64,000 nt of DNA from Diaporthe sp. PMI_573. Lineage: Eukaryota; Ascomycota; Sordariomycetes; Diaporthales; Diaporthaceae. The DNA lies in contig JAJTUP010000048.1 of assembly GCA_021399435.1 (NCBI GenBank), positions 186,001-250,000 of the forward strand, read 5' to 3'. Positions 1 to 64,000 of this stretch are shown here, piece after piece; the first letter of the stretch is position 1; each line of letters opens with the position of its first letter. The notes under the pieces were generated by a model. It was not told where the DNA came from. It was given only the letters and a program-made list of their open reading frames with translations, and searched no databases. Position numbers and translations under genes: made by a program.

Positions 1-1100
1 AAGCTTGACCAATGTATTAAAAATAAATGCGAGAGACTGCTACTTGTTCCCGACTCCGTCTTAGGCACCGATCAAAGTAGCGACTTCAGCCCGGGAAAGA
101 CATCTCCAAGAGCTTTTCTACCTAAAATGCATCAATTTGTCTTCTCTCTATGGGCAATGCACTAGTAGACAGGTGTTTAAGCGTTTACCACTGTATGAAG
201 GGACCGCCTACACACTGCTTAAGAAGCGTACGTACACGGATCAAAAACGAAACCACCCACCTAGTAGACAGGCGGCGGGGTCCAGAAGTTCGAGCTGGTA
301 TTTCACCATGAATAATGTCTTTAGTATAAGCTCGCCTGCCACGCCCGGAGCACTCAGGACAAGATAGGGAGATAGAGTCTCAACTCACGAGTCAAACAGT
401 ACAGTCTGTGGCATTGCGCAGAAGATTTCTGAGCCATGGCGAGCTCGGTGCCGAAAAGGAAACAATAGGCCCGGAGTCAACCCCCGAGAATGAGCCCCGG
501 GCTAGGTCAGAGACATGTGATCGATGGCTCGAGAGCGACGCTATGTGTAGGTCTCGATTTCCTCTCACCGTTTTGGGTAAGCTGATTCCATGACTCTCTT
601 TGTGCTTGACACAGGTATTGGTCGACGGGGTGGACGAGACAGGAAGTCATACTGGTAAACCTGCCCTCGCAATTGAGTTCCGCCCAGATCAAAGTTTTCA
701 ATGTATTTGGGGAGAGAATTTAAGACGGCCATGGCGGATACATCACCACCAATGGATTGGACGTTGGCACCGTGCAGCGTGGGTAGCTTGTCAAAGCTTA
801 AGCATCGATCATGCATAGTCGATCCCCGCTGACCGAGCATTGCATACAGGCCTCATGCTTAGCGGCGTTGTGTTTCTCTCCGACTGACGAAAGCTGCATT
901 TGTCCAGACAGGCGATCTGGGGCCCCTCCTTGGAGGCGCGACCTTTTAGAATGTCTCCATACAAATTGTACATCGCTGGAGTACTATGGTCTGTACAGAT
1001 ATCGGCAAAAGGTACTAGGCACGAACGCTGACAGTTAGCATTAGAAACGGCTGGTATCACGTACCATAATTGCGGCATACCGAACACAGTGGAGGGCTCG
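1..1100. other. Left flank, no supported gene
   Basis: No exon chain could be supported here. The receptor gene that begins near 1101 may have an additional upstream exon, because its first membrane helix starts almost at the first methionine, but no convincing candidate was seen. The stretch 173-256 is one arm of a dispersed inverted repeat. A short direct repeat, CTAGTAGACAGG, occurs near 162 and again near 261. Confidence 0.5.
173..256 (+). repeat. Dispersed repeat, less mutated arm
   Basis: About 84 bp match the reverse complement of 6771-6853. This arm keeps C or G at nearly all differing sites while the other arm has T or A, mostly in CpA/TpG contexts, so this arm looks closer to the original. 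The family is not recognised; it could be a fragment of an old transposon. Confidence 0.7.
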
Positions 1101-2648
1101 ATGACTACCCTCATAGCTGTCACCTCCGCCTTTCAGTTAATATTCTTCACTGCGAGAATGGTCTCCATACGTTTGAAGCGGGAGCGAAACTGGGCTTGGG
1201 ATGACATCACTTTCGTCATATCATCGGTCGGTTCCCGGGATACAACTTGCGATAGGCAGGTGGAATACTAATATATACTATAGGTGCTTCTGGTTCTCAC
1301 TTTGCCAGTGCTGAGTCTCGGTGCGTACACTTGTAACAGTTACTGTTTGCTATTCCTTATTTCCAAATACGCCCCTCCCTTACTGCCCCGTTCCCTCCTG
1401 GGAAAAAGAAAAGAATCGGGAAAACAGAATCAGACTTTTTTCGGCAGCCTTGAATTCAGTCTTAACCACTTACTGAGACAGAAAATCACTATGGCTTCCT
1501 TTCAAACATCTGGGACCTCCGTATTCATAGAATCGACGACTTCACTAAGGTCTTTTTCTGCTATTCCATCTTGTACTCGCTATCACTTGCCGTGATCAAA
1601 ATATCTATTGTCTTCCTCTATTTGCGTATTTTTCGAGCACAAGGCGTGCTAGTCAACTACATTATTGTGGGAACGCAAATATTTAACATCATCATCTTCG
1701 TCATCTTTCTTGTTGGGCTCTTTGTCGCATGCCAGCCTTTGAACTACTACTGGTCCTACGCGGCTTCAGTCAGTGGCACCTGCCCGGATCCCATCGATCG
1801 AGGCCTTGTTTACCCTCTTCTGAACATTATCATGGACGCGTGGCTACTAATTCTACCAATGTCCCAAGTGTGGTCCATGGGCTTGTCTTGGAGGTCGAAA
1901 CTGGGCGTGTTGGCCATGTTTGGCCTTGGTTTGGTGTGAGTCTGGCGAGCTCTTCTATGCGGCCCGTTGACTAATCTGACTTGGATCTTCACAGGACCGG
2001 CACCAGTACGTCTCTCCTGAAGCTAAATTCGTTGGTACTCTTCTACACAGGCTCAAGGGCTGCGCAAAACCGCTGCTGAATCGAACTATTTTCCGTCCAC
2101 ATTTCTGACGACATACCTAACAGTGACAATTCTAAGAGTTTTAGTTTACCGGGAAAATATAGACGACCGGGTTTGTGAGTGCTCCAACATCGAGGCTTTG
2201 AGGCAGAGATACTTGTGCTCAAGACTCAAGGCAACTATTTCACTAATCAGTTGATTTCGACGCAGTAAGCCTTGACCTTTTCACCGGCCTCCAATGGTCT
2301 GTGATCGAACTCACAACGGCCTACGTGATATCCTGCATGCCAGCAACTCGTTTTCTATTTGTACAGCTTCTGCCGAGAATTCAACGACTCCCAACTGTAA
2401 AAAGAGCTCGACCTTATCTCGAGTGGATGTCTTGGCCAGAGGCGTGGACAAAAAAAAGCAAAAGCAGCAAGGGTGTCTCGGGTGCCAGTGACGCCAGTAC
2501 GGCTCATGTGGCCGCTGGGCAAGACGGTCGGCTCGAATTGGGAAACTTTAGTCTGGGGGGTGGCAAGAGGGACACTTCTACGAAGTTGTACGGATCTATG
2601 GATTACTCGATTGGCTCGTCGGAGAGCCGAAGACATGGGTCAACATAG
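1101..2648 (+). CDS. PTH11-like seven-helix receptor (fungal rhodopsin-domain protein), 5' end uncertain
   Basis: Integral membrane protein of the fungal PTH11/SAT4-like rhodopsin-domain family, whose studied members act as surface or nutrient sensors. Proposed exons are 1101-1226, 1284-1320, 1482-1935, 1995-2005, 2124-2174 and 2266-2648, giving 353 residues in frame. Family landmarks are visible: WAWDDITF after the first helix, ENHYGF and NIWDLR before the third, a helix beginning VIKISIVFLYLRIFR, the cysteine-containing loop SGTCPDP, and LFTGLQWSVIELTTAY before the last helix. A polar serine-rich tail follows. Intron 1 has an excellent TACTAATA branch site. Exon 4 is only 11 nt. The first helix lacks the usual extracellular N-terminus, so an upstream exon is possible. 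No introner-like introns are present. The ligand is unknown. Confidence 0.75.
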
Positions 2649-4486
2649 GTTCTTACTGACGATGATGCGTAGAGGACCGAATGTAAGCATCACCCCCTCA
2701 GAACTTTTGTTTAATATGAAGTATCTAAATTCTGACACGTAAGAAAACCCAAAAGCGCTAATATGAGCCACTCGTACGAATTCGTTTGCGGGTTGTGAAT
2801 GGTAATGATTACGTCCGCTATTGAATAGATGAGGGGGTTTGTGATACAGGTCTTCTAACCAAGAGCTATTGCATAGGTATTAATGGATGGTTCTGTATTA
2901 TATCTGAAGACTAAGATGCCTCAAGTGACTACGAGGTATCTCCAGCTACATGAACAGCCCATTTTTAGGATCTCTAGGTTTGCAGGTCAATAGAATAGAG
3001 GCATAATATTAGTGTCGAAGGGACACAGTCAAATTGTTCACATTGAGGGTGCTTTATGAGACTGTGTGGCCAAGATGAGTACTTTACTTGTGTTAGAGAA
3101 GTAGAGAGGGCGATTTTGGGTCCGGCTAGCACCCAAACACGTTGAGTGAGCTGATTTGGTTAGAAACTCACTCTAGCCATGGTCTGGGCTCCTCAAAACT
3201 GACGATATTGTCCGAGCGCTGTGTTTGATATCATTCATTTAATTAATGTGGCTGTCGAGTATACCCAGGTGTGCAACACTTGAGAGCCTTCAGTGCGTAA
3301 TGTGGTCCTGTACGCCTGAAAGAGTCTCGAGAGTTACAACCAAATCCAATTAACAGTAAAGCCTGCTCCGAATCAAAGCTAGTGATGGCAAAGCTGGACG
3401 GCAGACATCATCGCTATCTTTTTCTTTTTGGTCTAACATTTCGATAGTTGTCCCCCAGAACACAATCCAGCTCTGATCACAGGATTGGGGCGCCGTTGGC
3501 TCTGTTACGTGGTCAGATCAGGAATGCTGGAGGATCTCAAGTGCTCGAATTGCAGTAGTGAATCCGGTCAAGTTCCGTGTGGTGGGTTTGGCTTGCAATT
3601 CGAACAATGGTGCCAGGAAGCACTACCGGTATCGGAAGCGTATCTTTTGATCGGGAGATCCTTCATAAATCTGTTGACCATTTCTTGTTCGCTGTATATA
3701 TAATCTGTGGAGCTTCCAGATTGAGAATTTCAGTCGAAGTGCGAGACCAAATCGCGAGTCCAACCGCGGCTGGAGAGGTCCGGCGTCCTGGTCTGATGTG
3801 AGTTTGTTACGTAGAGACAGGATGCAACGAATCGCAGCAATCCTTTGCGGAGGGAGATAATTTAAGGAACATGGGCTGAGAACGGCTGTGACACGGCTGG
3901 GTTGCGAGCACTAGCCCCCAAAGGCAACTAGCCTCACCCTAATTACCCGCTGACATCTTGGCTGACATCGTCAGTCCAGCTGGGAATGCCTTGCTAGACA
4001 ACGCATTTGTACACGTGAGACTATAAAACAAGGATTGAACTGGGCGACGCCCCTGGTTCAATAGCCCCCTTCGCGGCTTAGAAACCTTGGCCGGCCGAGG
4101 TAGAGGCTGCATTGTAACTGGTAATCTTACACACAATTTGCGTGCAACTGCATCATTCGACGGACACGCTGGCTTTTTTTTTTATGCTCATGCAAGACAA
4201 CGGCATTCGGCTAGTAGGGGGGGGGGGGCCTTTGCGGAAATGGTACTGAGAAAGAGTAGGCACCAGATCCAGAGATCCACAGCTACTGTAGATCCAGATC
4301 CATATAAATCAGGACTTTTATTCTGCTCCCTGGCCCGTCGCCCAACTTTTGAACAAGCTGAGTTGGCCATTGAACGAAGGTCTCATTGAAGTATCTTCCT
4401 GTGCCCATGATTGACTGCTTGCGCAGCACCCTTCTTGGCCCTCAAGGCGCTCTGAAGCTTATTATCACGCTCAATCTCCAGCCCAA
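2649..4486. other. Intergenic, no supported gene
   Basis: Only short unrelated open frames, none with recognisable residues or splice-linked partners. A G homopolymer lies near 4218-4228 and a T run near 4175. The right end is the promoter of the kinase-like gene. Confidence 0.5.
4303..4309 (+). promoter_or_regulatory. TATA-like box upstream of kinase-like gene
   Basis: TATAAAT about 180 bp upstream of the ATG at 4487, within a stretch repeating GATCCAGATCCA. Position fits a core promoter, but fungal start sites vary and this is inference. Confidence 0.35.
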
Positions 4487-5935
4487 ATGGCCAAGACTGA
4501 TCGGACAGCGTTCCAAACCGAAGACTGGCCCGCCGCCACTGTTGGCTCCAAGCCAACAGCATGCAGATCTACTTCTCGTTATCACGCTCTGTCAATCTGG
4601 ATCATCAGTCACCGAGGCCCTCTGCGTCTCCTGCGGTCACGCCCGGCTCAACGACTCATGTGCCTTATACTGGCGTTAGCTGGGCTCCAGCTCTACCTTT
4701 TACACTCCGAATATTCTAGCGCCCTGGCTGCGAAGTACTCCCCTACTGTGTTTACTAGATTACCTCCCCGAGACGAAGACCTTCTTGGATCTACCCATTG
4801 GCAGATAGACGCCAACGACCAAAATACGGGGCGAGAGCAGCTGCTCAATAGTCGAGACCAATGGAAGCGACTCGGGTCTGGTTGTGAGGGCGACACGTTT
4901 TCTTTCAACAGTTCTGTCATCAAAGTTTTCAAGCCTGAGCGCAGTCCATTAAGGAACTGTGTGCCACATACCGCGTCTGAGCTGCGCTGGCCGCCAGAGG
5001 TCCCAGTCTCTCTTCTCCTGGGAGGGCTATCTCATCAGCGAGATGCTGCCATCTCAGACCGCACCGACTTCCTCCCGGTCTATGATTACTTTCTCTTACC
5101 AACTGGGGACAGCAATCCCGGGCAGTGGTATCTAATCACCCCTTTCCTCAAGACTGGCACTCTGGAGCACCTAGCCAAGAGAATACAGAACCAAAGCACA
5201 TCGCAGACTGCAGAAGACGTCGATTCGCGCTATCGTCCATCATTCAACCGCCTTTTAAAGGCTCTCAAAACAATGCACCAGTACGAACTTTGTCATGACG
5301 ATATTAAGATGGACAATATTTTCGTCACGGACAGTGCTCAGCCCTCAGGCAACACCAGCTCCCCAAGCGAGAAAGGGGCACATTGGCTCCTCGGGGATCT
5401 TGGAAATACACGCCACGCTAACCACAGCTACCACACTTCGCTCCTCTGGGCGTATGATAATGGCCAGAATACCGACTGTCGCACAAACGACGTCGTCCGG
5501 CTGATCAAGTCGTACCTTCTTTTCCTCCAGGCTGCGGGTGGGCCCGGGGTCTCGGGCATTGCTTTTAACAGGGCTTTCCTTACTGCTTCAGCGTCATGGA
5601 GTCGTCTCTACTGGTACACCATCAACTCTGCCCGCGGGCACCTAGACGGAGCAACAGCTGCTCGACAGATACTCAAAATGTCAGTAGGGGTGTTTGCACC
5701 GGCCGAGCTGCTCGCGACGCCAGAGATTCACCAAGATGACGGCTGGGAAAGGCTGAGCCAACCAAGACTTGAGGATACCCCGTGGAGTGAAAGTATTTGG
5801 CCAGGCCCCGATGGCATAACACAGGAGGCGACTCTGGTAGCAGAACAGCTGCGGATGGGAATGAGAGCTAGTGAAAGATGGGCTAGGATTTACGGGACAT
5901 TAGGCATTCTTCCAGTCCCAAGCGGACAGTGCTAG
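4487..5935 (+). CDS. Kinase-like membrane protein
   Basis: Single-exon gene for 482 residues with a protein-kinase-like fold. A hydrophobic segment at about residues 57-73 (LMCLILALAGLQLYLL) after a basic stretch suggests a signal anchor, with the kinase-like part on the far side. The catalytic loop reads CHDDIKMDN near residue 269, in place of the usual HRDxKxxN: the histidine, aspartate, lysine and asparagine positions are kept. The metal-binding DFG is replaced by GDLGN near residue 303. The glycine-rich loop is weak (LGSGCEGDTFSFNSSVIKVFK) but the lysine of VIKVFK could serve as the ATP lysine. It resembles fungus-specific kinase-like proteins of unknown substrate. Activity is plausible but not assured given the altered DFG. 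Confidence 0.75.
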   Translation: MAKTDRTAFQTEDWPAATVGSKPTACRSTSRYHALSIWIISHRGPLRLLRSRPAQRLMCLILALAGLQLYLLHSEYSSALAAKYSPTVFTRLPPRDEDLLGSTHWQIDANDQNTGREQLLNSRDQWKRLGSGCEGDTFSFNSSVIKVFKPERSPLRNCVPHTASELRWPPEVPVSLLLGGLSHQRDAAISDRTDFLPVYDYFLLPTGDSNPGQWYLITPFLKTGTLEHLAKRIQNQSTSQTAEDVDSRYRPSFNRLLKALKTMHQYELCHDDIKMDNIFVTDSAQPSGNTSSPSEKGAHWLLGDLGNTRHANHSYHTSLLWAYDNGQNTDCRTNDVVRLIKSYLLFLQAAGGPGVSGIAFNRAFLTASASWSRLYWYTINSARGHLDGATAARQILKMSVGVFAPAELLATPEIHQDDGWERLSQPRLEDTPWSESIWPGPDGITQEATLVAEQLRMGMRASERWARIYGTLGILPVPSGQC

Positions 5936-8859
5936 AGGCCTTTTTTTTATGATTACTTAAAGGCTAACATATCAATGATACCCGTATAGTCTATAGTTAT
6001 GCATTGTTCTGCTCTTGGAATAGTTTAACTGGATTCTGCGACGCTTTGCACTTTCTTGTCTCGGTGCCATAGCTGTTCACGCCTTATGTTTGGATATGCC
6101 TCGTGATAAATAAGATGACCGCTTCCTTTTCACGTATGAAGTCCAAGCAACATAATTGGAATCGTGACAGAACTCTTCTCATTTCTGAGATGCTGGAATG
6201 CCTCTGTTTAATACAATAATGGATGTAGCTACTGGGACCGGCATAACCACTTTTGAGGCTGGTGACGGTCGCATGGAGAGTAGAAAATAATCATTTCGAA
6301 AGTGGAGTCATTACCTCCCATTAAGCAACTTTCTGCAGAAATATGATTCAATTACGAGTGACTAAATCACATGCTTTCTTCTGATCGTGCTTATATTCTC
6401 CAGTCTATGAGCAATCAACGTACCCACAGACAATCGTATCACCGCACCAGGAGCCATCTACAGAGACCACGCAATATCGCTTATCTTTCATCATGATGTA
6501 GTCATGCGCGGCACCTACTTAAGCCTGTTCGAGCCATTATTTACCCTTCATTAAGATCCACTGGAAAGCAAATGTATAGTGAAGTTGTAATTTGACATTA
6601 CATCTGAGGAATGGCTCTACGTGTGTTGAACACTGGGCCTCAGTCTTTGTGTCTATTAACTACAAGTGTCTGGAACTGTCCTGGTAATGTTAACAGAGAA
6701 CCGCACATGGTAGCGGGTCACTGGCGGCTAAGTGCCCTTGTACTTTTAGACAAGACGTGGCTGTAAATAAGTAGTTTCGTTTTTAATCCGTGTACATACA
6801 CTTCTTAAGCAGTATATAGGCGGTCACTTTATATAGTAGTAAACACTTAAATACTTAGCGTTTAAAAAGAAATATTTGAATTAATAATAGTTTTAATGGA
6901 TCTTGATGCCCTTATACTTAAATCTTTCTAAAAAGATTAAAAAAGATTAAAGGGCAATGTAATGGTACGGGCTTATACACTGCTTGGGATCTAAGTTGAA
7001 GTCTTAGAATTCTGGTATTTTGGCCGAGCGGCCTATTTGCTAGCAGTAATAGAATCCGTCTTAGGCAAGAGGAAATAGATAGGATTTAAGGTACCGCTGG
7101 AGGAGAAGTATAAGCAGATGTATAAAGCCGTTGTCGACTTTATACATAAGCTTAGGGTTACTCAAGAGTAGTTGGAAGGTTAAGCAGACAGTAGATAGAC
7201 TAATAGATAGTTGATAAAAAACACAGTGTGGCCGAAGCTGCTGTGAGTGATGGAATAGCCAAAATCAAGTATTTGAAACGTATGTATACCATCTAGTCGA
7301 TGGTTCTTACAACAGGAGGTAATTACTGCTAGCAAATTACACTGTCCGGCCAAAAGACCATAATAACCAATCTGCCATTGGTTATCTCCAGCAGTATATA
7401 AGAGCCGTACCGTCATAGTTTTCACTGAGACTTTTGTGCTATATTGGAAGCGATCTCAAGTTGTATGTCGAATTTCTGCTATGGCGACAGTGGTGAGTGA
7501 ACAAGAGCCGTGGTGCTCGTAGTAGTGTGGTTTGTGCCACTCAAATATACCCTGAGATCACATGGCTCCGTGTAAGTTCCCTGGCTGCGACCATTTTGGT
7601 ATTTACTGTGGACGCGAAAAAGCAGCTGCCAGTCGCTAAGACTGACCACCTCCTATATACAATCCTCCACATTTACGGTGGCGGCTTTGGTAGTCCCGCG
7701 ACATCATCTTTAGAGCAGTGCAGCCACAGTGCACTAAGTTGCGGAATACGGGAAGGCTTATGTAAATGCGGCGTAGCCATGAATGCATCCTAAGGTCTGT
7801 CCCTGTAGATTAATACTTGCACCGGTTTATCGAGGTGGCTGCCATTGGATAGAATTTCGCTGGTTTGATGACCTCGCTGTGTGCTTGAAGCGACTGCAGT
7901 AAACCCGATGACAAGGTCAACGTCTTCAACAAGGCTGAAATCCGGGGTGTGGGGTAGAGAGATCTGTACGGTCGTGATGCCTTCATGAATCTCGGGGTTC
8001 GGCTAGATGTATCTAGTCTTTGATCTGGTCTTTTACATAGGACACGCATTCGCTCTGGGTTGAGGGATTCATCTTCATAGGGCTAATTATGGTCCGAACA
8101 GGTATGCACAAGTACAACTCATATCGTGTGAAGAAGCAAAGTCGTCAATCGCTTCCATCTTTCAACCCTAACATACGATCAATGGAAACAGAAGAAGCCG
8201 CTTTGCTCACGTTTGCACTCTCGCATCCTGTTTGTCAGGAAGAGCGTATCTCTGAGCAAGCGGTACCCATGCTCACTCTTCTACATCGCGTTGGTGTTGA
8301 AACCAGCAAGTCACTATATGGGGGCCAGACCACGATGCAGAGCACGGTATGGGTACATATATTTTCTCCTGTAGACAACAGTTGGTAGATGCCGTAGCAG
8401 AGTCTCGAGAAAGGCGCGCTGGGGTTTGGGATTGAGAACAATGAAACCATGGGATTCTTTCGCTATCGACTTCGTTTCGTTCGACAAGCAGCGAGTCCCT
8501 CGTCACTCATCGTTCGAAATAGGAGCCGCTTAGAAATCTCGTTGTTGACAGCTCTTCTGTGGTCATGCTGCAGGGAGATGAGCACGATGGGTTGGCACTC
8601 GTTGACCAGAGAAGCCTGGTCATGTCAATTCGGTTTCGTAGAACATTGTTGAGAATCGCCGTCGAAACCTTTGAAAGACGAAGCACGAAGACTGTGGAAA
8701 TCGCTGCTCCGCGACATTCAGTGCTATCCAAAGCTTAACTGATTTTACCCCGACGATGCTGCAACCAAGAGGATAGTCATCATAAGCAGTGTGGCCAATT
8801 GAACTCCGGCAGGCTCTTGTTTTGCAGTTTAGCAGACCATTTGACGGCATTCTCTGAGT
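5936..8859. other. Gene-poor region with AT-rich segment
   Basis: No gene could be supported over 2.9 kb. The part at about 6780-7020 is AT-rich and includes the more mutated arm of the dispersed inverted repeat. A run of TAAAAAAGATTAAA-type repeats lies near 6930-6950. A 25-codon cysteine-containing frame starts at 7562 but has no convincing continuation. Fragments at 8500-8860 have several short overlapping frames on both strands with no clear coding bias. Confidence 0.5.
6771..6853 (-). repeat. Dispersed repeat, RIP-mutated arm
   Basis: Inverted relative to 173-256. Read in the same sense, this copy carries T where the other has C at least seven times, mostly C followed by A, and A where the other has G after T. 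That is the pattern of repeat-induced point mutation. It sits at the edge of an AT-rich stretch. Confidence 0.7.
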
Positions 8860-10789
8860 CTACCCCAAGCGCTGTCGGCTCAGTTCCATCGCGACGTCAG
8901 CAGTCGCGCCGTCAAAAAAATCGTTCATTACGACCACGAGGTCATTGTTCCCACAGGCGCGTAGCGCATTGTTCTTCACCCACGGGAGCGTCTTGCTATC
9001 ACAGATGGGCTTAGTAGCCAATAAGCAGCTTGTAGAGGCGCCTGCTTCGAGGACACTGTACACTACAGCCTTTGGTATATTCGAGGCGGTCGCCTGGCAT
9101 TGGACTAATGGTGACGTTAGTCCTGCTACGGATCCTAAAGTGTTGCATTCTAGAACATTCCAAAACATGAAAGTCGGGGATCCGTTGCAAGAGAAAAGTG
9201 ACACTGACTGTTGATGAAGCCACGTCCACCGCAGCACTCTGGATGGAGGGCGCCGAAGCCATCGACGATGCTATCACCGTTGAGGGTAGCGTTTCCCGCG
9301 TCCGTATAAGTCGACATGGAGTCAACGTCGCGGAGCATGATCAATCTGCGTCGGTCGCGACGCAAATCGCCGATTGTTCTGTTCCGAAGATCATCCAAGT
9401 TTCCGGGAATCACATGTTGTTGATGCCCCTCGAATGGGCGCAGGGCAGCCTGAAGGTGTTCGTTCTGCTGCTCATCATTCGGCCGTTCACAGTCCCCGGG
9501 GACGCCATCCCATCGAAGCTAGTTTACGTTGGGAAGTCAACATTGCGTTTCGTTGATCGTGCATGAAGCAAGTTACCACCGGAGCATCTGACAAATACGG
9601 TCGCCGACATTGGGATGATCAAACCATTTGAGTGGCTTACCTGAACAACGATTATCTCAGTCGGATGTTCGACCAGGAACCGGACAACCTCATTCAAAAA
9701 CTCTTCGTAGGCCATCCCGGGTATAGCGCTATGTTGAAAATAAGGTCTGTCAGCCAGATGTTGCCTGACCTGGTGATGACAGTAAGCAGGCCGGAACTCA
9801 AAGTATCTAGCGCCCAACGCAAGTATGGTGGGTAGAGGGTCTTTCTGGGTGATCGCAAGGCTCGAAACAATGTTTGGCGCTATGAGAGACTGCAGCATTT
9901 AGAGTCAGCTTAAAGAACCAAGGGAGTAGTTTTATGTAAATTGGGGGAGGGGGGGAGGGGGGAAGGGTCACAGTTTGGCCATAAAGCCTATCTCAAAGCT
10001 AGCAGCGTGACAAGTTCTTTGAGGTACGGGCCACAAATGGGAGAGGCATTATCTTGAAGGAGGATTATATCCAAAAGCTGCTTACCACAGCTGGCCCTGA
10101 GAGCTTGTCGGCAAGATCTGCCAGGACTTGTGTATATTTCTCCTCATTGGCGATGAGCGTTCGTACCACTGCGCCTCCGGCATGCTTTAGGATCGTAGCA
10201 CAATTTTGCATGCTGTTCATTCCTACGTCGTGGGCCGCAGGGAGGACCAGCCGCCGAAACGGCTGGTCTCGCTGGGGAGACCCGATTGGAGCCACCTGAC
10301 CTAGCCAGTCTGAATAATTAGGCGTGACCGTAATATAACACTGGTGGCGGTCAGGCAGGATATCGTGTCCGGTACCGGACTCGTAGAAGCCGTAAGATAC
10401 TATGATCCGCGGGTCTGGATGGACGACTGAATGCGTATTTGCGATGGTCGTCATTGTCCCGTCGCCCTGATACGTGTTAATCATGACGGACGTGGGCCGT
10501 AAAAGGAGAAGAGTGGTCTGTCTGTCTACGTTGCACTTACAACACTGCCCGTGAGAGCGTTCACCTCGACCCATTGCGCCGTGATAAGCCTACCCTCATA
10601 CAGGACCTTAAAGACGAAGCGACCAGTCTTGTCGAAGAAGCTGTCAATCTTGCTGGACTCGACCTCGAGGTCACCGTTCCAGAACTGGTGCAGCTCGTCC
10701 TTGACGACAGTCTGACCCGGGACTGACAGCTCGATGGAGCAGCCCGGCGCCGAAATATAGGTGTATGCCTGGACGCCTTTGCTCGGCAT
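8860..10789 (-). CDS. PLC-like phosphodiesterase
   Basis: Five-exon gene encoding 477 residues: 10541-10789, 10086-10466, 9641-9889, 9209-9518 and 8860-9104. The catalytic part resembles the phosphatidylinositol-specific phospholipase C X domain: LVLPAAHDVGMNSM carries the candidate catalytic histidine, followed by GARYFEFRP and HPTEIIVVQLRWDG, the usual strands of this TIM barrel. The first 83 residues form a separate N-terminal part of unknown fold. No signal peptide is evident, so it is probably intracellular. Substrate could be a phosphoinositide or another phosphodiester. Three of its four introns are introner-like: intron 1 is an internally deleted family A copy, intron 2 a family B copy and intron 4 a full family A copy; intron 3 (9519-9640) is ordinary. 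Confidence 0.82.
9105..9208 (-). mobile_element. Introner-like intron, family A (PLC-like gene, intron 4)
   Basis: 104 nt, phase 1, donor GTCAGT, branch GGACTAACG, acceptor ATTAG. Arms ACGGATCC and GGATCCGT are perfectly complementary. Contains GGAATGTTCTAGAATG, a three-unit HSE match. Nearly identical to the copy at 37349-37452. Confidence 0.9.
9890..10085 (-). mobile_element. Introner-like intron, family B (PLC-like gene, intron 2)
   Basis: 196 nt, phase 0. Begins GTAAGCAGCTTTTGGATA and ends TCTAAATGCTGCAG. Belongs to the B subfamily shared with the CSC1, MCT and PRISE genes. Holds a G-poor CCCCCCTCCCCC-type insertion near its middle. Confidence 0.88.
10467..10540 (-). mobile_element. Internally deleted family A intron (PLC-like gene, intron 1)
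   Basis: 74 nt, phase 0. The donor half keeps CTTCTCCTTTTACGG and the branch half keeps ATGATTAACACGTATCAG, but the middle, including the HSE-like core, is missing. It still makes a consistent splice, so it appears to be a shortened functional copy. Confidence 0.7.
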
Positions 10790-11370
10790 TTTGATTCCCT
10801 TCTGCTTCTAGCGCGTTGTGTGCGAGTGTGAGTTGTCGTGAGCAGTATTCGCTGGAAGTTTTGATGATGGAGGGGAAGTTTGCTTAGGTCTCAGCCGGTC
10901 AGCCACAAAAAATCAAACGGTCAAGAGACGGGACGGGATGGATTTGTCTTGGCTGCTGCTGAGGGGGCGAAGTCGTCTTCGGCCAAGGCCATCCTTGTGA
11001 AAGGGTTCGGGTTGTAGATTTCACTCCACGAGAGCACGAGAGCACTTAATTGACCAGGCTTCTTGTACGGATGACGGCAGAGGACAGCTGGGAAGAGATA
11101 AGAGATCAATATGAATCTAAGTCTTCATCACGTTGGTTAGTTAGTTCAAGGTGCAATGTGGTCCTGTTCGAGACTCTGGCACGTTCAAGGCAGCGGCAGC
11201 GGCAGCTCGTGTTTGCGGACCCATCACACAAGGCGCATGGGGACGGCTTAGGCACCGTAGGACAACAGACATGGAAAGCAAAAAAAAAAAGAAACTATAG
11301 AGAAGAGCTCAAGGATACATGTTGTTCCATTGAGGAGTCCTCGCGCCTCCTGATTCTCATGAGATTCGCC
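10790..11370. other. Intergenic between two minus-strand genes
   Basis: Promoter side of the PLC-like gene and 3' side of the GH5 gene. An A-rich run lies at 11280-11291. No gene seen. Confidence 0.5.
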
Positions 11371-12874
11371 CTACAATAATGCTAGTGCAGCCAATGTTAT
11401 GAAACTTCCAATCCATCCACCCTCAAAGATATTTCGAGCACCAGCTGCGAGCACCACCTGGGGGCGGGGCAGCGCGGGCTGGGATTGCGAGGGCTGCGAT
11501 GGGCCCGTGGTCTTGGTGAGATTGGTTGCAGTCCCGTTGGATCCAATTCGCGTGCCGATGACACAACGGCTTGCAATTTCCTGATCGGTGAAATTCCCGG
11601 CCGAGCCCTCTGGCGTTAATGTCAAATTGTAGTCGAGTGGTGAGAAGCCTCCGGCTGCCCAAGCGGTATACCCCATAAAAGCTTCTGTGTTCATGTTGAT
11701 AAAAGCAAGTCCGTTGCATAGGTCCGTGATACACTTTGTGAGTCAGCCTCGAATACTTGGAAGGCGAGAAATGACATACTGAGGTAGTATTGCCTCCTCC
11801 AGTCTCGCTCAGTATGGCCATACGGCCATTGGTGACCAAGAACTGCGCAAGAGGAGCGAATGTGTCCTGTACGTGGTCTGAAATACATTCAAGGCCAGTT
11901 CCACTCCCGTCTGAATCCAAATACTTGTGCACATCGAAGATTAGGCCTGCAGTTGATCCGTCCAGGTTGTGGACGCGACTGAGGTTTCCCGCAGATCCGT
12001 TGCTAACGAATGTTTGAGCTCCGGTGAAGTCGGTGCCAGGCAGCAGAATCATTTGCTGGGTAGCACCCGCCATCCGAATAGCAGTGACAGCTGCCTGCAC
12101 CGTGTCGGCCCACGAAGAGAGATCTGGAACATCGTGAGGCTCGTTCATCACCCCGAATATTATTCTAGGTTCGTTTCTATACTATTGGGACCAGGCGTCA
12201 GTCGAATTCACCGCCAAGGTTGTGTGACTTGACCTCGACAGGATACGCATACCATGGTGGCTATTTGTGACCACAGGCTCGCGAACTGCTCGTTCGTTGG
12301 CCCTCCCTGACCGATGACCTGGCCTTCGAAGCGCGCATAGTTGTGGATATCAATAATACAATAGGATCCGGTTGCAAGACACCCTTGGACAAGCTCGTTA
12401 TACTGTGCTGTATTGTTCTGGTCCAGCTGGCCGTCTGACGCCGCTAAAGCGCTGGCCGAAACATTGACAGTACTGCCGTTGAGATTGTTGCTGTTAATCA
12501 TAAACTGCCACGTGGTCGCTGCACTGGAGTTAGTCTACGTGATTCGACGGCGAGGAGTTCAGAAAGTGTCCTTCACGTAGTCTGAAAGTGTTCAGTCCCT
12601 CTTGGACGAAATGCTGCATCTGGGCTGCGCCATCACTATTCCCGTTGCCGATGGTGACCACGGGACCAAAAGAATTGCTGAGATTGTGCTTCCCCTCTAT
12701 GTCAGAGCCGAAATCGAAACCAGCGATGTTGACACCCTGGTCAAATTTCCAGCGTCAGCCACTCATTGCATTCACCAACAGACTCCGTAGACCTACTGCG
12801 AACGGTGAAGCAGCGAAAGATGCGGCAACCTGTAATAGAAAAGCCAGCAAATGCATCATCGTAGCTGTTTTCAT
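11371..12874 (-). CDS. GH5 endo-beta-1,4-glucanase, probably GPI-anchored
   Basis: Secreted cellulase of the Trichoderma Cel5A/EGII type (GH5). Exons 12797-12874, 12577-12736, 12253-12518, 11780-12181 and 11371-11733 give 422 residues. A signal peptide (MKTATMMHLLAFLLQVAASF) leads straight into GVNIAGFDFG. Further landmarks are QGCLATGSYCIIDIHNYARF, IGQGGPTNEQFASLW, the acid/base glutamate in FGVMNEPHD, and the nucleophile glutamate in LSETGGGNT. There is no cellulose-binding module. The catalytic domain ends in a Ser/Thr/Pro-rich linker and a hydrophobic tail (IGSFITLAALALL), which suggests a GPI anchor. The start at 12874 was chosen over one 43 codons upstream because it exposes the signal peptide. 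All four introns are ordinary (46-71 nt). Confidence 0.9.
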
Positions 12875-14244
12875 GGTAATCGGCGCAAGTACACAGCGAC
12901 AAACGATGAAGGTTGAATTGGTGTGGTCGAGCCCAGGAGATACTGCTGCCAAGGTCAGTATTTGTGGAGGTCTGGCTACTCTGAAATGGCTGAAGGTTTG
13001 CATGAATTAACGTTGGAAGTCGACCAAGTGTCAGAGATGCCAGCACCATTTGCAGATCCAAGCCCGGCCCGGTAGAGCCTGGCCCATGAGATCAAAGAAG
13101 CCCTTCGCGACCAAAGCCCCTGCGCTGTCTACCTACCCTGTAGAACCAGAGAAACAGAACAGAACGTGCAAGTCTTGGCCAATGCTCGCACGATGATCGC
13201 GCACGGAGACTTCGGGAGAAGATCCTAAGAAGGTGATGGGACGAAAATGAAACCCGGGGAGTCGGAGATGGTCGGAGCTTTGATTTGCAACCGAAGAAGA
13301 GGGATCCGCGTTCGCGTCGACACAGCCCTTGTTCGTCTGAAAACGCACCACCAAGCTTTCGCACATACTGGGATGGATAATTGTGGGATGTAATTAGTCG
13401 AATTGTGCACGAGGGTAAGCCATTCGTTGAACAGACTTGGAAATGTCTCAAGAAAGAATGTGAAAATTTCCCAGGAACATCTCGCCTCATTCTCAATGTG
13501 GCCGGGGCCCTGTCTGCCACCAATTGACGGGTTTAACTAGGACGTGCCTTGCATTCCATAGAATGTGTCAGAGCTCACTATGTCATTTACAACTCTGAAA
13601 TCACATTTCCTACCATTCAGTGCCTCTGCTCTGGCTTCCACTACCAGGCAACGCATGGACGGGCGAGGCGGCTATAGAGGCTTTATTATAGCAGCCATTG
13701 TCGAGCCAGCCCGTCCATCCCCGTATCATACATAGGTAGTTTCAAAGTTCGGGCCACCGCCTGTCTTTTTGCTGACATGTACCGGTCACATCGGACAGAG
13801 ATGGGCCATCTGCAGTCAGTGGGGCCCTCGGGTCTGTGGCAGGGATGTCCAAACCCAGTACGTCATCGCCAAAGGAAATTTATTTGTCCGAGTCGCCAAG
13901 AAACTGTTCTTGTTCCACTGCGCCAGTCCGGGTCTGATGCCAGCCAACGACGATGCAAAAGGCGCAGTGTGTGGGATGTACGGTGCCCAGACAATCCACC
14001 TGCGACGACAAGGGCGAGGCTTCATCTTTCGTCTCCCTAGCATTGTTCTCGTGCCCTTCTTTCTTCTTAGATCTGCTACTGTGCGGTGGCACAAGCATGC
14101 CAAATTGCATCCAAGCGTAGCTTCTGCACGTGTTTGTCTTCGTCCGTGTCCTCGTGCCCGCATGGTTTCCTCGCCCATTCTCCTCGGATTTTCCTTGCTC
14201 AAACCACACCGGAGTCTGGCTGGGATGATCCCGTTCCAATAACC
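12875..14244. other. Divergent intergenic region between GH5 and steryl-glucosidase genes
   Basis: About 1.4 kb between divergently transcribed genes, so it should hold both promoters. Long open frames exist on both strands but have no recognisable protein features and look like composition effects. Confidence 0.5.
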
Positions 14245-16620
14245 ATGGACACCACGTTTTCGGCCCAAGACCTCTCTGAGGCGGCGCTTGGTGGCCCAAT
14301 CCGCGTCAAAGATGGGCGCTTCGTTGATGCCTACAGCAGGACGGTATGCCTGCGAGGCTTCAACGTCGCGGGCGCAAGCAAGATGCCGACCAGACCAAAC
14401 GGCTTCACACACCTGTGGGACAGCAACAGCTTCTACCAACACCGTACTGTCGACTTTACGGGACGGCCCTTCCCGCTCGAGGAGGCGCCCCTCCACTTTC
14501 GACGACTGCAGGCCTGGGGGATGCCCTTGATCAGGCTGCTTGTGACGTGGGAATCGCTCGCCCACGCCGGCCCCAACCCGAGAACAGACTTAGATCTGGA
14601 CTATGTCGCCTACCTTCGGCAGCTCATCGAGATGATGCCCAGATATGGCCTTAAGTGCTTCATCTGCGCCCATCAAGACGTGTGGAGCCGGTTCTGCGGA
14701 GGAAGCGGTGCCCCTGGCTGGACCCTGGAGGCTGCCGGTCTTGACATGGAGGCTTTCACCGACACGGGCGCCGCCTATATTCACGGACAGGACGACGCGA
14801 GGCGGGCCAGAGCACCGCCCAACGAGCGGGAGGCGAGTGGCCCCTTTGTGTGGCCGTCTGGGAATCAGAAGCTGGCCGCCTCCACCATGGCGACGCTTTT
14901 CTGGGCCGGTGAAGCCCTTGCACCGCAACTGAAGTGTCTTCGCTCCGCTCTGGATGGCAAGGCTGAGGCCGAGGCAGTCTCAATCCAGCGGTTCCTTCAG
15001 GATGCCCTCATCGAGGCGTTTGGCCGGCTCTCGGACGAGGTGGGATCCCTTGAGGCATGTCTGGGCTTCGAGCCCATGAATGAGCCTGACCGCGGCCTGA
15101 TTAACCTCCGGGACTTCAACGGCTGGGACTACAACACAGACCTACACATCGGATTCTTTCCTTCTCTCATCCAGTCACTAGCGCTCGGTAGTGGCTACCC
15201 CCAAAAAGTGCCCTATTACGTCAAGTCATGGCCATGGCCGACTCGTCAGTCCCATCAGACGTTGTTCGATCCCAAGGGTCGTTCCGCCTGGCTGACAGCG
15301 GCCGGCACAAATCCTGTCGTTGACCAGCCTCGAGGCATGGGCAAGTGCGTATGGCATACTCATGGCGTCTGGGACTGGGACGGGCAAAAGAAACAACCTG
15401 TTGTTTTGCAGGGCGACTATTTCGACTATGACCACCGAGCCGGCCGGGAGGCACACAAGATTGAGTGGTACAGAGACTGTTATGCTCCATTCGTACTGAA
15501 GTTCACAGAGCGTGTGTCCGGACGCTTTCAAAAGCACCTTTCATTCGTCGAGCCTCTACCCAATCAGTTTATGCCGCCTTGGAAAGCCGAGGACCGTGAC
15601 CTTCTCCAGAAACGGCATCAAACAAGCACGGCCATCGATTTAGACCGCCCTCAGAATCTTGTCTATGCACCTCATTTCTACGATCTAAACGTCCTGTTCA
15701 GCAAGATCCACACGTCAATGAGCGTGAACGTTCAGGGTCTGGCCAGGGGAATGTTCATTCTACGAGCTCTCTACTTCGGCGCGGCCGGCCTGCGAAAGAA
15801 CTACACTGCTCAGCTCCGAAACCTTGTGCAGCATGCTCACGCCTTCCTGGGCGAGCTCCCAATAGTGATCGGAGAGGTCGGCATCCCATTCGACGTGAAT
15901 GGACGCACTGCCTTCAAAACAGGGAACTATGACAGCCAGCGAGAACTGATGCACGCCCTCATCTCCGCTATGGAAGACAACTTTGTTGGTTTCACACTTT
16001 GGAACTATAATCCGACCAACGATGCCGAGCACGGGGATGGTTGGAATGACGAGGACTTCTCAATAGTCACTAGCGATAACACTGTGGCCGACTACAGGAA
16101 CGAGCAGCACGAAGATGACGAACTATATCGTGGCGCAAGAACGCTTGACGTTGTGATTCGCCCGTATGCGGCCAAGGTTGCTGGTGTTCCGACTCGTTCG
16201 CGTTGGGACCCGCGGACTCTCATGTTCGAGTTTGAATGGCAAAGCGGTCCCGACAGGCCGACGGCTGAGAAGTCTCGGGTCACTGAGGTGTTCCTTCCAA
16301 ACTACCACTATGCTACTCACAAACTTCAAATCAAAGTCAGTGACGGTGAATGGTCGGTCGACGCTGAGAAGCAGACTCTATACGTAATTCAGGAAACACA
16401 TCGTGCGGGACATAAACTTGTGCTACAAATACAAGACCTCCAACAGCATCTACTTGATAGGGTCAAGTGCCAACGGAGAGTGTTCCCTCGGGGCTTCCCG
16501 CTCAATATGACGCCATCTCTCGTGGAAGTCTGGATAGAGTCCGTCTCTTTGGATCACATCTTCTGGGCAGTTTCTATGATCATGGCTTTAGTCGCTATGT
16601 ATGCAAGGTTCCTGCTGTAG
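14245..16620 (+). CDS. Steryl-beta-glucosidase / endoglycoceramidase-like GH5
   Basis: Intronless gene for 791 residues, of the fungal GH5 group that includes ergosteryl-beta-glucosidases and glucosylceramide-cleaving enzymes. These hydrolyse glucosylated sterols or sphingolipids at vacuolar or internal membranes. Landmarks: LRGFNVAGASKMP near the start, WESLAHAGPNPR, CFICAHQDVWSRFCGGSGAP, the acid/base glutamate in GFEPMNEPDRG, and the nucleophile in ELPIVIGEVGIPFD followed by FTLWNYNP. The C-terminus has a hydrophobic stretch (IFWAVSMIMALVAMYA) that could be a tail anchor. The frame is open a further 53 codons upstream, but the ATG at 14245 best matches the family start. Whether the substrate is a sterol glucoside or a glucosylceramide cannot be told from sequence. 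Confidence 0.87.
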   Translation: MDTTFSAQDLSEAALGGPIRVKDGRFVDAYSRTVCLRGFNVAGASKMPTRPNGFTHLWDSNSFYQHRTVDFTGRPFPLEEAPLHFRRLQAWGMPLIRLLVTWESLAHAGPNPRTDLDLDYVAYLRQLIEMMPRYGLKCFICAHQDVWSRFCGGSGAPGWTLEAAGLDMEAFTDTGAAYIHGQDDARRARAPPNEREASGPFVWPSGNQKLAASTMATLFWAGEALAPQLKCLRSALDGKAEAEAVSIQRFLQDALIEAFGRLSDEVGSLEACLGFEPMNEPDRGLINLRDFNGWDYNTDLHIGFFPSLIQSLALGSGYPQKVPYYVKSWPWPTRQSHQTLFDPKGRSAWLTAAGTNPVVDQPRGMGKCVWHTHGVWDWDGQKKQPVVLQGDYFDYDHRAGREAHKIEWYRDCYAPFVLKFTERVSGRFQKHLSFVEPLPNQFMPPWKAEDRDLLQKRHQTSTAIDLDRPQNLVYAPHFYDLNVLFSKIHTSMSVNVQGLARGMFILRALYFGAAGLRKNYTAQLRNLVQHAHAFLGELPIVIGEVGIPFDVNGRTAFKTGNYDSQRELMHALISAMEDNFVGFTLWNYNPTNDAEHGDGWNDEDFSIVTSDNTVADYRNEQHEDDELYRGARTLDVVIRPYAAKVAGVPTRSRWDPRTLMFEFEWQSGPDRPTAEKSRVTEVFLPNYHYATHKLQIKVSDGEWSVDAEKQTLYVIQETHRAGHKLVLQIQDLQQHLLDRVKCQRRVFPRGFPLNMTPSLVEVWIESVSLDHIFWAVSMIMALVAMYARFLL

Positions 16621-16907
16621 GGGGCTTATGAATACTCCAACACATATGTGGCTATGGTCAATGGCATGCTGAGTATTCATTGCATATGAATGCATCTCTT
16701 ATGCGGATCCTTCACTTGACAGGATTGCCAGGTCCGATTGGGAAGTAATCTTTGTGTAGCCTGAGATTGCGGGTAAACAAGTTGGATGGGCAAAGACTGT
16801 TATGGTTCATATTTTGTTTGGCTGAAGAGCGGACAAGCGACATCGTATTGCGAAGATAGAACAGTCGTTACTATGAGTGAGTAGTTGGGAATGACAGAAT
16901 CTCTTAA

Positions 16908-19310
16908 CTATTTACTGACAGCGCACTCTGCCGAGCTTGACACACTTCTATCAGACTCGGAAGTGGCCGTCAATTTTATGAGTGCGGCCGCATCTGCGCT
17001 CTCGGCGGCAGCGACAGCAACGACAATCTGTGTCTTCACCCCGAACTCTGCTACAGCAAGCTCATTTGGCAACTCTACCCTCCACCCGCTGGCATCTACG
17101 GCTGCCTCGAGTCGGAAGACGTCGCTTTTAGTATACCGCCCTAGTGTCGCGTTCCCCCCGGCGGTCTGCTTGCCGGTATTGGTCAGGTCGAATACACACG
17201 CGGCCCCCTGAGCAGTAGAGGGGCTGCCAGGCCCGACAACGACACCAGGGCTGAGCTCGACGCCGCTCACACCTGCATTGCTCCTCGCCAGGGCGCGGGC
17301 TCCGACCGTGTAATGCAAAACGCCCAGGTCATCCCGGCGGCGGTTGAGGACGTACAAGTGCACGCCGTTAGCCTCGTCTGTGTGCTCGTACTGACTGCCC
17401 GACCTCGTGCCGGCGTGGAACAAGGCATCAGCCAGCTGTCGGTAATCGCCGATTGTCACCTTCTCCTCCTTGCCGTCGGGGCGGATATAGTCCACAACGT
17501 CAATGTCTTGTGGGTTCGCGTCAATGGTCCATTGGAATGGCTACATGTTACGTTAGTCCTGCTACGGGTCCTGAAGTGATGCGTTCTGGAATATTCCAAA
17601 ACATAAAAGACGGGGGTCCGTAGAAGGAGAAGAATGACACTGACCTGGGACCTGTCTGAGTTCTTGCTCTTGCTGATCATAACTCCACTGTCTGGCGTGA
17701 AGCTGTCAGCACCCATGCGGTCAATAACCTCAAGGTCGTAATTATTAAAGCCTCCGCCGTCGCATAGAGGCGCCGTGGAGACGTTGCAGTAGGGCCACAA
17801 ATCGGTGCCGAACACGATGCGTAGGCCAATCAGACCATCAGGGTTGTCCACTGAGCGAGCAGTCACCTCGGCAGTAACAATCCCGGACGATTCCAGGTCG
17901 GATTTTTGAACGATCAGCACATTAGAGACGTCTGTCAGGCCGAGCTGAAGCTTATCCCGGACAGTGTGAAGGGAGCCCATCGTCGCGCCTTGGAGTGAGG
18001 GGATCTTCCAACGGGTGTGGGGGCCCCCGGGTCCGTTAAAGCTGCCCCGAGACATCATAGACCAGGGACCCGTGTAGGCTCTTCTGGGTGGAACCCCATA
18101 AGGATTGTTGTAATTGTCGCCAATGCCGAGAAGGTGAGAGAGCTCATGAGCATACGTCGCGGCCCCGGAGCTCTCCGCCTGTGTTGAAGATCCCCCGCCT
18201 GCATTGGGCCAGATCGTTGATGCTGATGCCCAGGAAGTCCACTCAACGTATCGGGTTTTTGCGTAGTTTGGCAGTGAACTGTTTCCAGGCGGGCCAAATT
18301 CATCCGTCACGTCTTCATTGCTTATAAACCTCATGACCCCAAATTCCTGCCAAGATCCAGACTCGTCCTGGCCAGCACTGAGGATAAAGACGAGCTCATA
18401 ACTGTCAGCAGTGGCATTGCCGACATCTGCGCGCCATGCCCCTAGAGCATCTGTACGAAGGTCCGCAGTGCACGGCTCCTCTGGACAGGCTCCTGGGTTG
18501 AAACCTTCCTCGTCGACACCGTACTGGAACGACTTGGAAGGGAGTCTGTAGGCACCGAAAGCAGTCAAGTCGACGCCATATCGGCCTGCAGAATCCTCCC
18601 TAAGTATGGCGTTAGTCCTGCGACGGATCCCAAGGTGTTGCATTCTAGAACATTCCAGAACATGAAAGACAAGGATCCGTGACAAGAGAAGAGTGATGCT
18701 TACATCCAGTATTCGTGCAAGGTGTGGTTGCGATTGAGGTCCTGCGGTTTGTTGAGAAGATCCCTGTAGAAGGCGGGGACGCCCTCACGCTCTAGTTCCG
18801 AGGCATCTGGCTGGGGGTTGTTGAAAGGTGTTGACCCAACAGGCTTTGTAATGGTGAAGTTCTCGTCTGGATAATCCACCGCAACAAGCGCAATTCTGAA
18901 GTTCCTGATGGATCCAGTGTTGGCCGGGTTCACCCAGTCAGTGCCAGGGGGAGACACAAAATCATCCCATGTCATCTACGGCATTCAGAGTCAGTTGTCA
19001 AAGAGCCAGAACGGAAGCTTCATGCCAATACGGTGAGAGGGAGCTGCAGGGTGGTCAAAGCCTGTCTCAAAAACCTGCAGCCCGAAAAGTCCTTGTCGTA
19101 CAGGCTAAAGATGGAGTATGTTTGTTCTTGGAGAGGCAAAGATCGTATCCAAAAGCTGCTTACATTATCTGGGTTTACCCAGTTTTGAGGGTCCAGCACC
19201 GCAAATGGCTTGTCGATGGCCCTGCGGCCAAACGAGAGCGGCGCTGGTGCGCCGCGGGCAACATTGGCCAGCACGGCCGCTGCGAGGTAGTTGCCGCCCT
19301 TGTACAGCAT
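16908..19310 (-). CDS. Secreted M6-like metalloprotease
   Basis: Four exons (19164-19310, 18704-18975, 17645-18599, 16908-17540) encode 668 residues. An N-terminal signal peptide (MLYKGGNYLAAAVLANVARG) is followed by a pro-like segment. The zinc motif HELSHLLGIGDNYNNPYG fits HExxHxxGxxD, with the downstream turn GPWSMMSRGSFNGPGGP characteristic of M6 (immune inhibitor A-like) and related zinc proteases. The C-terminal 200 residues look like beta-rich domains. It is predicted to be secreted and to degrade extracellular protein. All three introns are introner-like: one family B and two family A copies, both exactly 104 nt. A second in-frame methionine lies 11 codons upstream at 19343; 19310 gives the better signal peptide. 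Confidence 0.83.
17541..17644 (-). mobile_element. Introner-like intron, family A (M6 protease, intron 3)
   Basis: 104 nt, phase 0, donor GTCAGT, branch GGACTAACG, acceptor TGTAG. HSE-like core GGAATATTCCAGAACG. Both inverted-repeat arms read GGACCC, so the centre of the stem is mismatched. Confidence 0.9.
18600..18703 (-). mobile_element. Introner-like intron, family A (M6 protease, intron 2)
   Basis: 104 nt, phase 2, donor GTAAGC, branch GGACTAACG, acceptor CTTAG. Arms ACGGATCC and GGATCCGT intact. HSE-like core GGAATGTTCTAGAATG intact. Confidence 0.9.
18976..19163 (-). mobile_element. Introner-like intron, family B (M6 protease, intron 1)
   Basis: 188 nt, phase 0. Starts GTAAGCAGCTTTTGGATA, ends CTGACTCTGAATGCCGTAG. 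Its middle (GGGCTGCAGGTTTTTGAGAC, TTGGCATGAAGCT) is shared with 26117-26310, marking a second B subfamily. Confidence 0.88.
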
Positions 19311-20137
19311 CTTCAAACCAAGGACAGGGCTGAGATCGAGCACATCTCAGGCAGGAACTAGTGTAGGTTGTACCGACAGTACCGTACGCAGAGCAAGGCC
19401 CTCTTATAGCCATCGCCGTTTGCCGCATCATCTCCGCACACTCTGAGACCCCATGGTAGGGTGACATTGTTGAAGATCTGCGGACCAAAGATTGCATGAG
19501 CTGCTGCCCATCTGAGTTATCTACCTGCTGCATTCGGTAGCTGGCCACTGATACGATGGGGATGCCAAGCAGATTGAGGCGCTGCCAAGGAGCTTACCTG
19601 AAGTATCGACTCCCGCGGTGGGGTCGAGTGGCCTGCAGACGGGGAAGCTTAGGGAGTGAGCGTGTACCGTACAAATCGCATTACCTCGTGTAATGTATTG
19701 TAGGCGGGCTATTACTTCATGCCCTTTTTCGCTGAACGTCTCCATTTGCTGAGCTCGAGATGGAATTGCGGTACGACTTGACCGGAAGCGGTTCGCAGCA
19801 CATTGTTTCCTCCCAGATGGTGGCGGATGCGAAACTTTGGGTGTCCGTACATAGTTATTTAGTTAATAATATCTCCCATTCCGCTGAGCACAGTTCTGTG
19901 TAATCGATTCGAGGTAGGCTTTTGCCGAGGGCTCTCAAATCCTCATTTGCACATTTGGTTACTGTAATACATTTTGCGTGAAAGAAAAACCTCCCCAAGA
20001 CACCACATGAGGGGAGGGGTCACACCATTCACGGAATGGGAGAGAGCTTGCCACAATTTGGAGCGCAAAGATAGGACTCTGAATTAGGGTCTGAAGACAC
20101 ATTTGCGAAATAAAACTTAGGGTATGTCGAAATCTCA
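19311..20137. other. Promoter region of M6 protease gene and 3' flank of TRK gene
   Basis: No further gene supported. Short frames on the minus strand at 19521-19745 have no recognised features. Confidence 0.5.
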
Positions 20138-23076
20138 TCATGGAGACGACCCATCAAAAGACACTCTCCGACTGACCACACGACTCCTGACGCTTGTGTC
20201 TCGACTGATAGCCCTTCTAATCTCGGCATCCTCTTCTTCCTCGTCATCTAGCTGCTCTTTAGGCAGCCTGACAGCACGATCCAGAGCCACAGGCAAGCCG
20301 CGGTGTCTCCCTCGTACCATAACCAGCACCATGACGACCTTGCTGCCCGTGTATAAGCCCCCACTAAAACTATACGCCTGATTTGGCAGTCCGAGCGACA
20401 GGCCTATGTTCGTGTAGCCACTAACAACCTCAAACATGATGTTGAACACACTGTAGGTCTCTGGGTCGAGGAGGCTGTGTTTTGTCTCAATAACTGCAAT
20501 GAGGAACATGGCTAGTGCCATCCACCATATATCATGGGAGAGTTGGCTTCGTACGTGTTGCGAGACGAGGTCGACTTCTCCTTCGTTCGTAGTCGATACG
20601 GAGGTGATTGTTGCCGAAGACGCACTTGAACTTGATGGCGAGGAACCTGGGTTCGGTGTGACGTGGAAGAAGGTGCTTTTTGATGCACCACCGTTGACGC
20701 GGCCAGGCCGCCGCGGTGCGCTGACGCCGACACCTTGGAAGCCTGTCATGCGCCGCTGGATCTGGCGCCCAACAAAGGCTGTACCACGCCGGCCAACTTG
20801 AGCGAGCTTCTTGATGGAACGCGTCGACATGTTCGAGGTCTGCGAAAAAGCCGAAGTCGGGGAGAATGGCCCATTGTTCCCTTGTTGTGGCACGGCCAGC
20901 AGTGACTGAGCAGCAAACTGGGCACTCTCTCCTGTTCCAGGGTCCGTCTTCTTGTCGCTGGTAGGCTCATCATCTCCTGCATAAATACCGAGTGACCGCT
21001 CCTCATACACGTTCGAGTTTCGCATTGTGATTGTTCCTGGATAAGTCTCGAGGTACATAATGACCAACCAGAGCACCTGGATATCAAAGTAGACAGCAGA
21101 CGGGCTGATGATAGCGAAGCCCCCGGACCAGATTGCTTTCGGAATGGTGAGCGAGTGCGTAAACAAACGCGGATTCAAGGACGAGACTTACATATTGACT
21201 GGAAAAGCATGTTGAATACCCGTTCGCCAGAAGGATCTGTGTCGAGGGCCGAATTTCCGATGCTCAGGACCAATAATGCAACCCAGTCCGCCGCCACTAG
21301 AACAACAAGCATTGCCACAAGTAGCCAGGTAGGCTTAGATGGAAAGAGCATGGTGTATACTCGGCGTGGGTACTTGAGCGTGAAATCGAGAGTCTCCTTG
21401 GTGATGGCATAGTCTCCCTCAGGGGTACCATATTTGAGAATCTGGGACAAAATCCAGAGTATCAGCCTCAGGACTGATACGTGTTAGCGACCTGCTACGG
21501 AGCATAAGGTTTTGCATTCTGGAACGTTCAAACCATGACAGACGGGGGACCGTAAAAGGAGATGGCGCTTACATGCTGGGAATGCTGCACTGCCCGCGAG
21601 CATGAGGAAAACCGTGACCACCAAGAGGAACCAGGCGTCCTCGAATGCCGCGATACCAGCATCCAAGAGCGTCAGACCACCGTTGTTGAACGCGGAGATT
21701 GCGATGAACGCACCTGTCCACCAGGGGTTCTGTGCATTCTCCCTAGCAGCTGAAGGGTTGTTGACTGCAATCCAGGCGCCGAGAGCGATGGCACCGAGGA
21801 GCTGCCAGAGGAAGAAGTACACCGTGACAGTGGCAATCAGGAGCTTGATGGCACGGTACTCGACACCGCCAAGGTATTCGCGTTCCCTTGCGGTTAGGTT
21901 GTGGAACTGCCCGTTCCTGCCGACATTGACCTTGTTCTGTTTCAGAAATGTGTCGATGCTGAAGGACTGCTCCTGGTTCGATCGAGCTGGACGCCCATTC
22001 CCGGTGTCTTGACTGACTGCGGATTTCTGCCTGGTCACTTGAGGACTCCCACGCTGGTACACACTCGAGACCCCGAGTCCCGTCGCGTGGCTAGGCTCGC
22101 CCTCAGTGATAGGATCCAGGAATTTGATGCTTCGCCCCCCGGGGCTCATAGGCGTTTCCGACGGGTTAGCCTTTGGTGGAGCCAGGAATGGACTCTTTGC
22201 GGCCTCCAGGTCAACCTGTGCCTTTTTCTCGGCCAGCCCACTTGGTGTTGGCGACTTTGACTTTGACGATTCGCTTGTCTCAGGGGATGCGGCAATCCTC
22301 GTGCCCATGCCTGTCAGACCAGCTTGGTCCCTATCGCGAGTGATTACACTCCGAAACCTCTGTGATTTGGATTCGGTCTTGTCCCGGGAGCGAAACGTAG
22401 ACATGACTGGCAGCCCAAACATAGCACCGGCCATTCCGACAACTGCCCCGGTCGCCTTCATCTTGCGCTCTCTTTCACTCTGCACGATATCCTTGAAGCG
22501 CCTCTCAAAGATGTACATCCCTGGCACGTGTTAGTCACCTGCTACAGATCCCAAAGTTATGCGTTCTGGAACATTCCGAAACACGAAAGACGGGATCCGT
22601 AAAAGGAAAAAAAGGATGGTACGGACTGAAGACAAGTGTGAAGATGGATATCATGATTGGATTCCCCAGCATGAGGAGGATTGCCAAGATAACCTGCTGG
22701 CCAGTGGACATTGCTACAGAATGTCAGCATTGAGTCCCGGATATCTCATCCAACTTGGTCCGTACTGACCACTAATGTTGACCGTGTTCAGACCGGCCGA
22801 TGTCAGCGCAGAAAAGGCCAGGAACATGCTGTCCCAGAAGCCGATGCTCAAGGCGGGATGTGAGGCGCCCCAGAAAATAAGGGTTGCCGCCAGTCCGACG
22901 ATGAGGAAATATGCATAGTGAATGGTGATGTAGTTCACCGGGGGCAGCCATGGTCGGATACTTGTGCCCAGGTCGGACAGGCCACTTCGAAGCCTCTCCC
23001 AGCGGTTTGAGTCGACGCGGATCTTGATATTGCCGCCATCGCCCTTGTTGGGCCGTATTTTATCGAGGAGCCCCAT
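20138..23076 (-). CDS. trk1: TRK-family high-affinity potassium transporter
   Basis: Plasma-membrane K+ transporter of the fungal TRK family. Exons 22770-23076, 22627-22713, 21573-22520, 21192-21473 and 20138-21135 give 873 residues, close to the usual fungal length. The first pore loop reads FSALTSAGLNTVN; others are SAFNNGGLTLLD, QSISIWSGGFAI and VSGYTNIGLSLG, so the four M1-P-M2 units are present with their glycines. A long hydrophilic loop (exon 3) lies between units 1 and 2, as in yeast Trk1, and a second one follows NVYEERSLG. The C-terminus has the family motif VRGRHRGLPVALDRAVRLP. Two of its four introns (22521-22626 and 21474-21572) are family A introner-like copies; the other two are ordinary 56-nt introns. 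Confidence 0.93.
21474..21572 (-). mobile_element. Introner-like intron, family A (TRK gene, intron 3)
   Basis: 99 nt, phase 1, donor GTAAGC, acceptor TATCAG. HSE-like core TGAACGTTCCAGAATG. The branch region reads AGGTCGCTAACACG. Confidence 0.88.
22521..22626 (-). mobile_element. Introner-like intron, family A (TRK gene, intron 2)
   Basis: 106 nt, phase 1, unusual donor GTCCGT, branch GTGACTAACACG, acceptor GCCAG. HSE-like core GGAATGTTCCAGAACG. Arms ACGGATCC and GGATCTGT. Confidence 0.88.
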
Positions 23077-24432
23077 GATGACAGCTTGTGTCAGTTTGAT
23101 GCTTGCCTATGGGGTTGATGCATGAAGAAATACGTTTCCGGAGCGGGCCTGAACTCAAGCGGGCTCACGAGCAGCTTCTTGTCTTCAAGTATATTGTTCC
23201 AATGGCCCGGCCCACCCGGTGCACAATGGCGTTGGTGGCCGACGTGGTCTTCTTTCAACAGACATGGCGTGTGGGGACCCAGAGGCGGCGGACAGGAATA
23301 GGAGCAGATCGATCCCAACCAGCCAGCGAGGATCGATGGCTGCATGGCGGCGGCCGCATGAGGCTCAGAAAGATGCCTCGCAAGCAATGGCCCAGAGGAA
23401 GCAGACCCGAGGGACCATAAGCTGACATATTCAGCTAACATTTGCACGTGGAAGAATGGCGGCAGCTCTGTTAGTGCTGGTTGCTGTGGCAGGGCCAAAT
23501 GAATGGGCCGGAGCGCCGAGCACTCGCCCAAGCAGGGAAAAACGTGGGCACCGGTGGATTTCCGCGCGGCCGTTTTGAGCGGCCATACGGGCGGCGCGCT
23601 GTTTCACCCGTCCACCTGGAATAGCCCAGCCCCCAAATATAGCGATATATCTTGGATTGTAAGGCTTGCGCCAGGCCCCAACACAGGTGTTCCATCTGGG
23701 AGGAGGGCAGAGGCCCCGCCCGCTCGCAGGGGTTTGCAGTAGGAGGAGAACACTACCGGGTTCCTTCTGTGCATCCCGACAGAGCAGACTAGATACACTA
23801 GAACTAATAACTGTCTGTCGTCTGATCCGACAGAATTGGAACCTTGAGTTTGGGTCCATCGGTCCCTGTTCTCACCACGTGGGGTCCCCACCTCCCACGG
23901 GCTCCTCTATTGTGGTCAAACTGCCGGTGTCAGTCTGCCTATCTTCAATCGATTTTGTCCTTGGGACAGGCCAGGTTTTATTTTGGCGATATGGCGACCG
24001 GCAGCTTATCAAGATGCGCTTGTGTGAATGGTTGATTGAGACCGACAGAAACAGTGGCGCGCCAGAGTCTTCGGAAATCACTAAACCGAGGCCGGGCCTC
24101 ATTTACGCAGTGTTTTGGACCACAATCCCGTGCAGGACCACGGATGTAGGGCCGAACCTAGTCGCCCCCGTCGCCCTGCGCCAGATGCCTCTCCAACCCC
24201 CAAATCCGGCCTATCTGTGGGGGCAGGGTTGACTATGTAGAGGCTATGTAACGTTCATCAGTGCTCCGCTAAACTACGCCGGCAGACGATACGATGCAAC
24301 CATGGACTCGGATTGCTAAAGAGACTGCGCGTCAACACCTAAGAGGCGGCAATGCGCAACTCCAAACCGGTCGGGGGTACCTGAGAGCATCGCAATCCTA
24401 TTGACAACCCACTCTCATACTCACTATTGATC
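23077..24432. other. Divergent promoter region, TRK gene and GH-like gene
   Basis: About 1.36 kb between divergent genes. GC-rich with overlapping open frames on both strands at 23430-23890 that show no protein signature. No gene called. Confidence 0.5.
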
Positions 24433-26690
24433 ATGTGGAATCCGTCCAAGTCAACACTCTGGCCTTCTCTGCTGGGCTTGCTCCTGTATCGAGCCGCCGC
24501 CCAGTTCAACAACCCTGCTGGAGTTGACATTTGGTGTGGGAAGGCATATCGACCGGCGTAAGTATCGCTGCAGTGCTATTACCGGCCAATGGCCAGTACC
24601 TACTAGTAAAGGCTCACAGCAAGACAGTAATTCCTCCTTCAACCCAGGTGGATGGTTTAAAGAGCCTTCGACATCAGACCACCCACTGCTTAGACTCACC
24701 GCGAAACCGCGCATGACCATATATCTCGACACAGACGAGACCGCTGCTCTGCTGATAGATGCCGAGGTGTCATATCAGCTTGGCCAAGCTATCAGCGAAT
24801 CTTCCATCACTACTCCGGCCCAAAAGCTTCAGGTTACTGTGCTCGCTGGAGATGCGACATTAGGCTCGGCTTCTTTAGATGTTGGGTCCATCGACAACGA
24901 AGTGCTTATCGCGCTGACTGCCCTCGTCCCCAGCCGAGACGCTTACAATTTGACGGTACATGCAGAATTAGCAAATTCGACTGTCTACTCTACAAGTACT
25001 AGCTTCGCCTATCTGCCATATCCTGAAGGCTACGGAAGTGTGGCCAGGCTGGATAATCTGTACGGGGGCACTCACGCTCAGAGAGGAAAGAATGGCTCCT
25101 GGGAGGTTATCTTCCCATACACTTACTATGCTCAATGGACCCTCTATTGGGATACTGACGTCTCTTCCCTTGATCAATTTGCCTCTTTTGGATTCAATCT
25201 GGTTCATATCGTCCCAACTGGGTCTCTTGGCGAGCAGCCGTTTCCTTGGGCCCAATTCCAGCCGTACCTTGACCGAGCTTCTGAACTGGGTATTTGGCTT
25301 CAATACGATGTCGTTTGGGAGCCCGAAAACTCGACCAACATGATCGAACAGATCACTGCCCTACGCACTCACCCCAGTATTTTAAGCTGGTACCAGAGCG
25401 ATGAACCGGACGGAAAGGGCAATCCCATAAACTCCACTGGCCTTGCCTACAAGACAATCAAGGAACTCGACCCCTACCACCCTATCAGCCTCGCCCTTAA
25501 CTGCGAAAACTTCTACTACAGTGAATACGCTGCTGGTGCTGATATTATTGTACCCGATGTGTACCCTATATCTGTCGATACCTCCTACTCGGTTGTCTAC
25601 AACACGTTCTGCAACCAGACTTATGGATGCTGTGGTTGCGATAACTGTGGAGTTGGCCCAACTGTCTTTAATGACATTCCACATCGGCTCGATGAGTTTA
25701 GACGCAGGGACGAGCTGATCGGTTGGGCAAAGACGCAGTGGTTCGCGCCCCAGGCCTTTGGGAACGAGACGTTTTGGACGAGATATCCCACCGCTCGCGA
25801 ACTTGACGTCGTAAGCACCTTTCTTCTCCTTTTATCGTTCCCCATCTGTCATATTTTAGTAGGGCCTATTGCAGGTTATTGATACATGGTTGCTAGATGT
25901 CGCTTCTTGCAGTGAACCACGGCGCCGTAAGTAGTTTTTGGATACTATCTTAGTCCCCTTTAGAAGAGTCTACTAGTATCTGCAGCCTACGCCTGAGAGC
26001 TTTCTTAGGCTGTACGTTTTAAGACAGGCTATGTCCACGCCTGCCCACATTTATATGGAACCTACTTGCTTTGTGCTTTGATAGCTGACTCTGAATGCTG
26101 CAGAAGGGCCTAACTAGTAAGCAGCTTTTGGATACAATCCTTACCCCGACAAAAGAAAAAGCATACCCCATCTTTATTTAGCCCATACGTCAAAGGCTTT
26201 ACGGGCTGCAGGTTTTGAAACAGGCTGTGGCCACCTTGTGGCTTACTCCTCACCGCATTGGCATGAAGCTAATTCTTTGGTTCTTTGATAACTGACCCTG
26301 AATGCTGTAGTGTGGAATTATCCTACGACCGCCGAGCTTTTCAACTTTACCAGAGATATGGCAGGTCTTTTCACGGGCACAACCGCAGCGCGGCTCTTTC
26401 TCGGCGCCCCGAGATACCAGGGCCTCACAGTCACAGGTTCTGACTATGTTGATGCTGCAGCATGGGTAGATAAGGCGAGTAGCCAGGCCATGATCAGCGT
26501 GGTGAGCCTAAGTTATGATGATATCTCTGTGCCCATCTCCATCGCCCTGCCGGATGGTTTTATTGGCTCGACGCTTGGAGCTAACCTTTGGGGCAATGGC
26601 GACTGGAAAGTTGGGCTCAACGGGACTCTGGTCTCTGGCGATGGCGTGGGAGGTCTAACAACAGCTGTTTTCCTGGTCAATATGACCTGA
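24433..26690 (+). CDS. Secreted TIM-barrel glycoside-hydrolase-like protein
   Basis: Five exons, 24433-24557, 24628-25810, 25897-25926 (30 nt), 26104-26116 (13 nt) and 26311-26690, encode 576 residues. A signal peptide (about residues 1-23, ending RAAAQ) precedes GVDIWCGKAYRPAN and a beta-rich N-terminal region. The central part reads as a TIM barrel: SFGFNLVHIVP, SELGIWLQYDVVWEPEN, the possible acid/base glutamate in SWYQSDEPDG, and after the small exons MSLLAVNHGAKGLTMWNYPTT. The last residues form a beta-type domain. It is likely an exported carbohydrate-active enzyme but no numbered family is claimed. Introns 2-4 are an eroded family A copy followed by two family B copies, so the joined frame depends on two very small exons; the frame and protein similarity across them are continuous. 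Confidence 0.8.
25811..25896 (+). mobile_element. Eroded introner-like intron, family A (GH-like gene, intron 2)
   Basis: 86 nt, phase 0. The first half (GTAAGCACCTTTCTTCTCC, TCCCCATCTGTCATATTTT) and the tail (TTGCAGGTTATTGATACATG) match family A; the middle with the HSE-like core is lost. Confidence 0.7.
25927..26103 (+). mobile_element. Introner-like intron, family B (GH-like gene, intron 3)
   Basis: 177 nt, phase 0. Begins GTAAGTAGTTTTTGGATAC and ends AGCTGACTCTGAATGCTGCAG. Only 30 nt of exon separate it from the A copy on its left and 13 nt from the next B copy. Confidence 0.85.
26117..26310 (+). mobile_element. Introner-like intron, family B (GH-like gene, intron 4)
   Basis: 194 nt, phase 1. 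Begins GTAAGCAGCTTTTGGATAC and ends AACTGACCCTGAATGCTGTAG. Middle part similar to the copy in the M6 protease gene (GGGCTGCAGGTTTTGAAAC, TTGGCATGAAGCT). Confidence 0.88.
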
Positions 26691-26868
26691 TATGGCGACT
26701 GGCACAAATCACGGTGGATTAATAAGATCAGACCCAAGCGTTATGTAAGGTGACTTAATGCATTGCATTCCTTCACCCATAAACAGGTCGTAAATGTGCA
26801 AGGCTGAGGGGTACATTCTAAATATACAAGATTTCGCGCTCGGTTTTCTGCAGCGAGACGTCCGTGGT

Positions 26869-28610
26869 CTAATATACGTACCTGAAGTTGGGGTTCTTCT
26901 TGTCCGTGATGTCCTCAAAGGCATGCACAAATGCCTCGTCACGTGCCTCCTGAACACCCTCGGCGGCAAGACGGTCACGTTTCTTGTTCTGCGCGACGAG
27001 GTACCAACGCAAGAGGACAATGTCTACAACTAGCAGACCGTAGCAGCCGAGATGAGTAGCAAAGGCAATGAAATAACGAGGGCCATCCCAGTCCAAGAAG
27101 ACTTGAGGTCCTGCGGGTAGACAGACACGGTCAGTCAAGCAAAGGAGGCTGCAGACAGGTACCGACTTACCGATGGCATTTCCAACAGCCCAAATGATAA
27201 AGTTGAGGGCAATTGCGACCGACTTCTTGGTTTGCCCGGCTATGTTCCGAGATATCAAGGACAACGACAAGGTCTGGGCACTCCAGAAGGAGAAAGTTAT
27301 GTAGTAGCAGATCAGCAGGCCGACATGCTGTGAAAAGGTTTCCAGTGGAACGATCATTAAACATATAGTGCCCGCGAAGCATCTGCGAAGAAGCGCCCAA
27401 CGTTAATCTTTCACGACAACAATGCACTGGACAATGAAACTTACGGTAGAACGAAGCCCAACATGACAAGCAAGTTCTGCCCCGTCTTTTTGACAAGCCA
27501 CAGTGACCCAAGGAGGATGATTATAATGTAGAAGCCCAACACCATGGCCAAGAGTTGAGTCTGCAGCGTGGTGAAGCCGAAGCTCTGGATGATAATGCCC
27601 TGGAAAGCGCCCAGTCCCGAGGTGGGCAGTGTGGTGGTGAGGGCGATGGCGGCATACCCCCATACCTGGGGGTCTAAGAGGGCTTCAACCAGCTGGTCCT
27701 TCTTGAAGACGCGATTTTGAACACCAGTCTGGTTGTCTCGCACGCGCTCGACCAGGAGGTGCTTGTCTTCTTCTGAAAAACACTTCGCGCGCATCGGGCT
27801 GTCAGGCATGTACCACCCAACAAAGATGCCGAAGATGATTGAGATGATACCGTAGATCATGAACAGCCACTGCCACGACTTGAGGGGCCCGGAAGTGATG
27901 AGGGAAAAGCAGTAGGCGAGAAGACCGCCAACAATCTGCTGTGCTCCGTTCATCATGTACCAATAGGTAACACGGGCAGCTTGCTCCTCCCTTCGGTACC
28001 ATATAGAAGACAATACGACGAATGCGGGCTGGCAGGCGGACTCGAACAAGCCGAGCAGTGTGCGGACAATGACAAGACCAAGGAAGTTGTGACAAGCCGC
28101 GGTGCACGCAAGAACCACACCCCAGGCGATGATACTGAAGCTGAGGTACTTGGCGATGGGCACTCGAGCGATGGTCCAGTTCTGAGGGTACTCGACGATC
28201 AGGATTGTGATGTAGATGCAAGTAGTCAGCCATGAATATTCCTGGCGGACCAGGTTGGTATCTTCGCGGATGCCCATGATTGAAGCAAAACTCAGAGTGC
28301 CCTTGTCAATGGCCTGGAGAAAATAAGTCGCAACCATGACCGAGAGAACCCGCTTGTCGATCATCTTGAGTAGTTGGGCGTTCTTCTCCGCTGAGATTTC
28401 GATGCGGACGTCCGAGACATATTGAGCGAGCTCCTTGTCGACCTTGGAGGAATTCTGATGCGGGTGGTCCTTGGCGAACTCGACCTCGTCGGCGGACATG
28501 GCGCGCTCAACCTTGTCGGGTTCGGCACTTTGCCGCGGTTGAGTGGTCGGGTCGGTGGCCATGTTTGAGCTGCTTGCGATGTCTTCTTTGGGACTATCGG
28601 TTGCTACCAT
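26869..28610 (-). CDS. Dal5-like MFS permease (anion:cation symporter family)
   Basis: Plasma-membrane transporter of the allantoate permease-type MFS family, which imports small organic anions such as allantoate, ureidosuccinate or vitamins. Exons 27445-28610, 27171-27382 and 26869-27110 give 539 residues. Twelve hydrophobic segments can be followed after a polar N-terminus of about 85 residues. Family landmarks include LLKMIDKRVLSVMVATYFLQ, DKGTLSFASIMGIREDT, YPQNWTIARVPIAKYL, GLFESACQPAFVVLSSIWYRREEQ and VGWYMPDSPMRAKCF. The last third has GQTKKSVAIALNFIIWAVGNAIG and GPQVF as usual for the family. Both introns are ordinary (60-62 nt). The gene ends 178 bp from the end of the convergent GH-like gene. 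The exact substrate cannot be read. Confidence 0.9.
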
Positions 28611-29970
28611 GCTGGGTTGGCGTCGGTGGCGGCGTCTGAGAGAGAGCGAAAACTAAAAAGCAATCTAGAATGGTGGCCCGGGAACATCCACCAGAATACT
28701 GTCAAACCAAATGAAGATGAGCGGGAAGGCTGGCAGACAACTACGAGACAGCGAAGCAGAAAGGGTCAGCTTCGAGTCTTATCAATGGATTTGAATTGCT
28801 ATTTACCAACACTGTTGCCCCCCCCCCCTCCCGGACGAATAAATTGGATCCGGTCCAGCGGTAAAGCCCGATGGACAAGTACACTGGGAAACCGCTTCGC
28901 CGGGTGCCTGAGTGTCTGTCGACGGTGACGTTGACTTCCCCAGACCCCACAGAACATGGAGACCAGGTGGCATTGACACTCCCGGGGTCCTAGGCGGCCA
29001 TTGGCCCGAGATGCCGTGTTTGGTGACACCGTCCGGGTGAGAGCGCGTCCCTATCCTTGACCCCAAAAAGACCGGGAAGGGATGATCCTCCCTGCAGACA
29101 TTAGCGACTCGCCATCGTTGCCACGTACAATTTCTTCGCGGGGACGACGAAGAGAAAGTGACTTGTCGGCCGAGCGTGTGGTCTTCGCCTCGTTCCCAAT
29201 TAATCGCTCCATATCTCGCTGTCCGCCTGCCTAGCATCAGAGGGCCGAGCGAGTACTTGAAAAGCATGCAAGGTCGCCGTCTCCCACCACATTCCATTCG
29301 CTGCAAACCCCCCACCCCGTCCGTCCTCACTTCTCGTATCGATGGTGACTCTGTGGGGACGACAGACTCTTTGGAATCGAGACAGCACTCATCCCCAGGT
29401 TCCACTTGGTGACCCGCCCGAGTCCATTGTCCCCGCGGGGAAAGGGGTCCGAAGGAATACAGAAAACCGGGGCGGTCGATAGCAAGCCACCCGGGACGCT
29501 TATGTTGAGCCTCCGTGCTTGATTTTCTTGGACCCGTCTTGGTACCAAGCCCTTCACGGGTCCTTGGCGACCGCCTCCAACCCCGGCGGCTCCATCGTCT
29601 GTCGGTGCAGCTCGGACCGAGCTGTGCCGGCTGCTGCTGTCTGTTGAGCTGTCGGGGAGGGTCAGATTCTCCACCCACCACATCCTCGGTTCCTTAAGAC
29701 ACACGTGTATTGGACCGCGAGGACGCTCCACCGCATTCGCAACGCGTGAGTTGCATATGTACTTTTCTCAGTTTGAAGTGTTGCATTCGGATGCTTCAAG
29801 TTTCAGTGCCTCTTCTTTGCCACCCTTCCGAGATTCATACCGCTTGATAGCAACAGTTCACTCACGCCATCGCGTGCCCCTCCAGCAAAGGCTTGCCGCT
29901 GGTTTTGCTTGCGGCTGTACTTTCCCTTCCCTATCTATCTTGACCGCATACCTGCACACATCCATACAGA
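28611..29970. other. Divergent promoter region, Dal5-like and GH105 genes
   Basis: About 1.36 kb, GC-rich, with a C run at 28817-28826. A 292-codon open frame on the minus strand (28803-29681) is rich in Arg/Gly/Pro and low in hydrophobic residues, as expected from composition, and is not called. Confidence 0.5.
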
Positions 29971-31228
29971 ATGCCCACCGAAATACAAGGCATCAAATCC
30001 AGCGATGTCCATGCAAAGATCAAGTTGTTGATCGATGGCATGGTCAACATCAAAGACAAGACCGGCGAGTTCCTCCTGAAACTTGATGATGGCCGTGTCA
30101 TCGATACAAAAGGGTGGAATGACTGGGAGTGGACTCATGGTGTCGGCTTGTACGGCATATGGCAGTACTACGAGCTGACGGGCGATGAGAAATGCCTCGA
30201 GATCATTGAGGCCTGGTTCGCCAACCGTTTTGCTGCTGGTGGCACGACAAAAAACATCAACACCATGGCTGTGTTCTTGACGTTGGCATACGTGTACGAA
30301 AAGACAAGGAACCCAACTTACTTGCCGTGGCTAGACAGCTGGGCCGAGTGGGCATACCGGGATCTTGACCGTACGAAATTCGGCGGAATGCAACATGTCA
30401 CATACGTCAGCCTGCATGACGAGCAGCTGTGGGATGACACGCTGATGATGACTGTTCTCCCGTTGGCCAAGATTGGACTGGTGCTGAACAGGGCTCACTA
30501 CGTTGCTGAGGCTAAGAAACAATTCATACTCCACTGCCAGTATCTTTTCGACACCAAGACAGGTCTTTTCTTCCACGGCTGGGAATTCTACAAAGACGGC
30601 AGCAAGCAAGGGAAGCTGGGGCACAACTTTGCAGAGGCTAGGTGGGCCAGGGGCAACAGCTGGTTGACCATCGTGATCCCCGAGTTCATTGAACTGTTGG
30701 ATCTTGATGTGGCGACGGATCCTGTTGGATCGCACCTCCGGGACGTACTCGAGGCGCAATGCTCGGCACTTTCGTCGTTACAAGACCCCTCGGGTCTCTG
30801 GAGGACTCTGCTAGACATTCCAGAAGAGGAGGGCTCCTACGCAGAGGCAAGCGCAACAGCCGGTTTCGCATTTGGCATTCTCAAGTCGAGGCGGAAGCGA
30901 TATCTAGACCCGTCCACACCTGTCTCTGCCCCTGAAGCGGATGACTGCCGGAAATTGAAGGGCGCCAAGGCGGGAGGGTATGATGAGGTCGCGGTGAAAG
31001 CCATCAAGGCGGTCATAGACAATGTGGACGAGAATGGAGAACTACTCAACACGTCGTTCGGAACTGCTATGGGGTGAGTTGAGAAATACCCCTTTTCTGA
31101 AAAGCTATGCTAACGTTCTTGACAGCAATACCCTGCAGCACTACAAGGACATACCAATAACAAGCATGCCGTACGGCCAGGCCATGGCAATCATGGCTCT
31201 GGTCGAGTTTTTGAGAGTGTACATCTAG
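29971..31228 (+). CDS. GH105 unsaturated rhamnogalacturonyl hydrolase
   Basis: Two exons (29971-31073 and 31126-31228) encode 401 residues of a GH105/GH88-type alpha/alpha barrel. These enzymes remove the unsaturated galacturonyl residue left by rhamnogalacturonan lyases during pectin breakdown. Seen in the sequence: WEWTHGVGLYGIWQYYELTG, NINTMAVFLTLAYVYEKT, the candidate catalytic aspartate in HDEQLWDDTLMM, HGWEF, and WARGNSWLTIVIPEF, the family's WxRGNxW motif. No signal peptide is present, so it is probably cytoplasmic and acts on imported oligosaccharides. Its one intron is ordinary (52 nt). The adjacent Dal5-like permease is divergent, so shared control is possible but unproven. Confidence 0.9.
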
Positions 31229-33795
31229 CCTAAGAAATGGACACATGAATCATGGTTCACCAAGTTAGGTATGATGGCGATATGAAGGTAAATAAACAGG
31301 ACGTCCAAATGTTTGGTTGGAGGGTTATGACCAAATGCATTGCTTGTCACATGTACCCGCATGGTTTCCATGACGCTTTACACACCACTGCCAAGCTCCA
31401 GAATAGAATTGATGATGTGATCTCGAGCAGACCAACTTCGGACAAGAATGGGGGGTTGCTCACTTTCCCCATTGTCATCACCAAGGGCTCGAGTGGGCCC
31501 ATCGCCGGCTTGAATATTGCATCAGCAATCGGCGGTGTCCGAGCAGACTAGCTGTTTAATGAGACCCTTTCAGCTTCAGTATACGACAGAAGAAGTGTTG
31601 CACTGCACGTTCCAAATCGGACGCTAGTCGCTTGGGTGGTACAACGTGGATTCGGTGTACACTAGATTCGCAGTACTAAGCAGACCCGGCGTACCTCCAC
31701 GCTGTAAGCTTCGCCAAGAGTGACAAGTCAGGTGTTGTCCTCTTCCTGCGGCCAGCTGCACGGGATCAAGCCCACATGCAACAGGCCCTGGGGCTAATGC
31801 AAATGCCAGATGGCGCATGCTGAGGTCTGGAGATGACCATGCGCCATTCAAGGTGAAGAAGCCGCAGCAAAGCAAAGGTGACTGCTGTCTGGTCGGGTCA
31901 GGAACAAACCCCCTACGAAGAGCAGCGTAAAATGCCCAACCAGGTAAGCAACAAACGATTGGCTGGCTGCCTGGGGTCAATATTACCCCAATCCATATTG
32001 ACTATTGCGGTTTTGCAGCAGGAGGCGGTCATCACGTTAGTGCATTTAGCAGCCCTGGGTTTCTTTCCGGCTGGCCACGCGACACTTTACCATGTTCACA
32101 AAAGTAATGGCCGAGGACATGACCAGCCCAAGTGACGCAACGTGGAGTTCGTGCTTGATTCGTGCTTGACGAGTCGACTGGACGGCAGTGTGGGGGAGAG
32201 GTAACGTAGTAGCCGGACCTAGTCACATGTGTAGGCAGGGGACGATGATAAGGGGGACGGTCCGACTTGTTTGCCGACTCGATTTTCTTGTGTTGTTCCC
32301 TTGACTTCCATGCTAGCAAACATCCATGTGGTCGTCGCTGTGCCTGCGGCTGTAATATTTCATAGAAATCATTGCGGGGACCGCAACGTATGGCCGACCC
32401 TTGTGCGCGAACGTTGGTGTGCCTGGGCCGTGGTTGTCGCCCGGTGTTTGGCCTGGCACTCTTTGTGGGATAATTCGCTTGGATCGCCTTCGGGTCTGGA
32501 GCTCGAGCTTCTTTTGGCCAAGATGATGCACCGTTCCGAAACCTTGGGTTCATCTCCATCTTGGCTCAGCATAAGCACTGTGTGTGGATCTTTCGCCACA
32601 ATCCTGGGCCTTGCCCAGAGCTTTTCGGCGCCTGCCGAGTTTCTAGAACGCCAGGCGTCCCGTGCAACGCAGTTCCTGCTGAGCCTCCCCCACAGCCTGT
32701 GTGCAGTGTCACAAGCGATCGTCACAGGTCTCCCTGAAGAATTTCTGACATCTTTAGGTCTCGCTGCTATTGGCTAGTTGTACTACTAGTACAGAGGAAA
32801 ATGGATGCACCCACACCTCCTAGTGTGGTTTGGCCGCTATATGATGAGTGACTGACCGGATTCAACATGGCTTCCGTGGGACTCATCTGCAGGAACAAGA
32901 AGACACTGTCGGCACTCCCCACCAAAGACCCTGTCCGGTTGGCGCCTTTTCCCACACTGGCTGGCTCCCATGTGCTGTCGTTAGCTCCGGCAGGTGGCCA
33001 ATACATGAGCAGCCTGTCGCCCTCGCACGCCGATGTCAAGCCCTCATTATAAGACATGTCCAATGGGATTTGCAGACCTGCCATGGCAGTTGTCCCAGGC
33101 GGCCCCTCCAATTGGGACCTCTACCAATCATCCTCCATGCCTGTTGCCTCAAGACTGCCACTTGGGATTGCAGCATGTGCTCCTTACTTCGCCGCGCCAC
33201 ATTTTGCTGAATTTGAACCTTCCTAGTTCCTCGGGTAACCTCCTGACTTCTCTCCAAGACTCATTACTCGGCAATATTACTGCAACAAGATGCTTCTGGA
33301 ATCACAAGGATCCGACATGCCCGGCTTCGATACTACCCACCGAACCAAGACATCTCTGGATTAATGTCCGCCTGCTCACTCCTGTTCGCTTGTAGGTGAC
33401 CCAATTGGGCAATGTGTGGCATCTGTCCAGGTCCTCAGTGTCAGAGGTCCACCCGGGAGAATTCACATAATGCACCTGTCATTTTGGCACGGGACTAATA
33501 TCATTGCTGATTCAATAGACCTAATCGCCAGAATGTGACAACAGCCGCTTAAGGGCAGCCAAAACAACGCCCTGAAGTTTTCCGTTGGACCTGGTCAAAC
33601 ATAATAAAAGTGTGCCCCCATCACTTCCAAGATGCTTGGAATTATCCTTGCTTCTCACCTTGCTTTCACGGCTTAGTTCATTGTGTGCCGCCATCATTCA
33701 TTCCTTCAAAGAACTGTGCGTATTCATACTCTCCTCACATAGTACACCGCTCAGTGTAAACATTACATAAAAGGCCTAGAACTGAAAAAACAACA
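31229..33795. other. Intergenic, no supported gene
   Basis: About 2.6 kb between two plus-strand genes. Open frames at 31252-31551, 32271-32777 and 32767-33111 have no recognisable domain or splice-linked partners. Confidence 0.45.
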
Positions 33796-34724
33796 ATGCG
33801 GGCATTCAATCCCGGGTCTCTCCTGACTTGCTTGGGCCTCACCACCCTTGCAGCAGCTTGGGCATCCCCGGGGTACTCGGGCTTCACCCTACAATGGGAA
33901 TCACAGTTCGCCGGCGCCGCTGGCACGCCCCCATCATCTGACAACTGGAATATCATCACTGGATACCTGGGTGTAAACGCCGAGTGGGAGAAGTACACTG
34001 CTTCCTCCGCAAATGTACAGTGCTCCGGAGGCCAGACTTTGCAACTCGTGCCCTGGAGGGACTCTTCTACCACCTACGGGTGGACGTCAGGCAGGATCGA
34101 GAGCAAGTATACTTTCACGCCGAAAGCAGGAGCCGTCACTCGCGCAGAGGCTCAAATCAGGTTCGGACCAAACGCCATCGCCAACAAGCAAGGCATTTGG
34201 CCGGCCTTCTGGATCCTCGGCCAATCGCTCCGCCAAGGAGGGAGCTGGCCTGCCTGTGGTGAACTTGACATTATGGAGACGGTCAACGGCATCCTTAGGG
34301 GCTACGGAACAGCCCACTGCGGCACATACCCAGGCGGTATATGCAACGAAGGTACCGGGATCGGAAACTCTATTGCCATTCCTGACCAGGGCTGGCATAA
34401 CTGGAGGATCGAATGGGACCGCAGGTCTAACAACTGGGCAACTGAAACCATTACTTGGTACATGGACGGCCAGCTCTTTCACCAGATCAGGGGCAGTCAG
34501 TTAACCCAGGACATCTGGAATGCGCTAGCTCATTCAAGCCTGTATTTCATCCTGAATGTTGCAGTTGGCGGTACTTGGGTGAGTTGCTCCTGTTTCTTCC
34601 GATGAGTACCGACACATCATTGCTGACTGAACAACCCCTCAAGCCTGGATATCCCAATTCAGCTACAGCAGATGGTTACGGATCTATGATGGAAGTCGGA
34701 TATGTGGCGCATTACGTGACCTAG
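33796..34724 (+). CDS. Secreted GH16 endo-beta-glucanase
   Basis: Two exons (33796-34578, 34644-34724) encode 287 residues. A signal peptide of about 23 residues (SLLTCLGLTTLAAAWA core) precedes a complete GH16 jelly-roll. The catalytic signature is CGELDIMETVNG, which fits ExDxxE with both catalytic glutamates. Other family features are YGWTSGRIESKYTF, GIWPAFWILG, HNWRIEWDRRSNNW and FILNVAVGGTW, followed after the intron by PGYPNSATADGYGSMMEVGYV. Likely role is hydrolysis of beta-1,3- or mixed-linkage beta-glucans outside the cell. The single intron (34579-34643) is ordinary, and there is no GPI tail or carbohydrate-binding module. Confidence 0.92.
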
Positions 34725-36400
34725 ACAAGGACGCCTTTTACGTCTCTGACGATGGATACATCTGAGCAAAGGAAAGCAGGCAATCTCATTCATGAACATG
34801 AATTCATATACCCACATGGTTCACGTTGGAAGATGTTGGACGCCACTAGTGCGTTCAGTGTTGGCGGATACTGCTGTCTGCTACATTTTAGAAGTATTTA
34901 TTTCCAAGCCATTGAGAATATCGCCCCCTCTTTCGATCAGGTCTCCTAGGCATAGAATGTCTTACGAGACTCACGATGTTAATGAGGCGAGCTCGACTCT
35001 AATGTTAATGGCCTACGGTGAACGCAATCATACAAGAATTCAAGTACATTTCATCAAAGTTAGCTATATACGGCCCTCTGCATACTCTAGGGAGACAGCC
35101 AACTTTGCTCAACTTCTTAACTTTTTTATCAGCCGGGGGGGGGGGGTCGCAGTGAGGTTGTCAGCCGGGGGATCGTAATGAAACATACAGAGGATAAGCA
35201 TAGCTCAGAGTAGCCCAAGATTACAAGAGACTACTCTAGGCAGAGGAGTATTTTAAGTAGAGGGCAGAGAGGAAAGTAGAGAGCAGAGAAGGCAGCAGAG
35301 AGAATAGCGGAAAGCGCAGGCAGCATGGTTATAAATAGTAGCAAACTTATCCTATCCCTATTAAATACTATATAGTTACTAACTATAAGCTGTATATGAT
35401 CAACGGCCTGAGGAGACTTAGCAGGCATCATTTGTGAATCGCGCTTTGAGACTCGATCTGCAAGTGCGTAGAGAATAATTTAGGCTCACGCCAAGCAGAT
35501 CTGGATTTGACGTTCTGCCACGCCGTGCACGCGTCTGCACTTTGCGCATGCCAACAGGCTCCGTTCTGGAGTCCGGCGATCTTTACCTGGTCAGGAAGGT
35601 CGTAACTTGATAAGACGAGGACGTACCCCTCCTTTCCCGATTCGGTGCCAGATTGGGAGCTACAAACAAGTTCGGTACACATTGCACATATTTCCACACC
35701 TAACTCGGACCTCGACCTTCTCGTAACTCCGGCGCACTTCATGATGATCAACAGGCTGCAGATGTATCCCTCAGCAGCCATGGAATACATGTCGTCAGAG
35801 ACACGAGCCATTTGTGCTCCTACGGCTTCTATCGAACAAGAATGTGGCACAGGCAGTGGGTTGCTCCGATCGATGTGATTTGAATGAGGTGCAAGTCCGT
35901 GTGGGGCAGAACCAGCATAATGTAAGTAAGCTTCGGGAGTTCAAGATAAGCTTTCTTGGCATGCTCACAACTCGAGTCCCGTTACTCTTGACCTGTTGTC
36001 ATAGCCCAAGAAGAGCATTCCCGCCGGCCCGTTGCCCAGCTTTGATCTATGCTGACCAGCATATGCCGTGTACATTTGGTACTGGGTCACGGCTGTGGTA
36101 TTGTGATGCAGGGGGAGGGTGGGTGCGACCGGCGTCTCGCCAAGGGCATATAGGCACGGCTTCGTAATTCATCAATATCATGCAGGCACCATGCCGTTAT
36201 CCTAGGGTCCACTTTTGGTGTGGTCCTCCGCATGCCCCGGAGGTAACGAGGCAACTCAGCACCGGACGTTGCATGCGAGTGGACATCTGACCGATTGTGC
36301 AAGTGATCCGCATTATAAGCCGACCCTGCCTCTCCTCCGGAGAAGAAAAGGTTTCCGTGGTTCTATCTTTACCCCTCGCCTTCGTCGCTCTTAAGACAGA
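34725..36400. other. Intergenic with purine-rich stretch
   Basis: No gene supported. A G homopolymer lies near 35135-35146, and 35230-35310 is a purine-rich stretch of imperfect AGAGGGCAGAGAGG-like repeats. An open minus-strand frame of 140 codons at 35428-35850 has many cysteines but no recognised features. Confidence 0.45.
36313..36319 (+). promoter_or_regulatory. TATA-like box of S10 carboxypeptidase gene
   Basis: TTATAAG about 85 bp upstream of the ATG at 36401, followed by a pyrimidine-rich stretch (CCTGCCTCTCCTCC). A reasonable core promoter, by position only. Confidence 0.35.
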
Positions 36401-38167
36401 ATGAGGTTCCTCAACGGTGTGTTCGCGCTAGCTATGGCAAGCCTCCCCACTACCTTTGCCTCGAGTTGGCATGCGCCTGACTCTGTTGGTGCCCGCAGCG
36501 CAAGCAGCGGTGCAAGGGAGATGTTCAAGCGCGAGACCAATGGGATCACCTACAATGTCTACGAGCACGCTGCCACAAATGCTACTCTGGAGATTATCGA
36601 GGACAGCGGTATCTGCGAGACCACTCCAGGGGTGAAGACCTACTCTGGCTACCTCTCGGTCGGGACGAATATGAGCATGTGGTTCTGGTTTTTCGAGGCT
36701 CGTAGCAATGCATCGACAGCTCCACTGGCTCTGTGGCTCAATGGCGGTCCGGGATGTTCATCGATGATCGGCTTGTTCCAGGAACACGGGCCCTGCCACT
36801 TCGTCAATGGCAGTGATGAGCCGAGCCTGAACCCTTACTCTTGGAACACGTACGCGAACATGCTCTACGTGGATCAGCCTATCGGCACGGGGTTTAGCTT
36901 TGGTGACGACGAGGCCACCTCTACTGTCACTGCTGCACCATTCGTTTGGAAATTGATGCAAGCCTTCTTCGAAGCATTTCCCACTTATCAGAGCCGTGAA
37001 TTCGGACTGTGGACAGAAAGCTACGGCGGGCACTACGGCCCTGAATTTGCGGGTATGTGCAGAACGCCGGCCCATGGACGCTGGTGAATCGACTATTCAG
37101 TGGTGAGCTGATAGAACTCCAGAATACTTCCAAAACCAAAACAAGGCTATATCCAACGGCTCGGTTACCGGCGAGGTGATCGGCCTTGTCGCTTTGGGCA
37201 TCAACAACGGGTGGATCGATCCAATCATTCAGGAACAAGCTTATATCGATTTCGCGTACAACAACACCTGGCGTCAGCTCATCAACGACACACAATATGC
37301 CCAGCTTCAGGACGCCTACGAATTACAATGCCTCCCCCTCCTGCAGCAGTTAGTGTCACTTTTCTCTTGCAACGGACCCCCGACTTTCATGTTTTGGAAT
37401 GTTCTAGAATGCACCACTTTAGGATCCGTAGCAGGACTAACGTCACCATTAGGTGTCCCGGCGAGACGGGAACCAACACGGCGTGCTTGAATGCTGATAA
37501 TGCATGCTATCAGTCGGTTGAGGGCGAAGTTGAGAACGGCGCGGTCGACTTTGATGTTTACGACATCCGACAGCCGAGCAACGATCCGTTTCCTCCGGAG
37601 ACATATGTTGCTTACCTGCAGCGGCCAGACATCATGAAAGCTATCGGCGCACAGGTCACCTACGGGGAGTGTCCAGATGAGCCATACTATAAGATAGCAA
37701 ATACTGGTGACGATGCACGGTCGTTTCTTGACACTCTAAGCACGGTGGTGCAATCTGGCATTTCAACCTTGATCTGGGCTGGTGACGCTGGTGAGTCCAG
37801 GCCTGGCGTGTGGTTTGGTCCTTTACTGACCGAAAATCAAACAGACTGGATCTGCAACTATCTCGGCAATGAACGCTCCGTTGATAAGATTGAATACGTC
37901 GACTCAGCGGAGTTCCGAGCAACCGCGCTCCGGGAATATGTGCTGAATGGCACATCTTACGGGCAGTTCAAGACGGTCAGCAACTTGAATTACTGGAGGG
38001 TCTATGCGGCGGGCCATGAAGTTCCTTATTACCGTAAGTGCTCCGACTGCCTTACATCGCGACTACTAGTGGTATTGTAAGCTGACGAGAGTGCTTGTGC
38101 AGAACCCGAGGCCTCCCTCCACGTGTTCAAGCAAATAATGCAGGGGCTGCCTTTAAACTCGCAGTAA
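36401..38167 (+). CDS. Serine carboxypeptidase, S10 family
   Basis: Secreted or vacuolar serine carboxypeptidase that trims residues from peptide C-termini. Exons 36401-37052, 37123-37348, 37453-37790, 37845-38033 and 38103-38167 encode 489 residues. It has a signal peptide (MRFLNGVFALAMASLPTTFA). The substrate-binding motif is LWLNGGPGCSS. The catalytic triad is complete: serine in TESYGGHYGPEFA (the usual GESYAGHY with Thr for Gly and Gly for Ala), aspartate in LIWAGDADWICNYLGN and histidine in YAAGHEVPYYQPE. Several N-glycosylation sequons are present. Intron 2 (37349-37452) is a 104-nt family A introner-like copy; the other introns are ordinary (54-70 nt). It ends 272 bp from the convergent CSC1-like gene. 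Confidence 0.92.
37349..37452 (+). mobile_element. Introner-like intron, family A (S10 carboxypeptidase, intron 2)
   Basis: 104 nt, phase 2, donor GTTAGT, branch GGACTAACG, acceptor ATTAG. HSE-like core GGAATGTTCTAGAATG. Differs from the copy at 9105-9208 at only a few bases, although the host genes are unrelated and 28 kb apart. Confidence 0.93.
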
Positions 38168-38439
38168 ATCCAGGATGTCAAAAGAACCGGCCACAAATGC
38201 AGAAACGTCCCAATTTCAATAACACAAAGCACATGGCCTGACTGTTTGCTGCTGCGGCTGCAGATGTCCAATACCAACTTTATCCGCTGGAGAATGAAGA
38301 AGCCTTCCGCATGAGATCACTGTAGAGTAAATACTTAATAAGGAATACCGGTTTCCCCGAGTATACTGCCATATTCCTGTTTTCGCATTTTATCAATACC
38401 CCATTCCGTGCACTCTCGCCGTGCCTCTTCTCTCCGATT

Positions 38440-41400
38440 TCAATAAGCCTTTGGCTGCTTCCAGACCGGTAAACCTCTCAGGTTCCTCCTTTCAAAATCC
38501 ACTTTGCCCTTGCTGCTAACCCAGGCTCCCTCATCCGTAGCCTCCAGGTTGTCCGCTCTCAGGCTCTCGATCTCCTTCTTGCTTAAACCATAGCCATCTT
38601 CTGGCAGCCATATGAGAGGCGTTTTGCTGGAGAGGCTGGGGTTCTGGTAGGCTTTCCTGATATCCTCCTCACCGTACTCGGGGGTGGGCTCGGTCTCGGC
38701 TCCTGTGCGAGCGAGGAAAGCTCGCATGACTTGATGCGAAGCGTAGATGTGTGGTTCAAGGAACCGTGCGACTGGGGAGATGACCTTCTGTGGCAGATGC
38801 AGTTCTCTGCCGAGACGCTGCACGTGAGATCGCTCGTGCTCGTCTACTCGTGCATCTCCAGCAGCGACGGCCTGCCCTTCCTCTGCGGCAGAGATGAGAG
38901 GATCATGCTCCCCATTCTCAGCGTCAACCATGTCGTCAGGAAAATGGTCCTCCAGCGGGTTCAGATACCGATTTGTCAAGATGTTGTATACAATGGTTGC
39001 GAAGAATAAGATAGCAAGCATAATTGCAGGACCCTTGGCCTTCCGCAGGCCGAAAAGCCCAATCAAACACAACTCACCGATGTATATACCCGCCTACAGC
39101 ATTCAGAGTAAGCTACCAAATGACCATAGGAGTAGTTTCATACAAATTGGGGTAAAGGAGAGGGTTACAATGTGGCTGTAGCATGTTTCAAAGCCAGCAG
39201 CGCAACAAATTCTTTGAGGCACAAGACATAGGTGGGAGAAGTTTCTTCTTGGAAGGGTTAAGATTGTATCCAAAAGCTGCTTACCAGTATCTGCTGTAGT
39301 GCGCGTGTATAGCACTTCCCCTTAGTCTCGATTTTCGGCTGCACCATGAACAATAAAGTATACCGGTAGCTGAAATAGAAGAGGGAAAGTCCCACAGCTG
39401 CAAAGCCCAGAACAAGTGGTGATATGCAGCTGTAAGCCAGGGCGATGATTACAAAATTTGTAAACTTCGGGTAGACTTTACCCCATGCAATTCCTTTGAG
39501 ACCGGCATACTGGTTGTACTTATCCCGTGGTGTTTTGTAGATGAAGATTTCGAAGAAAAGGTACCGTAGGAGGTCCGACCAATTCATGATGTTCTTCACA
39601 GACGCTGTGGCTTCATCAGCATATATAACCCTGGAAATCGAACAGGCCTGGACCGGCCAGAGGAGCACTGCAGGTTACTATGTCGGTCAATTCTATCTCA
39701 AAGACACGACCTCTAAGCAATACGCTCTACAGGAGGTCGATGTCTCTTGAGCACATGAACTGCCAAGGTAACTCAAAGTGCTCATCAACTGGGTCTTGGT
39801 TTCCTAAATCAGGTGAAACACAGGGGAATACGAACAGGCGAGGCCCTGGAGTATGAAATAAGTCAGGTAGAAGTTTGATGATTTCGGAAGATTGTCAGCG
39901 AGTAGCTGCGGAACATGGTGTGGGTTACTAATGACTGTCGGGATGAATGCGGTGGCCGATGAAGAGAGAGCGGTGACCAGGAACACCTGGATAATCTGGA
40001 ATGTATAGTACCAGGCCTGAACCTGTAGCTCGGCCGTGACTACGGTAGGTTGTCCCGAGGCTCTGGCAACATCTGGTTCAAGCGTGGCGTCAACGAAGCG
40101 CTCCAAACAATGTGGTTGCGAGCTAGTAGGAGGGGAAGAAGTCGTCCTGTGTTTTACTTACGTCGCATGAGGTTCGGCAAGTAAGACGCAAACTGGCTCG
40201 TGAGAAAAGGAGGCAGAAACCCTGTGAGAAGCCCCAGGAGAGAGTCTGGAAGGTTGTTGATCCACGAAAGCCATGAGACGTTGTCCGCGAGGTAATTCAC
40301 GTTTGATATCTGCAGCATTCAGAGTCAGCTATCAGAGCACCAAGGGAGTCGTTTCACACGACAAATAAGGGGAGTATGGGCCACAGTGTGGCCATAGCAT
40401 ATCTCAAACCGCCAGCGTAATAAGTCCTTTGAGACACAGGCCACAGATGGGAGAGATTTCTTCTTGAAGGAGCTAAGATTGTATCCAAAAGCTGCTTACG
40501 GTGCCAATGATGGCCGTTGGGATGGACCAGAAGACGATGAGAAGCGCTATCAGCAGGTTTGCCACGGACTTCTTGGACAGCCGTTCGGCCTGTGGCATCG
40601 CAAGATTGCGCCATATTATTTCGTTCGGAAGAACGCCAATGAGTCGCGACTGGATGGCAAGGCTGGGAGGCACAGGAAGGCGAGATTGGGATTCGCCCCG
40701 ATAAGCTCGTTGTGCGGCAGACTGGGTGGCGTATTCAACAAATATTGCACATCGATTGTGACTATTTGTGCTTTCAGCCGAGTAGGACTCCCGTTTCTCC
40801 GCGACTTTCTGCAATGCTTCTTTGACCTCATTGCGCAGGTGTTGGATAAGATCAGCTGCGTTGCCGGTGAGATAGTGCTGTCGCTCACGTGGGCGCGCAC
40901 TCTCGATTGCAGCATCATCTGAACTTCCTTCGGCATCTAAGCCCTCTCTTTGGCGAGTTTTGGCGATCTTTTTGCTGGCCTGTCTAAGGTACGCGACTTC
41001 AGCGAATTCTAGTCTCACCGTCTTGTCATCCCTCGACTCGACCTCGTCGTCAAGCGACTTGGTCTTTTTGACGATCCACTGATGTCTTGCCTCACTGCCA
41101 AAGTTCTGCTGTGGGCCAGAGGCCTCCCTGGGCGGGTCGAGATAAAGCACGGTCCGTGACGAGAGTCGGGACGCGTTCGCTCGAGCGAGATACTACTCCC
41201 GGTTAATCACCCGCTATGGAGTCTATAGTGATGCATTCTGGAACATTTCAAAACACGAAGGAAGGGGCACTGTACAGGGAGAAGAGCTGTGCTTACCCAG
41301 GCTTGGCGGAGCCCAACGAGCCAAATCCGCTCTCTAGCAATGACCAGCATGACAAACCCGAAGAAGACCCAAGCCACGACGGCATGAGCATAAAGTCTGT

Positions 41401-42047
41401 CCTTTTGACGCACATTGCCGAAGCCAAGCCGATCAAGCTGTGACGCATCCCCTCCGCCGGTCGCATTCACGGGGAAGAGGATGGTCCAGGTGATGACTGC
41501 CCCAACGAAACAGACGTAAACGGATGTCTTGAGAAAACGGAGGTACAAATATGCATCAAGGGAGGAATGCTCAAGAACGAATTTGTCGTCAAGCTGCCTG
41601 ATTGTTCGGATCCATTCGAAGCGTCCAAGGCTTGATACGGGTGTGCGATCCCTGCCCAAAAGTCAGCGGTGCAGGCAGGAGTTGGGGGCCGAACAAGGTG
41701 AGATGGCTAGAGGTACTTTTCAGGAATGACGTCGATGTAGGTTCTTGGTGAGTATATCCTCCGAAGCGGCCGCTTGATGAGGACAAACACCGAGAGGAGG
41801 AGGAGTGCGCTGATCAAAGATGGGATAAAGGCAGCCAAGATGGCAGGCAGAGACGCTGACTGATTCGACTGCGGGATTGTCAGTGAGGTCAGTTGACCAA
41901 AGAAGGGGCGTGTGCATGTTGGGTGGGCAGAGCTTGAAGGCCAGGGTATAGTCTGCTCACATCACTGCCGACCGTCTCGTTGCTCGAGGTGGCGGGTGGT
42001 GAGGGGTGTGTGTCCCACGCGGGACCGAAGACATGCTGAGAATTCAT
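38440..42047 (-). CDS. CSC1/OSCA-like calcium-permeable channel (DUF221 family)
   Basis: Membrane channel of the CSC1/OSCA (RSN1-7TM) family, linked in other eukaryotes to osmotic or mechanical gating of cation flow. Eight exons (41961-42047, 41717-41868, 41297-41651, 40500-41192, 40162-40309, 39836-40072, 39285-39604, 38440-39093) encode 881 residues. Landmarks: RIYSPRTYIDVIPEK, FEWIRTIRQLDDKFVLEHSS then LDAYLYLRFLK, a cytoplasmic domain starting SRTVLYLDPP, IFVEYATQSAAQRA, LPNEIIWRNLAM, LPKSSNFYLTYFILQGLAS, YAGLKGIAWGKVYPKFTN and a long polar C-terminal tail. Three of seven introns are introner-like (one A, two B); the intron at 39605-39835 is long (231 nt) but unrelated. A start 18 codons upstream is possible. 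Confidence 0.9.
39094..39284 (-). mobile_element. Introner-like intron, family B (CSC1-like gene, intron 7)
   Basis: 191 nt, phase 0. Begins GTAAGCAGCTTTTGGATAC, ends TACTCTGAATGCTGTAG. The internal palindrome has decayed (GCCACATTGTAACCC). Confidence 0.88.
40310..40499 (-). mobile_element. Introner-like intron, family B (CSC1-like gene, intron 4)
   Basis: 190 nt, phase 0. Begins GTAAGCAGCTTTTGGATAC, ends CTGACTCTGAATGCTGCAG. Palindrome GGCCACACTGTGGCC intact. Very similar to 53192-53378. Confidence 0.9.
41193..41296 (-). mobile_element. Introner-like intron, family A (CSC1-like gene, intron 3)
   Basis: 104 nt, phase 0, donor GTAAGC, branch GTGATTAACC, acceptor GAGTAG. The HSE-like core is slightly changed (TGAAATGTTCCAGAATG). 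Confidence 0.88.
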
Positions 42048-42625
42048 CTCCAGTATCGCCAGATGCAGTCGACTGCAGTCGACCCTGAGAGGCCAGATCA
42101 CTACAGATGGGATGGTATGATCGGGATTATAGGTCCAGCGGGCTGTAGAGGCGGCTGTTGTCTGTCGCGGTCAGCAAGCAAGCAAGGTTGGGGCTGGGGC
42201 TTCAATAGCTTTGTCGCAAATATTGCATTTGTGGCGCAAAGGGTCTGCACCCCTAACCCTGTCGACGTCGTCCTCCCAGGGGGCTGGGCCCAAGACTTCC
42301 GACGGGTGCACTCTATAACTCTATCCCATCACGTCTTTATCCAACTCTTATCGGTGATTATATGTACAAGTAACGAGTGGTCAAGGTGTGAGCATGTCAC
42401 ATGAGGCAACCCAAGCGCTATGTTGTATTCTTCTAGACGAGTGGTGGACCTCGCAAGTTGTGACGAGAGATGTTCCATCTCGACCCTGCATTACCCGCAT
42501 GCAGTGCTGGGCTCTACCTATCTACACAGGACCCCCTGTTCTTCCGTGTATTCCAAGCCCCATCATGGGTGGCATGAGGGAGCAGGGCACTATATCCCAA
42601 GGGGCTAACAGCCAGCTGTGGCAAC
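42048..42625. other. Upstream region of CSC1-like gene
   Basis: 578 bp between two minus-strand genes. It holds the CSC1-like promoter and the 3' end of the unknown gene. A short palindrome CAGTCGACTGCAGTCGAC lies near 42066. No gene seen. Confidence 0.5.
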
Positions 42626-43342
42626 TTAATACCAAGTCGGGGTCACAGACCAATGGCGTAACATTGTGGTAACAGCGTTGTTCCACTCGAATTCGAAGCA
42701 CTGAGCCAGCTGGTCTGCCTCTTCTGGAGAAGGCTCGCGCCCACCCCACATTTCCGGCCTCATAGCTTCTATGGCAGCATACGTAGCTACAAGGTTGCTG
42801 GTGGCCCGCTGTTAGCAAATGCAGTCAAGCCGGACAAACATGGGGTGATCTCGGCGGGAACCTCGAATCTAAACGGCGGCGGGATTGATCAACTCACTCG
42901 TTGACAATCTTTTGGAGGCAGAGCCAGGCCATGTTCCAGCTGCGATTGCTTTCCGGATCACTGCGCACTCTCATCTGCGCGTCCGTCACGATATCCCCGC
43001 AGAATGGGTAGCTCCTCGTCAGCCCTCTCAATTCAGTGAGGAATTGGTTGCTGCTGACATAGTAGCTCCATGCCTCCGTCATTGGGCCTTGGAATGCCAC
43101 AGCATCACTCTCATCACATGTCGCTGCTATCCGCTCGACTCTCACGAGTTCGGTAAGAGTGTTGACACTGTGAGACTGGAGTGACTCGATTATTCGCCGT
43201 ATAGGCCGCTGAGATGGCGACGATGTTTTTTAGCGGCTGTTTTCTGCTATGGGGAAAGGCGGATGGGAGTAGTGCGCCGTACCTGAGCCCCCCTTTCCTT
43301 CTTGTGGCCGTGGGATGAGCGACCTGGGCGTGAAGAGGACAT
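42626..43342 (-). CDS. Unknown 180-residue protein
   Basis: Three exons (43283-43342, 42898-43208, 42626-42797) join in frame to 180 residues; each exon alone is too small to stand out. The first 20 residues are basic and serine-rich (MSSSRPGRSSHGHKKERGAQ). The rest reads as a helical, soluble protein: RRIIESLQSHSVNTLTELVR, a region with AWSYYVSSNQFLTELRGLTR, and a conserved-looking C-terminus PEMWGGREPSPEEADQLAQC followed by FEFEWNNAVTTMLRHW. No signal peptide or membrane segment is visible. I do not recognise the family. The introns (74 and 100 nt) have standard donors and are not introner-like. The model rests on splice signals and frame only. Confidence 0.5.
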
Positions 43343-46300
43343 GTTTCTGGCAGACTCTCCGCCTCTCCGTATTTCAGTTCTCGTGACCAAAGCTAGGGGC
43401 TGTAGGGTTCTGTAGGTTCTTTGAGCAGTTGAAGATCTGGAAAAGAATTCAATCGGGTTGCTTATTCAGACAGCTGTTGGTGAGTATCAGTTTTCGTCTG
43501 GAGGACAGTCTTATATCTGGCACAGTTCGCTGCGCTGTTTGTATGCGACGTTTCCGAGCACCGTCACCGCTAGGGTTCACGTTCGCGGCTCCTCCGGTGT
43601 CTGCCTGCCTGTGCACCTCGAGATCATCCCGGATGACCTATGATGACAACGTGAGCGTTGATGAGGCTTTCCCGACGTAGGTACGTGGCTGGGGGCCGGT
43701 ATATGCAATGGACACCGGTGAGCGCCGACATACACAGCCAATGGGTTGAACATATATGTCATACTTGGTAGCTGTATTTAGTGTTGCCATCTGCAAGTCA
43801 ACATCCCAAACAGGTTAAGCAGACAGGTGGAATTTGTACCCAACATTAGAACAAGTTTCTAAACAAGAGAGAAGTATTTCGGGCTTGAACGCTGCTTGAG
43901 GAGTGGGGCGCCATGCCCACATGTACACATATGCAGCGAAATAACCTGATCATACGGGCCAGACTGCTACTTATCAAGACTATCGAGGACTGCCGGTCGC
44001 AGGATCCGGGCTGGAAGACAGTCACGCGAAGCCCTCGATCTCCCAAAACACTCGCAAAGCTGAAAACCGAGCCGATACCTTAGAGACCAATCTGTGCGGC
44101 TGAAGTCCGGACTTGGTGTGGCGGCTCATGCCTGGGTTGAGGCTCAGCCGGCGTGTTTACGACCGGAGCTGCCAGCTTTGACAAGCCCACTGGTTGGTCC
44201 CTGAGCGACTTGGTATTCCAAAACAGCTGAAACGTGGGCCATCGCTTGTGCCCAAAAATGAGCGCCTTTCCAAAGGGTAAAAGGCTGTGTACGCACAAGC
44301 ACGCAATGAGTGAGAAATTGGCAGGATTCAAGGTGCTCACTTGAGCGTTTTATGGGGACGGAAGGGAATGGGGAAAGCGACTGTTTCTTGAGGAACGCTT
44401 GCCCGAAAGCCGTGTACAGTCCTGGTCAAACACAAAACAATATAACATATGTAGGGTGAACAAATCTACCTTCAACGGAGTACACAGAGCAATTCTTGTG
44501 TGTCGAATATTCTCAAACCCGCTACATAGGTACCCGGAGTTGTAAGGAATGAAATTGCTAGTGACAAGACTGGCTGGGTTGAACGCACAGGGAAACAGGA
44601 CGCACCAAAACTGTTAGCAATGCAAAGCATTTTCCAGATCTAACTTAGCATCGACAAATCTTGCCCTCCCAAGGGTCGCTCCGTTCCAAAGTGGGGCAAA
44701 TAATACGTTGGCCTTGAACAACGCATCCCGCGCTTCTATAAGAGCCACGACGGATGTTTCATTGGTCGAGAACATGATTATGAGACGGATATATTTTGGG
44801 ATTGTGTTTAGTAATGAAATGGCGGTATAGTCCTTGTCATCCCAGTACAGCAGCCAGCCCTATAGGGCTGCAGGAGCCCGCATGAAACCTGCATAAGGAT
44901 GCATACTTTCAGCTAGCGCCGCCAGCCAAGTGTTCCGAGCTCTCGGATTACACCCAGCAGACGGTTGAGGAGCAGAGCCAAGGCTTTGCGGGTGCTCTGT
45001 GAGATGGTGCTTATTGGTCTCGGAGGCTCGACTGGCTCGTGACATCCCGGAGTGGCCGCCTGAACGGCCCCTAGATCTGGTTGATGAGATTTTAGTTTGT
45101 GTCAGGGCCTCCGGTCTCCGACTACGTAACTCGTCATTCATCCTAGACCTCCTCGCTCAAATGATAGCAATCCTACGGTGACATTCAACGCATGAGTGAT
45201 TGCGTCAACATGTCCGCGTGACTAGGCTGCCTCCGATTCCAAGACTCCCGAGTTCCTTGCAAGAGAGGAATACAGTCCGCCCTCTTGCAAATGACTGCTC
45301 GACAGCGAGTTTGACAATAACTATCTCATCGATTCTCCGTCGATACACCCACCCACATGCAGGCCTCACTACCGTGGTCATCAATAGGGGCAACTTGAAA
45401 CTTCCCCATCAATACCAGAAACGCATTGAGCACTGTGAATAGACACGCCTAGGGACCAGCAAACACAGAATAGTGATTAGAACAAGCCCGGGGTGCCAGT
45501 TGAGCCTCACAGCCACTGTCACCCAACGCCTGTGGATCCGCGCACACCAACTTCTCTTTCGTAGGGCTGACATTCCAGACCCGGGCGATTCCGGGGCCCG
45601 AAGGACACATTCGATCTATACCATGCTGCACGTTTACACGAGGCGGTTTCCGGGATAGGCAGTAAACTCCTCCGACATTGAATGTCTACAGGGCGCCGGT
45701 GATTGTTCATCGGCTGCCATGCCTTACTCCCTGCCCCCCTGCCCCCCTGCCCCCCTGCACGGACAAAAGTTTCCACGCCTTCTACACTAGAACAGCCTCA
45801 AAAAGCTAGGAAGGGGCTGAGCAGCGGGTAGGGCTGAAGCACACGAGAGATACACTGCCCCTGCCAAGGTCGATCACATCAATGGGCTCCAGGCAATGCC
45901 TACCTGGGTGATCGGCAACGTACCAACGTCTGGACAGGAAGGGGACACCTTTCACCGCTTCCCCCAAAACAGCCCCCGGCCCAGCTGTATACTCACTCCG
46001 GTTGCTGCACATCTTCAGCGGGTGCCTACTTCTCACCGCCTTCATTGTCCTCAACATTTCTGTCCGGCCCCGGGGCGAGTGAGGAGCTGACGACTGACAA
46101 CAGCTTGACGAGAAACCCCGAATGATACGCTACGCGCGTCCATAACTTGCCCTTCTTTCTCCCACCTGCGAAGAGTCGACCTGTGAATAACTTATAAAGT
46201 ATATTTCCGCATCGTGTACCTGTCATCAACCAAGAAAGACTCGAGATGTGACGTCAACACTCAAGGCAGCAAGATGAGACTTTAACCACTCGCTTAGCGC

Positions 46301-46982
46301 TCTCTCAAACCTTCTTTCCGCGGGATGTAGCGTCTACAACAACGGCAGGTAAAGCAAGTCAGTTGTTGTCGGTTAGGAGTGGAAAGCTCAGAGCGATGTC
46401 CCGTGCCCCGGATCAAGTACTGAACCCACAGAGGTAGGCGCAGTCAGTCCAGAAGTGGTTCAAAATACAGTTGGCACACGCAGAAGCAGCTACCAATGCG
46501 TTGTGCATTGGCTACCCTACATCGTGACAACAGTGTTTCATTAGCAGTTGAGATTGAACAGATATCTGTGCCCAGGTAGCCAGGGGGCAGGGATCGAGCT
46601 ACTTGGGTCCGGCGGTCCGGCCCAGCCACAGAGGCCCACGGCGAATACTTGGTGAAACATGGAAGACATGGCTTGCGGAAAGCCCAGTACAGTCCATGTA
46701 CCGTCCTCAGTGCGTTCAGTTGTTTTCCGACTACAGGAGTGCAAGGTTAGAATGTGCTTCAACCCCTCGTGCTGGCTCAAAAACACCTGTATACCGAAAA
46801 TGTCTCTGCCACAAGCTACATGTCCCTGCTAAAATATCGACACGCCACGCTATTTCCAGATCGGCCGTGAAGTGATCAAAAGATCAAAGCGCTCTATAGC
46901 CTATCGTATATCGTCGTTGGTATATGTTCAGAAGCCAGCCATCCCCTTGCAGATCTGATCATAATGACTGGGTATCAATTTG
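43343..46982. other. Large intergenic region, no supported gene
   Basis: About 3.6 kb with only short frames on both strands. None has a recognised motif or splice-consistent neighbours. Includes a small 8-bp tandem repeat at 45731-45759. Confidence 0.45.
45731..45759. repeat. Short tandem repeat, CTGCCCCC
   Basis: About 3.5 direct copies of the 8-bp unit CTGCCCCC. Not in a coding region that I can support. Confidence 0.8.
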
Positions 46983-49157
46983 CTACCATTCCCGTTCTAG
47001 ATCCCTTCTTGTCGTGTCAAGATCGTCCTGCCGGATCCTTGGCGTATCGGCGTCGGTGTATCCTGCCTCCCCCTCTGATGTCTCATTGTGCTGTTCGCTG
47101 TCACTAAAGCCGGTGTCGTCGTCACCCAGGAAATCATCGCTTTCCAGCTTCCCGCCCCTGATGAACAGCGTCCAACCCCACCCGACGAGGGCGATGCCGC
47201 CGAATACACCCCAGGCGAGCAACTCGCCCTTGTGCTGCAAGCGCATCGACAGCGTGAACAGGCCGCCAGATACAAAGGGCCCAAATGACCGGCCTGCTGC
47301 GGAGAGGGTCTGGGCGATACCGTTGAGCGAGCCAAGAGTTTCATGTGTGGGAGCAGAGTTTGTTATCTGTAGTAGTTAGTAAACAGGTCGTCAAGGCATG
47401 CTGTGGAGTCTGGCACTTACGAGCAGTAGAACACAGCTCAGCCCACCTACGGCACTCAAATTCTTGAGCACGAGTATGACACCCAGCTCGAACAGCAGCC
47501 ACGACCTGCCCGAGCCCCAGCCAAATGGAGCGTTTCCATCCTGGTATCCCACAAACGGCATGAAGACCATGGAGATGGCCAAGCCCAGGAGGCTCAACCT
47601 GAACGTGCCCAGGTTGCCCAGCCGCGCCTTGAGAGGCTCAAAGAAGGAGACCTGGAACAGGATGGTGACCAGCCCAGCCAGGCTCATACTGACACCGATG
47701 ACGCCGGGGCCAAGTTCGCGACCCGTGGGCGGTGGTGCGGAGGCGAAGATGGGATAGAGGCTGTTGAAGGAGATGTTTGCGACCTGGAAGATGAGGTAGG
47801 TGAGTAAAATGCTAACGGTGGTCCAGTTGAGCAACTTGCGCAAGGCCGATCTGCTGGAAGGCGGGCTGTCCTTGTTGTCCCGAGGTGGTGCCTGCGACTC
47901 GAGGTCGGGCGCCGAGTGAAGGAGCGTGTCTTCCTCGCCCGTGTCACCTTGCTCGTCGTAGGAGCGATCGTCCTCCCCCCGGAGCACAAGGTCGGGCGGG
48001 GAAGCCGGCCAACTAGAGCCCCTGAAGCGCTCCCGTCCCTTTGTCGAGGCCAGGCAGGAGCAGAGACAGAGGTTCTCGAGCCAGGCGAGGGCTTTGATCT
48101 CGTGCCTCCTGTCAGCTTCGTCGAGGGTCTCTTGGAACCATACCGCCAGAACCACCACGGCAGTCAGCAGCAGAGCGGCAGACATCAGGTTGGGACCCAG
48201 AAAGGGCCACCTTGCGGACCCCGGCTCCCCGACGAGCAGACCGCCCAGAGCCGGACCGGTGATGCCTCCGATGGAGTACATGACTGGCAACCACGTGAAA
48301 GCCCTGCTCTGGTTGCTCCGGTCGGTGACCTCGCCTAGGACGGTGGGCACGACGGCGGCATTCCCATTAAGGAGCCCCATGGCAACGTGGACGACCAGAA
48401 CGTGCCAATAGCTGTCGCAGAAGCCGAAGAAGGCGAAGCAGAGGCACAGAAGGGCGGTGCCAATGAGCATTATTGGCTTCCTCCCGACGCGATCAGAAAA
48501 GTAGCCCCAGAGGAAGTTTGTCATGAGCTGTGCCAGTGCGAAGGACGAGGCAAGCAGGCCAACGTACAAGCCGGCTTGGCCCTGCGGTATCTCGGGGAAG
48601 GCGGCGACCATGGTGGGCAGGTATGGGCCGATGGAGTTGAGCGCGGTCTGCTCGGCCAGGCTCAGCAGAGCCAGGAGGAGGAGTTGCCTGACGGGCAGGG
48701 GTGTGACGCCCCTGTTGCTGTCGCGGCTGTGGGTATGCCTGTGCCCTCTTGTCCCTCGCGCGGCCTCCTCCTCCGAGGGCGAGTTGGCGGTGCTGGAGTC
48801 GGGGGCATCGCTGGGGGTCTTGGGCGGCTGCGTGGGGAAGGTGTGGTACTTGTAGGTGGAATGCCGTCGCATCTGGCTGAGATGGCCGAGAAAGGTCCGT
48901 CTACGGCCGGGAGGCTTGCCATCGCGGGCGGCGTCGTAGGGCCCGGGGAAGGAGGGCATGGGGGCGCCAGCGTGGAATGAGCCGGCAGAAGTCAGCCGGA
49001 CCGGGCGCGACGGGGACGAGGACGAGGAGGGACCGCCGCCGCCGCTCGTGTGTGCCGTAGAGGCGACCATGGCGGCCGGAGCGATGGAGGAGGCCTGAGG
49101 CATGGCTGGGCGGGCGGTTCGCGGGGAGGGGGAGGGGGGCTCAAAGATTGCGGGCAC
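46983..49157 (-). CDS. MFS transporter with long N-terminus (DHA1-like)
   Basis: Two exons (47421-49157, 46983-47366) encode 706 residues of a major facilitator transporter. A disordered N-terminus of about 155 residues rich in Ser, Pro and Arg precedes twelve hydrophobic segments. The first helices read LALLSLAEQTALNSIGPYLP, and the loop 2-3 motif is WGYFSDRVGRKPIML, a good match to GxxxDRxGRR. A second signature is GLLNGNAAVVPTVLGEVTDR, and GGITGPALGGLL in helix 5 fits the drug:proton antiporter motif. A long acidic loop separates the halves. The C-terminus is acidic (SDDFLGDDDTGFSDSEQ). It resembles the YCR023c/zinc-induced-facilitator-like fungal group; substrate unknown. The one intron is ordinary (54 nt). 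Confidence 0.87.
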
Positions 49158-49797
49158 TATAATGATCCGGAGCAGTTCATTTTCCTCAGAACGTAGAGGG
49201 TCTCGAATGACATGCTAACGAGCGAGGGACTATAGCAGAGACGGAACAAGCAGGAGAGAGGCCGAAAGAAAAGAAAAAAAAAGAAAGGAGAAAAAGAAAA
49301 AAAAAAGGAAAGAAAGAAAAGAAAAGAAAAGACAAAAACAATTATCGGGCGAGACGAGTGAGCTACAGCGCAAACCTGGGATCTCGAAGTCAGCCTACTT
49401 AGCCTAACCAGCCAGCCAGCCTAACCCAGGTACGGACCCTTGCCAAGCGGGGTGCCGGTACGCCGTTGCTGATTGCCCCGCGACGGAGCAAATTGGCCGC
49501 CCGGGCTGCCGGGGCAGAGAGTGATGACGCAACCGCTGCGTGACCACGGAGCAAACCTGAAGTCCTATCAGCATCATCTCCCTCGTCAAGGGTGAATGTG
49601 GGCAGCGCAAGTCGAGAGATGGAGTTGGTCAAACTCGTTATATGCATCTGAGCACAACCCAGCCTTTAAACTAGCACGACCCCGCTTCTTGCCTTCTCCG
49701 CCACCCTGCACCTTGGTTTCCTGCCACACGCACCATTATACATCTTGTCAGCTCAGGAATAGGAAATATTAAAAATAAAAATAAAAATAAATCCACC
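49158..49797. other. Intergenic with polypurine tract
   Basis: Promoter side of the MFS gene and upstream region of the DUF427 gene. A run of A and G (49261-49332) is a long pyrimidine tract on the MFS coding strand. An ATAAA tandem repeat occurs at about 49768-49790 just before the DUF427 ATG. Confidence 0.6.
49261..49332. repeat. Low-complexity polypurine tract
   Basis: About 70 bases of almost pure A/G. On the minus strand it is a pyrimidine tract about 105-175 bp upstream of the MFS start, a common arrangement near fungal transcription starts. Confidence 0.85.
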
Positions 49798-50728
49798 ATG
49801 GCATCCCTTCCGAGACCAAGGCAAGTCCGAACAGACCGTACCATCCCTAATGCCTTACTGACCGGTGCCTCAAGTCCTACCGAGCTTGGCATAGAGCTCG
49901 TAGCTCAAGGCCCTTTTAAGCAAGAGCCTGCCAACCGGCGAATCCGAGGGCTGTTGGGTGATGATTGGATCTTTGATACCTTGGGTGCCAGATATGTTTG
50001 GGAACATCCATATTGTGTGTCCCGGGCCCACTTTACCATTGTCACCCCGTGCAAGCTAAAAATGTCCGCTCAGTTCCATATTACTACATCCCGGAGAAAG
50101 ACGTAGCAGCAGGGCCAGCCAGGATCGACAAGGAGAGGGAGGACAGCCACGGCTTCTGGCTAGGAACAATACGCAGCGGAGCCAGGACGGCTGAGGCGCA
50201 GGGCTATGATAAAGGACCGCTGTAGGGCTTTATCAAGGTCAAGGTTTCCGACATAGGTCAGTCGTCATCGTTGGCATGCTATATTTCCTCCGCTTCAATT
50301 TTAACCTCTCCACTTTAGACTGGTTCGCGGAAGACGAAAGGCTTCTTGGAGGCCACCCCAAAGACCCTTACAAGCGGATCGAGATCCTTCCCTCGTCTCG
50401 CGAGATTCGGATCGAGCTCAACGGCACAGTCCTTGCCCAAAGTACAAACAACATGTTCTTACATGAGACCATGCTACCTACACGCTATTACCTGCCGCCG
50501 ACTTCGGTCAAAAGTTGGGGCTTGCTCAGCACAAGTGGTACAACTACTTTCTGTCCCTATAAAGGACAGGCTTCATATTACAACGTGAAGATGGGAGAAG
50601 CCCAAGTCAATGATGCTGCATGGTACTATGTGTACCCGACCCCCGAGAGCTCTGATATCCGGGGACGGCTGTGCTTCTGGAATGAGAAGTTTGACGTCTT
50701 TATCGACGGCGTGAGGGAAGAACGATGA
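49798..50728 (+). pseudogene. DUF427-repeat protein interrupted by an in-frame stop
   Basis: The gene model is 49798-50014, 50074-50256 and 50319-50728 (269 sense codons plus one internal TAG). The C-terminal half is a clear DUF427 domain: RIEILPSSREIRIELNG, FLHETMLPTRYYLPP, FCPYKGQASYYNV and RGRLCFWNEKFDVFIDG. The first half looks like a second, degenerate copy (RIRGLLGDDWIFDT, YVWEHPYFPYYYIPEKDV). The TAG at 50223-50225 lies between GYDKGPL and GFIKVKVSDIDWFAEDE, where related fungal proteins continue through, and no splice choice I could find removes it. Both introns (59 and 62 nt) have good borders. Either the gene is recently inactivated, the base is a sequencing error, or the C-terminal part is made separately. 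The biochemical function of DUF427 is unknown. Confidence 0.7.
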
Positions 50729-51420
50729 AGCACGGCACCATGTCGACAGAGAATGCGCAGAGGTGATCTTGTGTGGGCAATGCTCGCGGTGAAAGTGGAC
50801 ATGTGCTGAGATTCGTTCACGATGCGACAGAGTCAAGGGACCGGCGTGGGTATGCTCAACCATTGGTAGTTCGCAATATCATTACCGATTCCATAACGTG
50901 GGACGCAAAGCAAAACAGGGGTAACTAGCACATCAATGGAACAACTACTTTGCGGGTCATTGTGCCTCGAGCAAGTTCTCGAACTGGTCAGGTACACGAT
51001 TATGTCCAATTGCCCATTCGCTGCGAATACTCTCCTGGTACAGAATCTAGATAAGCCAGGCTCGCACCAACCTACAGTGAAAGTTGGGCACAGTTTCGGC
51101 GATGACTCAGTGAGACCGGGCCAGTAAGGAGTCGAAGGAACGAATCCTATGACTGGCTTATGGACACTTTCCCCCTCTGGTGATAGTCACTAGGGACCTC
51201 AGGATTGAATTGCAGCACTGTTAGTCCGTAAGTGCAGGATTTCACGAGCATCGATATACCACGATGAGCTCCGCATCAGAGGCAGGCTTGGCGTATTTAA
51301 CGGGACCGAATTGTACCGCGGATTTAGGTCCACTGCCACCATCCCAAATCGTCCGTCCAACTTGGTGGCCAAACAGAACCCAAGCATACATCTTCAAGTC
51401 GCACTTTTGAGAAGTTCATC
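50729..51420. other. Intergenic, no gene seen
   Basis: 3' flank of the DUF427 gene and promoter of the GNAT gene. No other feature noted. Confidence 0.5.
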
Positions 51421-52106
51421 ATGGCCGAAACATATCTCCGCGACCTCAACAGCGTTTGGCGCTCAGAGCGCCTTGTATTCCGCGCAACTCAACAGGAAGA
51501 CTACGAGTTTTTATGGAACCACATCGACACCGATCCCGTCAACGTTGCCCTGTCCGGCCCAGTGGTCCTGAAGCCTCCACGAAAGCAAAAGCCCGAAGAC
51601 TGGTTTGAGAAGTGGAAGAAGAATGACTTTCTCATGGACGTGATAATCTGTCTACGCCCAGACGTTCATTCCAACGAGAAGTATTTCAAGAGCAGAGCCG
51701 CGTTGGACAAAGGTGTTGACAAGTCCGGCGGCGCAGGAGACAGCGAGCCGAGCCCGAGCCCGAGCCCGAGCCCATCGGTATGATCAATGTCTCTACAAGC
51801 GTTTATGGCCGGAACCCGAGCAATCGTGCCTGCTCCTTAGGCATTGCTATTGCGGCGCCGTACCAAGACAGCGGCTATGGCACTGAGGCTGTCCGCTGGA
51901 CCGTAGAATGGGCGTTCCGCAGAGCAAACATGCACAGTGTTCATTTGGGATCTGTGGAATACAATAAGCAGGCTCACAGATGCTACGAGAAGGCTGGGTT
52001 CAAGCTGGATGGGAAGCAAAGGCAATGCTATTGGCAGGACCGCCAGTTTTACGACTTATACCTGTTCAGTGTACTGGAGGACGAATGGAAGGCGGGCCAA
52101 ATATGA
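51421..52106 (+). pseudogene. GNAT-family N-acetyltransferase split by a one-base frameshift
   Basis: Two overlapping frames together make one GNAT acetyltransferase of about 228 residues. The first (from 51421) carries WRSERLVFRATQQEDYEFLW, the usual start of RimJ/RimL-like enzymes. The second (through 52106) carries the acetyl-CoA loop region IAIAAPYQDSGYGTEAVRW, in which DSGYGTEA matches the Q/RxxGxG/A pattern, then FRRANMHSVHLGSVEYNKQA and YEKAGFKLDG. The frames switch inside a tandem GAGCCC repeat at 51745-51773. The first unit has only two Cs, so one missing base accounts for the switch. It could be a true mutation or a sequencing error. It ends 143 bp from the convergent MCT-like gene. 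No introns are needed. Confidence 0.75.
51745..51773 (+). repeat. GAGCCC hexanucleotide repeat inside GNAT gene
   Basis: Five units of GAGCCC, the first lacking one C. In the intact frame it would encode Glu-Pro repeats in the loop before the acetyl-CoA-binding half. Confidence 0.85.
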
Positions 52107-52249
52107 AGTGAGGCGGTAATATTCCTATTGAATGAAATTGTCTTCTTTTTGTTCTCTTTGAATGCGCCGTAACATTGACTGTGAAGGTTGCAACATATTA
52201 TCTACGGCGCTATTCTGGCTGAGATGGATAGCAGAGCATGAAACCACAA

Positions 52250-54080
52250 CTATACGCTTGATAGCAGTTCCCACCTGCTTACCATACACCTGCTGATAGC
52301 CATAAACAACGCACCCGACAATAGTGAGCCGCCACTCCAAGCCCAGGTGGCATGGAAACCAAATGTTCTCCACAATGCCCCTGCAGATGGTGCACCGAGC
52401 AAGAGCCCGATACTGCACACGGTCGACGCCATACCAGTCCTTGTGCCGATACGGCCAGGATCCTCTGTGAGTCGTGCAAAAATCGTCGGCTGCAGCGTAA
52501 AGAAGGCACCAGTGAAGAAACCGTACAGGATGATCAGGACCAAAAGACCTGCAAGATCCGGGCCGGCGTTGAAGGAGAGCACAACAATCGCCATTGAGGC
52601 AACCGATGTGACCATCATGTTCAATGGGCCTAGACGAAGCGTAAGGCAGGGTATGTTTGGAAGTATTCGACCAATGACTGAGGCCCCGTTGAGTATGGCT
52701 ACGAAGTACAATGCTGTGCTCTCCGTAGTGATTCCTTCTTGGACGGCGTAGCTAGCCAGGTAAAAGAAGGTTGTATATATGCCCAGGAATGAAAGCATGC
52801 AGCCAAGTACGAATAGAATATATGGCACGTCCTTGAGAGCAGACTGGTCAAAGAAAGCGCGTTTAGCTTGCGGCATCGTAGGCTGATGGAGTACAACATT
52901 CGATACGCCCAGAGTGACAAAGATGACTAGCGCCACGCTCAGACTGGTATATTTGAAGCCGATCATTGGTATGAGAGAGCGAATCATGATTGGATAGACG
53001 ACTCTGTGCAAGGCCACGATCATTAGCAACAATCACACATTTTGGCTGCTGTGACAGCCCCGCTGTTGCGAGTACTTGATTAACTCACCCTCCGAATCCA
53101 CTCGCACTGACCACGATGCCCGTCGCGAGAGGCTGTTTGCTGGTAAACCATGCTGATGGTACTGCAACGCTCGGGACGGCTAGGAGGCCCACTGCAGCAT
53201 TCAGAGTCAGTTATCAGAGCACCAAGGGAGTAGTTTTATACAAATAGGGGAAATAAAAGGCCACAGTGTGGCCATAGCCTATCTCAAACCACCAGCGTGA
53301 CGAGTTCTTTGAGGCTAGGCCACAGAGGGGAGATGTTTCTTCTGGAAGGGGTTAAGATTGTATCCAGAAGCTGCTTACTTCCAGTCCCCATGCAGATTCC
53401 TTGGGAGAGAAGCAAATGCCAGTACTCGAAGGAAAGCCCCTGCATACTAGTACGTGTTAATCACCTGCTACGGAGCCTGAATTGATGATTCTGTGTTGTT
53501 CCAAAATAGAACGGCCGGGGAACTAGAACAAGAGAAGACAACACTTACATTGTTCCAACAAAAATTACTACAGAGCCAGTCCTAAGTAGATGGCTAAAGT
53601 AGCCCTGATCAAACACAGGTCCAGCAATAAAACCGAGGAAGACCATCAAAAAACTTTGCACCGAACCAATGCTCGAGACCTGGAAAGAACTGGCCTCTGC
53701 CAAGATGGTCTCTTCATAGTAGCTCTGGTAGCTTCCAAAGCTGGAAACAATTCCTGCGTCAATCAGCATCCTAGGAACGAAAATTGATACTGTACGCCGT
53801 TGTGCAGGATCTGCTTACCCCCTACGTATTACGTTAGTCCTGCTACGGGTCCTGAAGTGATGCGTTCTGGAACATTCCAAAAACATTAAAGACGGGGATC
53901 TGTAGAAGGAGAAGAATGATACGAACAAGTATTAAAGTACAAAAAGAATGCGCCTAGTATTTGCAGCCACGCCTCCAAGCCTCCATTTGGGAGGCCTTTC
54001 CGCTCTAGCTCTATCGTCTCTGAGGAATCTGAAGAGAGAACCCCAGTTCCGCTCGAAGCAACAGCGTACCTTTTTTCCAT
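52250..54080 (-). CDS. Monocarboxylate-transporter-like MFS permease
   Basis: Fungal MCT-like (monocarboxylate porter family) membrane transporter of 428 residues. Exons: 53927-54080, 53819-53821 (3 nt), 53549-53753, 53379-53446, 53089-53191 and 52250-53003. Signature features: GLEAWLQILGAFFLYFNTWG, GIVSSFGSYQSYYEE, then SIGSVQSFLMVFLGFIAGPVFDQGYF, GLSFEYWHLLLSQGICMGTG, FTSKQPLATGIVVSASGFGG, FFYLASYAVQEGITTE, VIGRILPNIPC and GTRTGMASTVCSIGLLLGAP. Twelve hydrophobic segments follow the polar N-terminus. Three of five introns are introner-like (A, A, B). The first two introns are separated only by GGG, which completes TGG and begins GGA; without it the codon would be a stop. Substrate is probably a small organic acid or is undetermined. 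Confidence 0.85.
53192..53378 (-). mobile_element. Introner-like intron, family B (MCT-like gene, intron 4)
   Basis: 187 nt, phase 1. Begins GTAAGCAGCTTCTGGATAC, ends CTGACTCTGAATGCTGCAG. Palindrome GGCCACACTGTGGCC intact. Confidence 0.9.
53447..53548 (-). mobile_element. Introner-like intron, family A (MCT-like gene, intron 3)
   Basis: 102 nt, phase 2, donor GTAAGT, branch GTGATTAACACG, acceptor TACTAG. HSE-like core partly decayed (GGAACAACACAGAATC). Confidence 0.87.
53822..53926 (-). mobile_element. Introner-like intron, family A (MCT-like gene, intron 1)
   Basis: 105 nt, phase 1, donor GTTCGT, branch GGACTAACG, acceptor ACGTAG. HSE-like core GGAATGTTCCAGAACG. Followed by a 3-nt exon and then an ordinary 65-nt intron (53754-53818). 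Confidence 0.88.
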
Positions 54081-56756
54081 ATTCAGGCCAGAGGATCCGA
54101 GGGCACGAGAATGGTGAAGCTGGAGAGAAACGTCAAAGGGGCGCGGCCATCCTCGCGGCTTGGGTTGTCGATTGACAGCGGCTGCTTGGATTTATGGCCT
54201 GGCCATACCACGTAAACTGCCCCAGAGGATGACTGGATGTCGTGCCATTGCGTATCGCCAGATCCACAAGAGCCGGAAGGACCGCCCGATGGGTCCCGGC
54301 CTTAAGCGAGCTGATACCTGTACCGGTCAGGCACCATCGGGGTTTGGAGGGTCTTGGCGTCAACAGAACTGCGCAGTGTGCTCTACTGGCTGTGATCGAG
54401 CAAGTCAATGCGAATTTTCGACTCCTGTGTTCCAAGCGTTTTGGCGTCTACACCGAGTCACTGGTTGTTTCTCGACAGCCATGCGGACATTTCTCGCTCT
54501 TGGCGGCGGAAGGCTTGCAGCCAGCCTTGCAGGAGACAGTGACTTCGGTGTCTCCACGGCCAATTTATCTTGATCTCCTTCCGCAGATCCACTTATTGAG
54601 AAAAAAGAGTTTTCCGTTCCTACACAGCTTCGGGACTTCGGAAAGGTGGATACCAAGCATAGGCGTCTTGGCAACCTTCTATTGCGACTGTAGATTATCG
54701 GTACAGATAATGCCTTGACGGCCCTGACGGTCTGAATTCGGGCCATGTACTGGGTTCCTCATCGGATTAACCCAGAGCTTAAGCACACGATGGCGCAGAG
54801 AAAATGCGACTGAAGTATGGTGTATCAATTGCAAAAAAAAAAAAGTGCTTCTAGGCATGTCTCAAATACAAACGCCTACAGTAGTATGCAATTTGTGCTC
54901 TGGCTGTCTTTGAGGCAATGTCAAGACGCAACCAAATGGAAGGCACATTATACGCGAGAAACTACCTGCCTAGGCAGGTAGGTCTTACAAAGCGCAGCGG
55001 CTATGAAAAAATCGTGCACTCTTCTGTCTTTCCCTTCTGGGTTGCCAGACGTGCATCTACGAGAATTCCTGGTTCAATTTGGCTGGCCAAGAGGACCTTG
55101 ATATGGTATTGTGCATCTTGATTGGCATATTCAGAATAGCCACTTCGGCGCAGGCTGCGCGGCTGGCTTGGTTGGCAGATATCGCGTTTGGGCCGAGCAC
55201 GCCGGTGAGACATTAGGCAAGTGCAAGGCGACGCCCTGTGACACACGCCAATGGGAGAAGCAGCTCTGAGCCTCATTTGGCTGGAAATAGAATACAGTCT
55301 TCAGAATAGTCGGGGCGCGTCTGGAATTATACAGTAGTGTTACTGCTTCTGGTACTGGCTGCTTCGTAAAGAGACGGCCTTGGATACCTAGGTAACCTCA
55401 GAAGTGCTTGACAGGTATCTTAGCCCTGGAAATCTAGGCAGTCTCAAGTGCTTGGAAGGTCCGCGATCATGTGATCGGCTTCTTGGCTCACAACTAGTCA
55501 TACCAGCCCCGTGTGCTAATCCCGAGAGTTGGAGCCTCTGCCCAGCTTTTGCGAATCAGAGTTTTGACTCATAGTTGAACCTTTCAACTCTACCACGTTG
55601 AGGCTGAAGTGCAGATGCGAGTGGGGTAATAAGACAACCATGCAATACAACAGACATTATGAAAAGCCACTACTTATGTTCCAACTCTGGAACTGGGCCA
55701 GTGCTTCTTAGGTTGCATATCTACCCCAACTAACTGCTGTCAGGTCGGCCTAGTTGTACCTTGGGGCAGTGTATTATGACGTAGATCTTGCAGATGCGTC
55801 CAACATCAAGTCCCGGTTCCCATGCTTCAACTATCTCAACTGGATTCTTCTGGGCTTGGCGATGTGGCGCCGTCAAACTAGTATGTCACCTGAAATGCGG
55901 CGCCTCGAGGCCTGGGATGACCGCGGCTGACGAGACAATTCACTGCGAGCATTGAAACCCCTCATCATCCTGGAAGTCTAAGAAGTCGAGTTCGCAATGT
56001 ATATGACCCGATAGGAAACGTCAAAGACTGTCGACTGATTTTATTCACAGAATTGCTATTGAGCTGCTTCGTCATGGCACGCTTTCCGTCTATCACTTTG
56101 TCGTCTGACAATTTGATACTTGTGACTGTAGCGAGATGACTTGTGCTATTCCGACCCAACCCAGCATGGCCAGTCAGACAGCGGGTTTGTAGGATTGGCG
56201 GCATTTTTCTCCGTGACCCGACTTGGCTTCGGCCCTTGGTCGACATGGCCGGCATTGCGTTGCTTGATTTAGACCATGGACAGGGTTTAGCTCGGCTCGA
56301 CGGTGTCTGCTCATCTTACACCTCACGAGCCGGCTCGTCCCGACGGCCTGGTACCCTCCGAAAAGCTAGGCATATTAACCAACACTCTGTGGGGACAAGT
56401 GCAGGTCGCCTCCGAACGCCAGATATCGTCTGGCTCGTGAAGGTCATTCGCCCTGTCGCATCCTGAGGCCCCCTGGCGGCCCTGGCGGCAAGAATCGTTC
56501 ACCACTGGGATCTGCAAGGCCAAGGCGGTTCGGTTTGCCCTGTAAACAAACCAAGGCTCCTGGGCAATTTACACTCCTTATCCCACGGCCCGAGCACCTG
56601 TGAGTAGTAGCTGGTCAATGCCAGCAGCACTATGGGAGAATAATGTATAAAGAAGAACTTTCGAACTCTGTTGAAATGTCGAGGTTGTCGTACTGCAGAC
56701 TAGCGACCACTGCAGGGGCAACAATAACAATCACGGCTCAAACCTGCTATTTGATA
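54081..56756. other. Divergent intergenic region, MCT-like and GH6 genes
   Basis: About 2.7 kb with both promoters. No gene could be supported on either strand; open frames near 54160-54746 and 56143-56466 show no recognised features. Confidence 0.45.
56646..56652 (+). promoter_or_regulatory. TATA box of GH6 gene
   Basis: TATAAAG about 105 bp upstream of the ATG at 56757, a typical spacing for a strongly induced fungal cellulase gene. Inferred from position. Confidence 0.45.
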
Positions 56757-58160
56757 ATGAGGACTTCCACCTTATGTACCTTAGCTTTTGCGGTACTGTC
56801 TGCTGCTGTACCGGTATTTCCCAGGGTCGGACACCGGATTCTTCGGAGACAGGCCGATAGCAACCCTTTTGAGGGCAAGAAACTCTTTGTCAACCCGACC
56901 TATGCAGAGAAATTAGGGCAGACCGTCGAATCCTTCGAGGCAGCTGGCGACACTGCTAACGCGGAGAAAACCCGAGCTATCCAGGATATTGGCACCTTCG
57001 TCTGGATTTCCGATATCGCTAGTCTTTCTCATATCCACACTGCCATCGAGGATGCTCGCGCTGCTCAGGCTGAGACTGGAGAGACACAGATTGTTGGTCT
57101 TGTCCTTTACAACTTGCCTGATCGTGACTGCAGCGCAGGAGAGTAAGCACCATTCTTCTCCAGTTACGATTTCCCGTCCTTCATATTTTGGACTGTTTCA
57201 GAACGCACCACTTTGGGTTCCACACCGGGTAATTAACATGTACTAGGAGCGCTGGGGAGCTTGTCCTCTCCGAGGATGGCTTGAAACGTTACAAGACAGA
57301 ATATATCCAGCCATACGCCGAGAAAGTCTCGGCGGCAACAGATCTCACCTTTGCCATTGTTTTGGAACCAGACTCCCTAGGGAATCTCGTTACTAACATG
57401 AACATCGAGAAGTGCGCGAATGCAGCTGATGCCTATAAGGAGGGGGTCGCTTATGCGATCTCCAGCTTGCAGTTCGAAAACGTGCATCTCTACATCGATG
57501 CTGCCCACGGAGGATGGCTCGGTTGGGACGATAACCTACAGCCAAGTAAGTAATGGCGATAACTGCCCCCCCCCCAGAGCATTGATCGATATCCGTGCTG
57601 ATCAAATCCCACCACAGCCGCCGAGATCTTTGGCGAGGTCGTTCGCGCAGCTGGGAACAGCTCGCGCATTCGAGGCTACGCGACCAACGTCTCAAACTAC
57701 AACCCTTTCAAGGCTGAGATTCCAGAGCCTTACACCGAATACAGCAACTCTGCCGATGAGTCTAACTATACTACCTCACTATCCCCGTACCTCGAGGCCG
57801 AGGGCCTTCCAACTCGATTCATTATCGACCAGGGCCGTGTGGCCTTGCCAGGTGCGAGAGCTGAGTGGGTATGTGTCCCTATCTCCTGCTGCCTTGCACT
57901 GTCTTGCTCGTTGTTTCCTTAGCGGCTAAGATGCTTACTTTTTTAAGGGTGAATGGTGCAATGTAGCTCCTGCTGGGTTTGGTACAAAGCCCGGTACTGC
58001 TGTCGACAACCCTCTTATCGATAGTATTGTCTGGATTAAGCCTGGCGGTGAGAGTGACGGTCAGTGTGGAATGGAGGGGGCCCCGAGGGCTGGTCAGTGG
58101 TTTGGGGAATATACGAAGATGCTGGTAGAGAATGCCGATGCAAGCATTTCGCGATTTTAG
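56757..58160 (+). CDS. GH6 cellulase (cellobiohydrolase/endoglucanase) without binding module
   Basis: Secreted GH6 enzyme that cleaves cellulose beta-1,4 bonds with inversion. Exons 56757-57142, 57247-57545, 57618-57868 and 57948-58160 encode 382 residues. The signal peptide is MRTSTLCTLAFAVLSAAVP, then a short basic pro-segment ending RILRRQ and the mature start DSNPFEGKKLFVNP. The first family signature, with its catalytic aspartate, is YNLPDRDCSAGESAGE; the second is VLEPDSLGNLVTN. Further conserved pieces are LYIDAAHGGWLGWDDN, VSNYNPF, FIIDQGRVALPGARAEW, GEWCNVAPAGFGTKPG and WIKPGGESDGQC. No CBM1 is attached. Intron 1 is a 104-nt family A introner-like copy that splits the first signature between DRDCSAGE and SAGEL. 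A start 38 codons upstream is possible but would bury the signal peptide. Confidence 0.93.
57143..57246 (+). mobile_element. Introner-like intron, family A (GH6 gene, intron 1)
   Basis: 104 nt, phase 2, donor GTAAGC, branch GTAATTAACATG, acceptor TACTAG. HSE-like core partly decayed (GGACTGTTTCAGAACG). Confidence 0.88.
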
Positions 58161-59719
58161 ACGCTTAAATTGCAACCACCACCTACTTACTATGCATCTG
58201 CTGAAATGCCCCTGCAGGCAGTACTGGTAGCCACGGACATAACTTAAAGGAGGACAAGACATAAGAAGACATTAATTTTTGGTAGATATAAATCTGTTGA
58301 TCCTATACATCCGACAGTTCTTCCTATCCGACATATGTGATGTCTCTCGTGAATCAGTCTCTTGTATGGAGTTGAATATGCCTATTGTAGTTGATTTTGC
58401 GTCTGTTCTCAGAGTATTGGATTTAAACTAGACTTGTCTCATTGGCGCCGCAAAGAATTTAGCCTACATCATTTGGTTATGTGAATGTCATTTATTTGTG
58501 TTTCGCTGGATTTTGTTTTTGTGCTTCTCTCTTTAATACCGACACAGCAAGGTGAAAGCCGGACCTCGTGGATCACCCATGGAATATCCATGGATGTTAG
58601 GTTTGCTTCTCAATATCCGTTCTATGGTCCACAGACTACCCACAAAACAGGGTAAAGACTTAGCCGCTTCGGCGGTACTGTGCCATCTCACTGACAATTT
58701 ATGTGAGATATTGACTCATTGATAAGTTCAAGATTTTAAGTTGGCCCAAATCGTTGTGCTCGCAGCTCCGCGTGCCCATTTGTTGTCACCTACTGGCTCA
58801 AATATTGTCGCTTTATTCATAAATGCGTTAGCGGCACCCGTATTTCCACATTGCCTTGATGGTCAAGGACAAGTGGGTCTGCAAACCTCTTGCATACAAC
58901 CCAACGGATTTAGCAGCCGTACCTTTCCCTAGGTTCACCTTTCTGGCATTCACAGAAGAGTAGCTGGAATAGGCAGGGAATCAATTCCCGAGGAAGCATA
59001 CACGCAAACTGTCTTAGGACACAGTGATTGACTTTAGATCCTAGAAGACCCGGAGAGGATATGACTGATATTTAGCAGAGAAGACTTCGTCATGTATTTA
59101 GTGGAACGGTCATCGAAGCGTATATTTCCGGACGTGGTGGACTTTAAATCCGTCAGACATGTAACATGCATCAACTCACCACACAGTATCCACCTTTACT
59201 GGCGAAAAGCCGGCAGCGAAGAGCGAGAACTTGAAATTTTGCTATTTGACTTGTCTACGGGGCAGCGGGGATGATTGATCATCCGAAAGACCCAGTTCTT
59301 GTACCTGGTACCCACGGCTCAGGCTATCTCGGTGAATATCTGTCAGGGGCCATTGTCCCATGCCATGGGAAGGGAGCACCCCAGCCACCTTCATGTATGA
59401 GGGAACCCAGGGACGGGGTGCGAGCATAGGGAGGGAGGGACATTCTCAATTATAAAAGGAGGAAGAAGGAAGGAAGGCAACGATCAGTAGTTCTCTATCC
59501 TCTACCACACTGCTCCTACACCACTTCTACACTGTGCCTACGCTGCGTGTACCTATTCACTCTACTCGTGACCCTTCACCCTGACAATATCTGTCCTTGA
59601 CACAACGAAGTTTCACCGCGCTATCACTGGGAAAAAAGGTCTCTCTGAAAATCTCTCGCCAGCAAGGCCCAAGTCACCACATACAAGACGAGGACACGAG
59701 AGGTACGCCATCAGGCAAG
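58161..59719. other. Intergenic, no supported gene
   Basis: About 1.6 kb between two plus-strand genes. AT-rich near 58270-58520. A GGAAGAAGGAAGGAAGG run follows the TATA box near 59460. Confidence 0.5.
59451..59458 (+). promoter_or_regulatory. TATA box of PRISE-like reductase gene
   Basis: TATAAAAG about 270 bp upstream of the ATG at 59720, followed by a purine run and a pyrimidine-rich leader (CTCCTACACCACTTCTACAC). Confidence 0.45.
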
Positions 59720-61385
59720 ATGACCTCAACTCATTATCCCAGTAGCAAGGTCGCTTTTGTTACTGGCGCCAGTGGGATAACTGGAAACGCCATTATAGAG
59801 CACCTGATTCGTAAACCCGCGTCCGAATGGTAAGTCTTGGGGTTTCCACTAGTCTTAGAACAAGTGCTAAGAAATAGAAGGTCTAAGATTGTGATCACAA
59901 CAAGACGTGTTCCCAAATGGTCACTTTGGCAGGACCCTCGCATTAGGTTTATTGCTCTGGATTTCCTGAAACCTGCCGAGGAGCTCGTTGAGCAAATGAA
60001 GCTTCTGTGCTACGATGTGACACATGCTTTTTTTGCCTCCTATGTTCACGATACAGACTTTGCGAGACTGAAGGACTATAACGTGCCCTTGTTCCAAAAC
60101 TTCCTCATGGCTACCGACAAGTCTAGCAAGTCTTTGCAACGAGTTATCCTTCATACTGGTGGCAAGGTACGAGAGTGGCTTCACCCAATCTAGCCCCGCG
60201 AGGACGAGGACTGTTGAACTGACAGTATGGAACCAGAATTACGGCGTCCATCTTGGACCTGTAGAGGTTCCAGTACATGAGGGTATGGCTCGGTACGAAG
60301 ATTACGGAGAGAATTTCTACTATGCCCAAGAGGACTTCATGTTTGACTTGGCTGCCAAGCGTGGATGGCATTGGAATATCATCCGGCCCATGGGAATCAT
60401 CGGGTATACACCTGCAGGTATGTGGTGTGCGCTTTGGTCTTCCTTCAACGTTGCTTTAATCCGGTTGTCTATACCGTTTGATTACTCAGAAGAATCTGAC
60501 CTAATGGATCCAGGCAACGGAATGTCGATGTAAGCAGCCTTTAGATACACTCTTGACCCCTTTAAGAAAGCCATATGTGGCCTGGCCTCAAAGGACTTAT
60601 TACGCTGGTGGTTTGAGATAGGCCATGGCCAAACTTTGGCCCTTTATTTCCCCTATTTGTATGAAACTACTCCCTTGGTGCTCTGATAGCTGACTCTGAA
60701 TGTTGCAGTGCACTTACTGTAGCCATCTACTTCCTTACTTGTAGGGAACTTGGTGAAACGCCGATGTTCCCGGGCAACAAGTTTTTCTACAATGCCGTTG
60801 ATGATGCTTCCTATGCGCCAAGCATCGCAGATATGAGCGTGTGGGCTTCTACCCATGAGCACACCAAGAACGAAGCCTTTAATCATAACAATGGGGACTA
60901 TATCGTCTGGAAGTATTTCTGGGCGAGGCTCGGTGAGCACTTCGGGATGGAAGTCAGTTAACCGGGACAGATTTGTTGTGATAATGTGACAAAAGCTAAT
61001 TTTTGCACTCTCCCAGCTCCCGGAGGTTCCTGATTCAGCATGGATAGCAAATGGAGGAACTCAGGGATTGGAAAGTCAGATCAAGATGGTCGAATGGGCC
61101 AAAGACAAGAGACCAATCTGGGAACGAGTGGTCGCGAAGAATGGCGGTAATCCTGAGGCGTTCGACTGGGCAACATGGGATATTCTTGACTGGGGCTTAG
61201 GTGAAGGCTGGCTTGCCATAACTTCGGTCGCGAAAGCACGTAAGTTCGGATGGAAGAGATTCGATGACACGTATGATACTTGGATCGAAACTTTCCGTTC
61301 ATTCGAAAACTCCGGCGTCCTACCAATGGAAGCGCCAATCGAAAGGAAATCAACAGGCCTTCGTCCGCATCCTGGAGCACGCTAG
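59720..61385 (+). CDS. PRISE-like short-chain reductase
   Basis: NAD(P)H-dependent reductase of the PRISE type (progesterone 5-beta-reductase/iridoid synthase-like extended SDR). Exons 59720-59829, 59881-60166, 60237-60529, 60709-60952 and 61017-61385 encode 433 residues. The nucleotide-binding loop is VAFVTGASGITG. Then follow RFIALDF, THAFFASYVHDTDF, LHTGGKNYGVHLGPVEVP, the active-site type segment NFYYAQEDFMFDLAAKRGWH, WNIIRPMGIIGYTP, APSIADMSVWAS and EAFNHNNGDYIVWK. Such enzymes reduce enones or related carbonyl compounds, often in specialised metabolism. Intron 3 (60530-60708) is a family B introner-like copy; the others are ordinary (51-70 nt). It precedes the BVMO-type gene on the same strand, which may be functionally linked. 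Confidence 0.88.
60530..60708 (+). mobile_element. Introner-like intron, family B (PRISE-like gene, intron 3)
   Basis: 179 nt, phase 2. Begins GTAAGCAGCCTTTAGATAC, ends CTGACTCTGAATGTTGCAG. Retains CTCAAAGGACTTATTACGC and the following GGTTTGAGATAGGCCATGG. Confidence 0.9.
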
Positions 61386-62348
61386 CTGGTAGCATGGGAA
61401 GCTTTTACCAGGCGCTACTATCTCTCTCTGTTTGCTAGCAGCAAGTAATATAACAAACATTCTTCGGACACGTCATCAAAGAGAGTATGAGAGCAATAGA
61501 ATTTGATGAATGATACAGCTATATTATGACATCTATGGCTCGAGATGCTTTGTTTAGTGAGAGGCTTGCAGGCCTGGAAATGTTATCTTTTATCAAGTGC
61601 TTTGGGACTCAATCATATTGATTACGAATACTTATCAGGCTATAGTAAAGAGCCTACAAGGTTACGGTGAAATATATAACCCCTTATTCACACTAGCAGA
61701 AGGCTCTTTACTGTCCCTGTCAGCAGTAAAGTTAGGTATAAAATCGTCTGGTTTTGATGGCCATAGCTCTAGGCATATTTCCGAGAAATCATAAATTAAA
61801 GCCTTTGATCACATGAGTGTACGAGTGTGATTGAACCTCCCGGAGAGACACGCAAAGATTTGACGGAAGCGGTTTAGTGGGTGCGGTGGAGAAATTAGGA
61901 TGCTCTATCCATGTCGTGATCATGTTTGATACATGGAGAGAAACCCATATTGCAAATATCATTTGATAGTGAAGGTAGGCAGTAAAATTACCCAATACAA
62001 TACTCCTATCTCCGAACCGCGGCGGATGGGGATGGTGTCAGCGTGCCGAGTTTCGACGTGCTCTGACGTGATCATCGGCGATGCGGGCAACGGCGTCCCG
62101 TCTGACTTTGGCGCAACTGAAGACGCACATGTCCGGTCGACCCTCTGTAATGGCGACCCCGGCCTGATCCACCGGGTGCCTTAAATTCCTCATGTAAATT
62201 CAAGACGCTTAGGCCGGAATTAAGTTGGAACATGATCTTGGACATTGATATTTTACGTCCATCTTGAGGTCAGTCAGGCCGAGGCATACCCCAGTCAGAA
62301 TCGGCCCTACCTCGAAATACAATACTTTGACGCACGAGACCACTCATA
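61386..62348. other. Intergenic, AT-rich, with an inverted repeat
   Basis: AGTAAAGAGCCT at 61644-61655 and its exact reverse complement at 61701-61712, with a 45-nt spacer. No gene called. The right part is the promoter of the monooxygenase gene. Confidence 0.5.
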
Positions 62349-64000
62349 ATGTCTCCCATTGCGACAGCGGACGGCACGCCGTCACAAAACACCGAGCCAT
62401 TGCTTGGGAACAGCGCTCACGAGGTGAATGTCGCACTGAAACTCGCCGCGACGGGGCCTGAATATGGCTCCAGCACAACCGCATCTCTGCTGGATGGAGA
62501 GACCAAGCATCTTCAATATCCCCAATCCAGAGTGAACCTAGTCGATCGCTTTGTGGATGAGCCCCGTAAGATAAAGGTGGTCATCATCGGAGGGGGGTTG
62601 GCCGGGATTCTGGGAGGGTGCTTGTTGCCGCAGAAGGTTCCTGGTGTTGAACTTGTCATTTACGAGAAAAACCCTAACTTTGTGAGTTCAACTGGAACTG
62701 CGATTCTCTTAGCTTCCGACACGCTTCTCCTTGGGGAGTTTTCTAACAGACTCAGGGGGGCACTTGGCTAGAGAATATATATCCGGGCGTTCGCTGCGAC
62801 ATTCCATCACACGTCTACCAGTCCACATTCAGTCCAAAGACTGACTGGTCTGACGAATTCGCCCCTGGCACAGAAATCAGAGATTACTGGCAATCTGTTG
62901 CTAAGAAGTACAATGTCTACCAATACGCCAGATTTCAACATCGAGTCGAAGACGCCAGTTGGGACGCGGACACCGGTTCATGGACGTTGAAAATAACAAA
63001 CCTTGCATCCGGTTCCGTCGTACAGGATAAGGCTGACTTCGTTCTGACTTGCATCGGTAGATTCAACGCGTGGGAACTTCCAAAATACCCTGGGTTGTCA
63101 GACTTCGCTGGTGTTCTGCGACACGCGTCTCATTGGGACCGTGATTTTGACCCAACAGGGAAGGCTGTTGCTGTCATTGGCAATGGTGCAAGTGGGTAAG
63201 CAACCACTCTTTCCCTTTGCAGTTCCTCCGTCTTTCATGTTTTGGATGTTTCATATCTTGTTACTTGAGACCCGCAGCAGGTGATTAACACGTGAAAAAG
63301 TATCCAGTTGGTTGCAAATCTTCAGCGCAAGGTCGCTAGACTGGATCACTACGCCAGAAGCAAGACCTGGATCGCCGCATCTTGGGCAGGCGATGAGCGA
63401 ACACTTGAGCCCCAGCCTATCCCAGACGAAAAGAAGAAGTATCTCAAGGATCCTGAAACGTATCTCGCATTTAGGAAGAAGCTGGAGGACAAGTACTGGA
63501 GGAAATACGAGACGTTTCTGAAGGGACCTGCCAATGACAACGTGCGCCAGTTTTTCACGGAAACCATGAAGGCCCGGCTTGCCAAGAAGCCAGAGCTATT
63601 GGAAGACCTCGTGCCTGACTTTGGTCCTAACTGCCGCCGCCTCACACCAGGCCCGGGGTATTTGGAAGCTCTCCAAGAGGCCAACGTCGATTTCATACGT
63701 CAACCTATCCAAAGGTTCACCAAGACGGGTATCGAGACTGCTGATGGAAAACAAAGGGATGTTGACGCAATCTTCTGTGCAACTGGAGCTAATGGAGATA
63801 TGGTCCCTCCGTTTTCCATCCGAGCTTCCGGCCGCGATCTTTCGGTAAGCAGCTTCTGGATACAATCTTAATCCCTTCCAGAAGAAACTTCTCCCCTCTG
63901 TGTTATATGCGTTAAAGAACTTATCATACCGCTGGCCCTAAAACAGGCTATAGCAGCATTTTAACCATGTTCTCATTGGTTCTTTGATAGCTGACTCCGA
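62349..64000 (+). CDS. Baeyer-Villiger-type flavin monooxygenase, 3' end outside window
   Basis: FAD- and NADPH-dependent monooxygenase whose 3' part lies past the window edge. Exons 62349-62681, 62756-63195 and 63301-63844 are in frame for 439 codons before the last visible intron. The FAD-binding motif is KVVIIGGGLAGILGG, followed by GGTWLENIYPGVRCDIPSHV, typical of class B enzymes. The BVMO fingerprint FxGxxxHxxxW appears as FAGVLRHASHW, and the NADPH motif is VAVIGNGASGIQ. The N-terminus is a polar extension of about 70 residues, so no signal peptide. The family inserts oxygen next to a ketone or oxidises N or S atoms; substrate unknown. Intron 2 is a family A copy and intron 3 a family B copy running into the window end. 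Confidence 0.88.
63196..63300 (+). mobile_element. Introner-like intron, family A (BVMO gene, intron 2)
   Basis: 105 nt, phase 2, donor GTAAGC, branch GTGATTAACACG, acceptor AAAAAG. HSE-like core decayed (GGATGTTTCATATC). Arms weakly paired. Confidence 0.85.
63845..64000 (+). mobile_element. Introner-like intron, family B, cut by window end (BVMO gene, intron 3)
   Basis: Begins GTAAGCAGCTTCTGGATAC and reaches ATAGCTGACTCCGA, where other copies continue ATGCTGCAG. The acceptor should therefore lie about 9 nt beyond the window. Confidence 0.88.

Follow-up and report, generated by a model that had tools for sequence, protein, structure and literature searches.

A family of near-identical ~104-nt introns in Diaporthe sp. 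PMI_573 with the properties of fungal introner-like elements

Introner-like elements of fungi were reportedly described in Dothideomycetes by van der Burgt in 2012. The near-identical introns of these fungi are found in unrelated genes, with several families in one genome and identities up to 98-99% in some species (PMC4457414). The sister introns of Hypoxylaceae and Xylariaceae are short and symmetrical around a central palindrome; they are inserted seamlessly, without target-site duplication (TSD), and their symmetry fades with age (PMC12403724). The sister stwintrons of these two families are [D1,2] twin introns in which the base preceding the internal donor is always G, and introner insertion has been proposed as a path to stwintrons (PMC12403724). 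Hypoxylon CO27-5 has 10 cropped introns and 23 full sister stwintrons, and one Xylaria has up to 61 sister stwintrons (PMC12403724). With DNA-transposon introners, introns are gained by repeated insertion of near-identical elements (PMC9860276). For Diaporthe and Diaporthales, searches of open-access literature gave no report of introners or stwintrons.

The window analysed here, a stretch of 64,000 nt from Diaporthe sp. PMI_573, contains 11 introns of one family, named A, which were detected by iterated profile search with E values of 4e-9 or better and all sit in genes, as judged by reading frame (Table 1). Their core motif has 8 matches in the window with at most 3 mismatches, against 0.10 expected. 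A twelfth copy has kept both ends and lost its middle (profile positions 1-52, E 2.6e-5). The first-pass annotation had counted 13 near-copies; the total is 12, and the fragment at 10479-10517, which scores E 0.0016 in the profile search of the window, could be the additional one. That annotation was right about the six introns of exactly 104 nt and about the presence of phases 0, 1 and 2; the end types GGACTAACG and GGTGAYTAACAC are both seen. Its range of 99-106 nt for four more copies stands, but five copies remain (99, 102, 105, 105 and 106 nt), the boundaries of which were placed by reading frame. The hosts were said to be unrelated. Pfam backs M6 peptidase, TrkH, S10 peptidase, CSC1/PHM7-like, GH6, FMO/BVMO-like and MFS genes; the Pfam search gave no match for the 'PLC-like' gene, so that its name is unverified. 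Rfam has no match in the window.

Table 1. Copies of the intron families A and B in the window
Feature	Positions	Strand	Basis
Family A intron of the youngest group, 104 nt; the C196 and C112 copies are identical	9105..9208	-	profile, sequence comparison
Family A intron, 104 nt, M6-peptidase gene, phase 0	17541..17644	-	profile
Family A intron, 104 nt, second in the same M6-peptidase gene (with 17541), phase 2	18600..18703	-	profile
Family A intron, 99 nt, TrkH gene; interrupted site in some relatives only	21474..21572	-	profile, homologues
Family A intron, 106 nt, TrkH gene, donor GTCCGT	22521..22626	-	profile, reading frame
Family A intron, 104 nt, S10 carboxypeptidase gene, phase 2; uninterrupted in 12/12 homologues	37349..37452	+	
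Family A intron, 104 nt, CSC1/PHM7-like gene; hairpin no better than shuffles	41193..41296	-	profile
Family A intron, 102 nt, MFS transporter gene	53447..53548	-	profile
Family A intron, 105 nt, MFS gene shared with 53447; ends 3 nt upstream of donor-like GTAAGC	53822..53926	-	
Family A intron of end type 2, 104 nt, phase 2, in the GH6 gene; hairpin no better than shuffles	57143..57246	+	profile
Family A intron, 105 nt, FMO/BVMO-like gene; reading frame gives AAG as acceptor	63196..63300	+	profile
Internally deleted family A copy, followed downstream by two family B copies; approximate boundaries	25811..25897	+	profile
Family B intron, 188 nt, reference copy	18976..19163	-	
Family B copy	26117..26310	+	
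Family B copy, separated by 13 nt from the 26117 copy downstream	25927..26103	+	
Family B copy, CSC1/PHM7-like gene region	39094..39284	-	
Family B copy, CSC1/PHM7-like gene region	40310..40499	-	
Family B copy, MFS gene region; shares up to 97% identity with other loci	53192..53378	-	
Family B copy	60530..60708	+	
Diverged family B copy	9890..10085	-	
Family B copy truncated where the window ends	63845..64000	+	

A genome-wide profile scan had been recommended in the first-pass annotation. In the 83.7 Mb of the genome, at least 165 family A loci were placed on many contigs, a number to be set against the Hypoxylon CO27-5 and Xylaria counts given above (PMC12403724). The core motif has 350 matches genome-wide, whereas the reversed motif has 52 (at most 3 mismatches). 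With the copy at 9105 as query, identity is 100% at three loci on three contigs, the query locus included, and 99% over the full length at seven further loci. Such a number of copies, some of them identical, together with sites that are interrupted in only some relatives (see below), supports the introner-like reading. Judging from these sequences, family A would very probably consist of fungal introner-like elements, that is, self-sufficient spliceosomal introns of ~104 nt that multiply and create new introns. In near-identical copies in unrelated genes, recent gain, several families and predicted structure, the likeness is to the elements of Dothideomycetes (PMC4457414), which are other fungi than a Diaporthe-like host; it is a likeness of description.

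The loci are unevenly distributed. Among the listed elements, density is 14.8 per Mb in one group of contigs and 2.0 per Mb in the other, both groups being made of contigs of known length and split after the densities were seen. A mixture of two genomes is disfavoured as the cause by three RPB2-type genes, a single-copy 849-aa ORF and 14 proteasome gene loci (our own count from 23 matches), of which one lies on an element-rich contig. A functional compartment is not supported as the cause: among at least 102 P450 matches, those on element-rich contigs roughly follow contig size, as judged by eye. In prokaryote and viral collections, exact searches with 19-20-letter pieces gave two matches, which have profile support only over a short stretch.

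The comparison of orthologues, also advocated in the first-pass annotation, was made by protein continuity at two sites. The S10 site is continuous in every one of the 12 homologues compared, which are 70-95% identical. Of 15 homologues compared at the TRK site (21474-21572), 4 are interrupted and 11 are continuous, the latter including relatives at 86-88% identity. Because four related proteins are interrupted there, not every copy is species-specific. These four proteins would also fit a different origin, in which old shared introns were homogenised by gene conversion instead of being newly inserted. This origin is, however, highly improbable in view of the unrelated host genes and their differing phases, the spread of copies over many contigs, the uninterrupted S10 homologues and the uninterrupted TRK sites in relatives at 86-88% identity. 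Among named proteins, the best S10 homologues are from Acephala (57%) and Pleurostoma (56%), and those of Diaporthe reach 48-49%; the latter are perhaps paralogues. The nearest named TRK homologues are from Diaporthe, then from Cytospora and Cryphonectria. A Diaporthe-like placement of the host thus has a single gene, TRK, behind it.

This TRK ranking does not bear out an earlier hint at Hypoxylaceae, nor do the motifs. Family A resembles the sister introns of Hypoxylaceae and Xylariaceae in its general architecture, as outlined above (PMC12403724), and the 8-letter palindrome core TTCTAGAA is present in 34/81 copies, to be compared with WTTCTAGAAA in the type-2 cropped sister introns of Hypoxylaceae (PMC12403724). 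The full 10-nt palindrome WTTCTAGAAA is found in 0/81 copies. Exact near-terminal NTIRE-10 (GUAUAAAAAC and its partner) is also found in 0/81, with 4/10 as the fewest mismatches in the 5′ and 3′ parts, a result that covers the published form only of elements that vary between species.

Each family A copy would carry its own donor, branch site and acceptor. With splice signals of its own, a sense insertion in a transcribed gene can be spliced out harmlessly. The site statistics concern 81 copies, 41 of which have confident frames on both sides. Exact excision restores the frame in 34 of these 41 (one third expected, p 9e-11) and loses it in 7; retention is compatible with the frame in 9/41. The spliced frame is open for at least 90 nt on each side in 69/81 copies, against 40% at random positions, but not in 12/81; the antisense frame is open over 90 nt in 41/81. 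The coding score is higher in sense than in antisense for 70 copies and higher in antisense for 11. In the S10, GH6, FMO-like and OPT genes, Pfam matches run across the predicted spliced junctions. Element boundaries coincide with intron boundaries, and the elements join the surrounding coding sequence seamlessly, most of them in sense orientation. Sense-only orientation could also come from selection against antisense insertions. Across the 81 copies, junction repeats equal those of shuffled pairs, giving no sign of a TSD. AG/G proto-splice sites are found at 0/81 insertion sites, whereas the elements of Dothideomycetes are reported to prefer AG/GY sites (PMC8469720).

Within young copies there is a long inverted repeat, the main stem of which begins ~16 nt inside the ends. 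A hairpin with z < -2 is predicted in 25/31 copies at least 95% like the youngest, versus 15/49 others. Hairpin and youth are not strictly coupled, as the diverged copy at 22521 is the best folder among six tested (z -4.3). Compensatory base changes are no more frequent than in shuffles and RNAalifold finds no common structure across 55 copies; neither result supports a conserved, compensated RNA structure. The inverted repeat could point to small non-autonomous DNA transposons, namely MITE-like introners that a transposase moves in DNA form, and outside ascomycetes signs of such transposition are seen in most introner families (PMC9860276). Family A shares with these introners the gain of introns by repeated insertion of near-identical elements, but differs from them in having no TSD above shuffled junctions, no inverted repeat at its extreme ends and no splice-site co-option, both sites lying within the element (PMC9860276). 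Movement as DNA also fits poorly with the coding and sense bias of the copies and with the co-orientation of neighbouring pairs less than 1 kb apart (32/32 among the loci listed), and is considered quite improbable. As far as sequence can tell, the copies most likely propagate through excised intron RNA. This RNA, foldable into a long hairpin in most of the youngest copies, would enter DNA or an unspliced transcript by reverse splicing or RNA ligation and would then be copied into DNA. Once inserted, the hairpin would tend to decay.

Family A is accompanied by a second introner family, B, of ~188 nt, with at least 78 loci genome-wide. Comparison of A with B gave no significant match in support of homology. 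B was rejected as a [D1,2] twin intron: the base before its donor (A17 T7 G7 C3 of 34) is not a constant G. Both A and B are ordinary introns, in contrast to the sister stwintrons of Hypoxylaceae and Xylariaceae (PMC12403724). Family B appears to spread by the same process as family A.

The two families meet at C35:424123-424226, where a 99% identical A copy lies within the donor of a B intron, in a predicted [D2,3] twin intron. As A copies are able to insert into the donor of an intron already in place, twin introns (stwintrons) can be a further product of the process. With both introns of this nested pair removed, the open frame extends only ~20 codons downstream. A search for A immediately in front of B gave 0 cases with a strict pattern; a looser pattern gave 3, and its control 0. 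General targeting of donor sites was rejected, with split-donor junctions at 3/81 versus ~1.4 by shuffling; a donor within 6 nt downstream is seen at 3/81 junctions versus ~1.7 expected. As these figures are near the shuffled expectation, only cases with a recognisable B donor were counted.

Insertion within an existing donor, the seamless junctions, the sites without proto-splice bias and the hairpin of most young copies are also consistent with the model of Fekete and colleagues (PMC12403724), in which excised intron RNA is ligated into double-strand breaks during repair, rather than reverse spliced by the spliceosome. We regard this route as possible, if somewhat unlikely; the data do not separate it from reverse splicing into DNA or an unspliced transcript, and the sense bias fits both models after selection. 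Within the broader reading of propagation through excised RNA, a more specific scenario may be put forward tentatively, though it is rather unlikely as a whole. A and B would be active RNA-borne introners that insert into unspliced templates, existing 5′ splice sites being favoured or best tolerated. Introner-into-introner insertion would be a continuing source of stwintrons, with C35:424123 caught early and the OPT-gene case at C160:334053 as a second instance, and spread would be largely confined to some chromosomes or domains.

The nested case at C35 would offer a concrete example of a twin intron arising from introner insertion. More generally, the origin of new introns is a long-standing question, for which recently copied introns are the best material. 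Identical copies in genes that are not linked, a pair of independent families and apparently empty sites in relatives would make insertion directly measurable in this fungus.

The 13 near-copies of the introner-like intron, family A, that the first-pass annotation had counted in the window belong to a real family, and the number comes to 12. The core motif proposed there has eight window matches at up to three mismatches, against 0.10 expected. A profile built from window copies and further genomic loci recovers 11 family A copies at E 4e-9 or better, plus a partial one at 25814 which, read from the sequence, retains both element ends and lacks the middle. Six window copies are exactly 104 nt long, as had been stated. 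Removal of the introns gives continuous frames at both M6-peptidase sites, at both TRK sites, and in the S10, CSC1-like, GH6, MFS, 'PLC-like' and FMO-like genes. For the first MFS copy, this is the case only if a second, adjoining intron is also removed, and the same copy is the exception in a mechanical frame test (60 nt per side), where 10 of the 11 copies are open. Pfam matches cross the joined site in the S10, GH6 and FMO-like genes. Of the two TRK junctions only the second is covered, CSC1 has its matches to the left and right of the junction, and no Pfam match was obtained for the 'PLC-like' protein. Two copies have unusual ends demanded by the reading frame, a GTCCGT donor and an AAG acceptor (see the table).

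Coordinates of introner-like elements and related features
Feature	Location	Remark
Family A, GTCCGT donor	window 22521-22626	
Family A, AAG acceptor	window 63196-63300	
Family B reference copy	window 18976-19163	eight more window copies
Nested A-in-B pair	L054 3937-4226	C35:423937-424226
A copy of the nested pair	C35:424123-424226	
A intron, then adjoining A + B pair	L031 1501-1888	C160, OPT transporter gene
3-nt inter-intron stretch	beside the A intron at window 53822-53926	
1-nt inter-intron stretch	L033 1395-1604	
13-nt inter-intron stretch	window 26104-26116	
84-nt inverted repeat pair	window 173-256 and 6771-6854	

The family extends through the assembly (83.7 Mb, 217 contigs), where the core motif has 350 matches at up to three mismatches, compared with 52 for a reversed control. 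A 104-nt family A query gave at least 42 matches (40 of 266 candidates scored); among the matches listed, three are at 100%, the query's own locus included, and another seven reach 99% along the entire length. A second family A query gave at least 40 matches (40 of 156 candidates scored), a third gave 28 (all 28 scored), and one from family B, a second family, at least 40 (40 of 172). Pooling of the matches listed with the window copies yields at least 165 A and at least 78 B loci, into which 100 of the 350 motif matches fall. Neighbours in this pool have the same orientation in 32 of 32 pairs less than 1 kb apart and in 9 of 10 pairs 1 to 3 kb apart.

The spread is uneven between contigs. Over 17 contigs of known length, with the window's own contig set aside because the window was searched deeper and contigs of unknown length also set aside, listed elements amount to 14.8 per Mb on nine and 2.0 on eight, a grouping picked after the densities were seen. 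Over all 17, chi-square is 211 with 16 degrees of freedom, the p-value being too small since elements cluster locally. Contigs C35, C138, C160, C169 and C173 differ about sevenfold in listed density from C1, C112, C141 and C207, and 6 of the 11 listed elements of C1 lie in its final 250 kb.

Insertion was studied on 81 distinct family A copies with sequence, after exclusion of profile matches that were weak or short and of copies that lay close to a locus end or had no donor or acceptor nearby. Length is exactly 104 nt in 54 of them. After splicing, 69 have a frame that stays open for 90 nt on each side, compared with 41 in antisense and 40% of random positions. When the frame on each side was called independently by codon usage, both sides were confident in 41 copies; exact excision keeps the frame in 34 of these and loses it in seven, and retention is compatible with nine. 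Direct repeats at the junctions of the 81 copies do not exceed shuffling, and none of the 81 sits at an AG|G site. In the 30 youngest copies base preferences are weak, the strongest being C at -2 (15/30). Four of these 30 (at loci L051 3132, L023, L037 and L038) begin with GTTC instead of GTCA and are nearly identical in the remainder; this may be 5'-end variation or conversion.

Three protein searches supplied homologues, and 15 TRK and 12 S10 proteins were examined, of 120 listed each. Many database entries are called straight from DNA, so that an uninterrupted protein across a site suggests that the intron is absent; in annotated records, such as the TRK homologue P0121, continuity may reflect a spliced model. 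TRK scoring concerns the second site only, and several of the 15 proteins begin at the first. Four proteins (P0124, P0130, P0132 and P0133, 86-99% identical) depart from homology exactly at the second site. In P0124 the window's read-through peptide recurs with one change, and in P0133 the terminal SVAG- reading is that of family A ends; neither P0130, which is too short, nor P0132, which differs too much, can prove that the element belongs to the family. The site is uninterrupted in the other 11 (P0121-P0123, P0125-P0129, P0131, P0134, P0135). The S10 site, which carries a 97%-identical A copy, is uninterrupted in all 12 proteins examined (70-95% identical). From these proportions, the S10 copy looks young and the TRK copy older. 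As for the host, the closest named TRK protein among the matches listed is from Diaporthe australafricana (87%), followed by Cytospora mali (46%) and Cryphonectria parasitica (44%); this order is not repeated among the matches listed for S10, and a Diaporthe-like placement would rest on one gene.

Family B is a second introner-like family that behaves like family A, to which it has no significant similarity. Its copies are about 188 nt long, begin GTAAGCAGCTTTTGG and end GAATGCTGTAG, with identities between loci of up to 97% among the matches listed. Splicing leaves a frame open for 90 nt in 30 of 34 copies (antisense, 14 of 34), junction repeats are of 0-2 nt only, and the preceding base is not constant. 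Separately, the window holds a pair of 84-nt inverted repeats whose differences seem, by eye, to be mostly C/T and G/A changes, such as repeat-induced point mutation leaves.

The two families also meet. At locus L054, a 99% identical A copy separates the second from the third base of a B donor, and its removal restores the donor GTAAGC, a [D2,3] arrangement. Judged from this junction, L054 is a putative stwintron made by introner insertion. With both introns removed the frame continues for some 20 codons before a stop, which may lie inside a further intron. At locus L031, one A intron and a 20-nt stretch precede an A copy that has a donor/acceptor junction in common with a B copy. The junction allows a [D1,2] reading or, since it is followed by G, an [A2,3] one; removal of A, B and the upstream A intron restores an OPT domain (E 2e-38). 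A genome-wide search with a pattern of A closely followed by B recovers both loci and a third pair, with 21 nt between its members, against none in the control; the pattern is narrow, and further cases may exist. The L054 and L031 junctions imply insertion into DNA or RNA in which the other intron was still present. Inter-intron stretches of 3, 1 and 13 nt occur elsewhere, possibly as micro-exons arising through element insertion.

Regarding RNA structure, four of six folded window A copies reach z -3.0 to -4.3, the diverged 22521 copy among them, and two diverged ones give +0.2 and +0.3; one family B copy gives -2.0. Over 80 A copies, folding improves with closeness to the youngest group (Spearman -0.57, with an optimistic p-value since the copies are interrelated). 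Across 55 A copies, 85.9% of cells are paired in the named hairpin, against 85.8% with partners shuffled between copies; slid registers are well below, at 37-56%. In the same 55, two-sided compensatory changes show no excess over shuffles and RNAalifold finds no consensus structure. The simplest reading of these predictions is that structure would matter, if at all, for spread, and would later not be maintained.

Family A was compared with known systems as described in PMC12403724, PMC8469720, PMC9860276, PMC4457414 and PMC9024468. It differs in their defining features both from the sister stwintrons (twin introns) of Hypoxylaceae and from introners moved as DNA transposons. It works like, and by the features tested belongs with, fungal introner-like elements. 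Among mechanisms for its spread, a route through RNA has the best support, and the evidence here fits reverse splicing and RNA-ligation repair alike.
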